A stretch of DNA of 64,000 bases from Colwellia sp. (GTDB lineage Bacteria; Pseudomonadota; Gammaproteobacteria; Enterobacterales; Alteromonadaceae), in assembly GCA_029938115.1 (NCBI GenBank), contig JAPYOP010000009.1:4989-68988 (forward strand), written 5' to 3'. The notes under the pieces are model-generated. The model ran no database searches. It was not told the origin of the DNA and saw only the letters and a program-made list of their open reading frames with translations. Shown here piece after piece: positions 1 through 64,000 of this stretch (position 1 is its first letter; each line of letters begins with the position of its first letter). A program made the translations under genes and the position numbers.

Positions 1-21
1 AGAATAATTAACAAATAGTTT

Positions 22-61
22 AATAACTAAATAACTAAATAACTAAATAACTAAACAATTA
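22..61. repeat. Octamer tandem repeat upstream of first sulfatase
   Basis: Four perfect head-to-tail copies of AATAACTA fill 22-53, and a degenerate fifth copy (AACAATTA) fills 54-61. The array ends just before the ribosome-binding site (AAGAAGAG) of the sulfatase that starts at 77. It may be a slippage-prone leader or simple low-complexity sequence. No promoter is clear in bases 1-76, so the operon may begin further left. Confidence 0.8.
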
Positions 62-76
62 AAGAAGAGTATAAAA

Positions 77-1597
77 GTGAATAAACCAACATTTTTAAAA
101 GCAAAACTGGTCGGTGTGTTTATTGCCATGGCTTTTTCAGTAAACCTATTTGCTGAGCCGATGGGAGATGATAAAGCTAAAAAGCCAAATATAGTCTTTA
201 TTGCTATTGATGATATGAATGATTGGGTCGGCTATATGGGGGGGCATCCTCAAGCGATGACACCTAATATGGATAAGTTGGCAAATGAAGGTGTAGCATT
301 TATGAACGCCCACAGTGTTGCGCCGGGGTGTTCGCCAAGCAGAAATGCTTTGTTGTATGGTGTTGAGCCATATAATTCGGGGTTATATCCGTTTTATGAA
401 TTTGATCTTCATAAACAGCTTAAACAAAAATACACAAGCTTACCCACGTTATTAAAGAACAACGGCTATAACACTTATGGATCGGGTAAAATTCATCATG
501 GAAAAGAATATGGTGAAACAGAATGGACAGGTTATTTAGATGCTGACCACCAACCAAAAACGTTTGCCAAAGATAAAGGTTTCGCTACAAACAAAAAAAA
601 TTCATTCAGGCCAACAACTAACCCATACAAAGAGATGTTTGATCATCAAGTAGCGTCATACGGTATTGATGTTATTAAAAATAAACAAAAAAATGATAAG
701 CCATACTTTGCTGCAATTGGTTTGGTAAAACCCCATTTACCTTTTGATTGTCCCGTAGATCTTTATGATGCTTTACCTGAAAATATTACTCCACCAGCCT
801 TATTAGAAAGTGATCTAAATGATATTGGTAAAGAAGGTAATAGCATGCGCCGCGCAGGCGATGATAAAAAATTTACCGCGAAAAACCAGTGGGGCGACGT
901 AAGAAAAGCGTATTTATCATGCATTGCTTGGGCTGATTATAATGTGGGCAGAATATTAGCTGCAGTTGAACAAAGCCCTGAAGCAGACAATACCATCGTT
1001 ATCTTATGGTCTGATCATGGCTATCATTTAGGTGAAAAGAAATCATTCAAAAAGTTTACCTTGTGGGAAGAAGCTAATCGTGTGCCTTTTATCATTCACG
1101 ACAGAAGAGAAAAAGAAATTGTTCAAGGGCGTAAAGTTACCCAAGCAGTAACGCTAATAAATGTTTATAGAACTTTGGCAGAAATGGCAGGCATAAAAGC
1201 GCCTGACTATGTGGATGGCAATAGTTTAGTGCCGCAGTTATTAAATCAATCATCTCCCGTTTTAGCGCCCGCTATTGCGAGTTGGGGGCGTGGTAATTAC
1301 GCGGTACGTACTGAAAACTGGCGATTTATTCAATACTTTGATGGAGCACAAGAGCTTTATAATCATCAAAACGATAACAACGAATGGCATAATTTGGCCA
1401 AACTACCTGAATACAAAGCTAAGGTTGACGAATTATCGGCTTTATTGCCAAAAAATGAAGCACCTACGGTGGAAGAGTATATTTCACAATGGAGTATTTT
1501 CGGTGCGGATAGAGCCCGTCTAAAAAATGACTCAGCTAAACAATCAAAAAAGCAAAATAAGAAGAAAAAGAAGAATAAAAAAAATAAGGTAAAATAA
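77..1597 (+). CDS. Secreted sulfatase (S1 family, iduronate-2-sulfatase-like)
   Basis: This is a type I sulfatase expected to remove sulfate esters from a polysaccharide in the periplasm or outside the cell. It has an N-terminal signal peptide (cleavage near residue 26), a metal-binding IDDMND segment near residues 44-49, and the formylglycine signature C-S-P-S-R at 85-89, whose Cys would be converted to formylglycine. A second metal motif, SDHGYHLGEK, lies in the C-terminal half. The length of 506 aa is normal for S1. The start is GTG, preceded by AAGAAGAG. The last 20 residues are unusually basic, with about 13 lysines, in a low-complexity K/N tail. The stop codon overlaps the start of the next gene (TAATG). 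It opens a nine-gene co-directional run of polysaccharide-degrading genes. The exact sulfate position attacked cannot be told from sequence. No sulfatase-maturing enzyme is in the window. Confidence 0.9.
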   Translation: MNKPTFLKAKLVGVFIAMAFSVNLFAEPMGDDKAKKPNIVFIAIDDMNDWVGYMGGHPQAMTPNMDKLANEGVAFMNAHSVAPGCSPSRNALLYGVEPYNSGLYPFYEFDLHKQLKQKYTSLPTLLKNNGYNTYGSGKIHHGKEYGETEWTGYLDADHQPKTFAKDKGFATNKKNSFRPTTNPYKEMFDHQVASYGIDVIKNKQKNDKPYFAAIGLVKPHLPFDCPVDLYDALPENITPPALLESDLNDIGKEGNSMRRAGDDKKFTAKNQWGDVRKAYLSCIAWADYNVGRILAAVEQSPEADNTIVILWSDHGYHLGEKKSFKKFTLWEEANRVPFIIHDRREKEIVQGRKVTQAVTLINVYRTLAEMAGIKAPDYVDGNSLVPQLLNQSSPVLAPAIASWGRGNYAVRTENWRFIQYFDGAQELYNHQNDNNEWHNLAKLPEYKAKVDELSALLPKNEAPTVEEYISQWSIFGADRARLKNDSAKQSKKQNKKKKKNKKNKVK

Positions 1598-2580
1598 TGA
1601 ATAAATACTTTTCATGTTTTTTATTAACCCTAGTACTCGCGAGCATTTTGTTTGGTTGTACTAGCAAGCAAGAGGTTGCCTTTAAACATATTGGCAACCC
1701 GTTAATTCGTCACATGTATACGGCGGATCCGTCTGCTCGTGTATTCGACGGTAAATTATACCTATATACCTCTCACGATAGAGATGACACCAATCATCAG
1801 CAGCACTTTGATATGACTGATTGGCACGTTTTCTCAACCAGTAATTTGACTGATTGGCTTGATCACGGTGCTTTTTTTGGTCTTGATGATATTGAATGGG
1901 CTTCGAAGCAAGCATGGGCACCAGATGCGGTTATGCGTAACGGTAAGTATTATTTTTATTACCCAGTAGAGCAGGCCAAGATTGGCGTTGCGGTAAGTGA
2001 TTCACCTGTAGCTGGTTTTAAAGATCCGTTGGGAAAGCCACTTATTGATAAAACAGGCAATGAAAAGGTTGTCGGACGAGAGCCGATAGACCCAGTAATA
2101 TTAATCGATGATGACGGACAAGCTTATATGTATTTTGGTTGTCGTGACGCTAGGGTAGTAAAGCTCAAAGACAACATGATAGAACTTGATGGCAACATTC
2201 AACCCGTTCAGATTAATGGTATTGACCATTTTACTGAAAAAAGCGGTGGTGGTTGGTATGGCGAAGGTCCTTGGGTATTCAAGCGTGGTAAATACTATTA
2301 CTACATGTATTCAAACGGCTGGGAAAAAAACACCACTTTAGTTTATGCCATAGCAACTCAGCCGCAAGGTCCATTTGAGTTTGTCGGTGAAGTTATGACA
2401 CCTGTTGGTGCTGGCACCAGTCACGGTTCTATTACTGAGTTTAACGATAAGTGGTATGTGTTTTATCACAGTAAATTGTTATCAAACCAAGGTAAGCAAC
2501 GCTCAGTGCATTTTGATGAAATATTCTTTGATAAAGGTGGGAAAATTATACCGTTTCAATATAAAAATAAAAAATTATGA
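1597..2580 (+). CDS. GH43-family glycosidase lipoprotein
   Basis: A five-bladed beta-propeller glycosidase of family GH43, whose members include arabinofuranosidases, xylosidases and galactosidases. It has a lipoprotein signal peptide with lipobox L-F-G-C (Cys21). The expected acidic residues are visible: Asp44 in T-A-D-P-S as likely base, Asp165 in I-D-P-V as pKa modulator, and Glu223 in Y-G-E-G-P as likely acid. The length of 327 aa is a bare catalytic domain with no binding module. Its ATG overlaps the stop of the upstream sulfatase, and its own stop overlaps the next gene, so translation is probably coupled. Arabinose or galactose removal fits the context, but substrate specificity is not readable from sequence. 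Confidence 0.85.
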   Translation: MNKYFSCFLLTLVLASILFGCTSKQEVAFKHIGNPLIRHMYTADPSARVFDGKLYLYTSHDRDDTNHQQHFDMTDWHVFSTSNLTDWLDHGAFFGLDDIEWASKQAWAPDAVMRNGKYYFYYPVEQAKIGVAVSDSPVAGFKDPLGKPLIDKTGNEKVVGREPIDPVILIDDDGQAYMYFGCRDARVVKLKDNMIELDGNIQPVQINGIDHFTEKSGGGWYGEGPWVFKRGKYYYYMYSNGWEKNTTLVYAIATQPQGPFEFVGEVMTPVGAGTSHGSITEFNDKWYVFYHSKLLSNQGKQRSVHFDEIFFDKGGKIIPFQYKNKKL

Positions 2581-3296
2581 GTAGACTTTTATTTTCTTTA
2601 ACACTTCTATTGTTTGCACTACCAGTATACGCACAAAAAGTGTTTGTGTTTTCAGGAGCAAAAGATCCTGTTACTGATATTTCTAGCAAGGTGATAGTTG
2701 AAGCCTATAATCGCATTGGTTTTGATGTCCAAATTGAACAATTTCCCTCGGCACGATCACTTGCAATGGCTAATGAGGGTACAGTTGATGGCGAGGTTGG
2801 TCGCATAGAAGGAATTGAAAGTGTCTACCAAAATTTATTAAGGGTACCTGTTGCTATTAATGTTGTTGAAGGTGTAGTTTTTACGAAAAAAGATATTGAT
2901 TGTTTTCCTAATTGGCAAGCTTTAAAGCCATATGTTATTGGCATTAAGCGAGGAGATATTTTTATCGAAAATGGGACAAAAGGTATGCAAGTAATACCTG
3001 TTGCGAACAGTAACCAATTATTTAAGATGTTAGACAAAGAACGAACAGATGTTGTGGTATTAGCTAAATTAACAGGTTTAAGTCAACTTGAAAAACGTGG
3101 CATTAAAGGTATAAAGATGTGTGAGTCAGCTATTTCTCAAGTGTATTTATATCACTATTTGCATGAAGATAATGCCTCTCTTATTCCTACTCTAACCAAA
3201 GCACTTAAAGAAATGGAAGCCGAAGGTCGAATTAAAGACATTAGAAAAACTGCAATAAGCAGGCTTCTAGCAAGAGAAAAAAATGAAAAAATTTAG
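2577..3296 (+). CDS. Orphan periplasmic solute-binding protein (family 3-like)
   Basis: A secreted 239-aa protein with a clear signal peptide (MSRLLFSLTLLLFALPVYA, then Q). It resembles the bacterial extracellular solute-binding family 3 fold: two-lobe size, and a segment V-D-G-E-V-G-R-I-E typical of the first lobe. No ABC permease or ATPase lies anywhere near it, so import by a cognate transporter is unsupported here. It overlaps the GH43 gene by 4 bp (ATGA) and the next sulfatase by 14 bp, so it belongs to the operon and is probably translationally coupled. It may bind a small ligand for sensing, or pair with a transporter elsewhere. The ligand is unknown. Confidence 0.7.
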   Translation: MSRLLFSLTLLLFALPVYAQKVFVFSGAKDPVTDISSKVIVEAYNRIGFDVQIEQFPSARSLAMANEGTVDGEVGRIEGIESVYQNLLRVPVAINVVEGVVFTKKDIDCFPNWQALKPYVIGIKRGDIFIENGTKGMQVIPVANSNQLFKMLDKERTDVVVLAKLTGLSQLEKRGIKGIKMCESAISQVYLYHYLHEDNASLIPTLTKALKEMEAEGRIKDIRKTAISRLLAREKNEKI

Positions 3297-4860
3297 TCAA
3301 ATAACATTAGTTTTCCTCTCAATGATAGTTAGCCACTTTGTGTTAGCAGCAGAGGTTGTAAAAGAAAAACCAGTCAATATTTTATTTATTATGGCAGATG
3401 ATCTTAATGACTTTATTGGTGTTATGAATAATAGCACAGGTGTTAAAACGCCAAATATTGATAAGTTAGCCGCACAAGCGACGCTGTTTACTAATGCACA
3501 TTCAAATGCGCCAATTTGTAGCCCGTCAAGAGCTAGCCTATTTTCTGGTATACAGCCCCATGAGTCTGGTCAATATGCTTTTGGTAATTGGCGACAAAAT
3601 CCTATTCTGGCAAATTCAAGAACGATTATGGAGCAACTTAGTTTTCATGGTTACCATAGCGCTGGTACCGGAAAGTTAACCCATCATCAATGGGCAAAAG
3701 CATGGGATGATTTCGGAATTAGACCCGATTACACTCCGTTAGCCTTTAATGGCAAAAAGCCCGTTGGACACCCTGACGTTCCGTTTCCTTATAACACTGA
3801 TATAGGGCCATTAGATTCAACCTTTATCCCGCTTTCAAAAGTACCCAATGTTAAGCCTACGGGTAATAAACCGGGTCATAATGGCTGGTATTATGGTGGT
3901 TTTAAGAAGCCATTTCGTTATGTAAATGAAACTGACAGAGATCCATTGCCAGATGAAATGTATGCCCAGTGGACTGTTGATAAACTGGCTGAATTTGAAA
4001 AAAACAAGCTTGAAAAACCATTCTTTTTAAGTGTCGGTTTTATTAGACCACACACACCATTAGTTGCTCCTGACAGGTTTTTTGAACTCTATCCATTAGC
4101 TGATATTAAGCTACCAGATTTTATTGACAAAGATGATGAAGATACTCATTTTGAAAGTTTGTATGCGCCTAAGTCGTCCTTAGGTAGAAAACATTACAAT
4201 ACGCTTATGGCATCATTTCGCTCAAAAGATGAAGCACTACGTAAATACTATCAAGCTTATATGGCCAGTATTAGTTTTATGGATGAGCAGGTGGGTAAAG
4301 TCTTAGACGCCTTAAATAACAGTATTTATAAAGACAATACCATCGTCGTTTTTACCTCTGATCATGGATATAACTTAGGTGAAAAGAACAACTTATTTAA
4401 AAATAATCTCTGGCAACGTTCAACGCAAGTGCCTATGATTATTTTTGATCCCCGTACTAAGAAAAAACAAACCATTTCAGAGCCCGTAAGTTTAATTGAC
4501 TTATACCCAACCTTTGTCGATTACGCCAATGTAAAAGGGGACAATCGCAAAAATGATAAAGGATTACCAATAAGCGGTTCATCCCTTAAACCATTAATCG
4601 AAGGGCAAGAAAATCTTGTAGATACCAAAGAGCGCTTCGCTTTAACCGTTGTGAAATTGTGGGGGGGAAAGGGGGCGAAAAGTTTTTCAATTAGAACGAA
4701 AGACTGGCGCTACATCAAATACGGCAATAACAAAGAAGAGCTGTATTACAACAATGTTGATCCCAATGAAATCGTTAATTTAACAGACAACCTTCAATAC
4801 GCTGCTGTTAAAGCACAATTAAAAAGCAAACTTGAGCAAGCAACTAAAAATGCTAAATAG
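3283..4860 (+). CDS. Secreted sulfatase (S1 family)
   Basis: A second type I sulfatase of 525 aa with an N-terminal signal peptide ending near L-A-A (residue 23). The N-terminal metal motif is A-D-D-L-N-D (38-43), and the formylglycine signature is C-S-P-S-R at 79-83. A later T-S-D-H-G-Y-N-L-G-E-K segment carries the second metal-binding pair. It resembles the first sulfatase in the DD-x-ND motif (iduronate-2-sulfatase-like) but is clearly divergent, so it probably acts on a different sulfate position or linkage. It overlaps the solute-binding gene by 14 bp. A 43-bp gap separates it from the downstream SGNH hydrolase. Confidence 0.9.
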   Translation: MKKFSQITLVFLSMIVSHFVLAAEVVKEKPVNILFIMADDLNDFIGVMNNSTGVKTPNIDKLAAQATLFTNAHSNAPICSPSRASLFSGIQPHESGQYAFGNWRQNPILANSRTIMEQLSFHGYHSAGTGKLTHHQWAKAWDDFGIRPDYTPLAFNGKKPVGHPDVPFPYNTDIGPLDSTFIPLSKVPNVKPTGNKPGHNGWYYGGFKKPFRYVNETDRDPLPDEMYAQWTVDKLAEFEKNKLEKPFFLSVGFIRPHTPLVAPDRFFELYPLADIKLPDFIDKDDEDTHFESLYAPKSSLGRKHYNTLMASFRSKDEALRKYYQAYMASISFMDEQVGKVLDALNNSIYKDNTIVVFTSDHGYNLGEKNNLFKNNLWQRSTQVPMIIFDPRTKKKQTISEPVSLIDLYPTFVDYANVKGDNRKNDKGLPISGSSLKPLIEGQENLVDTKERFALTVVKLWGGKGAKSFSIRTKDWRYIKYGNNKEELYYNNVDPNEIVNLTDNLQYAAVKAQLKSKLEQATKNAK

Positions 4861-4903
4861 TATTAATCAAATTTGTATAACTAAATAATAATAGGAAGAA
4901 TAG

Positions 4904-5623
4904 ATGAAAATTTTTTTACTGTGTTTAGTGCTGTTGTGCACCAGTTGCACGGCTTTAAAAGAACAACCGCTGTCGGTTTTACCCGAAGCTCAGTCGGAAG
5001 TTTGGGCGGTAAAATGGTGGCATCCACGACATGAAGAAAAAATAGCCCTGAAAGAAAAAATGGATAAAGTTGATCTGGTTTTCCTTGGCGATTCAATCAC
5101 TCACGCATGGGATAATAAAGGTAAAAAGGTCTGGGATGAATACTACAGTAGCCGTAATGCCTTAAATATTGGCTTTAGTGCTGACAGAACTGAGCACGTA
5201 TTATGGCGATTAAATCATGGTGCCATTGATGGCATCGATCCTAAACTGTTGGTTTTGATGATAGGAACTAATAACACAGGACATCGTCAGGATACCCCTG
5301 AAGATACTGCTTTGGGGATAAAAGAAATCCTCAATACCATTGAACATAAATTACCAAATACTAAAATATTGCTTTTAGCGATATTTCCTCGCGGTTCAAA
5401 CCTTGATGATCCATTACGTAAAATTAACGATGATATCAATAGCATTATCAAAAATTATCAAGACGAAGAACGCGTTTATTATTTAAACATTAATCATCTA
5501 TTTCTTGATGACAATGGTGTTCTTAGTAAGTCAGTGATGAGCGATTTATTACATCCAAATAAAGACCAATATATCGTATGGGCAAAAGCTATAGAGCCAA
5601 ATATCAAGGAGCTCATGCAATAG
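4904..5623 (+). CDS. SGNH/GDSL-family esterase lipoprotein
   Basis: A 239-aa esterase of the SGNH hydrolase superfamily, similar to PAF-acetylhydrolase-like proteins. The lipobox C-T-S-C gives a lipidated Cys15. The four blocks are present: G-D-S (62-64, nucleophile Ser64), a Gly in G-F-S-A-D, G-T-N-N, and a C-terminal D-L-L-H-P containing the catalytic Asp/His. In this operon it most likely removes acetyl or other acyl groups from the polysaccharide so that glycosidases can act. A good RBS (AGGAAGA) precedes its ATG. Exact ester specificity is unknown. Confidence 0.82.
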   Translation: MKIFLLCLVLLCTSCTALKEQPLSVLPEAQSEVWAVKWWHPRHEEKIALKEKMDKVDLVFLGDSITHAWDNKGKKVWDEYYSSRNALNIGFSADRTEHVLWRLNHGAIDGIDPKLLVLMIGTNNTGHRQDTPEDTALGIKEILNTIEHKLPNTKILLLAIFPRGSNLDDPLRKINDDINSIIKNYQDEERVYYLNINHLFLDDNGVLSKSVMSDLLHPNKDQYIVWAKAIEPNIKELMQ

Positions 5624-5711
5624 TATAGCTCGAATAAGAATATTTAACGCTCAGATAAAGACAGCCTAAAAAGCAATTTAAACCAAATAAGAATAACGAG
5701 GGTAAAAAATC

Positions 5712-7259
5712 ATGACAAAAAAACTATTCATCAGTGGTGTGATCACTATGCTGTTGACTGCATGTGGCGTAGACCAATCCAGCAAGGTAAGTACTTTAGA
5801 TAGCGATCTTAAAGAAAATAAGCCCAATGTAGTTATTTTCTATGTAGATGACCTAGGGTTTGGCGACATCAGCAGCTATGGGATGACTGCAGCTAAAACA
5901 CCGAATGTTGATGCCTTAGCTAATGAAGGTATTCGCTTCACGGATGCACATAGCTCAGCAGCAACCTGTACTCCGTCACGTTATTCTTTATTAACTGGCC
6001 AATATGCCTTTAGAAATAATGCGGCTATTTTACCGGGTGATGCGCCACTTATCATTGATCATACTAAACCAACGCTGCCAAAAATGTTTAAACGAGCGGG
6101 ATATAAAACTGCAGTAGTTGGCAAATGGCATTTAGGCTTAGGGGATGGTTTTGTAGATTGGAATAAATCAGTAAAACCAGGCCCTTTAGAATTAGGCTTT
6201 GATTATAGCTTTTTGATGCCAGCGACCGGCGATAGAGTACCAACGGTTTACTTAGAGAACCATCATGTGGTTAATTTGGATACCAATGAACCTATTACAG
6301 TGAGTTATGAAAAACGCATTGGTCAACGTCCTGTTGGCACTGAGAACCCTGAGTTATTAAAGCAAAAGGCTGATTTACAGCACAGTGCCACCATAGTAAA
6401 CGGCATTAGCCGTATTGGCTGGATGGCTGGCGGTAAAGAAGCTGAGTGGGTAGATGAAGATTTTCCCTTTGTATTTACTGACAAAGCCATAGAGTTTATT
6501 CAATCGGCAAAAGATGAGCCGTTTATGTTGTTCTTTCCATTTCATGATATTCACGTACCACGAGTACCAAACGCATTATTTGCTGGAAAATCAGGCATGG
6601 GACCAAGAGGCGATGCCATTTTACAGATGGACTGGATGACAGGTCGCATTGTTGATGAACTAAAAAAACTAGGTTTGTATGACAATACCCTGATTATTTT
6701 CTCAAGTGACAATGGTCCGGTTATGGACGACGGTTATGCTGACATGGCTGAAGAGATGCGTGGTGACCATGATCCTTCTGGTGGTTATCGAGGCGGAAAA
6801 TATAGTGCCTATGAAGCAGGAACTCGCGTTCCAATGATTGTCACTTTTCCAAATGGTCTAAAAAATAAAGGCGACAGTTCAGCATTAATTAGCCATATTG
6901 ACTTGTATCGAACATTATCTGAGTTTGTTGGATTGGAGCTTGTCAAAGGAGAAGCAATCGATAGTAAGAATATATTGTCTGCTTTGTTAGATGCAAAAGC
7001 AAAGGGTAGGGATGAGATGTTAGAAGAGTCTTTTACTCTGTCGTTACGAAGTGGAAAGTGGAAATATATCGCGCCTTTTAATGGTACAACACCAGAATGG
7101 TTAGCCAATAAAACGGCTATCGAAAATGGCTTGAAAACTACACCTCAATTGTTTGATATTACCAATGATTGGCAGGAAAAAGTGAATTTAGCTCCTGGAT
7201 ATCCTGAGGTGGTTGAGCGCTTACAACAGCGTATTGAAGCAATCAAAGAAATGCATTAA
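5712..7259 (+). CDS. Sulfatase lipoprotein (arylsulfatase-like S1)
   Basis: A 515-aa type I sulfatase of the arylsulfatase-like type. The lipobox L-T-A-C gives a lipidated Cys18, so the enzyme is membrane-anchored. The metal motif is Y-V-D-D-L-G-F-G-D near residues 45-53, the formylglycine signature is C-T-P-S-R at 86-90, and G-K-W-H-L-G lies in the region that holds a conserved Lys/His in S1 enzymes. It follows an 88-bp gap and a GAGGGTAA ribosome-binding site. Its sequence type (DDLGFGD) differs from the two upstream sulfatases (DDMND, DDLND), which suggests action on a different sulfate. Confidence 0.9.
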   Translation: MTKKLFISGVITMLLTACGVDQSSKVSTLDSDLKENKPNVVIFYVDDLGFGDISSYGMTAAKTPNVDALANEGIRFTDAHSSAATCTPSRYSLLTGQYAFRNNAAILPGDAPLIIDHTKPTLPKMFKRAGYKTAVVGKWHLGLGDGFVDWNKSVKPGPLELGFDYSFLMPATGDRVPTVYLENHHVVNLDTNEPITVSYEKRIGQRPVGTENPELLKQKADLQHSATIVNGISRIGWMAGGKEAEWVDEDFPFVFTDKAIEFIQSAKDEPFMLFFPFHDIHVPRVPNALFAGKSGMGPRGDAILQMDWMTGRIVDELKKLGLYDNTLIIFSSDNGPVMDDGYADMAEEMRGDHDPSGGYRGGKYSAYEAGTRVPMIVTFPNGLKNKGDSSALISHIDLYRTLSEFVGLELVKGEAIDSKNILSALLDAKAKGRDEMLEESFTLSLRSGKWKYIAPFNGTTPEWLANKTAIENGLKTTPQLFDITNDWQEKVNLAPGYPEVVERLQQRIEAIKEMH

Positions 7260-7275
7260 GCATGGGGCTAATTTA

Positions 7276-8472
7276 ATGACTAAAATGTTTAGACAATATC
7301 GAATAGTCGCTAATATTAGCGTTATTCTTGTTTTTGTTTTTTCAACACTCTTAGTTAAAGCCAAAGAGCAAGCCTCAAAGCAAAAAGCAGACTTTAATCC
7401 CGGAAAAATATGGCATGACAATAATGGTGTTCATATTAACGCGCATGGTGGCGGAGTATTGCATCATAAAGGGCAATACTATTGGTTTGGTGAGCACAAA
7501 ATTGCCGGATCAGAGGGAAACAAAGCGCATGTAGGGGTGCATGTTTATAGCTCAAGCAATCTAACAAGCTGGAAAGATGCTGGAATTGCACTCAAAGTGT
7601 CTGATGATCCTAGTAGTGATATTGTTAAAGGTTCGGTCATTGAACGCCCTAAAGTGGTTTATAACAAGCAAACCGGCAAATTTGTCATGTGGTTTCATCT
7701 TGAGTTAAAAGGGCAAGGATACAAAGCCGCGCGCACTGGCGTTGCGGTGTCAGATAAACCAACAGGCCCTTACCTATTTATCAAAAGTTTGCGTCCTAAT
7801 GCAAAGACTTATCCGATGAATATTAGTAAAGCAGAAAAGCAAGCGGTAGGCTTGTTACTGAAAGGGCAAGAACTGCCAGAAACACTTGCCAGTAACATTG
7901 ACAATTTAGCCGTGCTTAAGGTTTTTGCTCGTGATTTTTCTGGTGGTCAAATGGCGCGTGATATGACGGTGTACGTGGATAAAGACGATAAGGCTTATCA
8001 AGTTTATTCTTCTGAAGAGAACTTAACGTTACATGTCTCTTTGTTAAGCGATGATTATCTTTCACATACAGGAATTTATACTCGATTGCACCCTGGAGGG
8101 AGAAACGAAGCACCCGCTGTCGCTTATCATCAGGGTAAATATTATTTACTAACTTCCGGGCTCTCGGGCTGGCGTCCAAATCCAGCGAGACAATATGTAG
8201 CAGAGCAAATAATGGGCCCTTGGAAAAAACTAAGTAATCCTACTACAGGCGTAAACGCTCAAAACAACTTTGGCCCAGAAAAGACCTTTGGTGGGCAAAG
8301 TACCTTTTTGTTAGAACGATACGATCAGCCCGGCCAATTCATTGCCATGTTCGACATCTGGCGACCTAAAAATGCCATTGATGGTCGTTATATCTGGCTG
8401 CCTGTTGAATTTAAAAATGGCGCTATGTTTATCAAATGGCAAGAGAATTGGCAACTAAATGCTTTTGAGTAA
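7276..8472 (+). CDS. GH43 enzyme resembling exo-beta-1,3-galactanases
   Basis: A 398-aa secreted GH43-type beta-propeller. The reading frame is open from 7213, but ATG at 7276 is preferred: it follows the upstream stop, has GGGG at 7264-7267, and begins a hydrophobic signal segment. The motif set resembles exo-beta-1,3-galactanases of GH43 subfamily 24: N-A-H-G-G-G (55-60) with Y-Y-W-F-G-E, E-R-P-K (Glu123), N-E-A-P (Glu278, candidate acid), S-G-W-R-P-N-P, G-G-Q-S (Gln341, candidate base in place of the usual Asp), and a late W-R-P / R-Y-I-W pair. That family removes galactose from beta-1,3-galactan and can bypass side branches. A Lys/Glu-rich insertion at about 165-215 appears extra. The subfamily call is by memory of motifs and could also be a neighbouring GH43 subfamily. 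Confidence 0.72.
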   Translation: MTKMFRQYRIVANISVILVFVFSTLLVKAKEQASKQKADFNPGKIWHDNNGVHINAHGGGVLHHKGQYYWFGEHKIAGSEGNKAHVGVHVYSSSNLTSWKDAGIALKVSDDPSSDIVKGSVIERPKVVYNKQTGKFVMWFHLELKGQGYKAARTGVAVSDKPTGPYLFIKSLRPNAKTYPMNISKAEKQAVGLLLKGQELPETLASNIDNLAVLKVFARDFSGGQMARDMTVYVDKDDKAYQVYSSEENLTLHVSLLSDDYLSHTGIYTRLHPGGRNEAPAVAYHQGKYYLLTSGLSGWRPNPARQYVAEQIMGPWKKLSNPTTGVNAQNNFGPEKTFGGQSTFLLERYDQPGQFIAMFDIWRPKNAIDGRYIWLPVEFKNGAMFIKWQENWQLNAFE

Positions 8473-8514
8473 ATTTATGTTTCAGCACACTGCAAAATTG
8501 GAAGTATTAATAAA

Positions 8515-10311
8515 ATGATGAACTTAACATGCTGGCAAGTAAAGTATAAATTCGTACTGCTGCTCATCAATATTTCTATTTTTTCGCCCGTGGTATTAGC
8601 ACAAGATTATTATGTTGCTAGTCATGATGGTGCGGATAAAAACAAGGGCACTAAAGCGAAACCATTCGCTTCTCTTAGTAAAATAAATACCCTTGCCCTG
8701 AAACCCGGAGATAATATCTTTCTGAAAGCCGGTGATAAATTCAATGGCAGTTTACGCATACTGAATAAGTCAGGCAGTGCCAAACAGCCCATTACAATAT
8801 CAACGTTTGGCGGCAAGTTAGAAGACAATAGTCAACGTGCTTATATCGACGCTGCTGGAGAACTAGCGGGCATTGAAATAAAAAACAGTCGTTATATTAA
8901 TGTCAGCAACATTGATATTGAGGCGAATGGTGGTAAGCCGCAGAAAATTCGAGATAGAAAAAATGCTCAGGCGATGAGAGTTGGGGTTTTAATCTATATC
9001 GACAAAAAATATAACCATGCGTTTGGCAACATCATCTTAGATAACTTAAAAATTCATGATGTTTTTCATTACAACTTTGGCGGAATCGACCGTGCTGGCG
9101 ATGTGAACACCCAAAATGGTACCCAAGCTTATGGTTATGGCATTCATTTGTTTAATCGCAGCAGTGGTGCAAAGACTTTTTTAACAGACGTTACTATTAA
9201 AAATAGTGAAATATATGACATTGCCCATACTGGCATTAAAGCGACAGCGAATAATCCGAGAATTCAAAGCACTCCTTACCCAATATTAAAGAAACTTATT
9301 AAGAATATCACTCTAAAAAATAATTACCTGCACGATATTGGTGGTCCAGGCATTATGTTTGGCGGCGTTGATGCTAGCCTAGTGTCCCACAACATAACCG
9401 ACAAAACGGGCAGTAGTAGTGACTTTGATACCGGCAAATTTGATGCGCGTAAATGGGGGCGTGGCAGTGGTATGTGGACATGGAATGCCAACGATGTACT
9501 GGTTGAATATAACGAATTTAAAAATGCGGTGGGCCCAGCGGATTCAGCCGGATTTCATATTGATTTTCATTGTTCAAATATTGTTATTCAATACAATTTA
9601 AGCATGAATAATGAAGGGGCTTTTATTGAGATTTTGGGTAATAACAGAAATAACAGCTATCGCTATAATGTGAGTATTAATGATGGTTATCGTGTAAAGG
9701 GTGATAAGAATCGTCCTTATGGCAAAGCGAGCCATGATGGAAAAACTTTATGGCTTAGTGGCTTTGTTGGTATGAAAGGCAGAAAAGTTAATCCTAATAT
9801 TGCGCCACAAAATAACTATATCTATAACAATACCGTATATGTCGACCATGTTGCGCAACTCGCCGCCCATCAAGATACCAATGGTGCTGTTATCGCTAAC
9901 AATATCTTCTACTTTAAAAAGGGTAGCTATTATCTACCTCAAAAAAGATATCAGTTAGTTAAAGGTAAAAACCCAAGCAAAAATCTGAATATGACCAATA
10001 ACTTATTCTTAACAGCTAAAGATTGGCCGATTGTAGGGGTGATGGAAAACAGTACTGCCATTATTGGCGAACCCTTATTTGTTAACAATGGTGGCGATAC
10101 TATTGCCGATTATCAACCGACTAATAATCTTTTAGTTGCTAACAAAGGCATTGAAATAATCCCGCTACCAAAAAGTAACGGTTTACAAGGTAATAGTCGC
10201 AGTGGTGGTTTAACCGTAACAAAAGATATATTGGGTAATAAACTTAATGGGAAAATTCATTTGGGCGCTATAGCACCTATTGAAACTAATATTTACAAAG
10301 GGAATAAATAG
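8515..10311 (+). CDS. Secreted right-handed beta-helix protein
   Basis: A 598-aa secreted protein with a signal peptide ending V-V-L-A (residue 29). The rest shows repeated short beta-strand/Asn-rich turns typical of right-handed parallel beta-helices, the fold of many polysaccharide lyases and some glycoside hydrolases. An N-terminal cap segment (Y-Y-V-A-S-x-D-G ... K-P-G-D-x-I-F-L-K-A-G) and a motif D-x-x-G-F-x-x-D-F at 343-351 recur in the C-terminal half of the esterase/beta-helix fusion at 28344-30629, so the two are paralogues. Asp343 and Asp350 are candidate catalytic or metal residues, but that is inference. A specific enzyme family could not be assigned. It lies between a GH43 and a GH-A enzyme in the operon. 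Confidence 0.75.
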   Translation: MMNLTCWQVKYKFVLLLINISIFSPVVLAQDYYVASHDGADKNKGTKAKPFASLSKINTLALKPGDNIFLKAGDKFNGSLRILNKSGSAKQPITISTFGGKLEDNSQRAYIDAAGELAGIEIKNSRYINVSNIDIEANGGKPQKIRDRKNAQAMRVGVLIYIDKKYNHAFGNIILDNLKIHDVFHYNFGGIDRAGDVNTQNGTQAYGYGIHLFNRSSGAKTFLTDVTIKNSEIYDIAHTGIKATANNPRIQSTPYPILKKLIKNITLKNNYLHDIGGPGIMFGGVDASLVSHNITDKTGSSSDFDTGKFDARKWGRGSGMWTWNANDVLVEYNEFKNAVGPADSAGFHIDFHCSNIVIQYNLSMNNEGAFIEILGNNRNNSYRYNVSINDGYRVKGDKNRPYGKASHDGKTLWLSGFVGMKGRKVNPNIAPQNNYIYNNTVYVDHVAQLAAHQDTNGAVIANNIFYFKKGSYYLPQKRYQLVKGKNPSKNLNMTNNLFLTAKDWPIVGVMENSTAIIGEPLFVNNGGDTIADYQPTNNLLVANKGIEIIPLPKSNGLQGNSRSGGLTVTKDILGNKLNGKIHLGAIAPIETNIYKGNK

Positions 10312-10317
10312 CAGCTT

Positions 10318-11805
10318 ATGAAACATTTCATTAAAGTATTACTATTTATCTGTCTTGTAAATATAACGCTAAGTGCTTCATCACAAGTGAGTATTATTGT
10401 AAATACTTCCACTGTTGTTGCTAGTGATGTTACTGATAAATACGGCCTAAACCTTAATGCGGGGATAGATAGTGATTTAAACCGAGATCCCGGCTTTACT
10501 CCCTTAGCTGATGCACTTGCTGCAACAGGCGTTAAACACTTACGTTACCCTGGCGGCAAGAAATCATTATATTATGCTTGGGCTGCTGCCCCATATACTG
10601 ACGCAAGTACTAATTATTGGGGACCTGGGTGGTACGGTAATGCTGCGAAAAACACCATGAATTTTGATCAATTCATGGCTATCGCCAACCAAGTAGGCGC
10701 CCAAGCCCATATTAATGTTGCTTATAACCCAGCCAAAGGGTTTGGCGAAGAGCTTGCCGCAGCATGGGTAAAATATGCCAATGTCACTAATAATTACAAG
10801 GTAAAGTATTGGGAAATTGGCAATGAAATGTGGAAAGATGAGTTAGGTTTTACCGTTTCAACCCTGTGCGACTTAGCGAGTTCATACTCGAGTGTGATGA
10901 AAGCAGAAGACCCTGATATTCTCATCGGTATAAGTTGGGATAGAGGTCAAGTTCAAGCTGTTATTAATACCTGCGGTAATGCGATAGACTTTATCACAAT
11001 TAGTGACTACACCACCTATCAGGGCTCATACGCGGCTTATACCAATACGAACAATGTTAAGTTGATTGGTGTGAATGAATCGGCAACCAAGAAAATAGTG
11101 GTGTCAGAATTTGCTCCATCAACATGGAGAAAAGATGCCGAAGATACAGCAAATAATACAGGGAAAGGTATTATTAATTTTGATCAAATAGGTCAGTTCC
11201 TAAAAAGTCCCAATACCGAATATGCTAACTTCTGGAATACTCACTGGTATGCTTTGGAAGGTACTCCTCGTGATGCAATGGACAATGCCAATAACTTACT
11301 ACCTGTGGCTCAACCGATGAAGCTTTGGGCGCAATTCATTAAAAATGATCTTGTGCAAATCAGCAGTAATGAATCAGACCTAGTCACTTATGCAGCATTT
11401 GAAGAAGATACCGGGGATTTAAATCTGTTTATTGTCAATAAAGCTAGCGCTCAACACAATACTGATATCATCATCAATTCTGAATATTATTATTCAGGCA
11501 ATGCATCAGTAACCCGCTTTCAGGGAATGGATGATTGGGATGAAAACCCAACCTTGGCAAGTGTTGATGATGTATACATTGCAGATGGTTCAATTACTAC
11601 TTCGCTACCTCCTACTTCTATTACGGTCATATCACTAATTGCGGCGGAACCTGAGCCAGAGCCAGAAATCCCATCAGTTAAAAGCAGTGAATCAGGTGGG
11701 GCGCTTGGTGACAGGCTAATATACTTATTGCTTGCACTGGCTTTCATGCGATGGTTCAGTCACTGCAAAGTAACAAAGTTTAATAATACAAGCAGGGCTC
11801 AGTAA
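10318..11805 (+). CDS. GH-A clan glycosidase with GlyGly-CTERM-like tail
   Basis: A 495-aa secreted enzyme with a (beta/alpha)8-type, clan GH-A layout. R-Y-P-G-G (76-80) is followed by W-E-I-G-N-E (165-170, Glu170 likely acid/base) and V-V-S-E-F (261-265, Glu264 likely nucleophile). This resembles GH51/GH39-type alpha-L-arabinofuranosidases, but the family is not certain. The C-terminal 45 residues show an acidic/Pro linker (E-P-E-P-E-P-E), then S-G-G-A-L-G, a hydrophobic helix and basic residues. That is the three-part pattern of GlyGly-CTERM sorting signals processed by rhombosortase after type II secretion. It is the last gene of the plus-strand run, 6 bp after the beta-helix gene. No rhombosortase is in the window. 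Confidence 0.75.
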   Translation: MKHFIKVLLFICLVNITLSASSQVSIIVNTSTVVASDVTDKYGLNLNAGIDSDLNRDPGFTPLADALAATGVKHLRYPGGKKSLYYAWAAAPYTDASTNYWGPGWYGNAAKNTMNFDQFMAIANQVGAQAHINVAYNPAKGFGEELAAAWVKYANVTNNYKVKYWEIGNEMWKDELGFTVSTLCDLASSYSSVMKAEDPDILIGISWDRGQVQAVINTCGNAIDFITISDYTTYQGSYAAYTNTNNVKLIGVNESATKKIVVSEFAPSTWRKDAEDTANNTGKGIINFDQIGQFLKSPNTEYANFWNTHWYALEGTPRDAMDNANNLLPVAQPMKLWAQFIKNDLVQISSNESDLVTYAAFEEDTGDLNLFIVNKASAQHNTDIIINSEYYYSGNASVTRFQGMDDWDENPTLASVDDVYIADGSITTSLPPTSITVISLIAAEPEPEPEIPSVKSSESGGALGDRLIYLLLALAFMRWFSHCKVTKFNNTSRAQ

Positions 11806-11961
11806 TTTTCTTCGATAGTGACTATGATCACAACTTTATGGATATGGTAGTTATTCATGGAAACCAAAGAGCAATATAAAAATCAAAAGAATCTTTCAGC
11901 TTATTGACACCTAAGTTGATAATGCTGATTGCGGCAGACATTGTTCAAACAATTATCTTTT

Positions 11962-11989
11962 AGTATGACGTTATTCATAACGTCATACT
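11962..11989. terminator. Perfect 12-bp hairpin between convergent operons
   Basis: AGTATGACGTTA (11962-11973), loop TTCA, and TAACGTCATACT (11978-11989) form a perfect 12-bp stem midway between two convergent genes. It probably terminates transcription from both sides. Neither exit has a strong U-tract, so it is not a textbook intrinsic terminator. The surrounding 251 bp hold no ORF. Confidence 0.55.
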
Positions 11990-12056
11990 GTTCAAAATAT
12001 ATAAGTTTGGAGCAATATGTAGAATTACTGCTGATTAATCAAGCAGAGTTATCTAA

Positions 12057-13148
12057 CTAAGGTATCAATGTTTCCACCCAAATAGGATTTTTACCCGTTG
12101 GGTATTGTATCACTTTTGTTAAATGTCCGGTCATTTTATCGGCTTTGTAAACGCCGAGTTTATTGTCCTTTTGTCCTGCCACATAAATAAAGTCACCGCT
12201 TTTATTTAGCGTAAATGAACGAGGAAAGTGTTCACTTGGAAATTTTTTTACCAAGTTCAAGCTGCCATCTATTGCGTTAATCTTGTAGGCAATTATCTGG
12301 TCGAGTTGCTTTTGGTTATCTCGACTTGAAATATAAAGAAATTTATTATCGGGCGAAATGTGCAAGTCTGCGTTGGTGATCCGTCCGCTGGTATCATCAG
12401 AGTTAGTCAATGCTTGAGTTAATGCCAACGTACCTTTTTCAGGATTCCATTGCCAAACCGCGACGCCCGGCTTGATTCTTTCTTGTGTTGAATAAGCAAC
12501 TTTTAATGTTGGGTGAAACACTAAATGTCTTGGTTGCGCTGCGCCTGAACTTGGTCCTATTGCTGGTTTATGTTGAGTTACTTTTCCGGTTTCCTGGTCA
12601 AAAGCTAATTGTAAAATTTTGTTAGGCCCTGTGGCGGGAATAAACAAGGTTTTATTATCTGGAGAAAAACGTACCGCATGTGCTTTTTTCTCAAGCATTA
12701 TCTCTTGAACAAGCTCTCCCTTGTATACGCCATTTTCAAGCTGCCATATCGACGCGGTTCCTTTGCCATAGTCAGCACCCGCTATAAACTTATCGGTATG
12801 GTCGGTTTTCAACTCAGTCACTTTAGCCGTTACTGGCGCATTGTAAACAAAGACTAATTTGCCGTCCGCTTGGACTTTATAGGTCGCTATGGATGGTTTT
12901 TTTCGACTACCATCGATACTCGCTTTAGCGTAAAGGAATTTTTTGTTACGTGAAAAGGTAAAAACAGATAACCCTTTAAGCTCTGTTCTTTGGAAATTAA
13001 GCAGCTTGCCTGTTTGTCGGTTAATTTTTTTAACCTCAAACGCATCGCCCGACGAAAGATATAACAACTCTTGGGCAACTACTTTTCCTGAAACTAATAA
13101 CGGCGCAATTGATAACAACAATAAAGCCGTTAATAATCTAAAAGTCAT
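12057..13148 (-). CDS. Secreted beta-propeller lactonase-like protein
   Basis: A 363-aa seven-bladed beta-propeller of the 6-phosphogluconolactonase/YncE-like lactonase family, with an N-terminal signal peptide (MTFRLLTALLLLSIAPLLVSG...VAQ). Repeats such as H-A-V-R-F-S-P-D-N-K-T-L-F, P-R-H-L-V-F-H-P and S-P-D-N-K-F-L-Y-I-S-S mark successive blades. Cytosolic Pgl opens 6-phosphogluconolactone, but this version is exported, so it may act on a sugar lactone such as an aldonolactone released from the glycan, or only bind. It is last in the order TonB receptor, esterase, lactonase, and lies 49 bp after the esterase gene. Confidence 0.7.
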   Translation of the reverse strand: MTFRLLTALLLLSIAPLLVSGKVVAQELLYLSSGDAFEVKKINRQTGKLLNFQRTELKGLSVFTFSRNKKFLYAKASIDGSRKKPSIATYKVQADGKLVFVYNAPVTAKVTELKTDHTDKFIAGADYGKGTASIWQLENGVYKGELVQEIMLEKKAHAVRFSPDNKTLFIPATGPNKILQLAFDQETGKVTQHKPAIGPSSGAAQPRHLVFHPTLKVAYSTQERIKPGVAVWQWNPEKGTLALTQALTNSDDTSGRITNADLHISPDNKFLYISSRDNQKQLDQIIAYKINAIDGSLNLVKKFPSEHFPRSFTLNKSGDFIYVAGQKDNKLGVYKADKMTGHLTKVIQYPTGKNPIWVETLIP

Positions 13149-13197
13149 AACATTTCACCGGTAACATTCATTTTAATTTTTTCAATACACCGTTCAA

Positions 13198-14769
13198 TTA
13201 TTGAAGTTTAACGGTAAACGGTATGGTTGGTAAACCTTGGTCGTTATATAAATTTGCGTTCTCGGGATTATTTGCCCATGCATAACGCACATGTTTAGGT
13301 GTTTTTATACTGTCATGCCATACCGTTACCTGATTTTTGTCCAATGTTGCATTTGCCCAAATATACTCTTTATCTTCTCCAGCAATAGCAAAACCCATTA
13401 ACTTATCGCCATTGACCACAAGCCCTTTGTTTATGTATTTAAAGCTAATGATTACTTGGCTATTTGTTAATACAGCTTGATCAATAAGTGGACTGGTGTA
13501 ATTTAACTGTTTCTCACCATAAACCAAATGACGAGCACCTAAGGCTAAACGTTCGCCGACAGTTTGTTTGTCTAGCGGATGAATATTGTACCGTTCACCA
13601 ACATCAATTGCTAAAGCCATGGCGGTATTTTCTACGGTGTTTAACACCTTAGTTTGTTCTGCTCGAAGGCTTGCCCATCTGCTTTCTGTCGGCATGTAAT
13701 CTGGTTTTAGAAAGTTAGCTAATTGAACGAATAAGAAGGGTAATTTCGGTTGGCTAAATAACGATCGCCATTGATTGATCATGGTTGAGAATTTACTTGA
13801 ATAATTTTGATACTCAGCCGTATTACTTTCACCTTGGTACCAAATCACCCCAGAAAATTTCATATTGGCTAATGGTGCTATCATAGCGTTGTAAAAACCT
13901 ACCGGCTTGAAATCTAGGCTGGTACGATGCATCAACATAAAGGGTATCTTTTTAGTTGGTACATTGTTTTTTTCTCGCCAATTACTTCTTTCTTGAGCGT
14001 ATTCATTTTGAAGTTGTTTAATATATTCGTCATCAGCTAACTTATAAGCAAGCGCTTGAGCTTTAGGGGAAACTTTTAATGACTCATAACTCATCCATGA
14101 CTCAATTGGTGTGGCACCGACACTTGAAGAAATAATGCCAATAGGCACTTGATAGCGCTGATATAAATCTTTAGCGAAAAACCAAGCTACAGCAGAAAAG
14201 TTGCCGACAGTTTCTTTATTCGCTTCTAACCAATAGCCTTTTTCTAAATCATTTAAAGGACCCTTAAAATGGTAGTTCCTAACAACGCTGAATTGACGAA
14301 TGTCAGGGTATTGCTCGAGCTTATCTTCTTGTGGGAACCTCTTCAGAGCTTCTTTAAGCTTAAATGCCATATTAGACTGACCAGAGGCTAGCCAGACGTC
14401 ACCAAAAGCGATATTGCTTAGTATTATAGAGTTATGCTCGATGGTATTTAATTTGACTGCGTCTTCACCCACTATTGAAATCGATTGTTTTGTAGCTACT
14501 TGCTGTGCAGGTAACGTGATTAACCAAGTACCTTCTTTATTTGTTTGGCCTCGAAAGATTTTTCCGTTTAAAGTGATTTTTATTTTTTCGTATTTATTGG
14601 CATTTCCCCAAATATTAATAGGTAAGTTACGTTGTAAAACCATATTGTTAGCAAAAACGGTCGCTAATTTTACTTGAGCGTGAGCAATATTTAGACAGAA
14701 CAGTGAGAGTATTATTAAAGAAAAGAGCATTGTTATTATTGAAATGAACTCGTTATTCTTTTTTATCAT
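13198..14769 (-). CDS. Sialate O-acetylesterase-family carbohydrate esterase
   Basis: A 523-aa secreted esterase of the sialate O-acetylesterase (SASA) family. It has the N-terminal F-x-N-N-M-V-L-Q-R signature, a beta-sandwich inserted before the catalytic part, A-S-G-Q-S-N-M containing the nucleophilic Ser, W-Y-Q-G-E-S-N, and a late D-V-G-E-R-Y-N-I-H-P bearing the Asp/His. In polysaccharide loci such enzymes usually remove O-acetyl groups from plant or algal glycans, not sialic acid, and no sialic acid genes are present here. The N-terminus is a signal or membrane segment. It follows the TonB receptor after an intrinsic terminator, so expression may be lower than the receptor's. Confidence 0.82.
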   Translation of the reverse strand: MIKKNNEFISIITMLFSLIILSLFCLNIAHAQVKLATVFANNMVLQRNLPINIWGNANKYEKIKITLNGKIFRGQTNKEGTWLITLPAQQVATKQSISIVGEDAVKLNTIEHNSIILSNIAFGDVWLASGQSNMAFKLKEALKRFPQEDKLEQYPDIRQFSVVRNYHFKGPLNDLEKGYWLEANKETVGNFSAVAWFFAKDLYQRYQVPIGIISSSVGATPIESWMSYESLKVSPKAQALAYKLADDEYIKQLQNEYAQERSNWREKNNVPTKKIPFMLMHRTSLDFKPVGFYNAMIAPLANMKFSGVIWYQGESNTAEYQNYSSKFSTMINQWRSLFSQPKLPFLFVQLANFLKPDYMPTESRWASLRAEQTKVLNTVENTAMALAIDVGERYNIHPLDKQTVGERLALGARHLVYGEKQLNYTSPLIDQAVLTNSQVIISFKYINKGLVVNGDKLMGFAIAGEDKEYIWANATLDKNQVTVWHDSIKTPKHVRYAWANNPENANLYNDQGLPTIPFTVKLQ

Positions 14770-14794
14770 TATTCCAAGGTCTCTTTTTAATTAA

Positions 14795-14837
14795 CAAAAA
14801 AAAGCTGATGTCCAGCACTATGCTATAACACCAGCTT
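14795..14837 (-). terminator. Intrinsic terminator after TonB receptor
   Basis: Read on the minus strand, AAGCTGGTGT and ACATCAGCTT form a 10-bp stem with one mismatch, followed by a run of eight T (plus-strand A run at 14796-14803). It lies between the TonB receptor and the esterase gene. It should end or attenuate transcription before the esterase and lactonase genes. Confidence 0.8.
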
Positions 14838-14855
14838 AACAGGTTACGCTAAATC

Positions 14856-17696
14856 CTAGAATTTAGCGCGTAAACCTAATGTATAACGAGTCCCTGTATA
14901 TTGAATACGACCTAAACGTTCCATTATGTCTAAGTATTCATGTGTATTTTCATTAGTTAAATTAGTTGCAGCAATTGTTACCTTAAAGTTTTCAGATATT
15001 GTATAAGCAAAACTGGCATCTAACTGTCCGTAAGCTTTAACATGCTCAGGAATACCTTCACCATTTTTATAACGTGAACCACTTCTTTTTAGCAAGAAGT
15101 CATCACGCCAGTTATAAGCAATACGCCCTTGAAAGTCATCTTTTTCATAAAAGGCAATGATGTTATATGAAGTTTCAGAAAAACCTTCTAAACCATTAGC
15201 CGGTGCTGTGATGCCATCAAGTTCAATTGTATCTGAATTACTATCTTTACTATCTAGCAAGGTTAAGTTGGCTTGAAGACCAAAACCACTTAAAAACCCA
15301 GGTAGGTAATCAAAATAGTGCAATCCTGCTAGTTCAATACCGTTAATTTTACCGCCGCTACGATTTTCTTTTTGCGTAATCAGTTCAGATAACGTTTGCG
15401 TTTCGCCATACTCATCTGTCCATGAAACAGTGAAGTCTTGTAATGCGCCATCAACCCAAATATCAGGTGTAGGATCTGAGGTGACTTTTTTTGAAATAAA
15501 GGTGTTAATATCCTTAGTAAAAAAGTTCACCGCATATGCATTACCATTATCTTCATAATACTCCAAAGTTAAATCAAATTGAGTCGCTTCATACGGCGTT
15601 AAAAAGGGATTTCCGCCTTTACGAGCAAAATTATCAGGCTTATTATCTGTATATTTTGTCTCTGTGCCAATATCTGTAATTGAAGGTAAAGACATTACTT
15701 TAGCACCAGAAATTCTAGCAACTATTTTGTCATTAATATCTAACCTAAAGTTAGCACTGGGTAACAAATTATCATACGAATTCTTCCGCATAATCTGTCC
15801 AGGCTCACTATAAGTGACATTGAGCTCTTCAGTGTAAGTAACACCACCTTCATCATCCACTCCTTCTTCAAGGGTAACATCGATTGATAATCTATTTTTA
15901 CCATGACCACGAGAGATGGTTTCTGTATCAACATAGCGAAGTCCTATATTACCACCCCAGCTATAATCACCAATATCTCCAGCTAAATTTGCTTGAGCAT
16001 AGATTGAAGTTCGTGTTTCTTCGGTAGCGGTTGATAGCGTTTCGTCATATAGTGGATTTGGCCATAAAGCCTCTGCTCGAAGCGCCCCTATTTCTTCATG
16101 ATATTTAGCTAAATCAGTTACTATCATAAATTGACGAGGAAAGGTGCCACTTTCTCCAGATAAATAATCAGTCGTGTTATTTACCGCAAATATATCATCG
16201 GACAAATCAAACTTCTTGTTACAAGTACTAGGGCCTTTTGGTGATTGAGTAAAATCTGCGCAACCTTTACTTATATGATAATCATCCACTATCTTTTCAC
16301 GATCAAAATAGCTAACACCGGCATCAATGGAAACTAATACACCGCTGTCAATGTCATAACTTACATCAAATTGAACTTCGTTAATTTCATCGGATAACTC
16401 TTGTTGTTTAACGTTATTAAAATGTGCTTTAGCGTTAGCCGGATCAGTAAAGTCGATGGGCGTTGTATAAGTGATTATGTTATTATCTCTCATATCAAAA
16501 ATGGCTGGATTTTCAGGCGTTGAATTTGCGCCATCGGTATAATGAGGTACTAAATCGTCTTGACCAGTGTTAGCCTCAGCCGTTGAATGCGACACATCAA
16601 AATTGAAAGTATAATCACCTACATAAGCTAAAAAATTATAACCAATGGCTTGAGTTTTTGTGTCTGAGCCACGAATACCAAATTGACCATCAATAGGTTT
16701 TCCGCCAGTCTTTTCTCCTGCAATAGCAGTGCCTGCATCTGATGCAATAACATTTTGCCAGCCATTATTTTGCATTGGCACTTGCATACCTTGTTTCGTT
16801 TCTTGGCGGCTAAAGTCACTGTATAAATAATCTACCGTGTGAATAATATCGTCTGTTTGAGCAAATTCAAAGGTTAAATTTGCCCCTGTACGTTCACGTT
16901 CTTCTTCAGCTAAGGTAAATTGATAACGACCCGGATACCAAAGCGATGCTGGTGTAACAACCTCACCTTGTTCATTATGAATGTCACCCGTAATTTTATT
17001 TGCTGGAACTTGATCCCATAGTTTAGTTTCAACTAAGTCAATTCGGTTAGTGCTTTTTTCATGGCTAAATCCCAATAGTACGCCAAATCTATCATCTAAA
17101 AAGGTATTGCTAATAATTCCTGATACTTTAGGACTAAAATCCTCTGTTAATTCGTTATATTTAGTTAGAACAGAGCCTGCGGCTTGGAAACCTGGTTTGC
17201 TTAATGGGCGGGCGGTTTTAATGTTTACATAGGCGCCCAAACTACCTTCTGGCGTTTTAGCCATAGGTGATTTACTTACTTCAGCACCTGCAATAAGTTC
17301 TGATGGAAGTAACTGAAAATCAAGAGAACGAGAAGCATCCGTAGTTGCTAAGGTTCTTTCGTTTAACTGCACCACGTTATATGTTGGACCAAAACCTCGT
17401 ATAGTTAACTTAGAGCCTTCGCCATTTTCTCGTGAAATAGCCACCCCAGATATTCTTTGTAAAGATTCGGCAACGTTTTGATCAGGAAATTGACCTAAAT
17501 CCTCGGCATGAATACTGTCTACAATATTATCAGCATTTCTTTTAAATGCTAATGATTCTTTTAAGCTACTCATAATACCCGTTACTTGTATAACCTCTAT
17601 TTCTTCTTCTGATGCGACGTCTTGAGCAACGGCGTAAGACGGTATTTGCACATACAGTGCAGCTAGTAACGCTAAACTTATTTTGGATTTTTTCAT
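14856..17696 (-). CDS. TonB-dependent receptor (polysaccharide uptake)
   Basis: A 946-aa outer-membrane receptor that would import oligosaccharides using TonB energy. It has a signal peptide (MKKSKISLALLAAL...A-V-A-Q), a plug with D-L-G-Q-F-P-D-Q-N-V-A-E-S-L-Q-R-I-S-G-V and T-I-R-G-F-G, and a long barrel ending in an aromatic residue (...L-G-L-R-A-K-F), as expected of outer-membrane proteins. It resembles the large TonB receptors common in marine Proteobacteria (TIGR01782-like). The frame is open to 17741, but ATG at 17696 is chosen because GGGGA lies just upstream and the signal peptide starts there. It lacks an STN domain. A candidate FecI-type promoter lies about 120 bp upstream, with a perfect hairpin between promoter and start. 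Confidence 0.92.
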   Translation of the reverse strand: MKKSKISLALLAALYVQIPSYAVAQDVASEEEIEVIQVTGIMSSLKESLAFKRNADNIVDSIHAEDLGQFPDQNVAESLQRISGVAISRENGEGSKLTIRGFGPTYNVVQLNERTLATTDASRSLDFQLLPSELIAGAEVSKSPMAKTPEGSLGAYVNIKTARPLSKPGFQAAGSVLTKYNELTEDFSPKVSGIISNTFLDDRFGVLLGFSHEKSTNRIDLVETKLWDQVPANKITGDIHNEQGEVVTPASLWYPGRYQFTLAEEERERTGANLTFEFAQTDDIIHTVDYLYSDFSRQETKQGMQVPMQNNGWQNVIASDAGTAIAGEKTGGKPIDGQFGIRGSDTKTQAIGYNFLAYVGDYTFNFDVSHSTAEANTGQDDLVPHYTDGANSTPENPAIFDMRDNNIITYTTPIDFTDPANAKAHFNNVKQQELSDEINEVQFDVSYDIDSGVLVSIDAGVSYFDREKIVDDYHISKGCADFTQSPKGPSTCNKKFDLSDDIFAVNNTTDYLSGESGTFPRQFMIVTDLAKYHEEIGALRAEALWPNPLYDETLSTATEETRTSIYAQANLAGDIGDYSWGGNIGLRYVDTETISRGHGKNRLSIDVTLEEGVDDEGGVTYTEELNVTYSEPGQIMRKNSYDNLLPSANFRLDINDKIVARISGAKVMSLPSITDIGTETKYTDNKPDNFARKGGNPFLTPYEATQFDLTLEYYEDNGNAYAVNFFTKDINTFISKKVTSDPTPDIWVDGALQDFTVSWTDEYGETQTLSELITQKENRSGGKINGIELAGLHYFDYLPGFLSGFGLQANLTLLDSKDSNSDTIELDGITAPANGLEGFSETSYNIIAFYEKDDFQGRIAYNWRDDFLLKRSGSRYKNGEGIPEHVKAYGQLDASFAYTISENFKVTIAATNLTNENTHEYLDIMERLGRIQYTGTRYTLGLRAKF

Positions 17697-17744
17697 TATT
17701 TCCCCACTTTGAATGGACAGACTATTGTTTGCCTGCTTCATGAT

Positions 17745-17775
17745 TTTTGATTTATAATGTTTTTATAAATCAAAA
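17745..17775 (-). promoter_or_regulatory. Leader stem-loop of TonB receptor mRNA
   Basis: A perfect 13-bp inverted repeat, TTTTGATTTATAA (17745-17757) and TTATAAATCAAAA (17763-17775), with a 5-nt loop. It lies 49-79 bp upstream of the receptor ATG and downstream of the candidate ECF promoter, so it should be in the 5' leader. It could affect mRNA stability or translation, or be a protein-binding site. Confidence 0.6.
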
Positions 17776-17815
17776 CTACTTTGCTAAAGCACAAAATAGC
17801 CTTGACTTTCCTTAA

Positions 17816-17839
17816 GACGAATTAAGATAAATTTTCCGC
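17816..17839 (-). promoter_or_regulatory. Candidate FecI-type ECF promoter for TonB receptor
   Basis: On the minus strand this reads GCGGAAAA, 12 nt, then CGTC. The identical spaced pair occurs upstream of the sigma gene at 21578-21601. GGAAA-type -35 and GTC-type -10 elements are usual for FecI-like ECF sigma factors, though the exact -35 boundary is uncertain. Confidence 0.5.
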
Positions 17840-17977
17840 TATTAAATAATGGAAACATTAAAAATAAATATGAAAAATAATAGTTTAACCTGAAAAAATG
17901 AATCTTATAAATTAGTTAAAACAAAAACTAGCGATAAGAAAGTTTACGCGGTTGTTTTACAGTTATAAATTATCCCT

Positions 17978-20900
17978 CTAATAGCGAGCGATAATAGCCA
18001 AGCGATAACGACTACCAGAATTAGCTATATAGTTTGTAAGTTGTGGGTATTTTAAGTAGCGCTCAGTAGTTGATTTATTAAAATTGATCACCGAAAAATT
18101 AATTTTAAAATGCTCATTTAACTTGTAGTTGGCACTAAAGTCTAACTGCCCTCTCGCTTTCTCTATCTCTGGAAGCAGATATGGCGAGCCAAATCCTAAG
18201 ACAACATTTTCTCTTCGAACAAAGTCATCACGCCATGCATAAGCTAAACGCAAGCTTAAAGTGCCGTCATCATAATAAGTTGATAAATTGTAGCTATGTT
18301 CAGATAAACCTTTACGTGTTATTTGATCTCCTTCTTGATCAAATAGCTTACTATCTTCACTGGTATAGGTATAGTTTGCACTTATGCCCGTATGAGAAAA
18401 TAGACCATCAAGGTGATCAAAACTATGTTGTACGCTAAATTCAACACCTTTGATTTTAGTGCCCGGCAAATTCGCTGGTTGGGTAGCTAACCACAACTCA
18501 CCACTTATCTTCATAAGAGTGAGTACAGGAGAAGTTGAAATAGTAGAGTCTAAATTTTTATAAAAAATGCTAGTAGAAAGCATATTACTCTCTGAATAAT
18601 ACCATTCGTATGAAAGATCAAAGTTGGTCGCTTTTATTGGTTTAAGGTTCGGGTTACCTAGTTTAGCCGTACCTGAAACTATTTCTCCTAGTTCATCATT
18701 TAATTTCAATTTAACACCTGGCGATAATTTAGCTAAACTTGGGCGAGAAATAGCCTTATAAGCAGCGAAACGAAGGATGGCATTATCACTAAGTGCCAAG
18801 TTTAAATTCATACTAGGTAAAAACGCTTGATATTCACCTTCAAACGCTACTGTGTTATAAGCAATAGGTACTTTGCCGGGATCAGCATCTACTAGTCCGG
18901 TAGAGCTTGTTTTAGTGTCGATATAACGCCCCCCAAAATTCCCAAAAAAGTCTAAACTTGCCAGCTCTGATATGAAATCAGTCTGTACATACAAAGCTAT
19001 CGTTTCTTCATCAACAGTGTATTGACTTTCTGGACGTTCATAGTAGCCAGCACCGCGTGTTTCACTGAATGCTCTGATATCATGCATGTTAAAATATTCA
19101 GTGAAGAAATCGCTATCACAATGTGTTGTAGCCCAAGACTCTGGCATATTGCCACCATGATCTAAATCAGTAGAGACATTTGTAAAGCATTGTTGGAAAT
19201 CTTCAGCGATTTGTTTACTTTCTTCCAATGCATTTGAGTCAGGATTCACAGCAACTTGACGAATATTGACTTTCTCAGTTAAACCATCTGAAACTAAAGC
19301 CTTATTTTGGTTTTGATTTTGCCAAGACTGTTTATTAAATTCTTTAGTTGAGTATCTGATACCCGTTTTAAGGGCTGTAATGAAGTCTCCGTCCAGTTCA
19401 TAAGTCAAATCAAACTGAGTTGAAACATCTTTATTTGCAGAATCATCGGCATTACGTTGCAATTGATTGAAATTCAAATCAGGGTGAGACAAAGAGGTAA
19501 TGTCGATTACATTAAGATCATCAATTGATGACGGACCACCCGCAGTAAAAGGATCATCATAATAGGTTATAAAGGGTACTAAGGAATCGGCATAGTTGTA
19601 TGAGACGATGCCTAAATTATCATCAGGATTGATATTATTATCATCATTAAAATCATAGGCCATGTTTAACGATGACTGTGAGGTGCTACTATTACCGTCG
19701 CCTGCGTTGACAACAAAGGCAATATTTAACTTATCAGTTAACTGATAGTCACCACCTAAGGTGAAATTTTGTGAGTCTCGCCAAATAGTTTTGGTTGAAG
19801 GAGAGCCTCCATAACGTAAGTTAGCCGCACCTATCATGCCGTTTGCCAATATATAATTGCCATTGCCTATGCTATCAAAGCTTTGTTCGCTTTCTGCAAT
19901 TATATAGGAGCGAGAATAGTTTATTTGCGCATTAACTTGAGAGCTACTCTCATCTTGTTGACTTTCGTTATAGGTATAATCAAGAAATAAATTGAGTTCA
20001 TCATTAGGCTGCCATTGCAAACTGGCATTAATTGAAGATCTTTTAGATTCTAACGCACGATTAAAGCTTCGAAAACCGGCTGGCATATAAAACACATCAT
20101 TTTCATCGGCTACGCCATCACCATTAACATCGATATTGCCATGTCCATTTTCATCAACAGCATACTGAAAAGGCCCCGCTTCTATAAAAGGGTTATTATT
20201 TCCGCCCTTAATCACATCTACACCTGTTTTTTTTAGCCACAAACCAGTAGCGGTATCAAAATCACCAGCACCATAGGCATCTGTTCGAGTGACTATTTGC
20301 TTGGAACCACCATTTAAGATAAAACCAAAATCGCCATAATCGGTATCACGAAAGTTTTTAGCAAAGAAAACATTAAAAGCAGGAACAATTTCATCAGGTA
20401 ATTCAACATACTTAGCTTTTGCAGTAATGGTTGCAACATGATCTTCATTAATATTAAGCGGGCGACGGGTTTTTAAATTTACCGTGCCGCCAAGAGAGCC
20501 TTCTATACGCTTAGCGGTTGATGTCTTTAATACTTCTATACCTGAGAATAACTCTGAGGATAAGTCCTGAAAGTTAATGTTACGGTCGCCACTACTTCCA
20601 GAGGCCGCTTGACCATTAATTTCAACGTTGTTATCAGATATACCTCTTATTTGAATAGATGTCCCCTCACCATCAGAGCTACGAGACATTTGAACACCCG
20701 TTACCCGTTGTAATGCTTCAGCAATGTTTTCATCGGGTAATTGACCGATATCTTCTGAGGAAATGCTGTCCATAATTTCTGAAGAAAAACGTTTATGATT
20801 CATTGAATGTCGCAGACTACCTTTAATGCCTTGAATAGTAATAATTTCAATTTCTGCGATTTTCTGTTGTGTTTTTTTTAGCTCCCTTTTAGCGGTTCTC

Positions 20901-21346
20901 TTTACTTTTGCAGACAAAACCGCACTTTTTTCTCTCTTTATCTTTGTTTGCTTAACGAAAGCTAAGTCGACTAATATTGAGAACTCTCCACTTTCTTCAA
21001 GCTCAATTGTTAATCCGCTATCTTTTATTAACAATTGTAATGCATGTGCGATTGAATATTTACCTATTAACGGATTGGTTTTTACATTCTCGATATTGTC
21101 AGCAGGAAAGAGCAAGGTAATATCAGCTTGTTCAGCAAAACTTATTAGCGATAATAAAGCACTTTGTCTGGGAATGTTAAAAGATTTTGTTACCTGATAA
21201 TCTGTGCTCAAAGCATTACCACTATAACTAAGGAACACTAAAGCTAAAAAATGCTGAACTATTTTACGCTTAAATAAATGACAGCAAAATGGGCTATTCA
21301 GAATGAAGGTAGATGTAGACGATATACATTGGATGAATGTTAGCAA
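17978..21346 (-). CDS. TonB-dependent receptor with STN signalling domain
   Basis: A 1122-aa outer-membrane receptor combining transport and signalling. An N-terminal STN (secretin/TonB short N-terminal) domain spans about residues 55-125 (F-N-I-P-R-Q-S-A-L-L-S-L). A very basic linker (K-R-T-A-K-R-E-L-K-K) leads to a plug with D-I-G-Q-L-P-D-E-N-I-A-E-A-L-Q-R-V-T-G-V and I-Q-I-R-G-I. A long barrel follows, ending ...A-I-I-A-R-Y. STN domains touch FecR in the periplasm, and fecI/fecR-like genes lie divergently 294 bp away. The frame opens with TTG at 21346 without a clear RBS. No better start is obvious before the signal-like stretch F-L-A-L-V-F-L-S-Y-S-G-N-A, so the start is uncertain. Confidence 0.9.
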   Translation of the reverse strand: MLTFIQCISSTSTFILNSPFCCHLFKRKIVQHFLALVFLSYSGNALSTDYQVTKSFNIPRQSALLSLISFAEQADITLLFPADNIENVKTNPLIGKYSIAHALQLLIKDSGLTIELEESGEFSILVDLAFVKQTKIKREKSAVLSAKVKRTAKRELKKTQQKIAEIEIITIQGIKGSLRHSMNHKRFSSEIMDSISSEDIGQLPDENIAEALQRVTGVQMSRSSDGEGTSIQIRGISDNNVEINGQAASGSSGDRNINFQDLSSELFSGIEVLKTSTAKRIEGSLGGTVNLKTRRPLNINEDHVATITAKAKYVELPDEIVPAFNVFFAKNFRDTDYGDFGFILNGGSKQIVTRTDAYGAGDFDTATGLWLKKTGVDVIKGGNNNPFIEAGPFQYAVDENGHGNIDVNGDGVADENDVFYMPAGFRSFNRALESKRSSINASLQWQPNDELNLFLDYTYNESQQDESSSQVNAQINYSRSYIIAESEQSFDSIGNGNYILANGMIGAANLRYGGSPSTKTIWRDSQNFTLGGDYQLTDKLNIAFVVNAGDGNSSTSQSSLNMAYDFNDDNNINPDDNLGIVSYNYADSLVPFITYYDDPFTAGGPSSIDDLNVIDITSLSHPDLNFNQLQRNADDSANKDVSTQFDLTYELDGDFITALKTGIRYSTKEFNKQSWQNQNQNKALVSDGLTEKVNIRQVAVNPDSNALEESKQIAEDFQQCFTNVSTDLDHGGNMPESWATTHCDSDFFTEYFNMHDIRAFSETRGAGYYERPESQYTVDEETIALYVQTDFISELASLDFFGNFGGRYIDTKTSSTGLVDADPGKVPIAYNTVAFEGEYQAFLPSMNLNLALSDNAILRFAAYKAISRPSLAKLSPGVKLKLNDELGEIVSGTAKLGNPNLKPIKATNFDLSYEWYYSESNMLSTSIFYKNLDSTISTSPVLTLMKISGELWLATQPANLPGTKIKGVEFSVQHSFDHLDGLFSHTGISANYTYTSEDSKLFDQEGDQITRKGLSEHSYNLSTYYDDGTLSLRLAYAWRDDFVRRENVVLGFGSPYLLPEIEKARGQLDFSANYKLNEHFKINFSVINFNKSTTERYLKYPQLTNYIANSGSRYRLAIIARY

Positions 21347-21577
21347 TATATAGTTACTTAAATGCGTAGAATGAAATTAATGAAATTAATAAAATTATAC
21401 AACTGCTAATTCGTGTGTAGTGTATGCACAGTTGAACATGAATATTTTATCGGGTTAAATTTTCTATCTAACTCAAATGATATTTTTAATAATTATAAAT
21501 AGTGTAGAATTGTAATTATTAAATTAGTGTACTACAACAAAGTTCAATATAATATTGAGTTGTTGATAAAAAGATTG

Positions 21578-21601
21578 GCGGAAAATCCTTGTTCAGTCGT
21601 C
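21578..21601 (+). promoter_or_regulatory. Candidate FecI-type ECF promoter for sigma/anti-sigma genes
   Basis: GCGGAAAA, 12 nt, CGTC, ending 39 nt before the sigma-factor ATG. It is the same arrangement as upstream of the TonB receptor at 14856-17696. It suggests that the sigma factor activates its own gene and that receptor. No copy was seen in front of the STN receptor. Confidence 0.5.
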
Positions 21602-21640
21602 ATAGATGTAGGATAGCAGATTTAGGATCGGAGAAATTGG

Positions 21641-22222
21641 ATGATAAAAGATAATATGTTCCATAAGTTGTTTATTATCTCTAGAGAAAGCATTAAAAGA
21701 GTAGTAGCTCGTATTGTGCCTCCTCATGAAATAGAAGACATAGTGCAAGAAACTTATGTGCGTCTTTGCCAAGTTAATGTTGAAGGTACAATTCATTCAC
21801 CTAAATCATTTATGTTTACTACTGCACGTAACCTGGCACTTGATTATCAAAAACAAGCCAATGTAAGGCTCGTTGACAAAGTTGATGACTGGCAAGAGTT
21901 TGAACAAATGTTGTCTAACGATGCTAAAGATGAAGTTTATCACCAGGTCGAAACCAATGAAGAGTTTTCCAGCTTTTGTGATGCTATTCGACATCTACCA
22001 ACACAAACTCGTAAAGTATTTGTTTTGAAAAAAGTATATGGTTATTCACAAAAAGAAATAGCTCAGAAACTCTCATTAAGCGAAAGCACCATTGAAAAAC
22101 ATATTTCAAATGGAACTAAGCGTTGCATGTTATTTTTGCGTGAATCTCAACAAGGATTATCAGCTAATCAACGAAAACAAACAAAACAAACAACAAAAAA
22201 ACAAGGAGGTTATTATGAGTAA
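21641..22222 (+). CDS. FecI-like ECF sigma factor
   Basis: A 193-aa RNA polymerase sigma factor of the ECF/FecI type. Region 2 is seen as E-I-E-D-I-V-Q-E-T-Y-V-R-L followed by F-M-F-T-T-A-R-N-L-A-L-D-Y-Q-K. Region 4 is L-P-T-Q-T-R-K-V-F-V-L-K and the helix-turn-helix Y-S-Q-K-E-I-A-Q-K-L-S-L-S-E-S-T-I-E-K-H. The C-terminus is Lys/Gln-rich. The stop overlaps the anti-sigma gene start by 8 bp. With the divergent STN receptor it forms a cell-surface signalling set. The likely targets are genes carrying GCGGAAAA-N12-CGTC, including itself. Confidence 0.92.
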   Translation: MIKDNMFHKLFIISRESIKRVVARIVPPHEIEDIVQETYVRLCQVNVEGTIHSPKSFMFTTARNLALDYQKQANVRLVDKVDDWQEFEQMLSNDAKDEVYHQVETNEEFSSFCDAIRHLPTQTRKVFVLKKVYGYSQKEIAQKLSLSESTIEKHISNGTKRCMLFLRESQQGLSANQRKQTKQTTKKQGGYYE

Positions 22223-23285
22223 TGTACATCAACTAAATATTGGCAACACTAATGAGGATACTGTCCTCGATCAAGCTAGTGATTGGATAGCCAAACTAGA
22301 TAATGGACTAAATAAAAAACAAATCATCTCTTTTCAACAATGGCTCCATCATTGCCCTGAAAATATGGCAACCATGTTTGAAATTGCTCAAATGTGGGAC
22401 AAAATGGATGATGTTACTCGCTTAGCAGACATGTTTCCATTAACGAATAATAAACAGAATAAACGACCCGTTTGGCTTGGTGCTATAGCCGCTTCACTAG
22501 TCATTGGCTTATCTTTCTCTTTTCTAACGCCATTAAAATATAGTGATGTTTTTTCAGCTAAACAATCACAAGTTGTTGTCGTAAATTCATTTAGTTATCA
22601 AACAGAGGTTGGTGAAACGAGTAAAATACAATTACCCGACAACAGTGAATTGTTACTAAATACCAATAGTTTGGTAAAAGTCACTTATACAGCCCAAGCA
22701 AGAGTTATTGAACTTCAGCAAGGTGAAATACATATTGATGTTGCCCATGATACATCAAGGCCCTTAAGTGTTTTAGCCGGTGGACAAGTAATCCAAGCTG
22801 TAGGAACCGCCTTTAATGTGCAATTAAAAGATGACTCTGTAGAGCTTATTGTAACTTACGGAAAGGTTTTAGTTAAAGAGAAGCCAATTGAGGAATTTCA
22901 GCTACTCGTTGGCACTAACAATACAAAACTTTCTAGCAAAGAAACATCTGTATCAAAAGATGAAAAAATTCAATTGGTTTTAGGTAACCACTCTGTTCAA
23001 AAAACAGTCAAGGTTGGTACGCTTGAAAAAGCGGCAAAACTTTCTTGGCTCGAAGGTAAACTAATTTTCACTGGTGAGTCTTTAGCGGAAGTCTTAATTG
23101 AAATAAGTCGCTACACCAACGTTCAGTTTGAGTTAGAGCAGAATAGTCGTATTAAAGATGTAAAAGTTGCAGGCGTTTTTAAAACAGGTGATGTAACTGG
23201 CTTGCTCAAGGTCTTATCTAGAAACTTCAGTATTAATCACGAACAGGTGTCAAAAGACAAAATAAAGTTATATTATCAAGGCTAA
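22215..23285 (+). CDS. FecR-like anti-sigma / sigma regulator
   Basis: A 356-aa inner-membrane FecR homologue that would hold or activate the FecI-type sigma on receiving a signal from the STN receptor. An N-terminal cytoplasmic part contains A-S-D-W-I-A-K-L-D-N-G and F-Q-Q-W-L. One membrane helix (W-L-G-A-I-A-A-S-L-V-I-G-L-S-F) lies near residues 87-105, and a periplasmic FecR domain (V-G-E-T-S-K-I-Q-L-P-D-N-S-E-L-L-L-N-T) and an STN-like C-terminal part follow. The frame is open from 22092, but ATG at 22215 has an ideal AAGGAGGT site at 22203-22210. It overlaps the sigma gene by 8 bp. Confidence 0.92.
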   Translation: MSNVHQLNIGNTNEDTVLDQASDWIAKLDNGLNKKQIISFQQWLHHCPENMATMFEIAQMWDKMDDVTRLADMFPLTNNKQNKRPVWLGAIAASLVIGLSFSFLTPLKYSDVFSAKQSQVVVVNSFSYQTEVGETSKIQLPDNSELLLNTNSLVKVTYTAQARVIELQQGEIHIDVAHDTSRPLSVLAGGQVIQAVGTAFNVQLKDDSVELIVTYGKVLVKEKPIEEFQLLVGTNNTKLSSKETSVSKDEKIQLVLGNHSVQKTVKVGTLEKAAKLSWLEGKLIFTGESLAEVLIEISRYTNVQFELEQNSRIKDVKVAGVFKTGDVTGLLKVLSRNFSINHEQVSKDKIKLYYQG

Positions 23286-23427
23286 TAGCTGTTTATAAAT
23301 ATGGCTATGTTCCCTTAAATTGTTGCTGTGATGTATATAATGTCAAATATGCGGGTATTTAATTATGATACTCGCACAATTTAGCAAACTACATGCCTAT
23401 ACAGATAACTCAGGTTGCCAGACAATA

Positions 23428-23506
23428 TGTCATCCCCGAGGTGTTTTAGTTGGGGATCTTGTTTTAATTGATAGAGATTCCGGTTCAAAAGACTACCGGA
23501 ATGACA
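23428..23506. repeat. REP/MITE-like palindromic element
   Basis: A 79-bp element bounded by TGTCAT (23428-23433) and ATGACA (23501-23506). Inside, ATCCCC/GGGGAT (23432-23437 with 23452-23457) and TTCCGGT/ACCGGAA (23478-23484 with 23495-23501) form two hairpins. The layout resembles dispersed extragenic palindromes of marine gammaproteobacteria. Only one copy is seen in this window. Confidence 0.55.
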
Positions 23507-23629
23507 GTTATCATTAATTTGAGAATATACCTGAACCAAGTGCATAGACATGAAAAACTATTAGTGGCGCTAGAGCACCTAATAGATAAACAAGTTAAGA
23601 ATATATAGAAGCTTTTAAAATGTGATTAA

Positions 23630-23794
23630 TTTATTCAGCTAATCATTACAGATCTTGAGTCGCGCATGATTGATACGCCTGTGTGCCCACATTGCCATAG
23701 CGGTTTGATCAATCGATACAGTAATCATGCAAAGATATCTTTGTAAATCTTTATGAAGAGCTTTAACGCCGTGACTAATACGCCCTTGGCTTGG
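23630..23794 (+). pseudogene. IS1595-like transposase fossil (zinc-ribbon segment)
   Basis: Frame-consistent translation gives C-P-H-C-H-S-G-x-I-N-R-Y, then one in-frame TAA at 23744-23746, then S-F-N-A-V-T-N-T-P-L-A. This is the zinc-ribbon start of IS1595-type transposases. The remainder of the gene is missing. Its 3' end overlaps the last codons of the DUF418-type gene on the other strand, so the insertion lies against that gene's end. No terminal repeats were found. The rest of the 489-bp gap (23286-23774) holds only the palindromic element at 23428-23506. Confidence 0.6.
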
Positions 23795-24956
23795 TGTTAC
23801 ATTCAATCCAAGTTAATTTACGCCACAACTTTTCCAATGGTCCTTGCTTATAATGCGTTATCCAATAGGTAGATAACTTCATTTGTAGTATTAATAAGGT
23901 GATACCTATTATTACCGAAACACTAACACCACAATATTTGTATAGGGCGAGTCCCCAACCGTAATATAAAAAACTGCCAATAATTGACATAAATAAATAA
24001 TTACTAAGTCCCATACGACCAAAATGGACAAACTTGGCAACAAATACGTCGCCTTTGTTGTGCCTCCAAGCAATAATAAAAGTAGATAAAATACTAAACA
24101 TCATGGCAAGTTTTATATAGCGTTGCATTATTTGCCATAGTAACTTACGTTCAGTTTTATCTTTTATCGTCGTTATAGCGGCATCATTAATTAAATCTAG
24201 AAAAAGCCAACCAATCAAACTGAGCATCAATAAATAATACCAAAACTGCAGTGGACGCTTGGTCATACTTTTGCTTTTTGCCAAGTACACGCCAAGAAAA
24301 AACAGCCCTAAAATCGTCATGATTCGCCCGACATTCCAACTCCAGATGACCGAGCCGTAATAAGCATAGTCAAAATGACCTTGCATTAATTTCCAAAAAG
24401 AATCAGCCATCAATAACGGTTTTAAATTACCATCAGGATAAGCAAGTTGAACGTTATAGATAGTATCGTTAAAGAAATAGCTGCCGATGGTGTATGCACT
24501 GACAGGATTAATTAACAAGATAATTGCCGTCAGTAGAATAATTTTATTACTCATGTAACGAGTTAATACTAGGGGGATGCCTAACAGGGCATACATGATC
24601 AAAATGTCGCCAGAAAAGAAAATGACATGAAGAAAACCAAAGCCAATTAACAGCATCATGCGCCAAAAATGGCGAAATAAATACTGTTCTCCTCGCTTTA
24701 TAGCATTCTCATAAATAATCCAATAACTAACGCCAAACAGTAAACTGAATATGGCAAAGGCTTTATCGGCAATGAAAAAGTACATCGTCTCTTTAACCCA
24801 TAAATCTATCGGCACCAACCAATGAGGCGTAAATTCGGGCTGTACGAAAAAATTGAAATGTTGAATATGATGCAATAAAAAAATACCGGCTAAAGCAACC
24901 CCCCTCAAGGCATCAATCATCACTATTCGATTGTTCTCTTTTACACTTATTTGCAT
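23775..24956 (-). CDS. DUF418-family multispanning membrane protein
   Basis: A 393-aa inner-membrane protein of the DUF418/YeiB type, related to membrane acyltransferases. It starts with I-D-A-L-R-G-V-A-L-A-G-I-F-L-L, typical of the family, and shows about ten hydrophobic helices. F-S-L-L-F-G-V-S-Y and G-R-M-G-L-S-N-Y are also family-like. The family-typical end G-P-L-E-K-L-W-R-K-L-T-W is followed by about ten extra residues, and the last half-dozen of these are read through the transposase fossil. Function is unknown. In a polysaccharide locus it could handle acyl groups, but there is no direct support. Confidence 0.8.
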   Translation of the reverse strand: MQISVKENNRIVMIDALRGVALAGIFLLHHIQHFNFFVQPEFTPHWLVPIDLWVKETMYFFIADKAFAIFSLLFGVSYWIIYENAIKRGEQYLFRHFWRMMLLIGFGFLHVIFFSGDILIMYALLGIPLVLTRYMSNKIILLTAIILLINPVSAYTIGSYFFNDTIYNVQLAYPDGNLKPLLMADSFWKLMQGHFDYAYYGSVIWSWNVGRIMTILGLFFLGVYLAKSKSMTKRPLQFWYYLLMLSLIGWLFLDLINDAAITTIKDKTERKLLWQIMQRYIKLAMMFSILSTFIIAWRHNKGDVFVAKFVHFGRMGLSNYLFMSIIGSFLYYGWGLALYKYCGVSVSVIIGITLLILQMKLSTYWITHYKQGPLEKLWRKLTWIECNTKPRAY

Positions 24957-24996
24957 ATCATTGAGCGTTGTTATTATCTTTATTTTGTTAAGTTAC

Positions 24997-25042
24997 ATAA
25001 AAAGGGCAGGTTAGCCTTGGCATATAACCGTGCTTAACCTAG
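24997..25042 (-). terminator. Intrinsic terminator after beta-galactosidase
   Basis: An AAAAGGGC-AGGTTAGC type arm (from about 24999) pairs imperfectly with GCTTAACCT-AGCCCTTTT (to about 25040). On the minus strand a T-rich tail follows the stem. It lies just after the beta-galactosidase stop at 25073. Confidence 0.75.
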
Positions 25043-25072
25043 CCCTTTTAAAACCCAGCAGAATGCCGAGAA

Positions 25073-30629
<5,557 letters not shown>

Positions 30630-30666
30630 AGTAATTTTAGCTCTTTCACTTTCTTATTTTAGTTAG

Positions 30667-32244
30667 TTAAATATTTGAGGTAGGCAGTATCGGTTTTAAT
30701 GTCCTACCTTGTTTATCCATTGGGTATTGCGCATGCTGTTTTTTCAATTTAGCAATCATTAAATTCATCATGCGAGATAACTCTTTTGGTTGTGATGATG
30801 CGAGATTATTTGATTCTGTAGGATCGTTTTTTAAGTTATAAAGCTGATACTGCTTTACAGGTTTTTTTCTATGATGGGTTTTTATTTTAGGTAAATAATT
30901 ATAAACAACTTTCCAGTCGTCTAAACGGTAGCTGGTAAAATACGAATGCCTATGCTCATGGGGGAAATGCATTAAAAAACTATTTGTACGCTGTAAATTT
31001 ATTTGCCCTGTAAACTGCTCAGCTAAGTCAACGCCATCAATAATTTGTTCCGCTGGATTTTTTACTGAGGCTGCGGAAAGAATCGTCGGGTAAATATCTA
31101 ATACCGTAGCGATTTGGGTGTTTATTTCATTTTGGACAATCGGTAGTCGTTGTTGCATTGCGCTGGTTGCATTAGTTTTAGCCCAAGCGACGATAAGGGG
31201 AGCTCGCATACCGCCTTCCCAACTGGTGCCTTTTTTACCTTTAAGTGGCGCTGAGCTAGCTATGTCATCATTTTTCCCTAATGGGGCATCGGAGCCGTTA
31301 TCACCTAAAAACAGTATTAAGGTATTTTCAGCAATACCTAATTGTTCAAGTTTTAAGGTGATATCTCCTAATGACTTATCCATACCCTCCATCAAGGTGG
31401 CATAGGCTTGAGCTTGCTTGGATTTCCCTCTATTTTGATAACGTTTGGCAAATCTTGAGTCGCTATCAAATGGAGCATGAACGGCATAGTGTGACATATA
31501 GAGTAAAAATGGCTTTTGTTCTGATGTCGCTTGAGCTATTTGTTTATTAGCTTCAAGCGTAAGGGCTTCTGTTAAAAAAACACCTTTATCATAGTAATCT
31601 TCTAAATGAGGAATATTGTGCGTTAATGGTTTGTTTTCTTCTTTATACTTTGGGTGATTTCCATAGTGATTATCACTATAATAACTTTTTGGTCGCCCCC
31701 ATGCTGCACCAGCTATATTAACATCAAAGCCAATGTTTTTTGGCTCAGCACCCTCACTGTTTAGTGGTCCAAAATGGCCTTTACCAATATGAATTGTTTT
31801 GTAGCCTGCGTTTTTTAATAGCTGAGGGAAGGTAGTATCAGTGCTATTTAAACCCTGCCAATTCCATTGTTTAGGGCCAAATTCCCCCCGATTGTTTTCA
31901 TCAGGTTTGATCCAAGTGGTGGTGTGATGGCGTGTAGCATTTTGCCCTGTTAATAAAGAGGCTCTTGTTGGTGAACAAACACTCTGAGCATAAAATTGAC
32001 TAAATCTAACCCCTTTAGCTGCAAGCTGTTCCATATTTGGTGTGTGATACCAGTTATTTAAAGGTTGTGGCGTAGGCTGACCATTTTTATCGGTTATAAA
32101 TGAAACAGAGGTATCCATTAAACCCATATCATCAACTAAAAAGACGATAATATTAGGCTGTATCTCCTTTGAATTAGCGTTTTGAGCTAGACATAAAGTT
32201 ATGTCGATTATTGATAGAAAAATTAACAGTAAAACCTTATTCAT
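30667..32244 (-). CDS. Secreted sulfatase (S1 family)
   Basis: The fourth sulfatase of the locus, 525 aa from ATG at 32244. The frame is open to 32289, but the signal peptide MNKVLLLIFLSIIDITLCLA begins at 32244 and AAGAGAAG lies upstream. The metal motif is V-D-D-M-G, the formylglycine signature is C-S-P-T-R at 90-94, and G-D-N-G-S-D carries the second metal pair. It differs from the other three (CSPSR, CSPSR, CTPSR), so it probably has its own regiospecificity. It heads an operon with the esterase/beta-helix and beta-galactosidase genes. Twin AACGTT-centred boxes flank a sigma70-like promoter upstream. Confidence 0.9.
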   Translation of the reverse strand: MNKVLLLIFLSIIDITLCLAQNANSKEIQPNIIVFLVDDMGLMDTSVSFITDKNGQPTPQPLNNWYHTPNMEQLAAKGVRFSQFYAQSVCSPTRASLLTGQNATRHHTTTWIKPDENNRGEFGPKQWNWQGLNSTDTTFPQLLKNAGYKTIHIGKGHFGPLNSEGAEPKNIGFDVNIAGAAWGRPKSYYSDNHYGNHPKYKEENKPLTHNIPHLEDYYDKGVFLTEALTLEANKQIAQATSEQKPFLLYMSHYAVHAPFDSDSRFAKRYQNRGKSKQAQAYATLMEGMDKSLGDITLKLEQLGIAENTLILFLGDNGSDAPLGKNDDIASSAPLKGKKGTSWEGGMRAPLIVAWAKTNATSAMQQRLPIVQNEINTQIATVLDIYPTILSAASVKNPAEQIIDGVDLAEQFTGQINLQRTNSFLMHFPHEHRHSYFTSYRLDDWKVVYNYLPKIKTHHRKKPVKQYQLYNLKNDPTESNNLASSQPKELSRMMNLMIAKLKKQHAQYPMDKQGRTLKPILPTSNI

Positions 32245-32275
32245 TGTTACTTCTCTTATTGTTTTTGCTTTTTGT

Positions 32276-32379
32276 GGGAACGTTGTCATTCTGCTTTGTA
32301 GTTAACATACGCTATTTAGGTGTGCATATGCAAGCATTAATCTAATTAATGAGTGGTTTGTTTTGGTAACGTTGTCCTT
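32276..32379 (-). promoter_or_regulatory. Promoter with two operator-like boxes
   Basis: GGGAACGTTGTCATT (32276-32290) and GGTAACGTTGTCCTT (32365-32379) match at 13 of 15 positions, 89 bp apart, each centred on AACGTT. Between them, on the minus strand, lie TTGCAT (32333-32328), 18 nt, and TATGTT (32309-32304), a sigma70-like promoter. The near box would sit just downstream of the start of transcription. The central CG suggests a LacI-family site, and the adjacent LacI-family gene is the obvious candidate binder. Confidence 0.45.
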
Positions 32380-32484
32380 TGTTGTTAAATAGTTGTCAAT
32401 GTTCGAAACCTCGAGCATTTTAAGATATTAACCCTTAAGAAAAGATTATTAAGTTAACAATTTATTAAAAGGAACATTAAGAAG

Positions 32485-33495
32485 TCAGCTGGATTTAAAG
32501 CTTGTCGATTCTCGTTTGACTAGCCTTGGAATGTGTTTATAATTTTTGTTTAGATTTAATTCTACTTGCTTGGTTGATAGCTCAAGCCCTATGTTGGCTG
32601 CTTGCATTGCCATTTCTTCAATAGGGTAATTGAGTGTGCTCAATTTTGGTCTTGAATACCTAGACAGTAAAACATCATCAAAACCGAGCACTGAAATATC
32701 ATATGGCACTTTAAAACCATTATCCTCTAAGGTAGAAATTGCCCCTATTGCCATGGCATCGTTATAAACAAACAACGCAGAAAAACTCTTACCATAGGCA
32801 AGTAGTTTTTGAGTTGCCATCTCGCCTCCCTGAAGGTTAGGATCGCCATATTCAATAAGGTTTGGTTCAATATCAACGCCTGCGGACTGTAGCTCATTTT
32901 GAAAGCCTTGCAATCTAAGTAGTGGATCGTCAATTTGATATTTACTTGATATACAGGCAAAGCTTTTATGATTTAAGGCTAAAAGGTGACGAGCTGCAAT
33001 TTTACCTCCCTCGGTATTATCTAACCAAACACAGCGATGTGCTATCTCTTCAATATAGCGATCTATAAGCACTAAGCCTGATACTTTATTAGCTAGATCA
33101 ATCAATACTTGATCAGATAATTTCTTACTATGCACGACCATCACATCACATCGTCTTTCAATCAATAAATTAATGGCTTGCATTTCAGATTCGGCAGTGA
33201 CTAATCCGGTACTTAATAGTAATTGCATGTTTTTTTTTCGAGCCACTTGTTCAACGCCATTAGCCAAAGAAGCAAAAAATGGGTCAACTAGATCAGGAAT
33301 AACAACACCTAAGGTGGTACTTTTTTGAGTGACTAACGCACGGGCATTTGCATTTGGTGTGTAGTTTAACTCTTTCATCACCTTTAATACTTTTTCTATC
33401 GTCTTTTTACTGACTTTTGGACCATTATTTAATACTCGTGATACTGATGCCACTGACACGCCAGAGAGTCGAGCTACGTCTTTTATTGTTGCCAT
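32485..33495 (-). CDS. LacI/GalR-family transcriptional regulator
   Basis: A 336-aa repressor-type regulator. The helix-turn-helix is I-K-D-V-A-R-L-S-G-V-S-V-A-S-V-S-R-V-L-N (residues 3-22), followed by the hinge Y-T-P-N-A-N-A-R-A-L and a periplasmic-binding-protein-like effector domain (V-V-I-P-D-L-V-D-P-F-F...). It is divergent from galT with a palindromic site between, so galactose or a galactoside is the likely effector. It is also just upstream of, and co-directional with, the sulfatase/beta-galactosidase operon. Name left blank because LacI members cannot be told apart by eye. Confidence 0.9.
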   Translation of the reverse strand: MATIKDVARLSGVSVASVSRVLNNGPKVSKKTIEKVLKVMKELNYTPNANARALVTQKSTTLGVVIPDLVDPFFASLANGVEQVARKKNMQLLLSTGLVTAESEMQAINLLIERRCDVMVVHSKKLSDQVLIDLANKVSGLVLIDRYIEEIAHRCVWLDNTEGGKIAARHLLALNHKSFACISSKYQIDDPLLRLQGFQNELQSAGVDIEPNLIEYGDPNLQGGEMATQKLLAYGKSFSALFVYNDAMAIGAISTLEDNGFKVPYDISVLGFDDVLLSRYSRPKLSTLNYPIEEMAMQAANIGLELSTKQVELNLNKNYKHIPRLVKRESTSFKSS

Positions 33496-33616
33496 TTATT
33501 ATCGCCGAGGGTAATTGTTTACATTGCTGTATTATGTTTGTGTTTGCTTGAATATACACTAAAGATGAGTTGGTCATCAAGAGGCAATCTATTTTAAATT
33601 AGTTCTTGCACAAAGT

Positions 33617-33634
33617 AGGGTAAACGATTACCCT
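33617..33634. promoter_or_regulatory. LacI/GalR-type operator upstream of galT
   Basis: AGGGTAAACGATTACCCT has perfect 7-bp arms around a CG-containing centre, typical of LacI-family operators. It lies in the divergent gap between the LacI-family gene and galT. A weak sigma70-like pair (TTGGTC 33570-33575, TTAAAT 33594-33599) precedes it, which would put the operator just after the transcription start. Confidence 0.6.
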
Positions 33635-33671
33635 TTGGGTATGTTTTAAATAATGATTACTTTTAAATATT

Positions 33672-34715
33672 ATGACTAACGAATTTGACCCAACTGAACA
33701 TCCACATCGACGATATAATCCACTCATTGATGAATGGGTGCTAGTTTCCCCACATCGAGCCAAGCGACCTTGGCAGGGACAAGTAGAAAAACTTGATGAA
33801 CAAGAAAAATCCTCATATGACAAAGATTGTTTTTTATGTGCGGGAAATACTCGCATCAATGGTGAAGTCAACGAAGACTATAAAAAAACCTTTGTCTTTA
33901 CTAATGATTTTGCAGCGATCAAGCAAGACACACCTGTGGTGACAACTGATGATCCACTTTTTAAAATGGCGACAGAACAGGGTGAAAGTCGTGTTATTTG
34001 TTTTTCACCTGATCATAGTAAATCCTTGCCTCAGTTATCTGTGAAGGAAATTTCACTTATCGTCGATACATGGCAAAGCCAGTGTAAAGAATTAGGGGGA
34101 ACTTACTCCTGGGTGCAGGTATTTGAAAATAAGGGCAGTGTCATGGGATGCTCTAATCCACATCCTCATGGGCAGATATGGGCGCAAAAACAATTACCAA
34201 CTTTAGTTGTTAAAAAACAAAATGCGCAGCAGGTCTACTTTGAGAAATATGGCAGTAATTTATTACAGGATTATGTTGTTAGAGAAGTCAAAAATAAAGA
34301 TCGTATTGTGGTGGTGAATGATGACTGGCTAGTGGTTGTGCCTTATTGGGCTGCTTGGCCATTTGAAACGTTACTGCTACCACGTTTTTCTGTGTCACGT
34401 ATTACGGAACTTAACAGCACACAAAAGTTATCACTTGCGGATATTCTTAAGCAATTAACCATCAAATATGACAACTTATTTAATTGCTCTTTTCCGTACT
34501 CAATGGGCTGGCATGGCGCACCTTTTGATGGGCAACAACATGATGAATGGACTTTACACGCTAGCTTCTTTCCGCCATTACTTCGTTCTGCCACGGTTCG
34601 TAAATTTATGGTGGGTTATGAAATGATGGCTGAAGCACAACGCGATCTTACCGCAGAACAAGCAGCTGAACGATTACGAAATTTGCCTGATATTCATTAT
34701 AAGGAGCAAAGCTAA
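33672..34715 (+). CDS. galT: Galactose-1-phosphate uridylyltransferase
   Basis: A 347-aa GalT. It transfers UMP from UDP-glucose to galactose-1-phosphate in the cytosol, in the Leloir pathway. The start H-P-H-R-R-Y-N-P-L and W-V-L-V-S-P-H-R are family signatures. C-x-x-C (F-L-C-A-G region) is zinc-site-like, and N-P-H-P-H-G-Q-I-W contains the active-site His-Pro-His. The end ([17 protein letters not shown]) is standard. The ATG has no strong RBS. The stop overlaps the galK start by one base. First gene of the gal operon. Confidence 0.96.
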
Positions 34716-35887
34716 TGACTCAAATAAATTTAGCACAACAAAACGTTGAGCAAAAAGAGCTTGTCCAACAATTATTTGAACAACAATTTAAACGCTCAGC
34801 AGAATTGATTGCTCATGCACCTGGTCGAGTAAATTTAATTGGTGACCACACTGATTACAATGACGGTTTTGTACTTCCCGCTGCCATTAATTATGGCACA
34901 ACTATAGCTGCATCAGCTCGTAAAGATAAAGTCATTAAGGTTTATGCCCATGATTGCGAACAACAAACTAGTGAGTTTACTCTGAATGAGATTTCGTTTG
35001 ATCAGGATATGATGTGGAGCAACTATGTAAAAGGAACATTACAAGCTTTAATGAAAACACACCCTGAAATTAATGGCGCAAATCTAGTGGTTACTGGTGA
35101 TGTGCCTCAAGGGGCTGGTTTAAGTTCCTCTGCAAGTTTTGAAATTGCCATTTTAAAAACGTTTGCACAGCTTTATCATTTAGAACTAGATGGCATCAGT
35201 GCAGCCCTTATAGGTCAACAAGCAGAGAATAACTTTGTTGGTTGTAATTGTGGCATCATGGATCAACTTATCTCGGCAATGGGACAACAAGATCATGCTA
35301 TGTTGCTAGATTGTAGAAGTTTATCCTTTGAGGATGCCCCCATTCCTGATAACTTTACCCTCTTTATTGTTAATTCAAATGTAAAACGCGGCTTGGTTGA
35401 TAGCGCGTATAATTTAAGAAGAGAGCAATGTGAGCAGGTTGCCAAGTTCTTTGGTGTTTCTGCTTTACGAGATGTGACTTTAGAACAGTTAAGCTCAGCT
35501 AAAGAACAAATTGACCCAGTATTTTTTAAACGTGCTCGGCACGTGATTAGTGAAAATGCTAGAGCGATAATTACTTTAAAAGCTCTAAAGAATAATGATA
35601 TAGAAAAGATTAGTATAGCAATGAAAGAGTCTCATATTTCTTTGCGTGATGACTTTGAAGTGACCACCAAGGAAATGGATGGCTTGGTTGAAATGATAGA
35701 TAGTGTGTTAGGTGTTGAAGGTGGGGTTCGTATGACTGGTGGCGGTTTTGGCGGTTGTATTGTTGCCTTAGTGCCAACAAGTATGGTCGAACAAGTAAAG
35801 GACGTTGTTAACAGCAGATACGAGAAAGAATTTGGTTTATCACCAAGTATTTACCTATGCATTGCAACACAAGGTGCATTTAGATAA
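34715..35887 (+). CDS. galK: Galactokinase
   Basis: A 390-aa GHMP kinase that phosphorylates galactose at C1 using ATP. Motifs include A-P-G-R-V-N-L-I-G-D-H-T-D-Y-N (galactokinase signature), P-Q-G-A-G-L-S-S-S-A-S (ATP loop), and R-M-T-G-G-G-F-G-G-C near the end. An AAGGAG site at the galT end serves its ATG, which overlaps the galT stop (TAATG), so translation is coupled. Confidence 0.96.
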   Translation: MTQINLAQQNVEQKELVQQLFEQQFKRSAELIAHAPGRVNLIGDHTDYNDGFVLPAAINYGTTIAASARKDKVIKVYAHDCEQQTSEFTLNEISFDQDMMWSNYVKGTLQALMKTHPEINGANLVVTGDVPQGAGLSSSASFEIAILKTFAQLYHLELDGISAALIGQQAENNFVGCNCGIMDQLISAMGQQDHAMLLDCRSLSFEDAPIPDNFTLFIVNSNVKRGLVDSAYNLRREQCEQVAKFFGVSALRDVTLEQLSSAKEQIDPVFFKRARHVISENARAIITLKALKNNDIEKISIAMKESHISLRDDFEVTTKEMDGLVEMIDSVLGVEGGVRMTGGGFGGCIVALVPTSMVEQVKDVVNSRYEKEFGLSPSIYLCIATQGAFR

Positions 35888-35951
35888 TTCTTTGAAATGT
35901 ATAACAAGCTTAAATATAAAAATTATAACTTAAAGTAAAAGGTGGAAAATT

Positions 35952-37526
35952 ATGGATTTTGCAAACAAATTGGGGACGATAGACACGACAATTTTTATTG
36001 TCTACGTTATAGGCTTATTGTGCCTTGCTTTATGGATTTCTCGCAGTGAGAAAAAAGAAGGGGTAAATACCGAAGACTATTTCTTAGCAAGTAAATCGTT
36101 ACCTTGGTGGGCTATCGGTGCTTCTTTAATTGCAGCGAATATTTCTGCTGAACAAATTATCGGCATGTCAGGCTCGGGTTATGCCATTGGTTTAGCTATA
36201 GCTTCTTACGAATGGATGGCAGCCATTACCTTGGTGATAGTCGGTAAATACATGTTGCCAATTTTCTTGAAAAATGAAATTTTCACCATGCCGCAATATC
36301 TTGAACAACGTTTTGATAACAAAGTAAAAACCACCATGTCAATCTTTTGGTTAGCGGTATACACCTTTGTTAACTTAACGGCGGTATTATGGTTAGGTGG
36401 CTTGGCTATTGAAAGCGTTGCAGGTGTCGATTGGATGTTCGGCATGATATTTTTAGCGGTGTTCTCAGTTGCTTATTCTTTATATGGCGGTTTAAAAGCG
36501 GTTGCATTTACCGACATATTACAAGTAGTGTTATTAGTGTTTGGTGGCTTGTTACTCAGCTATTTAGCCTTAGATGCTGTTGCTGATGGTCAAGGGGTAT
36601 TAGCCGGTTTTGGTATTCTGACCGAGACTATGCCTGATCATTTTGACATGATTTTAAGTCCTGACAATAGTAATTACATGAGCCTTCCTGGTATTTCGGT
36701 ATTACTTGGTGGTATGTGGGTAATGAATTTTAGTTATTGGGGCTTTAACCAATATATTATTCAACGCGCATTGGCTGCTAAAGATCTTAAAGAAGCACAA
36801 AAAGGTATCGCTTTTGCCGCTTACCTTAAATTATTAATGCCACTTATTGTTGTGCTACCAGGCATTGCTGCGGTTATTCTTTATCCAACACTTTCTAAGC
36901 CTGATGAAGCTTATCCTGCAATGATGGCAATGTTACCTGTTGGAATAAAAGGGCTAGTTTTTGCCGCATTAGTTGCTGCCATCGTCTCTTCGTTAGCATC
37001 TATGACAAACAGTATATCAACCATATTTACCATGGATATTTATTCTCACTTTAAGCCCAACAAAAGCCAACGTCATTATGTAGGTGTTGGTCGTATTGCT
37101 GCATTAGTTTCTTTGTGTATTGCTTTAATCGTTGCTCAACCCTTATTAGGCGAGTTTGACCAAGCATTTCAATATATCCAAGAATTTACCGGTTTCTTCA
37201 CGCCAGGCATAGTGGTTATATTTATGTTAGGTATGTTCTGGAAACGGGCTACATCAATGGGTGCGTTATCGGCTGCATTGGGCTCAGCAGTCTTTTCATT
37301 AGTCCTTAAGTTTGCTTGGCCAGAGTTGCCATTTATGGACCGCGTTGGTTTAGTGTTCTTGTTGTGTTTAGCTGTTTGTTATTTTGTGTCGATCATGGGC
37401 AAACCAAATACTACGGATAGCAGTGTGAGTTTAGATGATGTGAGCTTTGCCACAACTAAATCATTTAATGTCGCGTCAGTGGGTGTAATACTTATCCTTA
37501 CCGCTTTATACGCCACTTGGTGGTAA
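35952..37526 (+). CDS. Sodium/galactose symporter (SSS family)
   Basis: A 524-aa inner-membrane symporter of the solute:sodium symporter family, with about 14 hydrophobic helices. S-L-I-A-A-N-I-S-A-E-Q-I-I-G-M-S-G and A-Y-S-L-Y-G-G-L-K-A-V-A-F-T-D are typical of SglT-like sugar carriers. Position between galK and galE makes galactose (or glucose/galactose) the likely cargo, complementing periplasmic galactose release. AAGGTGG precedes the ATG. A strong intrinsic terminator follows. Confidence 0.9.
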   Translation: MDFANKLGTIDTTIFIVYVIGLLCLALWISRSEKKEGVNTEDYFLASKSLPWWAIGASLIAANISAEQIIGMSGSGYAIGLAIASYEWMAAITLVIVGKYMLPIFLKNEIFTMPQYLEQRFDNKVKTTMSIFWLAVYTFVNLTAVLWLGGLAIESVAGVDWMFGMIFLAVFSVAYSLYGGLKAVAFTDILQVVLLVFGGLLLSYLALDAVADGQGVLAGFGILTETMPDHFDMILSPDNSNYMSLPGISVLLGGMWVMNFSYWGFNQYIIQRALAAKDLKEAQKGIAFAAYLKLLMPLIVVLPGIAAVILYPTLSKPDEAYPAMMAMLPVGIKGLVFAALVAAIVSSLASMTNSISTIFTMDIYSHFKPNKSQRHYVGVGRIAALVSLCIALIVAQPLLGEFDQAFQYIQEFTGFFTPGIVVIFMLGMFWKRATSMGALSAALGSAVFSLVLKFAWPELPFMDRVGLVFLLCLAVCYFVSIMGKPNTTDSSVSLDDVSFATTKSFNVASVGVILILTALYATWW

Positions 37527-37545
37527 AAAGAACAATAATTTAAAC

Positions 37546-37595
37546 AAGGTCAATTACTATCCATTTGATTAGTAATTGACCTTTTCTATTTTTAG
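37546..37595 (+). terminator. Intrinsic terminator inside the gal operon
   Basis: AAGGTCAATTACTA (37546-37559) pairs perfectly with TAGTAATTGACCTT (37570-37583) in a 14-bp stem with a 10-nt loop, followed by TTCTATTTTT. It sits between the symporter and galE. It probably lowers galE-galM expression relative to galT-galK-symporter unless antitermination or a second promoter exists. Confidence 0.85.
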
Positions 37596-37603
37596 GACAA
37601 AAA

Positions 37604-38629
37604 ATGAAAGTATTAGTTACAGGGGGCGCTGGATATATAGGCTCTCATACAGTTTTATCGCTATTAGAAAATAATTATGATGTTATCGTTTATGATAATT
37701 TAGTTAACTCAAGTGTTGAATCTCTTGATCGAGTTGAAAAGCTAGCTGGAAAATCTGTCGAGTTTGTTGAAGGTGATATCTGTGATAAAGCTGCATTAAG
37801 CCATGTATTTAAAAAATTTAAAATTGATGCTGTTATTCATTTCGCTGCACTCAAAGCGGTTGGTGAGTCGGCACAAATTCCATTAAGTTATTATCAGAAC
37901 AATGTTCATGGCTCTGTTTGCTTGTTAGAAGTGATGCAGGAAAATGATGTACATAACTTCATCTTTAGTTCCTCAGCCACAGTTTATGGAGAAGAAAATG
38001 AAGTGCCTTATGTTGAAACGATGAAGTTAGGCACACCTTCTAGCCCTTATGGCGCAAGTAAAGTGATGGTCGAGCGTATACTCGCTGATATGACTGTTTC
38101 GAATGGACGTTTTAGAGGTGTTTCTTTACGCTATTTCAATCCTATCGGTGCCCATGAAAGTGGTGGTATAGGCGAAGATCCAACAGGTATTCCCAATAAT
38201 CTTCTGCCTTATGTGGCGCAAGTTGCTGTGGGTAAACGTGATAAACTCAGTATCTTCGGTGATGATTATCCTACTAAAGATGGTAGCTGTGAACGTGATT
38301 ATTTACACGTGATGGATTTAGCCCAAGGACATGTTGCAGCATTAAATTGGTTGAATTGTAACGATGAATTTCGCGGAGTTGAAGCCTTTAATTTAGGTAC
38401 AGGCAATGGGATTTCAGTATTTTCTATTGTAAAAGCATTTGAAAAAGCCACTAATAAAATCATCCCATTTGAAGTCTCGCCAAGAAGAGCAGGGGACCTT
38501 CCCGCTTTTTGGGCTAATGCTAATAAGGCAAATAAAGAACTTAATTGGCAAGCTAGTCGAAGCTTAGAGCAAATGATGGAGGATACTTGGCGTTGGCAAT
38601 CAAATAATCCAGATGGATATTTAACTTAA
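37604..38629 (+). CDS. galE: UDP-glucose 4-epimerase
   Basis: A 341-aa extended short-chain dehydrogenase-type epimerase that interconverts UDP-galactose and UDP-glucose. Visible are G-G-A-G-Y-I-G-S-H (NAD-binding, residues 7-15), F-S-S-S-A-T-V-Y-G and S-P-Y-G-A-S-K (Tyr/Lys pair), and the substrate motif N-P-I-G-A-H. AGGA precedes the ATG. The stop overlaps the galM start by one base. Confidence 0.96.
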   Translation: MKVLVTGGAGYIGSHTVLSLLENNYDVIVYDNLVNSSVESLDRVEKLAGKSVEFVEGDICDKAALSHVFKKFKIDAVIHFAALKAVGESAQIPLSYYQNNVHGSVCLLEVMQENDVHNFIFSSSATVYGEENEVPYVETMKLGTPSSPYGASKVMVERILADMTVSNGRFRGVSLRYFNPIGAHESGGIGEDPTGIPNNLLPYVAQVAVGKRDKLSIFGDDYPTKDGSCERDYLHVMDLAQGHVAALNWLNCNDEFRGVEAFNLGTGNGISVFSIVKAFEKATNKIIPFEVSPRRAGDLPAFWANANKANKELNWQASRSLEQMMEDTWRWQSNNPDGYLT

Positions 38630-39624
38630 TGGCTAATTTGATAACAGATTTGGAAACTGTATTACTGACCAATGATAATGGCATGTCAGTTGAAATTATT
38701 AATTTTGGCGGCAGAATTAAGTCAATTAAGTTTCCTGTTAATTCCAAACCTACGGAAATGATTTTAGGTTATTCATCTGCACAAGCATATTTAAATGATG
38801 AGTTTTATTTAGGAGCTACTTGTGGCAGGGTGTGTAATCGTATTGCAGGTGGAAAATTTGAACTTTCTGGTCGTCAATTTCATTTACCCTTAAATGATGG
38901 GATGAATTGTTTACACGGTGGTGATAACAATTTCTCTTTACGTTATTGGCAAATTGATAAACAAAAGCTTACTCATTGTTCGGTTACTTTATTACTGGTA
39001 TCGGATGATGGAGACCAAGGCTTTCCTGGCACGCTAAACGTGTCTGTAACCTATGAGTTAAGTGAAGATAATAAACTGAGTATTCAATATTCGGCCAATA
39101 CTGATTTAGCTACACCCGTTAATTTAACCAACCATGCTTATTTTAATTTGGGTGAAAAAGACAGTCAATCTTTGTATTTACAAATCAAGTCATCAGCCTA
39201 TCTTGAGAGTAATTCAGAAAATTTGCCTACGGGGAAAATCCTTGGGGTAGCGGAAACAGATTATAATTTTAGAGAACCAGCTTCTGTTGGGATTCGTCAA
39301 CAAAATACTGAAGATAAATCTATTAAAACAAAAAATGGTTACGATCACTGTTTTGTTTTAGATAATTCTCCCATTGAAGAGCCCAAAGCAATTCTTACAT
39401 CAGTAAAAAATCAAGTTAGTTTGTCAGTTTATACCGACCAGCCAGCCATACAGCTTTATACGGGTTATTATTTAACGGGCCAATTTAAATCATATCAAGG
39501 ACTATGTTTAGAAGCGCAAAACTATACAGATGCGGATAATAATAAGCATTTTCCTAGTAATGTTTTGATGCCAAATCAACAATATCAACGAAGAATTACC
39601 TTTGGGTTCGCGTCCATTAATTAG
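38629..39624 (+). CDS. galM: Aldose 1-epimerase (galactose mutarotase)
   Basis: A 331-aa mutarotase that converts beta- to alpha-galactose for GalK. Family marks are G-A-T-C-G-R-V-C-N-R-I, N-D-G-M-N-C-L-H-G-G, N-L-T-N-H-A-Y-F-N-L (catalytic His), D-H-C-F-V-L, and late L-C-L-E-A-Q-N-Y-T-D-A (catalytic Glu). Its ATG overlaps the galE stop. A 15-bp tandem duplication spans its stop codon. Confidence 0.93.
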   Translation: MANLITDLETVLLTNDNGMSVEIINFGGRIKSIKFPVNSKPTEMILGYSSAQAYLNDEFYLGATCGRVCNRIAGGKFELSGRQFHLPLNDGMNCLHGGDNNFSLRYWQIDKQKLTHCSVTLLLVSDDGDQGFPGTLNVSVTYELSEDNKLSIQYSANTDLATPVNLTNHAYFNLGEKDSQSLYLQIKSSAYLESNSENLPTGKILGVAETDYNFREPASVGIRQQNTEDKSIKTKNGYDHCFVLDNSPIEEPKAILTSVKNQVSLSVYTDQPAIQLYTGYYLTGQFKSYQGLCLEAQNYTDADNNKHFPSNVLMPNQQYQRRITFGFASIN

Positions 39625-39648
39625 TTGTTCTGTAATTAGTTGTTCTGT
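39619..39648. repeat. 15-bp perfect tandem duplication at galM stop
   Basis: AATTAGTTGTTCTGT is present twice in a row (39619-39633 and 39634-39648). The galM TAG lies in the first copy. Probably a slippage duplication. Confidence 0.9.
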
Positions 39649-39652
39649 AATT

Positions 39653-39680
39653 GGTGTAATACAATTTGTTGTATTTCACC
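39653..39680 (+). terminator. Hairpin after galM
   Basis: GGTG-T-AATACAA pairs with TTGTATT-T-CACC (one T:T mismatch), loop TTTG at 39665-39668. It ends the gal operon. There is no U-tract, so it may act in RNA protection or need Rho. Confidence 0.6.
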
Positions 39681-39874
39681 TATAATCAAAATGTATAATT
39701 TGAACAAATTACAGGCACAAAATCATCAGGCATTTGTTAAAGTAAAGATTTGTAAATTAATTAGCAATTTAGGTGGATTGAGTTAGTGTATCCCCGATAT
39801 GTAAGTCTGATTAGATATTATTGTTTTGCATCAATAAATTTCGATTATCTAATTGTCATGGAAATCAGTTAAAA

Positions 39875-41278
39875 ATGCGGTTTATGAAAATTACTATTAT
39901 ATTTTTTATCTTATTATTAACCAGTTGTGCACAACATACAGAAACTAATATAGCTATTGATAATATTGAGTTTTCAACATCGTTCGTCGCACAAGGCAAC
40001 AATAAACTGGATAGACGTTGGTGGAATAATTTTGGCAGTGATGAATTAACTCAACTAGTTTCTCAAGCGCTCAACGATAATTTATCATTAAAAGCCAAAG
40101 ATCTAAGATTAAAAAGTAGTGCTATTAACGCTAAAATTGCTGGAGCGGATCTTTATCCGACGCTTAATTTAAATGCTAATACTTCGTCGGATTTTGACAA
40201 TTTTGGCGACATTAAAAGCGCTTCAATTGGAATTAGTTCTAGTTGGGAGTTAGATTTATGGGGCGGTATTGAAGCAAACGAAAATAAAGCTTATTGGAAT
40301 CATCAAGAACAGTTAGCGTTATACCGTGGACGAGCTAATCTAGTTGCCGGTAGTATTACCAATGCTTGGTTAAGTTTAAATTCCGAGCAAGAAAAAAAAC
40401 TTGTTCTAGCCGATCAATTCCAACGTACGCAAGATGCTTTAAAGGTGATTTCTCGACGTTTCTCCATGGGCAAAAATTCAGTAACAGATATCTGGCAGCA
40501 ACAAAAATTATTAAAGACTATTGAAGTACAACAGTCCAAAAATGATGCTGACTTATACATCTTTCATCAAACATTAGCCTTGTGGTTGGGGTTACCCAGC
40601 CATGCGCTATTAATAAAAGATCTAGATGGACTGCCTTTATTACCAGCACTACCTGAGATTGGTGTTCCTGCACAAGTGTTAAAGTATCGTCCTGACATTG
40701 AACAAGCGTTCGCTAAGATTAAGGCGGCAAATGAGCAATTGGCGATGGCGATAGCAAATCAATATCCTCGAATCACCTTGCGGGCAAATTATTCCACAGC
40801 AAAAAATTCAATGAGTGATTTATTTGATGACTGGTCAGGTAATTTACTTGCATCACTTGCACTGCCGCTGTTTGATAGTGGCGAAAGAAAATCAGTTACC
40901 AAACAACGTGAATTTCAGTTAGAAGCCTTGGTCATTGATTATCAACAAGTTTGGTTAGCAGCCATTGCTAGTGTTAACCAAGTACTTGTTAATGAAACAC
41001 AGTTATTGAAGATCACCAAGAATTTAGCAGAACAACTAGATTTAGCAGAGCGGACAGAAAAATTGACCACGATAAAATATCTAAACGGTAAAACGAATTA
41101 TTTAAATTTGCTTAAAGCCCAAGAAAGTATTTTGTCATTAGAAAGACAACTGATTGATGCCAATAAAAAAGCTGTTATTAATCGGGTCTTGTTATATCGC
41201 GAATTAAGCCATGGTGATTTTTCTATGAGCGAACAGGCAGTTACTAAAAAAAATGATAACAAAGGAAAATCGTCTTAA
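39875..41278 (+). CDS. TolC/NodT-like outer-membrane efflux lipoprotein
   Basis: A 467-aa outer-membrane factor of an RND efflux complex. Lipobox L-L-T-S-C, then R-R-W-W-N-N-F-G and repeated long amphipathic helices with L-Y-P-T-L-N-L and Q-Y-P-R-I-T-L-R-A-N-Y strands, as in OprM/NodT proteins. The frame is open from 39821, but that start would put unrelated residues before the signal peptide; ATG at 39875 (or 39884) is preferred. The stop overlaps the adaptor start (TAATG). Confidence 0.87.
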   Translation: MRFMKITIIFFILLLTSCAQHTETNIAIDNIEFSTSFVAQGNNKLDRRWWNNFGSDELTQLVSQALNDNLSLKAKDLRLKSSAINAKIAGADLYPTLNLNANTSSDFDNFGDIKSASIGISSSWELDLWGGIEANENKAYWNHQEQLALYRGRANLVAGSITNAWLSLNSEQEKKLVLADQFQRTQDALKVISRRFSMGKNSVTDIWQQQKLLKTIEVQQSKNDADLYIFHQTLALWLGLPSHALLIKDLDGLPLLPALPEIGVPAQVLKYRPDIEQAFAKIKAANEQLAMAIANQYPRITLRANYSTAKNSMSDLFDDWSGNLLASLALPLFDSGERKSVTKQREFQLEALVIDYQQVWLAAIASVNQVLVNETQLLKITKNLAEQLDLAERTEKLTTIKYLNGKTNYLNLLKAQESILSLERQLIDANKKAVINRVLLYRELSHGDFSMSEQAVTKKNDNKGKSS

Positions 41279-42552
41279 TGCGTCGTATCTTACTTTCAAA
41301 TAAAATTTTGCCGTTGATTATTGTTATTTTAGGGGGGCTACTCGGCTATTATATTTTACATTCAGCTGAACAAAAACCTCAGGGTTATAAAAACAACAAA
41401 ATCAAGCGTCATCGTATTGTACTAACAAGTAAATTAGAAAGGGGCTCAGTGGTGCCTGTTTGGAATGCCTCGGGGTTTGTTATCCCGGCCGAATCGGTGA
41501 AAATTAATGCGCGGGTATCTGGAAATATTGCTGCAATTAATGCGTTAGCTACACCAGGCGGCATGATAAAAAAAGGTCAGTGGTTAGCAAAACTTGAAAC
41601 CATAGATTTTGATTTAGCATTAAGATCACAACAAGCTCAACTTGAACAAGCCAATGCAAATCTTTCCCTTGAGCAAGCAGATCAAACATTAGCTAAAGAA
41701 GAGCTAGCACTGCTAAACAACAATGCTGACTTTACCATTGATGAATCCTTGGTATTACGCGAGCCACAACTCACGGTTGCTAAATCGAAAGTGTCTGTTG
41801 CGATGAATAATGTAGAAAAAGCAAAATTAAACTTAGCGCGCACCCAAGTTTTGATGCCTTTTACCGGTAAAATTATGAGAAAAGACATCGGCGTAGGCAG
41901 TAAAGTGTCCACCAACACCACGTTGTTTTCTGTTGTGAATACTGAGGTTTATTGGATTGAGGTTAAAATCCCCCATAAATTTTTGGCGATATTCGATAAG
42001 CAACAATTAGCGAAAATATCACAACCCCGTCTATGGGGAGAAGGTAATTTTCGATCCGCGAGATTTGTTTCAATATTACCGGAATTAGATGATAAAGACC
42101 GGCAAGTCAAAGTACTGTTAGCGATTGATGCACCTCAAGATGAAGTGGCTAATCAACCGCAAGTTTTTATTAATGATTTTCTTAATGTGCAATTACAAGG
42201 TAAAGCCATTGAAAATGCCTGGACCATCAAGCACACCTGGTTACAAGCCGACAATACTATTTGGGTAGTTGATAAAAATAGTACCCTGCAAAAAAGAGCG
42301 GTTGAGGTGTTATTTAAAGGTCGAGATGTTATTTATGTCCGGACAAAAATTCAACCAGGTGATAGAGCACTAGCCGAAAAACCGGGTATTGCCAGTGTTG
42401 GCTTGCCGGTTAAATCACGAAAAGATATGGCCAGTAAAATGGAGCAACAAAAGCAGCGCAATAAATTCGATAATGCAGAACCAGTACCCTTAGAAAGACG
42501 GAAAAAAGACAAAATATTTGGCAAAGGAAAAAGGCAAAAAAATGCAGGATAA
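41278..42552 (+). CDS. RND efflux periplasmic adaptor (HlyD/MFP family)
   Basis: A 424-aa membrane-fusion protein linking pump and outer-membrane factor. An N-terminal membrane anchor (I-I-V-I-L-G-G-L-L-G-Y-Y-I) is followed by a lipoyl half (V-S-G-N-I-A-A-I-N-A...G-G-M-I-K-K-G-Q-W-L-A-K-L), a coiled-coil hairpin and a second lipoyl half (A-R-T-Q-V-L-M-P-F-T-G-K-I). The C-terminal 45 residues are highly charged and Lys-rich. It overlaps the pump gene start by 11 bp. Confidence 0.88.
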   Translation: MRRILLSNKILPLIIVILGGLLGYYILHSAEQKPQGYKNNKIKRHRIVLTSKLERGSVVPVWNASGFVIPAESVKINARVSGNIAAINALATPGGMIKKGQWLAKLETIDFDLALRSQQAQLEQANANLSLEQADQTLAKEELALLNNNADFTIDESLVLREPQLTVAKSKVSVAMNNVEKAKLNLARTQVLMPFTGKIMRKDIGVGSKVSTNTTLFSVVNTEVYWIEVKIPHKFLAIFDKQQLAKISQPRLWGEGNFRSARFVSILPELDDKDRQVKVLLAIDAPQDEVANQPQVFINDFLNVQLQGKAIENAWTIKHTWLQADNTIWVVDKNSTLQKRAVEVLFKGRDVIYVRTKIQPGDRALAEKPGIASVGLPVKSRKDMASKMEQQKQRNKFDNAEPVPLERRKKDKIFGKGKRQKNAG

Positions 42553-45500
42553 GCAAATTAATCCTATCAACTGGATGATTAAACACAAAGTTGCCCCGCA
42601 CTTATTAATGCTTGCCTTAATAATTGGCGGCTTAGTGATGTCTTTTATTATTCGCAAAGAATACATGCCGGAAACTTCCCGAGATACTATTTCTGTCAAG
42701 GTGTATTATCCTGGCGCCGCACCGAGTGAATTAGAAGTGGCGATTGCAGGGCCCGTTGAAGCAGCACTGTATGGTGTTGATGGCATCAGTAAAATGGATA
42801 CCTTTATTGCTACTGGCTATCTTAGAGTTAAAGCGGAATTAGAAGCGGGGGCTAATCCTCAGAAAATTTATCAAGATGCCCAACAAGCGGTCAATAGAAT
42901 ATCGTCTTTTCCTTCGGGAATGGAACGGCCTTTTGTTAAATTAGACACCAGAATTTCCGATGTGATGGGGCTTATTGTTCATGCCGATCTCGATCGTTTT
43001 GCTTTGAAACGGCTTACTGAGCAAGTGCGTGACCGTATGTTGCAATCAGCTTATATTTCAGAAGTTAAACTCAGAGGCATACCTCAAGAAGAGATCCATG
43101 TTGAAGTGGCGCAAACAGATTTGCAAGCCTATAACCTGACCCTTAACAAAATTGCAACCCTGCTTAAAAAGAATGTTGTAGAGAAATCAGCAGGTAAAAT
43201 TAAAGCCGCTAATGGCGATATTCTTGTTTCGATAGATCAACGAGCGTTTTGGGCTGCAGACTTGGCCAATGTACCGCTTATTTCAGATAAATCCGGTGAT
43301 CAGTTAACGTTAGGCGAAATTGCCAAAGTCACCGAGGGTTTTGCTGACGAACGCAATCTGGTGACTTTTAATGGCCAACTGTCGGCAGAGTTAAATATCT
43401 ACCGCATGGGTGAGCAAACACCTTCTCAAATTGCTGATGCCATCGAAGATATGTGGCCGGAATTACTGGCCATGTTACCCCCCGGTGCGGGTATCTCGAT
43501 TGTTGATGATGACGCAAAAAATTATCAAAAACGACTGAGTTTATTGCTGAGTAATGCCTTCATGGGGTTGCTATTGGTTTTGATCATCATGAGTTTATTC
43601 TTACAGTTTAAACTCGCCTTTTGGGTGGTCGCTGGTATTCCAAGTGCCTTTTTAGGCGCGATACTTTTTCTCCCTTCCTTTGATGTATCCATCAATATGG
43701 TTTCGATGTTTGGTTTTATTATCGCGTTAGGTATTGTTGTTGATGATGCCATTATTGCCGGTGAGAATATTTTCTCTCATATCCAAGAGGGCATGTCATA
43801 TCAAGAAGCGGCAATAAAAGGGGCAAATGAAGTGGCTAAGCCGCTGACTTACGCTATTTTAACCAATATTGTCGCTTTTTTACCTTTGTTATTATTACCC
43901 GGCAGTATGAAATTATTATTTGGCGCCATACCCATTGTGGTGGTGCTGTGTTTTGCGGTTTCATGGGTAGAAGCCTTGTTTATTTTACCGTCTCATTTAG
44001 CCAATATTGACAATAAAAACCCCAGTAAAATAGAGCATTGGTTTAATAAAGCTCAGCAGAAATGTCATGGTGGTTTAACTCATTTTATCGAGAAGATATA
44101 TTTTCCTTTTCTTGATAAATGTTTGAAGCGGCCAAGTTTAGTGCTGTCTGTGGCCTGTTTTATTTTTTGTATCGTTATGGCATATGCCTTTAGCGGTAAA
44201 ATGGGTTTTAGTTTATACCCGAAAATGGATGGCCGGTGGGTAAAAGCGAGTTATGAAATATCTGATTCGTCCACTGAGCAGCAAGCGATTTCGTTGCGGG
44301 GTATGTTAGAAGCTAACGCCAAATCAATGAGCATTGCCTATGGTCTTGAAAAGAGTATTGTTAGTGTTCGCAGTATAATTCGAGACAACAGCGTTGAAGT
44401 CGCTTTGTTATTGGTTGAAAGCGAAGAGCGAGAGTATACTACTTCTCAAGTGAAAGAGTTTTGGCGAGAGCATGCTCGATCAATGCCTAATCTAAATAAG
44501 TTAAGATTTAGTGGTGCTAGACGTGGCTCAAGTGCGGTTGCTACCGCTTCTTTAACCATTGAACTTCGTCACAGTGATAGCCATGTGCTTTCACTGGCGA
44601 CTAAGGATGCCATGGAATTTCTAGATTCCAATGAAAATGTCTTGGCAACGGTTAATACCATGGAAGAGGGCAAACCCCAATGGAAACTTACCCTTAATGA
44701 AAATGGTCGAGCGCTTGGACTAGATGCCAGCGAATTAGCCACTCAGATGCGATCCTCACTATACGGCGTGCGCGCACAAAGACAACACCGGTTACGTAAT
44801 CAGGTGACAACCTTAGTTAGATTACCTTTGCATGAGCGTGGTGATGTCAATAAAATTGAATCACTGCAAATACGAACCAAAGCCGGAGGTTATGCGCCTT
44901 TAGGCAGTGTTGCCACTATCAACAAGGTCTTATCTCCGGCCTGGATTATAAGACGAAAAGGCCAACGAGTGGAAAGAGTGGGGGCTGAAATATTGCCAGA
45001 AGAGAATATCCCCGCCGTTGCTCAAATGGTGAAAACATATCTAGTGCCTGAGCTTGAAGGGCGATATCCAGGGATAAAAGTAGTGTTTGGTGGTAATCAA
45101 GAAGAAATAGCACAAAGCGTTTCCAGATTACAATTGGGCACTGGCTTTGCGTTAGCGGGCATTTATATCTTATTAGCGATAGCCTTTAGAAGCTACTTTC
45201 AACCGATAGTGATTATGGCCATTATTCCCTTTGGTGCTGTTGGCGCAATTTTAGGTCATTTAGTGCTTGGTTTCGGCTTAAGTGTGGTTAGTTTAATGGG
45301 CATGCTGGCCTTAGCTGGGGTGGTGGTTAACGACAGTTTGATTCTGGTGGAATATGCCAACAAAAAATTTGAAAAAGGATTCTCAGCGCTGGATTCGATA
45401 AAAGAAGCCTGTAGAAGAAGATTCCGTCCAATAATATTGACCACCTTGACCACTTTTTTCGGTTTGGCACCAATGGTCTTTGAAACCTCAATGCAAGCAC

Positions 45501-45658
45501 AATTTGTTGTGCCTATGGCGGTATCTTTAGGTTTTGGTATTTTATTCACTACCTTAGTTTGTTTATTAGTTTTGCCATCTTTGTATTTAGTTATTAATAA
45601 AAAAACCAAAGAAGTTAAAGCAGAAGTGCCCGTTTCCATGTTAAGTAAAGAATTGTAA
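42542..45658 (+). CDS. RND efflux transporter permease
   Basis: A 1038-aa inner-membrane proton-driven pump of the AcrB/HAE1 type. Twelve transmembrane helices and two large periplasmic loops are evident. G-I-V-V-D-D-A-I-I-A-G-E-N in the fourth helix carries the proton-relay Asp pair, and G-V-V-V-N-D-S-L-I-L-V-E-Y is the matching tenth-helix motif. An upstream TTG at 42518 is in frame, but ATG at 42542 has AAGGAAAAAGG before it. Substrate is unknown. With the two preceding genes it makes a complete tripartite system. Confidence 0.92.
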   Translation: MQDKQINPINWMIKHKVAPHLLMLALIIGGLVMSFIIRKEYMPETSRDTISVKVYYPGAAPSELEVAIAGPVEAALYGVDGISKMDTFIATGYLRVKAELEAGANPQKIYQDAQQAVNRISSFPSGMERPFVKLDTRISDVMGLIVHADLDRFALKRLTEQVRDRMLQSAYISEVKLRGIPQEEIHVEVAQTDLQAYNLTLNKIATLLKKNVVEKSAGKIKAANGDILVSIDQRAFWAADLANVPLISDKSGDQLTLGEIAKVTEGFADERNLVTFNGQLSAELNIYRMGEQTPSQIADAIEDMWPELLAMLPPGAGISIVDDDAKNYQKRLSLLLSNAFMGLLLVLIIMSLFLQFKLAFWVVAGIPSAFLGAILFLPSFDVSINMVSMFGFIIALGIVVDDAIIAGENIFSHIQEGMSYQEAAIKGANEVAKPLTYAILTNIVAFLPLLLLPGSMKLLFGAIPIVVVLCFAVSWVEALFILPSHLANIDNKNPSKIEHWFNKAQQKCHGGLTHFIEKIYFPFLDKCLKRPSLVLSVACFIFCIVMAYAFSGKMGFSLYPKMDGRWVKASYEISDSSTEQQAISLRGMLEANAKSMSIAYGLEKSIVSVRSIIRDNSVEVALLLVESEEREYTTSQVKEFWREHARSMPNLNKLRFSGARRGSSAVATASLTIELRHSDSHVLSLATKDAMEFLDSNENVLATVNTMEEGKPQWKLTLNENGRALGLDASELATQMRSSLYGVRAQRQHRLRNQVTTLVRLPLHERGDVNKIESLQIRTKAGGYAPLGSVATINKVLSPAWIIRRKGQRVERVGAEILPEENIPAVAQMVKTYLVPELEGRYPGIKVVFGGNQEEIAQSVSRLQLGTGFALAGIYILLAIAFRSYFQPIVIMAIIPFGAVGAILGHLVLGFGLSVVSLMGMLALAGVVVNDSLILVEYANKKFEKGFSALDSIKEACRRRFRPIILTTLTTFFGLAPMVFETSMQAQFVVPMAVSLGFGILFTTLVCLLVLPSLYLVINKKTKEVKAEVPVSMLSKEL

Positions 45659-45736
45659 ATAGACTGTCGTTAGTTGTTCAATGATTTATATTGATGGTGT
45701 GATTTTTTATCCAACTGTATTATATAAAGGTGAAAT

Positions 45737-47152
45737 ATGTCAGAAAATTCGATGTCATCAACAATTATAAGTAAAGCAAATATTGCGGTTAATCGTTTTG
45801 GTTATGGTGCCAGTGACAATGAGCTGGCACAAGCCGAAAAGGATCCAAAAAATTGGATAAAAGCTAAATTACACCCAGTTGCTTTTACGGGGGACTTTCC
45901 TCATTCCAATAATGTCTTAATTGAGCATGCAAAATATCAAAAAGAAAAAAAACGTCAAAAAAAGCAGAAAAGCATGAATAGTCAGACTGGCAATATGCAA
46001 GCTAGTAGTATGCAAGCCAGCGATATGCAATTGAAGAATAAAATGACTATAAACTTCTCTCGCCTTGCCTTACGTAACATGTCTGCAGACACCCTAAAGC
46101 AAGCAATAACCTCTTCAAATAGTGTTAGTTGGCGACTGCTAGATTTTTTCTCTAATCATTTCAGTGTCAGTGCGAATGGCCAGTTAATGGTAGGACTTGC
46201 CGCAACACTGGAAAGAGAAGCTATTGCGCCACACTTGCTTGGTAATTTTGAAGACATGTTATTGGCGGTTGAGCAGCATCCCGCCATGCTTATTTATCTT
46301 AATAATGAAAAATCGTTCGGCCCTAATTCAAGAATGGCCAAAAAACTTAAAAAAGGCCTTAACGAAAACCTTGCCCGAGAAATAATGGAACTACATACCC
46401 TCGGTGTTGATGGTGGTTATAGCCAAGAGGATGTGATTGAATTAGCGAAGGGTATTACTGGGTGGAGTGTGAAACGCCCAGGCAAAGAGTACGGCGAAGG
46501 TTTTGTCTTTCGTGCTTATGGCCATGAACCAGGCAACCGAAAATTTCTCGGTAAAAAATATAATCAAAAAGGCATAGTACAAGGCAAACAAATGTTACAT
46601 GATTTAGCGATGAACCCTGCTACAGCAAAGCATGTCTGTTATAAGCTTGCTCATCATTTTGTCTGCCAAAAGCCACCTGTATCTCTGTTAAAAAAAATGG
46701 AAACTACTTGGCTTAAAACTCAGGGTAATATTAAAGCCGTAATGCTTTGTTTATTTGATGCCGATGAAGCTTGGCTTAATTCCGCGCAAAAATACAAAAC
46801 ACCAAGGGAGTTTGTTATTTCAACGCTACGAGCGTTATCGCTGAAAAAATTTAAAGATAAGGCTTTACTTTCTACATTGATAAATTTGGGGCAACAACCT
46901 TTTAATGCTGGCTCTCCTGCGGGTTATAGTGACGATGAACAAGACTGGTTAGGCGCAAGTGCTCTGATGGCCCGTATTGATTGGACAACCATGATCTCGA
47001 GCTACAACAAAAGAGTAAATGCAGAAAAAGTGATGAGCAGATCTATTGGTAACAGTATCAGTCAGCTAACTTATAACTCGGTAATGCGAGCAGAAAGTCG
47101 TCAACAGGCATTAACGTTATTACTAATGAGCCCTGAGTTTCAACGGAGATAA
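45737..47152 (+). CDS. DUF1800-family protein
   Basis: A 471-aa protein of the DUF1800 family. Markers include N-R-F-G-Y-G-A-S-D near the start, F-S-N-H-F-S-V-S, N-E-N-L-A-R-E-I-M-E-L-H-T-L-G-V-D-G-G-Y and a C-terminal R-A-E-S-R-Q-Q-A-L-T-L-L-L-M-S-P-E-F. There is no signal peptide. A short Met/Gln-rich stretch (S-S-M-Q-A-S-D-M-Q) lies at about 90-100. DUF1800 genes are nearly always paired with DUF1501 genes, as here (one-base overlap). The biochemical role is unknown. Confidence 0.88.
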   Translation: MSENSMSSTIISKANIAVNRFGYGASDNELAQAEKDPKNWIKAKLHPVAFTGDFPHSNNVLIEHAKYQKEKKRQKKQKSMNSQTGNMQASSMQASDMQLKNKMTINFSRLALRNMSADTLKQAITSSNSVSWRLLDFFSNHFSVSANGQLMVGLAATLEREAIAPHLLGNFEDMLLAVEQHPAMLIYLNNEKSFGPNSRMAKKLKKGLNENLAREIMELHTLGVDGGYSQEDVIELAKGITGWSVKRPGKEYGEGFVFRAYGHEPGNRKFLGKKYNQKGIVQGKQMLHDLAMNPATAKHVCYKLAHHFVCQKPPVSLLKKMETTWLKTQGNIKAVMLCLFDADEAWLNSAQKYKTPREFVISTLRALSLKKFKDKALLSTLINLGQQPFNAGSPAGYSDDEQDWLGASALMARIDWTTMISSYNKRVNAEKVMSRSIGNSISQLTYNSVMRAESRQQALTLLLMSPEFQRR

Positions 47153-48360
47153 TGATGAAAAATACTAAAACAATCAATAACTCGAACGATTTACCTACGT
47201 CGTCTTTATCTCGACGGAAATTTATCACTTTAACTGGTGCAAGTTTAGCCGTTTTATCTTTCCCTATGAGCTCAGCGTTTGCGCTTAGTTCAAATAAGCA
47301 AGTGAGTAGCCCTAAAATTGTTTGGCTACTGCTAAGAGGTGCTTTGGACTCTTTACACACGATAGTGCCGACTTTCGACCAACAATATAAAACCCTGAGA
47401 CCAAAATTATCAAGCAGCTTTAAGTCGCCGTTGTTACCCTTAGAAAATGGCTTCGCGTTACATCCGTCATTAAAAAATTTGCATCAGTGGTATCAGGATA
47501 ACTCATTACTGCCCGTTGTTGCTGTTTCATCAGGTTACCCAAAGCGTTCGCACTTTGATGGTCAGGATTATTTAGAAAGTGGCAAAAGTGAAATTGATCA
47601 TGATTCAGGCTGGTTAGCTCGAGCGATTGAGGTCAAAAATAAACGAGCTCTGGCTGTTTCTCGTTCTACACCCATTAGTTTACGTAGCAGCAGTCAGGTA
47701 AATACTTGGTATCCTTCAAACCTTAAAGATGCTGATGACGATATTTATGCTGCCTTAGACAAGTTATATCAAAATGATGAGTCTTTAAGAGCAAGTCTGG
47801 AAAGTGGGCTTGAAGTGCGTGGTTTGGTGGGGGATAAAAAAGATAAAAAGAAAAAACGGCAGGGCAAGTTTATAGATTTAGCAAAATCCTGTGCCAAGTT
47901 AATGGTGGGTGAGCAAGGTGTTGATTGTGCGATGTTAGAGCTAGGTGGCTGGGATACCCATAATAATCAAGGTACCCGACTGAACAGCAAATTATCAGAA
48001 TTGGATCAGGGTTTGGCTGAGTTAAAGGCAGGCTTAGGAAAGGAATGGCAAAATACTGTGGTCATTATCGGCACTGAGTTTGGTCGAACAGCAAAAGAAA
48101 ATGGCACAGGTGGTACAGACCACGGTACTGGCAGCGCTTTATTTATTGCCGGTGGCGCGGTAAATGGTGGTATGATTCAAGGCGACTGGCCGGGGTTAAA
48201 AGACGAACAATTATTTCAACAGCGGGACTTAATGCCAACAACCAATAGTTTTGGCTGGATTGGTAACGTATTATCACAACATTGGCAATTCACTGAACAA
48301 GAGTTATTGCAAGTTTTCCCTCACGTGAAACCGTATAATCAAGTTTTATTACGAAGTTAG
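47152..48360 (+). CDS. DUF1501-family Tat-exported protein
   Basis: A 402-aa protein of the DUF1501 family, distantly related to alkaline phosphatase/sulfatase folds. It has a twin-arginine signal: S-R-R-K-F-I-T-L-T-G-A-S, a hydrophobic stretch, then A-F-A. Typical marks are L-R-G-A-L-D-S-L-H-T-I-V-P, S-H-F-D-G-Q-D-Y-L-E-S-G, L-G-G-W-D-T-H-N-N-Q-G and T-E-F-G-R-T-A-K-E-N-G-T-G-G-T-D-H-G. The DUF1800 partner precedes it with a one-base overlap. Function unknown. Confidence 0.88.
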   Translation: MMKNTKTINNSNDLPTSSLSRRKFITLTGASLAVLSFPMSSAFALSSNKQVSSPKIVWLLLRGALDSLHTIVPTFDQQYKTLRPKLSSSFKSPLLPLENGFALHPSLKNLHQWYQDNSLLPVVAVSSGYPKRSHFDGQDYLESGKSEIDHDSGWLARAIEVKNKRALAVSRSTPISLRSSSQVNTWYPSNLKDADDDIYAALDKLYQNDESLRASLESGLEVRGLVGDKKDKKKKRQGKFIDLAKSCAKLMVGEQGVDCAMLELGGWDTHNNQGTRLNSKLSELDQGLAELKAGLGKEWQNTVVIIGTEFGRTAKENGTGGTDHGTGSALFIAGGAVNGGMIQGDWPGLKDEQLFQQRDLMPTTNSFGWIGNVLSQHWQFTEQELLQVFPHVKPYNQVLLRS

Positions 48361-48411
48361 CCAATATGGCACGTAAATCATTAATTTAGTTTTTTAAGGT
48401 AAGTATTAATT

Positions 48412-50607
48412 TTGAAGTTTTTCCATTTAGGTTGTATCGCTTTTAGTTGTTTTCTTGCTGCGTTACCTGTGCAAGCAGTTGAATCAGCAATACATGAGTT
48501 TCAAAAAGATAAACCGATAACCAATCAGCAGTGTGTTTCTTGCCATCAGCAGTCTCAACATCAATGGCAGCAGTCTGATCATGCCAAAGCGATGGCCATT
48601 GCCAATAAAACATCAGTATTAGCTAATTTTGATAATAAGCAGGTTGAGCATTATGGCCAAAAAGCCTATTTTTTTATCAAAGATAATGAATATCAAGTAA
48701 CCATTTCTTATGATGATAAAACGGATACTTATCCGATCAAATATACTTTTGGTCATTTTCCACTGCAACAATATTTAGTTGAAACCGAACAAGGTAAATT
48801 GCAAGTTCTTCCCTTCGCTTGGGATAGTAGAAGCATAGAGGAAGGTGGTCAACGTTGGTATCACAATTATAGCCATGAAGAAATTCGTCCAGAAGACAGG
48901 TTACATTGGCGTCAGCCATTACAAAACTGGAACGGTATGTGTGCTGATTGTCATTCTGATGGTTTAGAAAGAAATTATGATACTGAAACCAATAGTTTTG
49001 CCAGTCAATGGGATAACATCAATGTTGGTTGCTTGTCGTGTCATGGTGATATGTCTGAACATGAAAAGTCTTCCACAAAGCGTAATGTTAGTGCTGATGT
49101 AACTTCCGCACAACATCCTACAGGGCAATGGTTAAGAAGCTTGGATGACAAAACGGCACATTGGCAAGGAGAAAAACGCAATAATACCTTTATGGATGGT
49201 TGCTTTGCCTGCCATTCATTACGCGCACCATTAGCAGACGGCATAAAAGCCAATAAACCTTTCTTAGATCAATTTACTCCACAATTGCCATCTGCTCCCA
49301 ATTATCATGCGGATGGACAAATTAAAGAAGAAGTTTATGTTTATGGCTCTTTTTTACAAAGTAAAATGTTTGCTGCTGGTGTTAACTGCTTAGATTGTCA
49401 TGACAAACACACCATGAAGTTAAAAATTGAAGGCAATGGTTTGTGTTTGCAATGTCATGGCGCTGAAGTATATAACGTAAAAACTCATCATCAGCATGAA
49501 GAAGCTTCTGCGGGTGCTCAATGTGTCAATTGTCATATGCCAACCAATCGATATATGGGAGTCGATGATAGAAGGGATCACAGTTTTAAAATTCCTCGTC
49601 CAGATATATCTCAAATGATTGATAGCCCAAACGCCTGTACAAATTGCCATGATAAAAAAAGTAATCAATGGGCAAGTGAGAATTTAAAAAAATGGCATGG
49701 TAAGCCCAAAACAATAACAAGCAGTAAACATTCTCTAATTGCTCTTAATAGTGGTCAAGCGATTAACCTTGAGGATCATCTTAGTCTTATTGCAGACGAA
49801 AACCTTGATGTAATTAGTCGGGCATCGGCAATACAGCAATTAGCTTACACAACACAAACTATTACTAGCGAAATATTAACGCCTTATTTAACCCATAAAG
49901 AGCCGCTGATCCGCCTTAGTGCGACTACTGCTGCAACATTGTTATCACCAGCAGATAAAATTAGTATATTAATGCCGTTGTTGAATGATAAATATAAAGC
50001 CATCCGAGTTGCCGCAGCTCTGAGCCTAGTTGATGCTAAAGTTTCAGGCAAAGATCAAACGACGTTTATTAGTGCTTTTAAAGAGTTACAGCTATCAAAT
50101 GAGATAAGTAGCTGGCGTGGTGAAGGACGTATGAATCAAGGCATTAATGCACTACAAAGCGGTGATGTATTTGCAGCAGAAAAAGCATTTAAATCAACTA
50201 TTGTAATTGAACCTTATTTTGAAACTGGTTATATCAACTTAGCGGACTTATATCGCTCGCTACAAAAACCAGCACAAGTGAGATCAGTGCTGATTAAAGG
50301 GATGAAAAACTTACCTAAATCAGGGGCAATAAAGTATTCTTATGGTTTGCATCTGGTCCGTCAAAAAACAATTGATAAAGCAGTCAGTTTTTTCGAGAAT
50401 TCCATGTCGTTATCACCCACGAATTCTCAATATGCCTATACCTATGTTTTAGCAATGGATGGTGCAGGGAAGAGCGCAGAAGCATTAAATAAACTTAAAT
50501 TCCTGATAATTAACTATCCCGATAAAGATCAATTGCGAGAGCTTGGCTTGTATTTATCACAAAAGTTAAATAGTAAAGCCGACTATGATTGGTTTATCGC
50601 TTTATAA
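48412..50607 (+). CDS. Octaheme cytochrome c with HEAT/TPR repeats
   Basis: A 731-aa secreted multiheme cytochrome. Eight C-x-x-C-H motifs: CVSCH, CADCH, CLSCH, CFACH, CLDCH, CLQCH, CVNCH and CTNCH, all in about the first 420 residues. The C-terminal part has HEAT-like repeats (about 455-545) and TPR-like repeats (about 570-720). A signal peptide ends A-L-P-V-Q-A. The start is TTG with AAGG about 12 nt upstream, which is a weak call. It probably transfers electrons in the periplasm. Partner and acceptor are unknown. It follows the DUF1501 gene by 51 bp. Confidence 0.87.
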   Translation: MKFFHLGCIAFSCFLAALPVQAVESAIHEFQKDKPITNQQCVSCHQQSQHQWQQSDHAKAMAIANKTSVLANFDNKQVEHYGQKAYFFIKDNEYQVTISYDDKTDTYPIKYTFGHFPLQQYLVETEQGKLQVLPFAWDSRSIEEGGQRWYHNYSHEEIRPEDRLHWRQPLQNWNGMCADCHSDGLERNYDTETNSFASQWDNINVGCLSCHGDMSEHEKSSTKRNVSADVTSAQHPTGQWLRSLDDKTAHWQGEKRNNTFMDGCFACHSLRAPLADGIKANKPFLDQFTPQLPSAPNYHADGQIKEEVYVYGSFLQSKMFAAGVNCLDCHDKHTMKLKIEGNGLCLQCHGAEVYNVKTHHQHEEASAGAQCVNCHMPTNRYMGVDDRRDHSFKIPRPDISQMIDSPNACTNCHDKKSNQWASENLKKWHGKPKTITSSKHSLIALNSGQAINLEDHLSLIADENLDVISRASAIQQLAYTTQTITSEILTPYLTHKEPLIRLSATTAATLLSPADKISILMPLLNDKYKAIRVAAALSLVDAKVSGKDQTTFISAFKELQLSNEISSWRGEGRMNQGINALQSGDVFAAEKAFKSTIVIEPYFETGYINLADLYRSLQKPAQVRSVLIKGMKNLPKSGAIKYSYGLHLVRQKTIDKAVSFFENSMSLSPTNSQYAYTYVLAMDGAGKSAEALNKLKFLIINYPDKDQLRELGLYLSQKLNSKADYDWFIAL

Positions 50608-50935
50608 TTTATTCTATGGCGCAATTTGTCGAAATAGAGCTATTGGTTATATTAACGCAGAATTATGAATTAATTTTGTGTGCTTATTCTCTTGGAGAGA
50701 TTAATTTCAGCGTTATAACGAAGTTAATATAAGTTCAAAAATATTGTCACATTCAACTTTAAATTCTTATAACTTAAATGAATGCTACCCAAGTAAAAAC
50801 TTGTTAGTTAATATTAAATTAACTCAATTCAATTTATTCTCAACTTAGAACTATATTACCGAGCTTATAACAAGCAAAATTGTTAGGCTAGGCAAAGGTT
50901 AAGTTCTCCCAATTTCAAAAATAACAAGGGTTACA
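50608..50935. other. Intergenic gap before gamma-glutamyltransferase
   Basis: A 328-bp AT-rich gap. I see no ORF, RNA gene or strong hairpin. A promoter for the downstream gene is expected here, but no convincing -35/-10 pair stands out. Confidence 0.6.
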
Positions 50936-52690
50936 ATGTACACAGATAAAATAAAATATATATTAGTGATTGCATTTTCTGCTTTTAGCTTTGTTGGTGC
51001 TATTGAGGTTAATGCTAAAACTAGCATGATAAAGCAGCAGTCTGCCATTTATTCAGCTTACCAAATAGCTCAACCTTATTGGGCTGAACATGGCATGGTC
51101 TCTAGCCAAGAAGCTATGGCAACCGATGTGGGAGTTGCTATTTTAAAGGCAGGAGGTAATGCAGTTGATGCTGCTGTAGCTGTTGGTTTTTCATTAGCGG
51201 TTACCTACCCTCGCGCGGGTAATATTGGTGGTGGTGGTTTTATGATGGTTTATATTGCGAAAGAGAGAAAAACTATTGCAATAGATTATCGAGAAATGGC
51301 ACCTGCAGCAGCGCACAAAGATATATTTTTAGATGAAAATGGTGATGTAGATAACCGAAAAGCACGTTTTCATGGTTTATCATCGGGTGTGCCGGGCACA
51401 GTTATGGGTTTAGAGTTGGCGCTAAAAGAATACGGTACCATGACACTTGCACAAGTAATGCAGCCGGCAATAGAGCAAGCAGAGCAGGGCATTGTTGTTA
51501 CCCGAGATTTATCTCATTCATTGTCGGCAATGAAAAATCGCTTGAGCCGTTGGCAAAGTACTAAGGATATTTTCTACACAAATAAAGGTCAGCCGTTAGA
51601 AATAGGTCAATACTTATATCAACCTGAGTTAGCTAACAGCTTAAAAATGATTGCCCAAAAAGGTAGTAAAGGATTTTATCAAGGGGCTACAGCAAGTAAA
51701 ATTGCAGCAGCAGTGCAAGAAGCCGGCGGAGTAATGACCGTTGCTGATTTAGCAAATTATGAAGCTAAAATTAGAGAACCTATCATAGGCACTTATCGTG
51801 GTTATGAAGTCATCTCTATGCCACCGCCATCATCGGGTGGAACACACCTAGTACAGATTTTAAATACCTTAGAAAACTATCCTATTGACCAATGGGGACA
51901 TAATAGCGCTGATACTATTCATGTTATGGCAGAGGCAATGAAGCGTGCTTATGCTGATCGAAGTGAATATTTAGGTGATGATGATTATGTTTCTGTTCCA
52001 CTTAAAGCATTAACCAATAAAGCTTATGCGCACAACATTGCTCAACAAATTGATATTAAGCGAGCAACGCCAAGCGGGTTAATCAAGCCTGGTAAACTTG
52101 CTCCTTATGAAAGCCCACAAACAACCCATTTTTCTGTCGTTGATAAGTGGGGCAATGCTGTTGCAAACACCTATACGTTGAACTTTAGTTATGGCTCTGG
52201 GCTTGTTGCTAGTGGCACCGGTATTTTAATGAATAATGAAATGGATGATTTTTCTTCGAAACCTGGCGTTCCTAATGGTTATGGTTTATTAGGTGGCAGC
52301 GCCAATGCTATTGAGCCCAATAAAAGACCGTTAAGCGCGATGACACCTACCATAGTGTTAAAAAATGGTGAATTATTTCTCGTTACAGGGACACCGGGTG
52401 GCTCACGTATTATCACGACCACACTGCAAATTGTGATGAATGTTATTGACCATCAAATGAATATTGCAGAGGCAACCAATGCAACACGAATTCATCATCA
52501 ATGGTATCCAGATGAAATACGTGTGGAACGAGGATTAAGCGTAGATACGGTTAAATTGTTAGAAGCTAAGGGGCATAGAGTTCACTTAAAATCATCCATG
52601 GGCAGCACGCAAAGTATTATGAAAACTAATAAGGGATTGTTTGGCGCTACTGATCCCCGCAGCCGAGCAGGTAAGGTATCAGGTTATTAA
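50936..52690 (+). CDS. ggt: Gamma-glutamyltransferase
   Basis: A 584-aa periplasmic GGT precursor that hydrolyses or transfers the gamma-glutamyl group of glutathione. The N-terminus is a signal peptide. The large-subunit region has A-G-G-N-A-V-D-A-A-V-A and G-N-I-G-G-G-G-F. Autocleavage is expected before Thr396 in Q-T-T-H-F-S-V-V-D, the new small-subunit N-terminus and nucleophile. P-L-S-A-M-T-P-T-I-V and T-G-T-P-G-G-S-R-I-I-T-T complete the site. Strong similarity to E. coli Ggt. Single-gene unit. Confidence 0.95.
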   Translation: MYTDKIKYILVIAFSAFSFVGAIEVNAKTSMIKQQSAIYSAYQIAQPYWAEHGMVSSQEAMATDVGVAILKAGGNAVDAAVAVGFSLAVTYPRAGNIGGGGFMMVYIAKERKTIAIDYREMAPAAAHKDIFLDENGDVDNRKARFHGLSSGVPGTVMGLELALKEYGTMTLAQVMQPAIEQAEQGIVVTRDLSHSLSAMKNRLSRWQSTKDIFYTNKGQPLEIGQYLYQPELANSLKMIAQKGSKGFYQGATASKIAAAVQEAGGVMTVADLANYEAKIREPIIGTYRGYEVISMPPPSSGGTHLVQILNTLENYPIDQWGHNSADTIHVMAEAMKRAYADRSEYLGDDDYVSVPLKALTNKAYAHNIAQQIDIKRATPSGLIKPGKLAPYESPQTTHFSVVDKWGNAVANTYTLNFSYGSGLVASGTGILMNNEMDDFSSKPGVPNGYGLLGGSANAIEPNKRPLSAMTPTIVLKNGELFLVTGTPGGSRIITTTLQIVMNVIDHQMNIAEATNATRIHHQWYPDEIRVERGLSVDTVKLLEAKGHRVHLKSSMGSTQSIMKTNKGLFGATDPRSRAGKVSGY

Positions 52691-52708
52691 GGCGCGTTCT
52701 TTATAAAC

Positions 52709-52732
52709 ACTACAAGCGTAGTCTATATTTTT
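52709..52732 (+). terminator. Weak hairpin and T-run after ggt
   Basis: ACTAC-AAGC-GTAGT (52709-52722) is followed closely by TATTTTT. The stem is only 5 bp, so terminator activity is doubtful. Confidence 0.35.
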
Positions 52733-52856
52733 AATAGGCTGCTTTAGGTGAAACTGAATTTAACTTGTTTATAATATGCTGAAAATATGGGATATTAATG
52801 CCAATTAAATCAAAATTATAAAACGTATATTACAAGTAAAAATAAGGACTTAATCT

Positions 52857-53141
52857 GTGAACTTAGATAAATCGACAAAACGTATAGCAAAGCGAATCAA
52901 AAAAGGATTTCAGGGTTACCCTCAAATTTCAATCGCTTATTTTGGTGAATCGGTTGATTGCGCAACCGAAGTTATTATTGGCTTTATTTTAGAAGAGGGT
53001 GCTGACGTTCAAGAACAAAAATTTACTAGTGAAACTGATGCTAGAAAAGATGAAACTATTCAAACCACTTTATTGAAAGTCATTGAACGCGCAGACGCAA
53101 AAACAGTCGTTGAAATTGCTGGCGTTGCAATTATTAAATGA
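52857..53141 (+). CDS. Small hypothetical protein (94 aa)
   Basis: A 94-aa cytosolic-looking protein with no signal peptide, starting at GTG with AAGGA upstream. The N-terminal 17 residues are very basic (K-R-I-A-K-R-I-K-K-G). The middle is acidic/neutral, with alternating beta and alpha prediction by eye. No family recognised. Its stop overlaps the next gene (ATGATG), suggesting joint translation. Confidence 0.65.
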   Translation: MNLDKSTKRIAKRIKKGFQGYPQISIAYFGESVDCATEVIIGFILEEGADVQEQKFTSETDARKDETIQTTLLKVIERADAKTVVEIAGVAIIK

Positions 53142-53458
53142 TGCGTCTTGATGTGTTTTTTCTCGCACTATTGTCTTTAATAACATTCAATGCAGCTGCT
53201 ATTGAACCGAAAGTTATCGATATCAGTAATATTATTTCCAAGGAAGAATTTTCATCCTATAAGAATGTAGCAGAATTCATCGACCATTCACCAAAAGTGA
53301 CTATTCTCGTTCAACCAAAACAAGATGATATAGATGAGTACGGTGAAGGCGTGGTTAAATCGCTGACCGGCTCTGATTGCGATAGAGATGGAAAAATGGA
53401 TGATAACCCTACATGTAATGCTGTTTATTATAAGCTTTGGCTTAAATATAAGCGTTAA
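53138..53458 (+). CDS. Small secreted hypothetical protein (106 aa)
   Basis: A 106-aa protein with a signal peptide (MMRLDVFFLALLSLITFNAAA). Near the C-terminus, S-D-C-D-R-D-G-K-M-D-D-N-P-T-C has two Cys and an EF-hand-like D-x-D-x-D-G-like spacing, so a disulfide and Ca2+ binding are possible. It overlaps the previous gene by 4 bp. Function unknown. Confidence 0.6.
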   Translation: MMRLDVFFLALLSLITFNAAAIEPKVIDISNIISKEEFSSYKNVAEFIDHSPKVTILVQPKQDDIDEYGEGVVKSLTGSDCDRDGKMDDNPTCNAVYYKLWLKYKR

Positions 53459-53471
53459 CAATAAGGTAAAT

Positions 53472-53876
53472 ATGGATATTAGAGCTATAGAATGGGAAGA
53501 CGTTCTTCCTATACGACATAAGGTTTTATGGCCGAACGAGCCTGCGTTGTTTTGTAAAGTTGGTGGTGATGAAGTAGCAAAGCATTATGGGGTTTACCTC
53601 GATAAAATGTTAGTGAGCGTTGCTTCAGTTTATATTGAAGGTAATACGGCAAGGCTTAGAAAGTTTGCCACCTTAGTTCAATTTCAAGGTAATGGTCTTG
53701 GAACAAAGTTAATTTCCTATATTATCAATCTACTTAAAAACATCAACATAGCGTGCTTTTGGTGCGATGCCCGAAAAACGGCTATTGGCTTTTATCGAAA
53801 ATTTAATATGATTCAACAAGGTGGCGAATTCAATAAATCGGGTGTTTTGTATGTAAAAATGACATTAGAACTATAG
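53472..53876 (+). CDS. GNAT-family N-acetyltransferase
   Basis: A 134-aa GNAT acyl-CoA N-acyltransferase. Q-F-Q-G-N-G-L-G-T-K-L fits the acetyl-CoA-binding Q/R-x-x-G-x-G/A motif, and A-R-K-T-A-I-G-F-Y-R-K-F fits the C-terminal motif B. The frame is open from 53388 inside the upstream gene, but ATG at 53472 has AAGG upstream and starts at the expected M-D-I-R-A-I-E-W. Substrate unknown. Confidence 0.8.
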   Translation: MDIRAIEWEDVLPIRHKVLWPNEPALFCKVGGDEVAKHYGVYLDKMLVSVASVYIEGNTARLRKFATLVQFQGNGLGTKLISYIINLLKNINIACFWCDARKTAIGFYRKFNMIQQGGEFNKSGVLYVKMTLEL

Positions 53877-53877
53877 C

Positions 53878-53907
53878 GGCTTAAAATTTAGTGGCTTAAA
53901 ATTTGGT
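53878..53907. repeat. 15-bp near-perfect tandem duplication
   Basis: GGCTTAAAATTTAGT is followed at once by GGCTTAAAATTTGGT (14 of 15 identical), directly after the acetyltransferase stop. Similar in size and place to the duplication after galM. Confidence 0.85.
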
Positions 53908-53939
53908 AAGAAAATCGTAATACCATTTCATGTAAATAA

Positions 53940-53966
53940 GCCCCGCAATAGATTTTGTTGCAGGGC
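53940..53966. terminator. Hairpin between acetyltransferase and amidohydrolase remnant
   Basis: GCCCCGCAA (53940-53948) pairs with TTGCAGGGC (53958-53966) with one mismatch. It lies between convergent units. Tails are only moderately T-rich. Confidence 0.5.
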
Positions 53967-53982
53967 CTTTAAAGTAATACAA

Positions 53983-54385
53983 CTATCTTTTAAATACTTG
54001 TTTGCCTTCAAAAAATGTCATGTCAATTTTGATATCAGCTATCTCATACGTTGGCGTATCAATTAAGCTTTTACTTAACACCACAATATCAGCCTTTTTA
54101 CCTACCTCAATAGTACCTATTTCATTTTCAAGAAAGTTGGCATAAGCGCCATTAATTGTTGCCGCTTTTATTAAGTTTTCTAGCTTGGCACTTTCAGAGT
54201 TATTACGTTACATAGCACCGAACATATTGGCTAATACATCGGGATCTGATGTGGCATAATCACTTGAAATCGTAATATTTAGACCTGCGTCAATCAAACT
54301 TTTAACCGGGTGATATATTGATGTTGAACCTTGCTCAAAGATATCAGTTACCCCACGTCAACACTTGGCGGCTAAAAATTCTCAG
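53983..54385 (-). pseudogene. Decayed amidohydrolase C-terminal fragment
   Basis: On the minus strand one frame reads V-T-D-I-F-E-Q-G-S, S-S-D-Y-A-T-S-D-P-D-V-L-A-N-M-F-G-A-M, stop, then A-A-T-I-N-G-A-Y-A-N-F and G-T-I-E-V-G-K-K-A-D-I-V-V-L-S, ending V-F-K-R and a stop at 53983. This is the C-terminal part of an amidohydrolase (imidazolonepropionase/YtcJ-like). In-frame TAA at 54208-54210 and a TGA near 54357 break it, and the N-terminal two-thirds is absent. The 595-bp gap between genes (53877-54471) holds this, the tandem repeat and the hairpin. Confidence 0.8.
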
Positions 54386-54471
54386 TTCATATTAGTTAAT
54401 GAACTATTGTTGGATTATTGTTGGGTTATTCGTAATTAGATCTTCGTATCTATGTCATATAAAGAAAGTTA

Positions 54472-55200
54472 TTATTTTAAATTGTACTTACTAAGTAACT
54501 TTTGGTATAGCCCTGACTTTTTGAACTTAGCTAGTGCGGCATTGAACGCTACTACTTCATTCTCATACTTAAACGCAATACTGTAAGGGCTTTTGGGAAA
54601 TAGATAATGAACGTTGATATCCGAGAAATCTTCAAGATGCTTTGATAAATAACTTAAATGCTGAAATATGTTTTTTTCTATTATGACAACATCTACCTTT
54701 CCTGCATATAAAACTCTAACTTGTACGCTCTGATCTTGCGCTTCAGTGTAATTAGGAGAGTGCATAACTGCTTCTGCGTACTCTTTGCCTAACACTTTGC
54801 TCGATTGGTCGAATGCATAGATGGAGTAATTAGCTAAATCAGCAGCAGTATTCAATTTGATGTTTCGTTTTTTTTGCGTGATAGCGACATTTTCATAGGT
54901 AACATATACATCACTTAGAAAATACGGTGAGACAACCAAGTCACTGTTCATTGTCATTATTGCATCGGCAATATTGTTTTGAAAAATTTTTGAGTTTCTT
55001 CCATATGGTGCAAATAAAAAATTTACATCTTTACCAAGAGAAGTGAGTATGGTTTTAATTAGTTCAATTTCAAAGCCTTTATCACCATTTTTCATCACAT
55101 AAGGAGGTTTGTTTTTTCCCACTACTACATCATATTCTTCACCGAAAGCAGGTGATAAGAATAGATAATATATTACAAAGCAAACGTGTTTTAATTTCAT
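54472..55200 (-). CDS. Periplasmic solute-binding protein, family 3-like
   Basis: A 242-aa secreted protein (signal ending P-A-F-G) of the extracellular solute-binding family 3 type: K-N-K-P-P-Y-V-M, G-F-E-I-E-L-I-K-T-I-L and a late L-A-K-F-K-K-S-G-L-Y. These usually bind amino acids for ABC uptake, but no permease or ATPase is near. It may work with a distant transporter or as a sensor. Second such orphan in the window, after 2577-3296. Confidence 0.78.
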   Translation of the reverse strand: MKLKHVCFVIYYLFLSPAFGEEYDVVVGKNKPPYVMKNGDKGFEIELIKTILTSLGKDVNFLFAPYGRNSKIFQNNIADAIMTMNSDLVVSPYFLSDVYVTYENVAITQKKRNIKLNTAADLANYSIYAFDQSSKVLGKEYAEAVMHSPNYTEAQDQSVQVRVLYAGKVDVVIIEKNIFQHLSYLSKHLEDFSDINVHYLFPKSPYSIAFKYENEVVAFNAALAKFKKSGLYQKLLSKYNLK

Positions 55201-55408
55201 CTAAATAGTGACTTTACCTTGCTCTAATTGACATTAAGTGAGTTATTGTTTTCTCAGCTGAAACGTCAAAGAGTAGAGTGTATTGATAAATTAACTATGG
55301 TATATACATAGACAATAAACAAGGCTAATAAAATTAGCAAACATTGATGAGTGGTGTGACTGTAAATTTAATGTCCGCAATCACATATCCAAGTAACCAT
55401 AAGTTTGG

Positions 55409-56788
55409 CTAGTCTTGCTGCTTTAAACGTTTTTTAAGTCGCCTTGTTAAAAACCAAACTGCGGCAAGTACTATCGGCATTAATATGGCTGTTACTCTGT
55501 CGATGTATAACCTAAAGCCAAAACTGTTGATGGCGCTTAATAGGTACTGACACAAAGATAATACGTAATAACTGATCACTACAACAGACAAACCTTCTAC
55601 TGTTTCTTGCAAACTAAATTGCATCTGTGCACGTCGGTTCATTGATTTTAGCAAAGCTTGGTTTTGTGCTTCAATGACCATATTTATGCGAGTTCGAAGA
55701 AAATCACTGGCTCTATCAACTCTTTGAGAAAGATCGTCAAGACGGCGTTTTGCCGCTTGCACTGTTCGGTGAGACGGCGTTAATCGTCGCTCAATAAACG
55801 TTGCCATAGTTTGTATTTTATCTATTTCTTTTTCTTCAAGTTCTTTTAAACGACTTTGTACCATTTCATAATAGGCACAACTGGCATCTAAGCGATAACG
55901 TGAAAAAGCAATGAGCTCAGCTATTTCAGCAGCCATTTTAGACAACTTATCTAACAGTAACTTTTCATCTTCTGTTTGTTTACTTTCTTCTAACTCTCTT
56001 ATTAAACGTGCTAGTTCAATTTCTAGTTCGCTGACTCTGGCACTGATTTTTTGCGCTAAAGGAAAAGCGAGCAAAGACATGTTTCTATAAGTTTCTAGCT
56101 CTAACAAAGCTCTTAATACACGACCACTTTGACATTCATTTAGCATGTTGTTGAAGATAAGAATACGATTGAAATTATCTTTGTGTAATCTAAAAGCACT
56201 CCAAATAATAGCGTCATTGTAACGTAATTCAGAGCCAATTAAGCGCTCACCTTCAAAGTAAGTACGCAGGTATTCACGATTTAGACTGTTCTCATTTGCG
56301 GTTAACATGTCAATATGTACGGCAGCAATCATCTCTCCTGAAATATCATTAAGCCAATGATTAGGCAGCATATTTATAGCCAGTTTATCAAAGGGAGTCG
56401 CTAATTGTTTCGGCATGATAAAAGTATAACTACTAAATTCAGTATGCCGCTCCCAACGTAATTCAAATACGCCAAAGTTTTGATAAAAACATAAACCATT
56501 TTTCTTTGGTGGCGCTATATTAAATTGAAAGCAAAGCGTGTTTAAGTGTAGTAACTCTTCTTGATGGCTTACCTTATTTTGATGAAGAAATGCTACATGG
56601 GAAATGCTTAATGGGGTTGTTGATATAAAAAATGGACGAGCATGCAGCGTGCTATAGCTTTCTGCAAACTGTGGGTGCTGCTTAAGTAAACTGTAGCTTT
56701 GAGCATCACCTGATTCTAGCTTGCTAATATCACTTAAACCGCTTTCATCTATTACTTCGTCCAAATCATTATTAGTTGAATTTTTCAT
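55409..56788 (-). CDS. DUF3422-family membrane protein
   Basis: A 459-aa protein of the DUF3422 family. The N-terminal L-H-A-R-P-F-F is the family signature. A long helical/coiled-coil middle (R-E-L-E-E-S-K-Q-T-E-D-E-K) leads to two C-terminal membrane helices (Y-Y-V-L-S-L-C-Q-Y-L-L-S-A, A-I-L-M-P-I-V-L-A-A-V-W-F-L) and a basic end. Function unknown; probably inner membrane with a large soluble part. Confidence 0.85.
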   Translation of the reverse strand: MKNSTNNDLDEVIDESGLSDISKLESGDAQSYSLLKQHPQFAESYSTLHARPFFISTTPLSISHVAFLHQNKVSHQEELLHLNTLCFQFNIAPPKKNGLCFYQNFGVFELRWERHTEFSSYTFIMPKQLATPFDKLAINMLPNHWLNDISGEMIAAVHIDMLTANENSLNREYLRTYFEGERLIGSELRYNDAIIWSAFRLHKDNFNRILIFNNMLNECQSGRVLRALLELETYRNMSLLAFPLAQKISARVSELEIELARLIRELEESKQTEDEKLLLDKLSKMAAEIAELIAFSRYRLDASCAYYEMVQSRLKELEEKEIDKIQTMATFIERRLTPSHRTVQAAKRRLDDLSQRVDRASDFLRTRINMVIEAQNQALLKSMNRRAQMQFSLQETVEGLSVVVISYYVLSLCQYLLSAINSFGFRLYIDRVTAILMPIVLAAVWFLTRRLKKRLKQQD

Positions 56789-57020
56789 TATTCCACACTC
56801 ACATCTTTTTTTTGTAGCTCAATTTAACCGTATATTTTGGCAAGGTTAAATACAAAACTATTAAAGTAAAGTTTAGTTATGGTCAAACTAATTGATTGAC
56901 GATTGTTAATGTTTTTGTATACGGCTGATTTTCTGATGACGCTAGAGTGGGTTCTAAGGCATTAGGAAAAGTTAAAACGTTTCCTTAATACCATTTTTAT
57001 ATGAAATAAATGAAGGCAGC

Positions 57021-58481
57021 TTAATAAAATTGATGATCTGTGTTTTTAAAGTTATTGGCCCAGCGACGATAAGTAAAGCTAAAACCGGGGAACATGGCGA
57101 TTACTTTACCACTATTACTTTTATACCAACTATTACACCCGCCATTTTGCCAAACAGTTCGATTCATTTCTTTATGGATATTTTTAGTATATTTTTCTTC
57201 TGCATCGGCTTTTACTTCAATAACTTTTTTGCTTTGTTTTTCAACCTGTTTTATGGCTTTCATAATATAAGACATTTGAGATTCAATTAAGAACAGCGCT
57301 GAAGTATGCCCAATGCCGGTATTAGGACCAGTGACAATAAATAGGTTTGGAAAGCCCGGAGCGCTAGTGCCTAAATAAGCCCGAGGGAAATCTTGCCAAG
57401 CTTGAGCTAGAGTTTGCCCATTTTTACCCATTACAGGATAAGAAATCACCCCGTCAGTTGCATCATAACCAGTAGAATAAACAATGAGATCTAACTCGTG
57501 TTCAATGCCATCCTGGGTAACGATGCCTTTTTCAGTTATTTCTTTAATACCATTGTCCTTACCTATTAAGTCAACGTTGTCTTGGCAATAGGCAGGGTAG
57601 AGCGTGTCAGATAAAATGACTCTTTTACAGCCAAAGTCGAAATCAGGGGTTACCAACTTTTGTAATTTTGGATCCGAAATTTGCTTTTTAATGTGTTTTA
57701 TCGATGCACTTCTTCCCACTAAATTTAATAAGTTTTGTGAGTATTTAAAACCTAGGATTCGATATTCTAAAATGCAATAAATAGTACTTCTTAGTAAGTT
57801 ATAAGCCCATTTTTTTCTTAAAATGGCTCGCTGCCAATCTTTAAACATGTAATCATTTCTAGGCATAACCCAATGAGGTGTTCTTTGTAAAACCGTTAAA
57901 TGTTTAACGTCTTTAGCGATGGCTGGGATTATTTGTGCTGCGCTGGCACCATTGCCAATAACGGCCACTCGCTTGCCTTTATGCTCAAAGCTATTATCCC
58001 AGTTATTACTGTGAAATGACTTACCTTTAAAATTATCACGACCTTTAAAGCCAGGAATAGTAGGCGTACTCAAGGGTCCTGAAGCATTGATTACAAACTG
58101 TGCTTGATAAGACTCTCGTCCTTCTATATCAATTTGCCAGTGTTGTGATGATTCACGCCACTGAATTTTAGTTACCGTGCTGTTAACGGCTGTTTTTTCA
58201 CGTAGTTTATGCTTTTCTATAATAAAATTTGTGTATGCATTAAGCTCATTTTGCTCGGCATACATTTGCGTCCAATCGTAAGGCTCTGAACTGATGGCAT
58301 AAAGGGGGGAGGGCACATCAACGGCAGCGCCAGGGTAAACATTTTGACTCCAAGTGCCGCCCATAAAATCACGACGTTCTAGAATTAAAAAGTCAGTTAT
58401 GCCTTCTTTGACTAAGTTAATAGCAGCAAGTTGACCACCAAAACCACTACCAATAATGATCACTTTATAACTGAGTTTCAT
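57021..58481 (-). CDS. Flavin monooxygenase, Baeyer-Villiger type
   Basis: A 486-aa FAD/NADPH monooxygenase. G-S-G-F-G-G is the FAD dinucleotide fold, and E-R-R-D-F-M-G-G-T-W-S follows. F-K-G-K-S-F-H-S-N-N-W-D is the Baeyer-Villiger fingerprint (FxGxxxHxxxWP/D). I-G-N-G-A-S-A is the NADPH fold. Such enzymes turn ketones into esters/lactones, or oxidise aldehydes or alkanes. Divergent from a TetR-family gene with an inverted repeat between. The neighbouring alpha/beta hydrolase could open the ester product (inference). Confidence 0.88.
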   Translation of the reverse strand: MKLSYKVIIIGSGFGGQLAAINLVKEGITDFLILERRDFMGGTWSQNVYPGAAVDVPSPLYAISSEPYDWTQMYAEQNELNAYTNFIIEKHKLREKTAVNSTVTKIQWRESSQHWQIDIEGRESYQAQFVINASGPLSTPTIPGFKGRDNFKGKSFHSNNWDNSFEHKGKRVAVIGNGASAAQIIPAIAKDVKHLTVLQRTPHWVMPRNDYMFKDWQRAILRKKWAYNLLRSTIYCILEYRILGFKYSQNLLNLVGRSASIKHIKKQISDPKLQKLVTPDFDFGCKRVILSDTLYPAYCQDNVDLIGKDNGIKEITEKGIVTQDGIEHELDLIVYSTGYDATDGVISYPVMGKNGQTLAQAWQDFPRAYLGTSAPGFPNLFIVTGPNTGIGHTSALFLIESQMSYIMKAIKQVEKQSKKVIEVKADAEEKYTKNIHKEMNRTVWQNGGCNSWYKSNSGKVIAMFPGFSFTYRRWANNFKNTDHQFY

Positions 58482-58510
58482 ATTTACCTCTGCTGATTCA
58501 TTATTAAACT

Positions 58511-58560
58511 GACGACAAGTAATGTCAGAATTAATTTATCATCTGATGTTACTTGTAGTC
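58511..58560. promoter_or_regulatory. Inverted-repeat operator between monooxygenase and TetR
   Basis: GACGACAAGTAATGTCAG (58511-58528) and CTGATGTTACTTGTAGTC (58543-58560) are inverted copies matching at 15 of 18, 14 nt apart. The left arm also contains GACA-N5-TGTC. Lies in the divergent gap and is the natural site for the TetR-family protein. Confidence 0.6.
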
Positions 58561-58617
58561 AAATGCTTTTTAAGGTTAATATGTAAATGAACTAGCGACG
58601 GTGATGAATGTTATAAA

Positions 58618-59319
58618 ATGACAGAAGTAGACAATAATAAGGTGATTCCAGCAGAATCAAATAAAACCATAACTGCAAATAAAAAGGCGATGGGCAGAAA
58701 TTATGGTGGGCAGAACTTACAACAGCGCAAACAGCAACGTTATCAGCAGTTTCTTCAAGCGGGCCTAAATGTTTTTGGCACCAGTGGCTATCGTAGTGCG
58801 ACAGTGCGTAGTCTTTGTAAAGAAGCAAAACTTACCGATAGATACTTTTATGAGTCCTTTGGTAGCATTGAAAATTTACTGACTTGTGTATATGAACATT
58901 GCATGAAAAATTTAAAACGTACGGTTTTAACTCAAATTATTTCAGTTTATAGAAGTCATGGAGCACAAGCGGCTATTCATGCCGGAGTGGATACGTATTT
59001 CACTCTGCTAGAAGACGCCAAAATTGCTCAGGTTTGCTTGGTTGAATTAGAAGGTATAACCCCAGAAATGACGGTTCTTTATCATAGTTATATGAATGAT
59101 TTTGCACGAATGTTAGTTACTTTAGGCAATAAAGCATTTCCCCATTGGTCTTTAGGTATGGATAAAGAGCAACAACTTATTCTCGGTATTTCACTCGTTG
59201 GTGCTCTGCGCCAAACTGCGACCAATTGGTTGATAAATGATTATCATACCGAGCGTAAAACATTGGTGTTAGTCACTAATAGGCTCATAATGAGTTTATT
59301 AACCGTTAAACAATCTTAG
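58618..59319 (+). CDS. TetR/AcrR-family transcriptional regulator
   Basis: A 233-aa regulator. An N-terminal extension of about 35 polar residues precedes the helix-turn-helix: Q-A-G-L-N-V-F-G-T-S-G-Y-R-S-A-T-V-R-S-L-C-K-E-A-K-L-T-D-R-Y-F-Y. The ligand domain is not matched to a known effector. Expected to control its own gene and the divergent monooxygenase. A later start is possible (Met at residue 25). The alpha/beta hydrolase gene follows after 9 bp. Confidence 0.88.
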   Translation: MTEVDNNKVIPAESNKTITANKKAMGRNYGGQNLQQRKQQRYQQFLQAGLNVFGTSGYRSATVRSLCKEAKLTDRYFYESFGSIENLLTCVYEHCMKNLKRTVLTQIISVYRSHGAQAAIHAGVDTYFTLLEDAKIAQVCLVELEGITPEMTVLYHSYMNDFARMLVTLGNKAFPHWSLGMDKEQQLILGISLVGALRQTATNWLINDYHTERKTLVLVTNRLIMSLLTVKQS

Positions 59320-59328
59320 GTATTTTGG

Positions 59329-60273
59329 ATGATGATCTATATATTATATTTTTGCTTAGGCTTGATTAGCCTATTGCTATTTTTAGTGTTTTTAATGCCA
59401 GTACGTATGGGGAGAGCCTCTTATCAGTTAGCGATTAAAGCAGAAGCAGTTTTATATGGTTTTAAAAAGCAGCAGATAGATATTGGAGAAATGAAAATAC
59501 ACTTTTATCAAAATCAATTTTTGCAGCGTGAAACCATTGTTATGCTCCATGGTTTTAGTGCAGATAAAGATGTTTGGTTACGTTTCGCTCGTTTTTTTAG
59601 TAAAAAATACAATGTTATTATCCCCGATATGGCTGGACATGGTGAAACAGGATTTTCAAAAAATTGGAATTATGATGCTAAATCGCAACTCAATAGGTTA
59701 AGTCTGCTACTTGATAAATTGAACGTTGAAAAAGCACATGTGATTGGAAATTCCATGGGTGGTTTTTTTGCAGCGCAGTTTGCTAAAGATTATTCAAACA
59801 GAGTGATAAGTGCAGCATTAATCGACCCCGCGGGGTTAAGCTCATCTAACAAGAGTGATATGGATAAAATGCTGGTAAAAGGAAAAAACCCTTTTATTAT
59901 TGGTAGTCGCGAAGAATTTGATTATTTTTATGCCATGACAATGGCACGACCTCCTTGGTTCCCCAGTTTCATTCATCAGTATATTTATGAAAAATATAAA
60001 AGCCAGCAAGCGCAATTATCTCAAATGTTTAAAGCGTTCTTTTATGATGAAAAACTAGATGAACATCTGCCTGAAATATCATCGCCAGTATTATTACTGT
60101 GGGGGGAAAAAGACAGGTTAATAGATGTCAGTGATGTCGATAGATGGCAAGCGGGCGTAAAAAACATTCAGACCAAAACGTGGCCAGATATAGGTCATAT
60201 GCCGATGCTGGAAATTCCGAGAGAAAGTGCGCAGGTTTATAACTCTTTTTTGCAAAATTTAACGCATAATTAA
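59329..60273 (+). CDS. Membrane-anchored alpha/beta hydrolase
   Basis: A 314-aa alpha/beta hydrolase. A hydrophobic N-terminus (I-L-Y-F-C-L-G-L-I-S-L-L-L-F-L-V-F-L) anchors it. L-H-G-F-S-A-D-K-D is the oxyanion region, G-N-S-M-G-G has the nucleophile Ser, G-E-K-D-R-L has Asp and I-G-H-M-P has His. It could hydrolyse esters made by the monooxygenase. Its stop and that of the facing SDR are 2 bp apart. Confidence 0.85.
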   Translation: MMIYILYFCLGLISLLLFLVFLMPVRMGRASYQLAIKAEAVLYGFKKQQIDIGEMKIHFYQNQFLQRETIVMLHGFSADKDVWLRFARFFSKKYNVIIPDMAGHGETGFSKNWNYDAKSQLNRLSLLLDKLNVEKAHVIGNSMGGFFAAQFAKDYSNRVISAALIDPAGLSSSNKSDMDKMLVKGKNPFIIGSREEFDYFYAMTMARPPWFPSFIHQYIYEKYKSQQAQLSQMFKAFFYDEKLDEHLPEISSPVLLLWGEKDRLIDVSDVDRWQAGVKNIQTKTWPDIGHMPMLEIPRESAQVYNSFLQNLTHN

Positions 60274-60275
60274 GA

Positions 60276-61064
60276 CTAACTTGCTAGACGTGTTAATAGC
60301 CACTTACGACTAAAAGGTAATGCCCAGTGGACAAAGCTAAGTAAATACATCGCAACACTAACTTGTCTGTGCACACGTTTACTGTGCGCCGCTTGCCACA
60401 CCGCATTAGCAACAGTACTGGCATCGATATTAACGCCGGTTTTGTTAACACTGGCGGCTTGCTGAGTTGACTCATTTATCATGGGCGTTTTTACATAGGG
60501 CACCATGATATCGCTAACCCATACTCCTTGTGGCTCTAGTTCAATATTGAGTGCTTCAGTTAAGCCCCTTACTGCATGTTTACTAGCAGAGTAAACTGAC
60601 AACTGTGGTGTGCCATATACGGCAGAAGCAGAGCTCATTGAAATAATATGGGCAAGTTCAGTTGTTGTAGCTACCTTAGTTGTGGTTTTACGTTTAAGAG
60701 CTGGTAAGGCGTAATGAATGCAGTTTAGAATGCCACCGACATTAATTTGCATGGTTAGGTGTTGGTCAGCTAAAGATATAGTTGAGTTGTCACCCATACG
60801 TAATATGCCAGCGCAATTAAATAACACATCAAGATTATTGCCACTAAAGTCATTGAACTTAACAAACGCAGCAGCGACTGAACTCTCATCAGTTACATCC
60901 ATTGTAAGCAAGCAAGTGCGCGTTTTATCCATACTCTCTTGGACTTGCTCTAAACCAGAGGTATCTCGGTCAGCTAATCCTATTGTCCAACCTTTTTGAT
61001 GGAATAATTCAGCAGTTGCTCGGCCAATACCAGAAGCAGCACCGGTTATAAAAATAGCGGGCAT
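60276..61064 (-). CDS. Short-chain dehydrogenase/reductase (SDR)
   Basis: A 262-aa NAD(P)-dependent SDR. T-G-A-A-S-G-I-G (cofactor), N-C-A-G, and Y-S-A-S-K (catalytic Tyr/Lys). The C-terminus has a hydrophobic stretch. Its ATG overlaps the upstream SDR stop (TAATG), so they are coupled. Probably oxidises/reduces an alcohol or ketone in the same pathway as the monooxygenase. Confidence 0.9.
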   Translation of the reverse strand: MPAIFITGAASGIGRATAELFHQKGWTIGLADRDTSGLEQVQESMDKTRTCLLTMDVTDESSVAAAFVKFNDFSGNNLDVLFNCAGILRMGDNSTISLADQHLTMQINVGGILNCIHYALPALKRKTTTKVATTTELAHIISMSSASAVYGTPQLSVYSASKHAVRGLTEALNIELEPQGVWVSDIMVPYVKTPMINESTQQAASVNKTGVNIDASTVANAVWQAAHSKRVHRQVSVAMYLLSFVHWALPFSRKWLLTRLAS

Positions 61065-61921
61065 TATGATGTCTCTTTATTGTTGCTCAGTTGTGTTTTT
61101 TTTCTGTATTTATTAAGAAAAACACGATGAACTGGTTTTAGTAAGTTAGGACTTATTCGTGCTAACCACCAATATAGTTTTATATAGCGAGGGAAGATAA
61201 TAATGGCTTTATTACTTGCGATACCTGTTACCGCTTTTTGTGCAGCCACATTAACATTCATCATACTAAAAGGCAGTACAGATAAAGTCTGCTCTCTATC
61301 TAGCCCTTTATATGTTCCATGTTTAAACAAGTCTGTTGCGATAAAACCAGGGCAAATCACATTGACTTTAACGCCATAGCCGCGTGCTTCATCCCGTAAT
61401 GATTGTGAAAACCCCGTTACAGCATGCTTTGTAGCAACGTAGGCGCTAACCATGGGAGAACTAACTAAACCGTACATCGAGGCAACATTAACTATTTGTC
61501 CAAAACCTTGCTTTCGCATGTGCTTATAGGCGGCTTGAGATCCATAGACCATGCCGAGAAAGTTTATGTCGGTAATTTTGCGCCACGTGCTTGCATCAAT
61601 GTCTTTGAATTCGCCACTTACCGCAATACCGGCATTATTAATAATAATATCGAGTTGACTGTATTGATTAACAACTTGCTCAATAACTTGTTCAAACTGC
61701 GCTACTTGAGTGACATCTAAGTTATAGGCTTTTGCTCTTCCTGCAGATTTTTCTATGTCATTTACAACCTGTTGGCAGTCTGCTTTATTTATATCGGTAA
61801 CAATAACTGTGGCATTATTGGCTGCTAATGTGTGCGCTAAGGCACGACCTAGCCCTGAAGCTGCGCCAGAAATTAAAATAACTTTATCAGCAAAACATTT
61901 CATTTTTGAATGAGTAAACAT
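61064..61921 (-). CDS. Short-chain dehydrogenase/reductase (SDR)
   Basis: A 285-aa SDR. S-G-A-A-S-G-L-G, N-N-A-G and Y-V-A-T-K are visible. It has a long C-terminal extension (I-I-I-F-P-R-Y-I-K-L-Y-W-W-L...) and a basic end. The frame is open to a GTG at 61963 inside the kinase gene; ATG at 61921, 17 bp after the kinase stop, is preferred. Coupled to the following SDR. Confidence 0.87.
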   Translation of the reverse strand: MFTHSKMKCFADKVILISGAASGLGRALAHTLAANNATVIVTDINKADCQQVVNDIEKSAGRAKAYNLDVTQVAQFEQVIEQVVNQYSQLDIIINNAGIAVSGEFKDIDASTWRKITDINFLGMVYGSQAAYKHMRKQGFGQIVNVASMYGLVSSPMVSAYVATKHAVTGFSQSLRDEARGYGVKVNVICPGFIATDLFKHGTYKGLDREQTLSVLPFSMMNVNVAAQKAVTGIASNKAIIIFPRYIKLYWWLARISPNLLKPVHRVFLNKYRKKTQLSNNKETS

Positions 61922-61937
61922 AATGGACTCGGTATAA

Positions 61938-63512
61938 TTATTTAGGGTAACCGGTAATAGCACGTATTGACTTGTAAAGCGGGCTCAAACGTTGATACAT
62001 TTTTTGATAAACATCATGGTAAAGTTGATCATATATCGCCATATTTTCAGCGATAGGCTCAAATTTGTCACCATCATGAGTCATCTGCTTTAATGCTGTT
62101 TGATAACTGTCATACAAACCAATACCTACGGCCGCATTAATGGCTGCGCCTAAAGCCGAGGTTTCAAAGGTATGTGGACGCTCTGCGGTAAGGCCAAATA
62201 TATCGGCGGTAATTTGCATGGCTTCATCACTTTGTGAGCCACCACCTGAAACTTTTAACTTGGTTATTTTAATACCGGACTTTTTCTCCGATAGCTCTTT
62301 ACCTTCACGCAGTGCGTAAGCTAAACCTTCAATAATTGCGCGGTAAATATGAGCGCGGGTATGAACATCACCAAAACCTATCATCGCGCCTTTTGCTTCT
62401 GGCCCTGGTGTACGAATACCCGGATTCCAGTAAGGTTGTAGTACTAGTCCCATAGAGCCAGGAGGTACTTCTTTAAGGAGATCGTCAAAGAATACTTCTG
62501 CCGCTACACCGCGTTCATCGGCAAGTTGTTGTTCACGTAAGCCAAATTCACGTTTGAACCAACTTACCATCCAATAACCACGTTGCACTATCATTTCTGT
62601 GTTGAACATCTCAGGCATAGCCGCAGGATAGGCGGGTATATGCTTAATCGCTTCAACATATTTTTCATTGGTGGTGTTAAAGGTCGCTGTGGTGCCGTAA
62701 CTTAAGCTACCCACTTCAGGACTAATGCAGCCTGAGCCGAGTACCTCACAGGCTTTATCTGCACCAGCAGAAATCAGGGATAAGCCTTGTGGGATACCAG
62801 TATCACTTGCTGCTTGCTCGGTGATTTTACCTAATTCTGAGCCACAGGGGATAAGTGTTGGTAACATTTCTGGCTTTATTGGCAGTGCTTGCCAGCGCCA
62901 ATCAAGCGGTTTACACCAAGCAAGACGTTTAAAGTCAAAAGGCAAATAGCCAACTTGACTCGACACTGAATCGACATATTTTCCGGTTAGTTTAAAGCTA
63001 TGAAAACCAGACAGTAATACATATTTATGGGTGTTTTTCCAGATATCAGGTTGCTGATGCTTTATCCAGTTTGCTTCAGCTTGTGAACGAAAATATTCGA
63101 TGGAGCCACTTTCTCCGACAACCTTAAATAAGCCGCGCCAGTACCAACTCATTTTATCGAGTGTTTTTTGTTCTCGTTGATCTAACCAAACAAAAGCAGG
63201 GCGCAAAGGTCTACCTGCTTTATCTAAGTTAACCATAGTGGCGCGCTGAGTGGTCAGTGCAACCGCTTTTATTTTTGATTTAGGAAAATCAATTTTCTGC
63301 CAAAGTTCATGACAAGCTTTACATAACATTTGCCAGTAGTAATCGGGCTCTTGCTCTGCCCAACCAGGTGCTTTAGAAAAATAAGCATCGAGGTCTACTT
63401 TGCTTTTGGCAACGACTTGGCCATTAATATCAAAGATAATGGCACGAACGCTTTGCGTACCATTATCAATGGCAAGTAGGTAGTCGTCTGCTTTATTATG
63501 GGTATGGCTCAT
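61938..63512 (-). CDS. FGGY-family carbohydrate kinase
   Basis: A 524-aa FGGY sugar/polyol kinase. A-I-D-N-G-T-Q-S-V-R starts the N-terminal ATPase domain, and S-G-G-G-S-Q-S-D-E-A-M-Q is the C-terminal nucleotide site. The next gene upstream (27 bp) is GlpD-like, so a glycerol-like polyol is a fair guess, but the N-terminal motif is not the GlpK form (D-Q-G-T-T-S-S). Substrate left open. Confidence 0.9.
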   Translation of the reverse strand: MSHTHNKADDYLLAIDNGTQSVRAIIFDINGQVVAKSKVDLDAYFSKAPGWAEQEPDYYWQMLCKACHELWQKIDFPKSKIKAVALTTQRATMVNLDKAGRPLRPAFVWLDQREQKTLDKMSWYWRGLFKVVGESGSIEYFRSQAEANWIKHQQPDIWKNTHKYVLLSGFHSFKLTGKYVDSVSSQVGYLPFDFKRLAWCKPLDWRWQALPIKPEMLPTLIPCGSELGKITEQAASDTGIPQGLSLISAGADKACEVLGSGCISPEVGSLSYGTTATFNTTNEKYVEAIKHIPAYPAAMPEMFNTEMIVQRGYWMVSWFKREFGLREQQLADERGVAAEVFFDDLLKEVPPGSMGLVLQPYWNPGIRTPGPEAKGAMIGFGDVHTRAHIYRAIIEGLAYALREGKELSEKKSGIKITKLKVSGGGSQSDEAMQITADIFGLTAERPHTFETSALGAAINAAVGIGLYDSYQTALKQMTHDGDKFEPIAENMAIYDQLYHDVYQKMYQRLSPLYKSIRAITGYPK

Positions 63513-63539
63513 GGTTATTATCTTATTAATTCAATGGGT

Positions 63540-64000
63540 TTACTGTTTTGGCAGGCTATAGTGTTTTTGCCAAAGGGCTTGATAGCGAGACACTTCATCT
63601 TGCCACTTTTGTTCATTCCAGCCAAGTTCTTGTTGGCAAATAATGCCAAGTTGTGGCAATAACTGTTGAGCACCATTTTTTAGCAATAAACCTAAACGGG
63701 TACGGCGCAGCAGTAAATCATCTAAATGATTCACGGCTTCATGTTTTGCCGCCCAGCGACATTCAGCTAAACAAAATTGTGTTGATTCAATTAAGGATAT
63801 TTCATTGCTGTTGGCATCAGAAAGTAAGTGTTTTGCATTAGAGCCGTAACGGCCAAGCATTCTTTGTTGCCATTCACTCGTTGTGTGCTTTAAATTTATA
63901 TTACTTAAATCGCTAATGTCAGGTGTATCAAAAACTTTATCTGAGCTGGTTTGCTGGCTTAGTTTTATTTTATCTTCTAGCCCTTTACCTTTAAGCTCTC
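63540..64000 (-). CDS. GlpD-like FAD dehydrogenase, C-terminal part (partial)
   Basis: The frame stays open from 63540 to the right edge, so this is the 3' end of a longer gene. The visible part matches the C-terminal domain of glycerol-3-phosphate dehydrogenase: M-L-G-R-Y-G-S-N-A, then E-A-V-N-H-L-D-D-L-L-L-R-R-T-R-L-G. The FAD domain is outside the window. It is first in the kinase/SDR/SDR order. Could oxidise glycerol-3-phosphate or the product of the FGGY kinase. Confidence 0.8.
   Translation of the reverse strand, partial: ELKGKGLEDKIKLSQQTSSDKVFDTPDISDLSNINLKHTTSEWQQRMLGRYGSNAKHLLSDANSNEISLIESTQFCLAECRWAAKHEAVNHLDDLLLRRTRLGLLLKNGAQQLLPQLGIICQQELGWNEQKWQDEVSRYQALWQKHYSLPKQ

Follow-up and report, generated by a model that had tools for sequence, protein, structure and literature searches.

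Gene Content and Extent of the Locus

The window, which denotes the whole 64,000-nucleotide stretch analysed, carries a cluster of sulfatase, esterase, glycosidase, uptake, regulatory and galactose catabolism genes. Pfam scans of 40 proteins out of the 46 listed open reading frames (ORFs), together with further sequence comparisons, confirmed the gene list of a preliminary description, and the cluster proved larger than described there. Three further sulfatases, encoded on the same strand, occupy C244:341-4772, immediately upstream of the window start at C244:4989, so that the cluster does not begin at position 77 and its sulfatases number seven. Genes beyond the earlier list encode a GalR-like regulator (see below), a solute-binding-like protein (2577-3296, plus strand; PF00497 E 0.0017, below the cut-off), a 7-bladed lactonase-like beta-propeller (12057-13148, minus strand; PF10282 5e-56) and a DUF418 membrane protein (23775-24956, minus strand; PF04235 6e-31) whose membership of the locus is uncertain.

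Sulfatases and Their Maturation

All four S1 sulfatases in the window match PF00884 at E 1e-49 or better and contain the C-x-P-S/T-R motif. Two of them, S1a (77-1597) and S1b (3283-4860), lie on the plus strand with CSPSR at residues 85 and 79, have 6hhm and 6hr5 as their nearest solved structures, and are 64% and 56% identical to relatives in G108, a genome drawn from an order-level set of 295. The third (5712-7259, plus strand; CTPSR at residue 86, lipobox-like start) is a D-galactose-6-sulfate sulfatase of the S1_15A type, as indicated by near full-length similarity to 9bas (residues 16-512; 905 bits, versus 633 bits to the S1_15B structure 9bau), the CxPSR motif, and the alignment of W463 and its flanking residues with W471 of S1_15A. 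The W471 loop is described as restricting the enzyme to a monosaccharide (PMC12549532). This sulfatase shares 78% identity with a copy on a Pseudoalteromonas carrageenovora plasmid. The fourth (30667-32289, minus strand; CSPTR at residue 105) is attributed to S1_16 by inference (7oz9, 632 bits). With regard to maturation, PF03781 (FGE) has three matches in the genome, one directly adjoining a sulfatase; two of the three fall within long ORFs, of 957 and 735 aa, and could represent other proteins with the FGE fold.

Esterases and GH136-like Proteins

Three esterase domains were recovered by Pfam, as previously described: a GDSL esterase (4904-5623, plus strand; PF13472 2e-25), a SASA-family acetylesterase (13198-14769, minus strand; PF03629 1e-21), and a BD-FAE domain within the gene at 28344-30629 (minus strand). 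The GDSL and SASA proteins have copies on contig C209 of the same genome (68% and 67% identical, respectively), and the latter also has a G108 relative (54%).

Two beta-helix proteins had been proposed, of which one is free-standing, a GH136-like glycosidase at 8515-10311 (plus strand; 6kqs 4e-22) with the Asp pair D343/D350, and the second makes up the C-terminal half of the product of the BD-FAE esterase gene. That gene encodes a fusion with a lipobox-like start, in which an esterase (S161, D239, H271) precedes a GH136-like part (D574, D581). A beta-helix fold is predicted for both from their sequences. The Asp pair is invariant in all seven aligned proteins, and its members stand seven residues apart, as do the acid/base and nucleophile D568/D575 of ErLnb136. 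GH136 lacto-N-biosidases (LnbX, ErLnb136; PMC7335108) thus resemble the present proteins in their beta-helix catalytic part and in Asp spacing, but are distant from them (best E 4e-22). Known GH136 members need a GH136I accessory domain or subunit for activity; ErLnb136 carries this domain at its N-terminus (PMC7335108), whereas the fusion has an esterase at that position. Among 369 genomes of the class, full-length coverage of the fusion was found in its own genome only, with partial matches in three others. A full-length relative (59% identical) occurs in G108; since that genome came from a separate, order-level draw, no prevalence is claimed. A beta-helix match in Sphingobium sits among acyl-CoA and oxidoreductase genes rather than glycan genes, which counts against a strict tie of the family to galactans.

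Other Glycosidases

The first GH43 enzyme (1597-2580, plus strand; PF04616 1.2e-33; lipobox-like start) is of the xylosidase/arabinofuranosidase type (4nov 3.7e-65; 8hcj 5.6e-58). The second, also found by Pfam (7213-8472, plus strand; true start probably inside the ORF), is a GH43_24-like exo-beta-1,3-galactanase (6eug, 400 bits). It keeps E94, E144, R145, D250, E299, W320 and Q362, corresponding to seven of eight residues listed for subsite -1 of Pc1,3Gal43A (Glu57, Glu102, Arg103, Asp158, Glu208, Trp229 and Gln263, with Tyr126 unmapped) when mapped through motif order and spacing rather than by alignment to that enzyme. These residues include the catalytic acid Glu208 and the base Gln263, and all seven are common to three plasmid homologues.

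GH2 is represented by a LacZ-type beta-galactosidase (25073-28351, minus strand; Pfam; NF052611 1015 bits, cut-off 999) with a lipobox-like start, 76% identical to its G108 relative. The window showed no endo-acting galactanase belonging to a known family; contigs C209 and C210 of the same genome carry GH16 genes.

The putative clan GH-A glycosidase (10318-11805, plus strand) matches alpha-L-arabinofuranosidase structures in phmmer at E 2e-9 (3s2c). These structures presumably belong to GH51; the GH51 Pfam model gave no match at E up to 1. This weak match and two conserved Glu residues are the basis for the GH-A call, and no credible Pfam or NCBIfam model covers the protein. Clan GH-A enzymes have an acid/base Glu that follows an Asn and a nucleophile Glu, both on a TIM barrel. 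Here, E170 is invariant and E264 is present in at least 90% of 10 sequences, suggesting from sequence conservation that they are the candidate acid/base and nucleophile residues of a clan GH-A member. Searching genome contigs returned six loci, one of them weak, and the query matched 3 of 61 genomes (its own and relatives), two strongly.

Uptake, Regulation and Galactose Catabolism

The two TonB-dependent receptors (14856-17741 and 17978-21346, minus strand; Pfam) both exceed the TIGR01782 cut-off of 310 (613 and 566 bits), consistent with a carbohydrate (CUT-type) locus of Proteobacteria. The second has a signalling-type N-terminus (FecA model at residues 34-144, 1.3e-6). Adjacent plus-strand genes encode a FecI-type ECF sigma factor (21641-22222; PF08281 8e-15) and the anti-sigma regulator FecR (22092-23285; PF04773 3e-19; true start probably inside the ORF). 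A Bacteroidetes-type SusC/SusD locus was rejected, as PF14322 (SusD) had no match genome-wide (as a control, the same search was positive in 1 of 14 genomes). Together with membership in the genus of Colwellia piezophila, this marks a TonB-receptor/FecI-FecR locus.

A full Leloir set and an SSF symporter were recognized by Pfam over 33672-39624, all on the plus strand: galT (33672-34715), galK (34715-35887), the sodium/sugar symporter (35952-37526; PF00474 2e-67), galE (37604-38629; TIGR01179 448 bits) and galM (38629-39624; PF01263 1e-82). The symporter is 80% identical to that beside S1_15A on the P. carrageenovora plasmid and 82% identical to its G108 relative. A GalR-like LacI regulator (32485-33495, minus strand) scores 355 bits against NF008002, below the cut-off of 557. 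Between galR and galT lie a candidate GalR operator, GGTAAACGATTACC, at 33619-33632 and a partial site at 33510-33523. Across the window, two operator patterns (the second derived from the first site) occur 11 times versus 7.6 expected and 5 times versus 3.7 expected, which is not above chance, and no GalR-operator claim is therefore made for the remainder of the locus.

Conservation in a Relative

G108 keeps S1_16, the esterase-GH136 fusion and GH2 in order and, within 75 kb, also has S1a, S1b, S1_15, SASA, the symporter and the three upstream sulfatases, along with further sulfatase and GH2 genes. Within the same 75 kb (ORFs of at least 120 aa, blastp E 1e-5), no counterpart was found of either GH43, the GH-A enzyme, GDSL, FecI/FecR or the gal operon, so that the beta-1,3-galactan step may fall outside the conserved core.

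Substrate and Proposed Function

Galactose as the target, suggested earlier, agrees with the S1_15A-like galactose-6-sulfate sulfatase, the GH43_24 active-site residues, GH2 and the complete Leloir set, and a glycan decorated with sulfate and acyl groups agrees with the same sulfatase and the three esterases. The locus probably serves the regulated scavenging of a sulfated, O-acylated D-galactan, presumably algal, with beta-1,3-linked galactose and probably pentose side chains (xylose over arabinose).

The arabinogalactan named in the preliminary description is poorly supported: AraA_N (L-arabinose isomerase, araA) was unmatched in the 99.6% complete genome, the same search being positive in 5 of 14 control genomes, xylose isomerase (xylA) is present, and the first GH43 lies nearest to xylosidase/arabinofuranosidases. 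That match would also suit a strict Codium-type sulfated arabinogalactan protein (AGP) locus, with this GH43 removing arabinose for consumption, and the pairing of GH43_24 with sulfatases resembles Bacteroides plebeius PUL5/PUL13, where GH2 and GH43 are among the named AGP families and desulfation comes before GH43_24 action (PMC8406133). The B. plebeius sulfatases, however, are S1_8/S1_14 rather than S1_15 and inferred S1_16 (four of the seven here lack a confident assignment), and the present locus differs in having no SusD, in the unfound araA, and in its three esterases and GH136-like enzymes (PMC8406133). As no GH105 or GH127 model was matched among the 40 window proteins scanned either, the strict AGP reading appears rather unlikely.

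A locus for lambda-carrageenan or another red-algal galactan is less likely still. The lambda-CarPUL of Pseudoalteromonas distincta U2A and P. carrageenovora (PMC12549532; NZ_CP027525.1) has in common with the present locus an S1_15A-type sulfatase, a GH2, a TonB receptor, a Na+/sugar symporter and galK; GH43_24, the GH136-like enzymes, the esterases and FecI/FecR set the latter apart. In favour of carrageenan are the identities of S1_15A and the symporter, whose relatives are neighbouring genes on the plasmid, and of a C209 GH2 (61%) and sulfatase (48%) to plasmid counterparts. Lambda-CarPUL membership was defined by GH150 lambda-carrageenase and GH110. The plasmid gene that we take to be GH150, from its place and length, had no match genome-wide in a search run without a positive control. 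The C244, C209 and C112 proteins compared likewise held no match to this gene or to the annotated plasmid alpha-galactosidase; moreover, we know of no role for GH43_24 on alternating alpha-1,3/beta-1,4 chains. Colwellia echini shares the genus name and sulfated galactan use, and its clusters target kappa-carrageenan and agar according to the abstract (PMC6952198).

Equally improbable is a brown-algal acetylated, sulfated fucogalactan, of which the window cluster would handle the galactose part and C209 the fucose part. C209 carries GH29 besides the close GDSL and SASA copies, and G108 combines its window-gene relatives with the additional sulfatases and GH2 genes; one G108 gene, read by eye as GH95, and the C209 GH29 point to related substrates containing fucose or L-galactose. 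However, GH29 enzymes can also act as alpha-L-galactosidases, and L-fucose isomerase had no match in the genome (present in 3 of 14 controls). A mucin or GAG reading of S1_15, S1_16-like and SASA was considered and set aside, no sialidase or GH20 model being found in 40 of the 46 window ORFs.

For the favoured sulfated, O-acylated galactan, the observed gene content, conserved catalytic residues and synteny suggest a scheme in which induction, localisation, order of action and exact substrate are proposed. The signalling TonB receptor would sense polymer fragments and switch on the locus through FecR and FecI, and both receptors would import oligosaccharides. In the periplasm, the seven S1 sulfatases and three esterases would remove substituents, while GH43, the GH136-like enzymes, the GH-A enzyme and GH43_24 would cut the chain. 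Galactose-6-sulfate would be cleaned by the S1_15A-type sulfatase and galactose released by GH2, after which galactose would reach glycolysis by way of the Na+ symporter and galM-K-T-E, controlled by GalR.

The overall kind of locus is familiar; for two of its enzymes, no close relative has been characterised. It is conceivable, though doubtful, that both are glycosidase types without description so far, acting on a sulfated, acylated beta-1,3-galactan. The deacylase/GH136-like lipoprotein would then work as a single enzyme that first removes acyl groups and next liberates a galactobiose-type unit, by analogy with the release of lacto-N-biose by lacto-N-biosidases, and the GH-A enzyme would be the first member of a new family responsible for internal cuts. 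If so, each would represent a new activity, helpful for mapping algal galactans. Marine algal sulfated galactans are abundant and difficult to digest, and the published loci considered here target carrageenan or, in the case of a gut bacterium, sulfated AGP. The marine Colwellia-type pairing of a galactose-6-sulfate sulfatase, GH43_24, an esterase-glycosidase fusion and an unclassified GH-A enzyme offers concrete proteins for assay.

On the P. carrageenovora plasmid NZ_CP027525.1, a multiheme cytochrome gene adjoins galK. Downstream of the present locus lies an octaheme cytochrome gene (48412-50607); sulfatases are found close to its relatives in 20 of 40 neighbourhoods, versus 0 of 40 control stretches.

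Gene organization

The system is a probable sulfated-galactan locus of an ordinary kind in an uncommon arrangement, lying in a 5.2-Mb Colwellia genome (278 contigs, 99.64% complete) in which the SusD family PF14322 has no match. The preliminary description had assigned positions 77-39624 to the utilization of a sulfated, acylated galactan or arabinogalactan, and its gene list was borne out by Pfam and NCBIfam scans of the window ORFs. An operon-like run on the forward strand (77-11805) encodes three sulfatases, two GH43 enzymes, a GDSL esterase and solute-binding-like, beta-helix and GH-A-like proteins, followed on the reverse strand (12057-21346) by a propeller protein resembling lactonases, a SASA esterase and a pair of TonB receptors matching TIGR01782. 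Directly after the receptor stretch lie fecI/fecR (forward), then a second reverse-strand run (23775-32289) with DUF418, GH2 LacZ, an esterase-beta-helix fusion and a sulfatase; galR with galT-galK-symporter-galE-galM (32485-39624) forms the last block. Three further sulfatase genes (forward strand, positions 341-4772 of contig C244) are located immediately upstream of the window, which spans bases 4989-68988 of that contig. The sulfatase operon also includes the gene for the solute-binding-like protein (2577-3296), which has no ABC transporter gene as a neighbour.

Downstream of the gal operon, an RND efflux operon (OEP, HlyD and AcrB-type; 39821-45658) separates it from a block comprising a DUF1800/DUF1501 pair (45737-48360) and a cytochrome. 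Similar DUF1800/DUF1501-type pairs occur inside related sulfatase loci (1099-5167 of fetched locus L033; 2038545-2042597 of genome G108), with DUF1501 similarity of only 27-28% and, in G108, a presumed DUF1800 member.

Sulfatases

Over residues 16-512, the S1_15 sulfatase (5712-7259) aligns with S1_15A, a member of the lambda-carrageenan cascade, scoring 905 bits; S1_15B gives 633 bits. S1_15A is described as acting on monosaccharide galactose-6-sulfate, its pocket being shut by a helix that carries W471 (PMC12549532); this residue corresponds to W463 in the Colwellia protein, where the surrounding residues are kept too. The presumed S1_16 sulfatase (30667-32289) scores 632 bits to 7oz9 and 308 bits to 7oza, entries that we infer to be the Bacteroides S1_16 enzymes described as targeting 4-sulfated Gal/GalNAc (PMC10154612), while 9fo1, the entry actually labelled S1_16, reaches only 170 bits. 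For the sulfatases at 77-1597 and 3283-4860, even the nearest solved structures are distant (6hhm, 170 bits; 6hr5, 158 bits). Of the three upstream sulfatases, two were confirmed as PF00884 proteins; the S1_15 protein shares 57% identity with the middle one, and all three contain the C-x-P-S-R motif. The formylglycine-generating enzyme (FGE) model PF03781 has three matches in the genome: one is a 286-aa protein encoded directly after a sulfatase on contig C272, and the other two lie in ORFs of 957 and 735 aa, whose greater length leaves room for a different identity.

GH43 and GH-A-like enzymes

The GH43 enzyme at 7213-8472 scores 400 bits to 6eug, whose sequence is the same as that of 6eui, reported to be BT3683 (PMC7939473). 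The same source describes eight residues at subsite -1 of Pc1,3Gal43A, namely Glu57, Glu102, Arg103, Asp158, Glu208, Trp229, Gln263 and Tyr126; on the basis of motif order and spacing, the first seven of these eight have equivalents in the Colwellia enzyme. These seven are also present in three plasmid homologues, two of which sit outside any recognisable glycan cluster, the third belonging to a record without annotation. The other GH43 protein (1597-2580) matches xylosidase/arabinofuranosidases.

The GH-A-like protein (10318-11805) matches no Pfam or NCBIfam family model, and its best match is an alpha-L-arabinofuranosidase (E 2e-9). Relatives occur in Colwellia, an Opitutales MAG, Flammeovirga, Gaetbulibacter and Carboxylicivirga, with a weak one in a Peptococcaceae MAG; across 10 aligned sequences, E170 is invariant and E264 near-invariant. 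The Colwellia piezophila relative (L001/L032) is 70% identical and carries an additional C-terminal region of ~360 residues; its neighbours encode a TonB receptor, GH2-like proteins, a LacI regulator and a sulfatase.

GH136-like enzymes and the esterase fusion

Both the beta-helix protein at 8515-10311 and the C-terminal half of the fusion (28344-30629) match GH136 lacto-N-biosidases. The acid/base and nucleophile of ErLnb136, given as D568 and D575 (PMC7335108), correspond to D343/D350 of the stand-alone protein and D574/D581 of the fusion, and this Asp pair is invariant in all seven aligned sequences. In the esterase half of the fusion, S161, D239 and H271 lie within GGGSAGG, GEKD and PHGFF motifs and are read here as a putative catalytic triad. 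One further GH136-like gene is found on each of contigs C112 and C209 of the same genome. No description of this locus or of an esterase-GH136 fusion appeared in the titles and abstract openings of the best literature matches for GH136 with marine sulfatases, Colwellia/sulfatase/GH43, xylogalactan/corallinan, and GH136 with esterase. Two enzymes of the locus are judged worth testing.

Related loci and substrate

Within 75 kb of G108, a genome of the same family, relatives of the S1_16 sulfatase (56%), the esterase-GH136 fusion (59%) and GH2 (76%) retain their order, accompanied by relatives of the sulfatases at 3283-4860 (56%) and 77-1597 (64%), SASA (54%), S1_15 (74%), the beta-helix protein (40%) and the symporter (82%). 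The upstream sulfatases also have relatives there (69, 78 and 69%) in conserved order, and 13 ORFs of this stretch have a sulfatase of the Colwellia locus as best match, the last one weakly. At the thresholds used, no relatives of the GH43s, GH-A, GDSL, FecI/FecR or gal genes were found in it. Sulfatases are also grouped in a second locus, on contig C209, along with GH16, GH29 and GH2; its GDSL and SASA copies are 68% and 67% identical to those of the window. The P. carrageenovora plasmid (NZ_CP027525.1) shares S1_15A (78%), the symporter (80%) and galK (49%) with the window, as well as a multiheme cytochrome (50% identical to 48412-50607). One plasmid gene, which we take from its place and length to be GH150, has no match in the Colwellia genome, a search that, run without a positive control, shows nothing by itself.

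As to the substrate, galactose carrying sulfate and acyl groups is the common denominator. An arabinose component is disfavoured because AraA_N has no match in the genome (the same search was positive in 5 of 14 control genomes), while a xylose isomerase is present (686 bits). L-fucose isomerase likewise has no match in this genome.

Octaheme cytochrome

The ORF at 48412-50607 encodes an octaheme c-type cytochrome with eight CxxCH motifs, matched in 38 of 197 genomes of the order (E 1e-50 or better). Besides the window's own, there are 44 matching places, of which 40, from 36 genomes, were fetched with neighbourhoods of 10-12 kb each, the four weakest being left out. An S1 sulfatase occurs in 20 of the 40 neighbourhoods, in 17 as the next ORF of at least 100 aa. 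As a control, 40 stretches at round coordinates were drawn from 23 of these genomes, and none contains a sulfatase; the counts take no account of genome relatedness. No sulfatase occurs around the four fetched places with the highest similarity (L066-L069). Cytochrome-sulfatase neighbourhoods have been reported in Verrucomicrobia with a cytochrome of another type (PMC5615132).

On contig C272, a sulfatase, a protein with an FGE domain and a start resembling a signal peptide, and a cytochrome paralogue follow one another in a single run (73-4877 of L086); L084 has the same trio with one ORF intervening between sulfatase and FGE. Of the 40 neighbourhoods, only 2 place FGE close to the cytochrome. 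Such sulfatase-FGE-cytochrome runs suggest a putative redox partner in sulfatase maturation. At L070 and L071 (genomes G100 and G134), the cytochrome gene adjoins galT-galK-galE and sulfatases, and the wider G134 stretch also includes further sulfatases, as well as a GH16-like gene recognised by a weak match.
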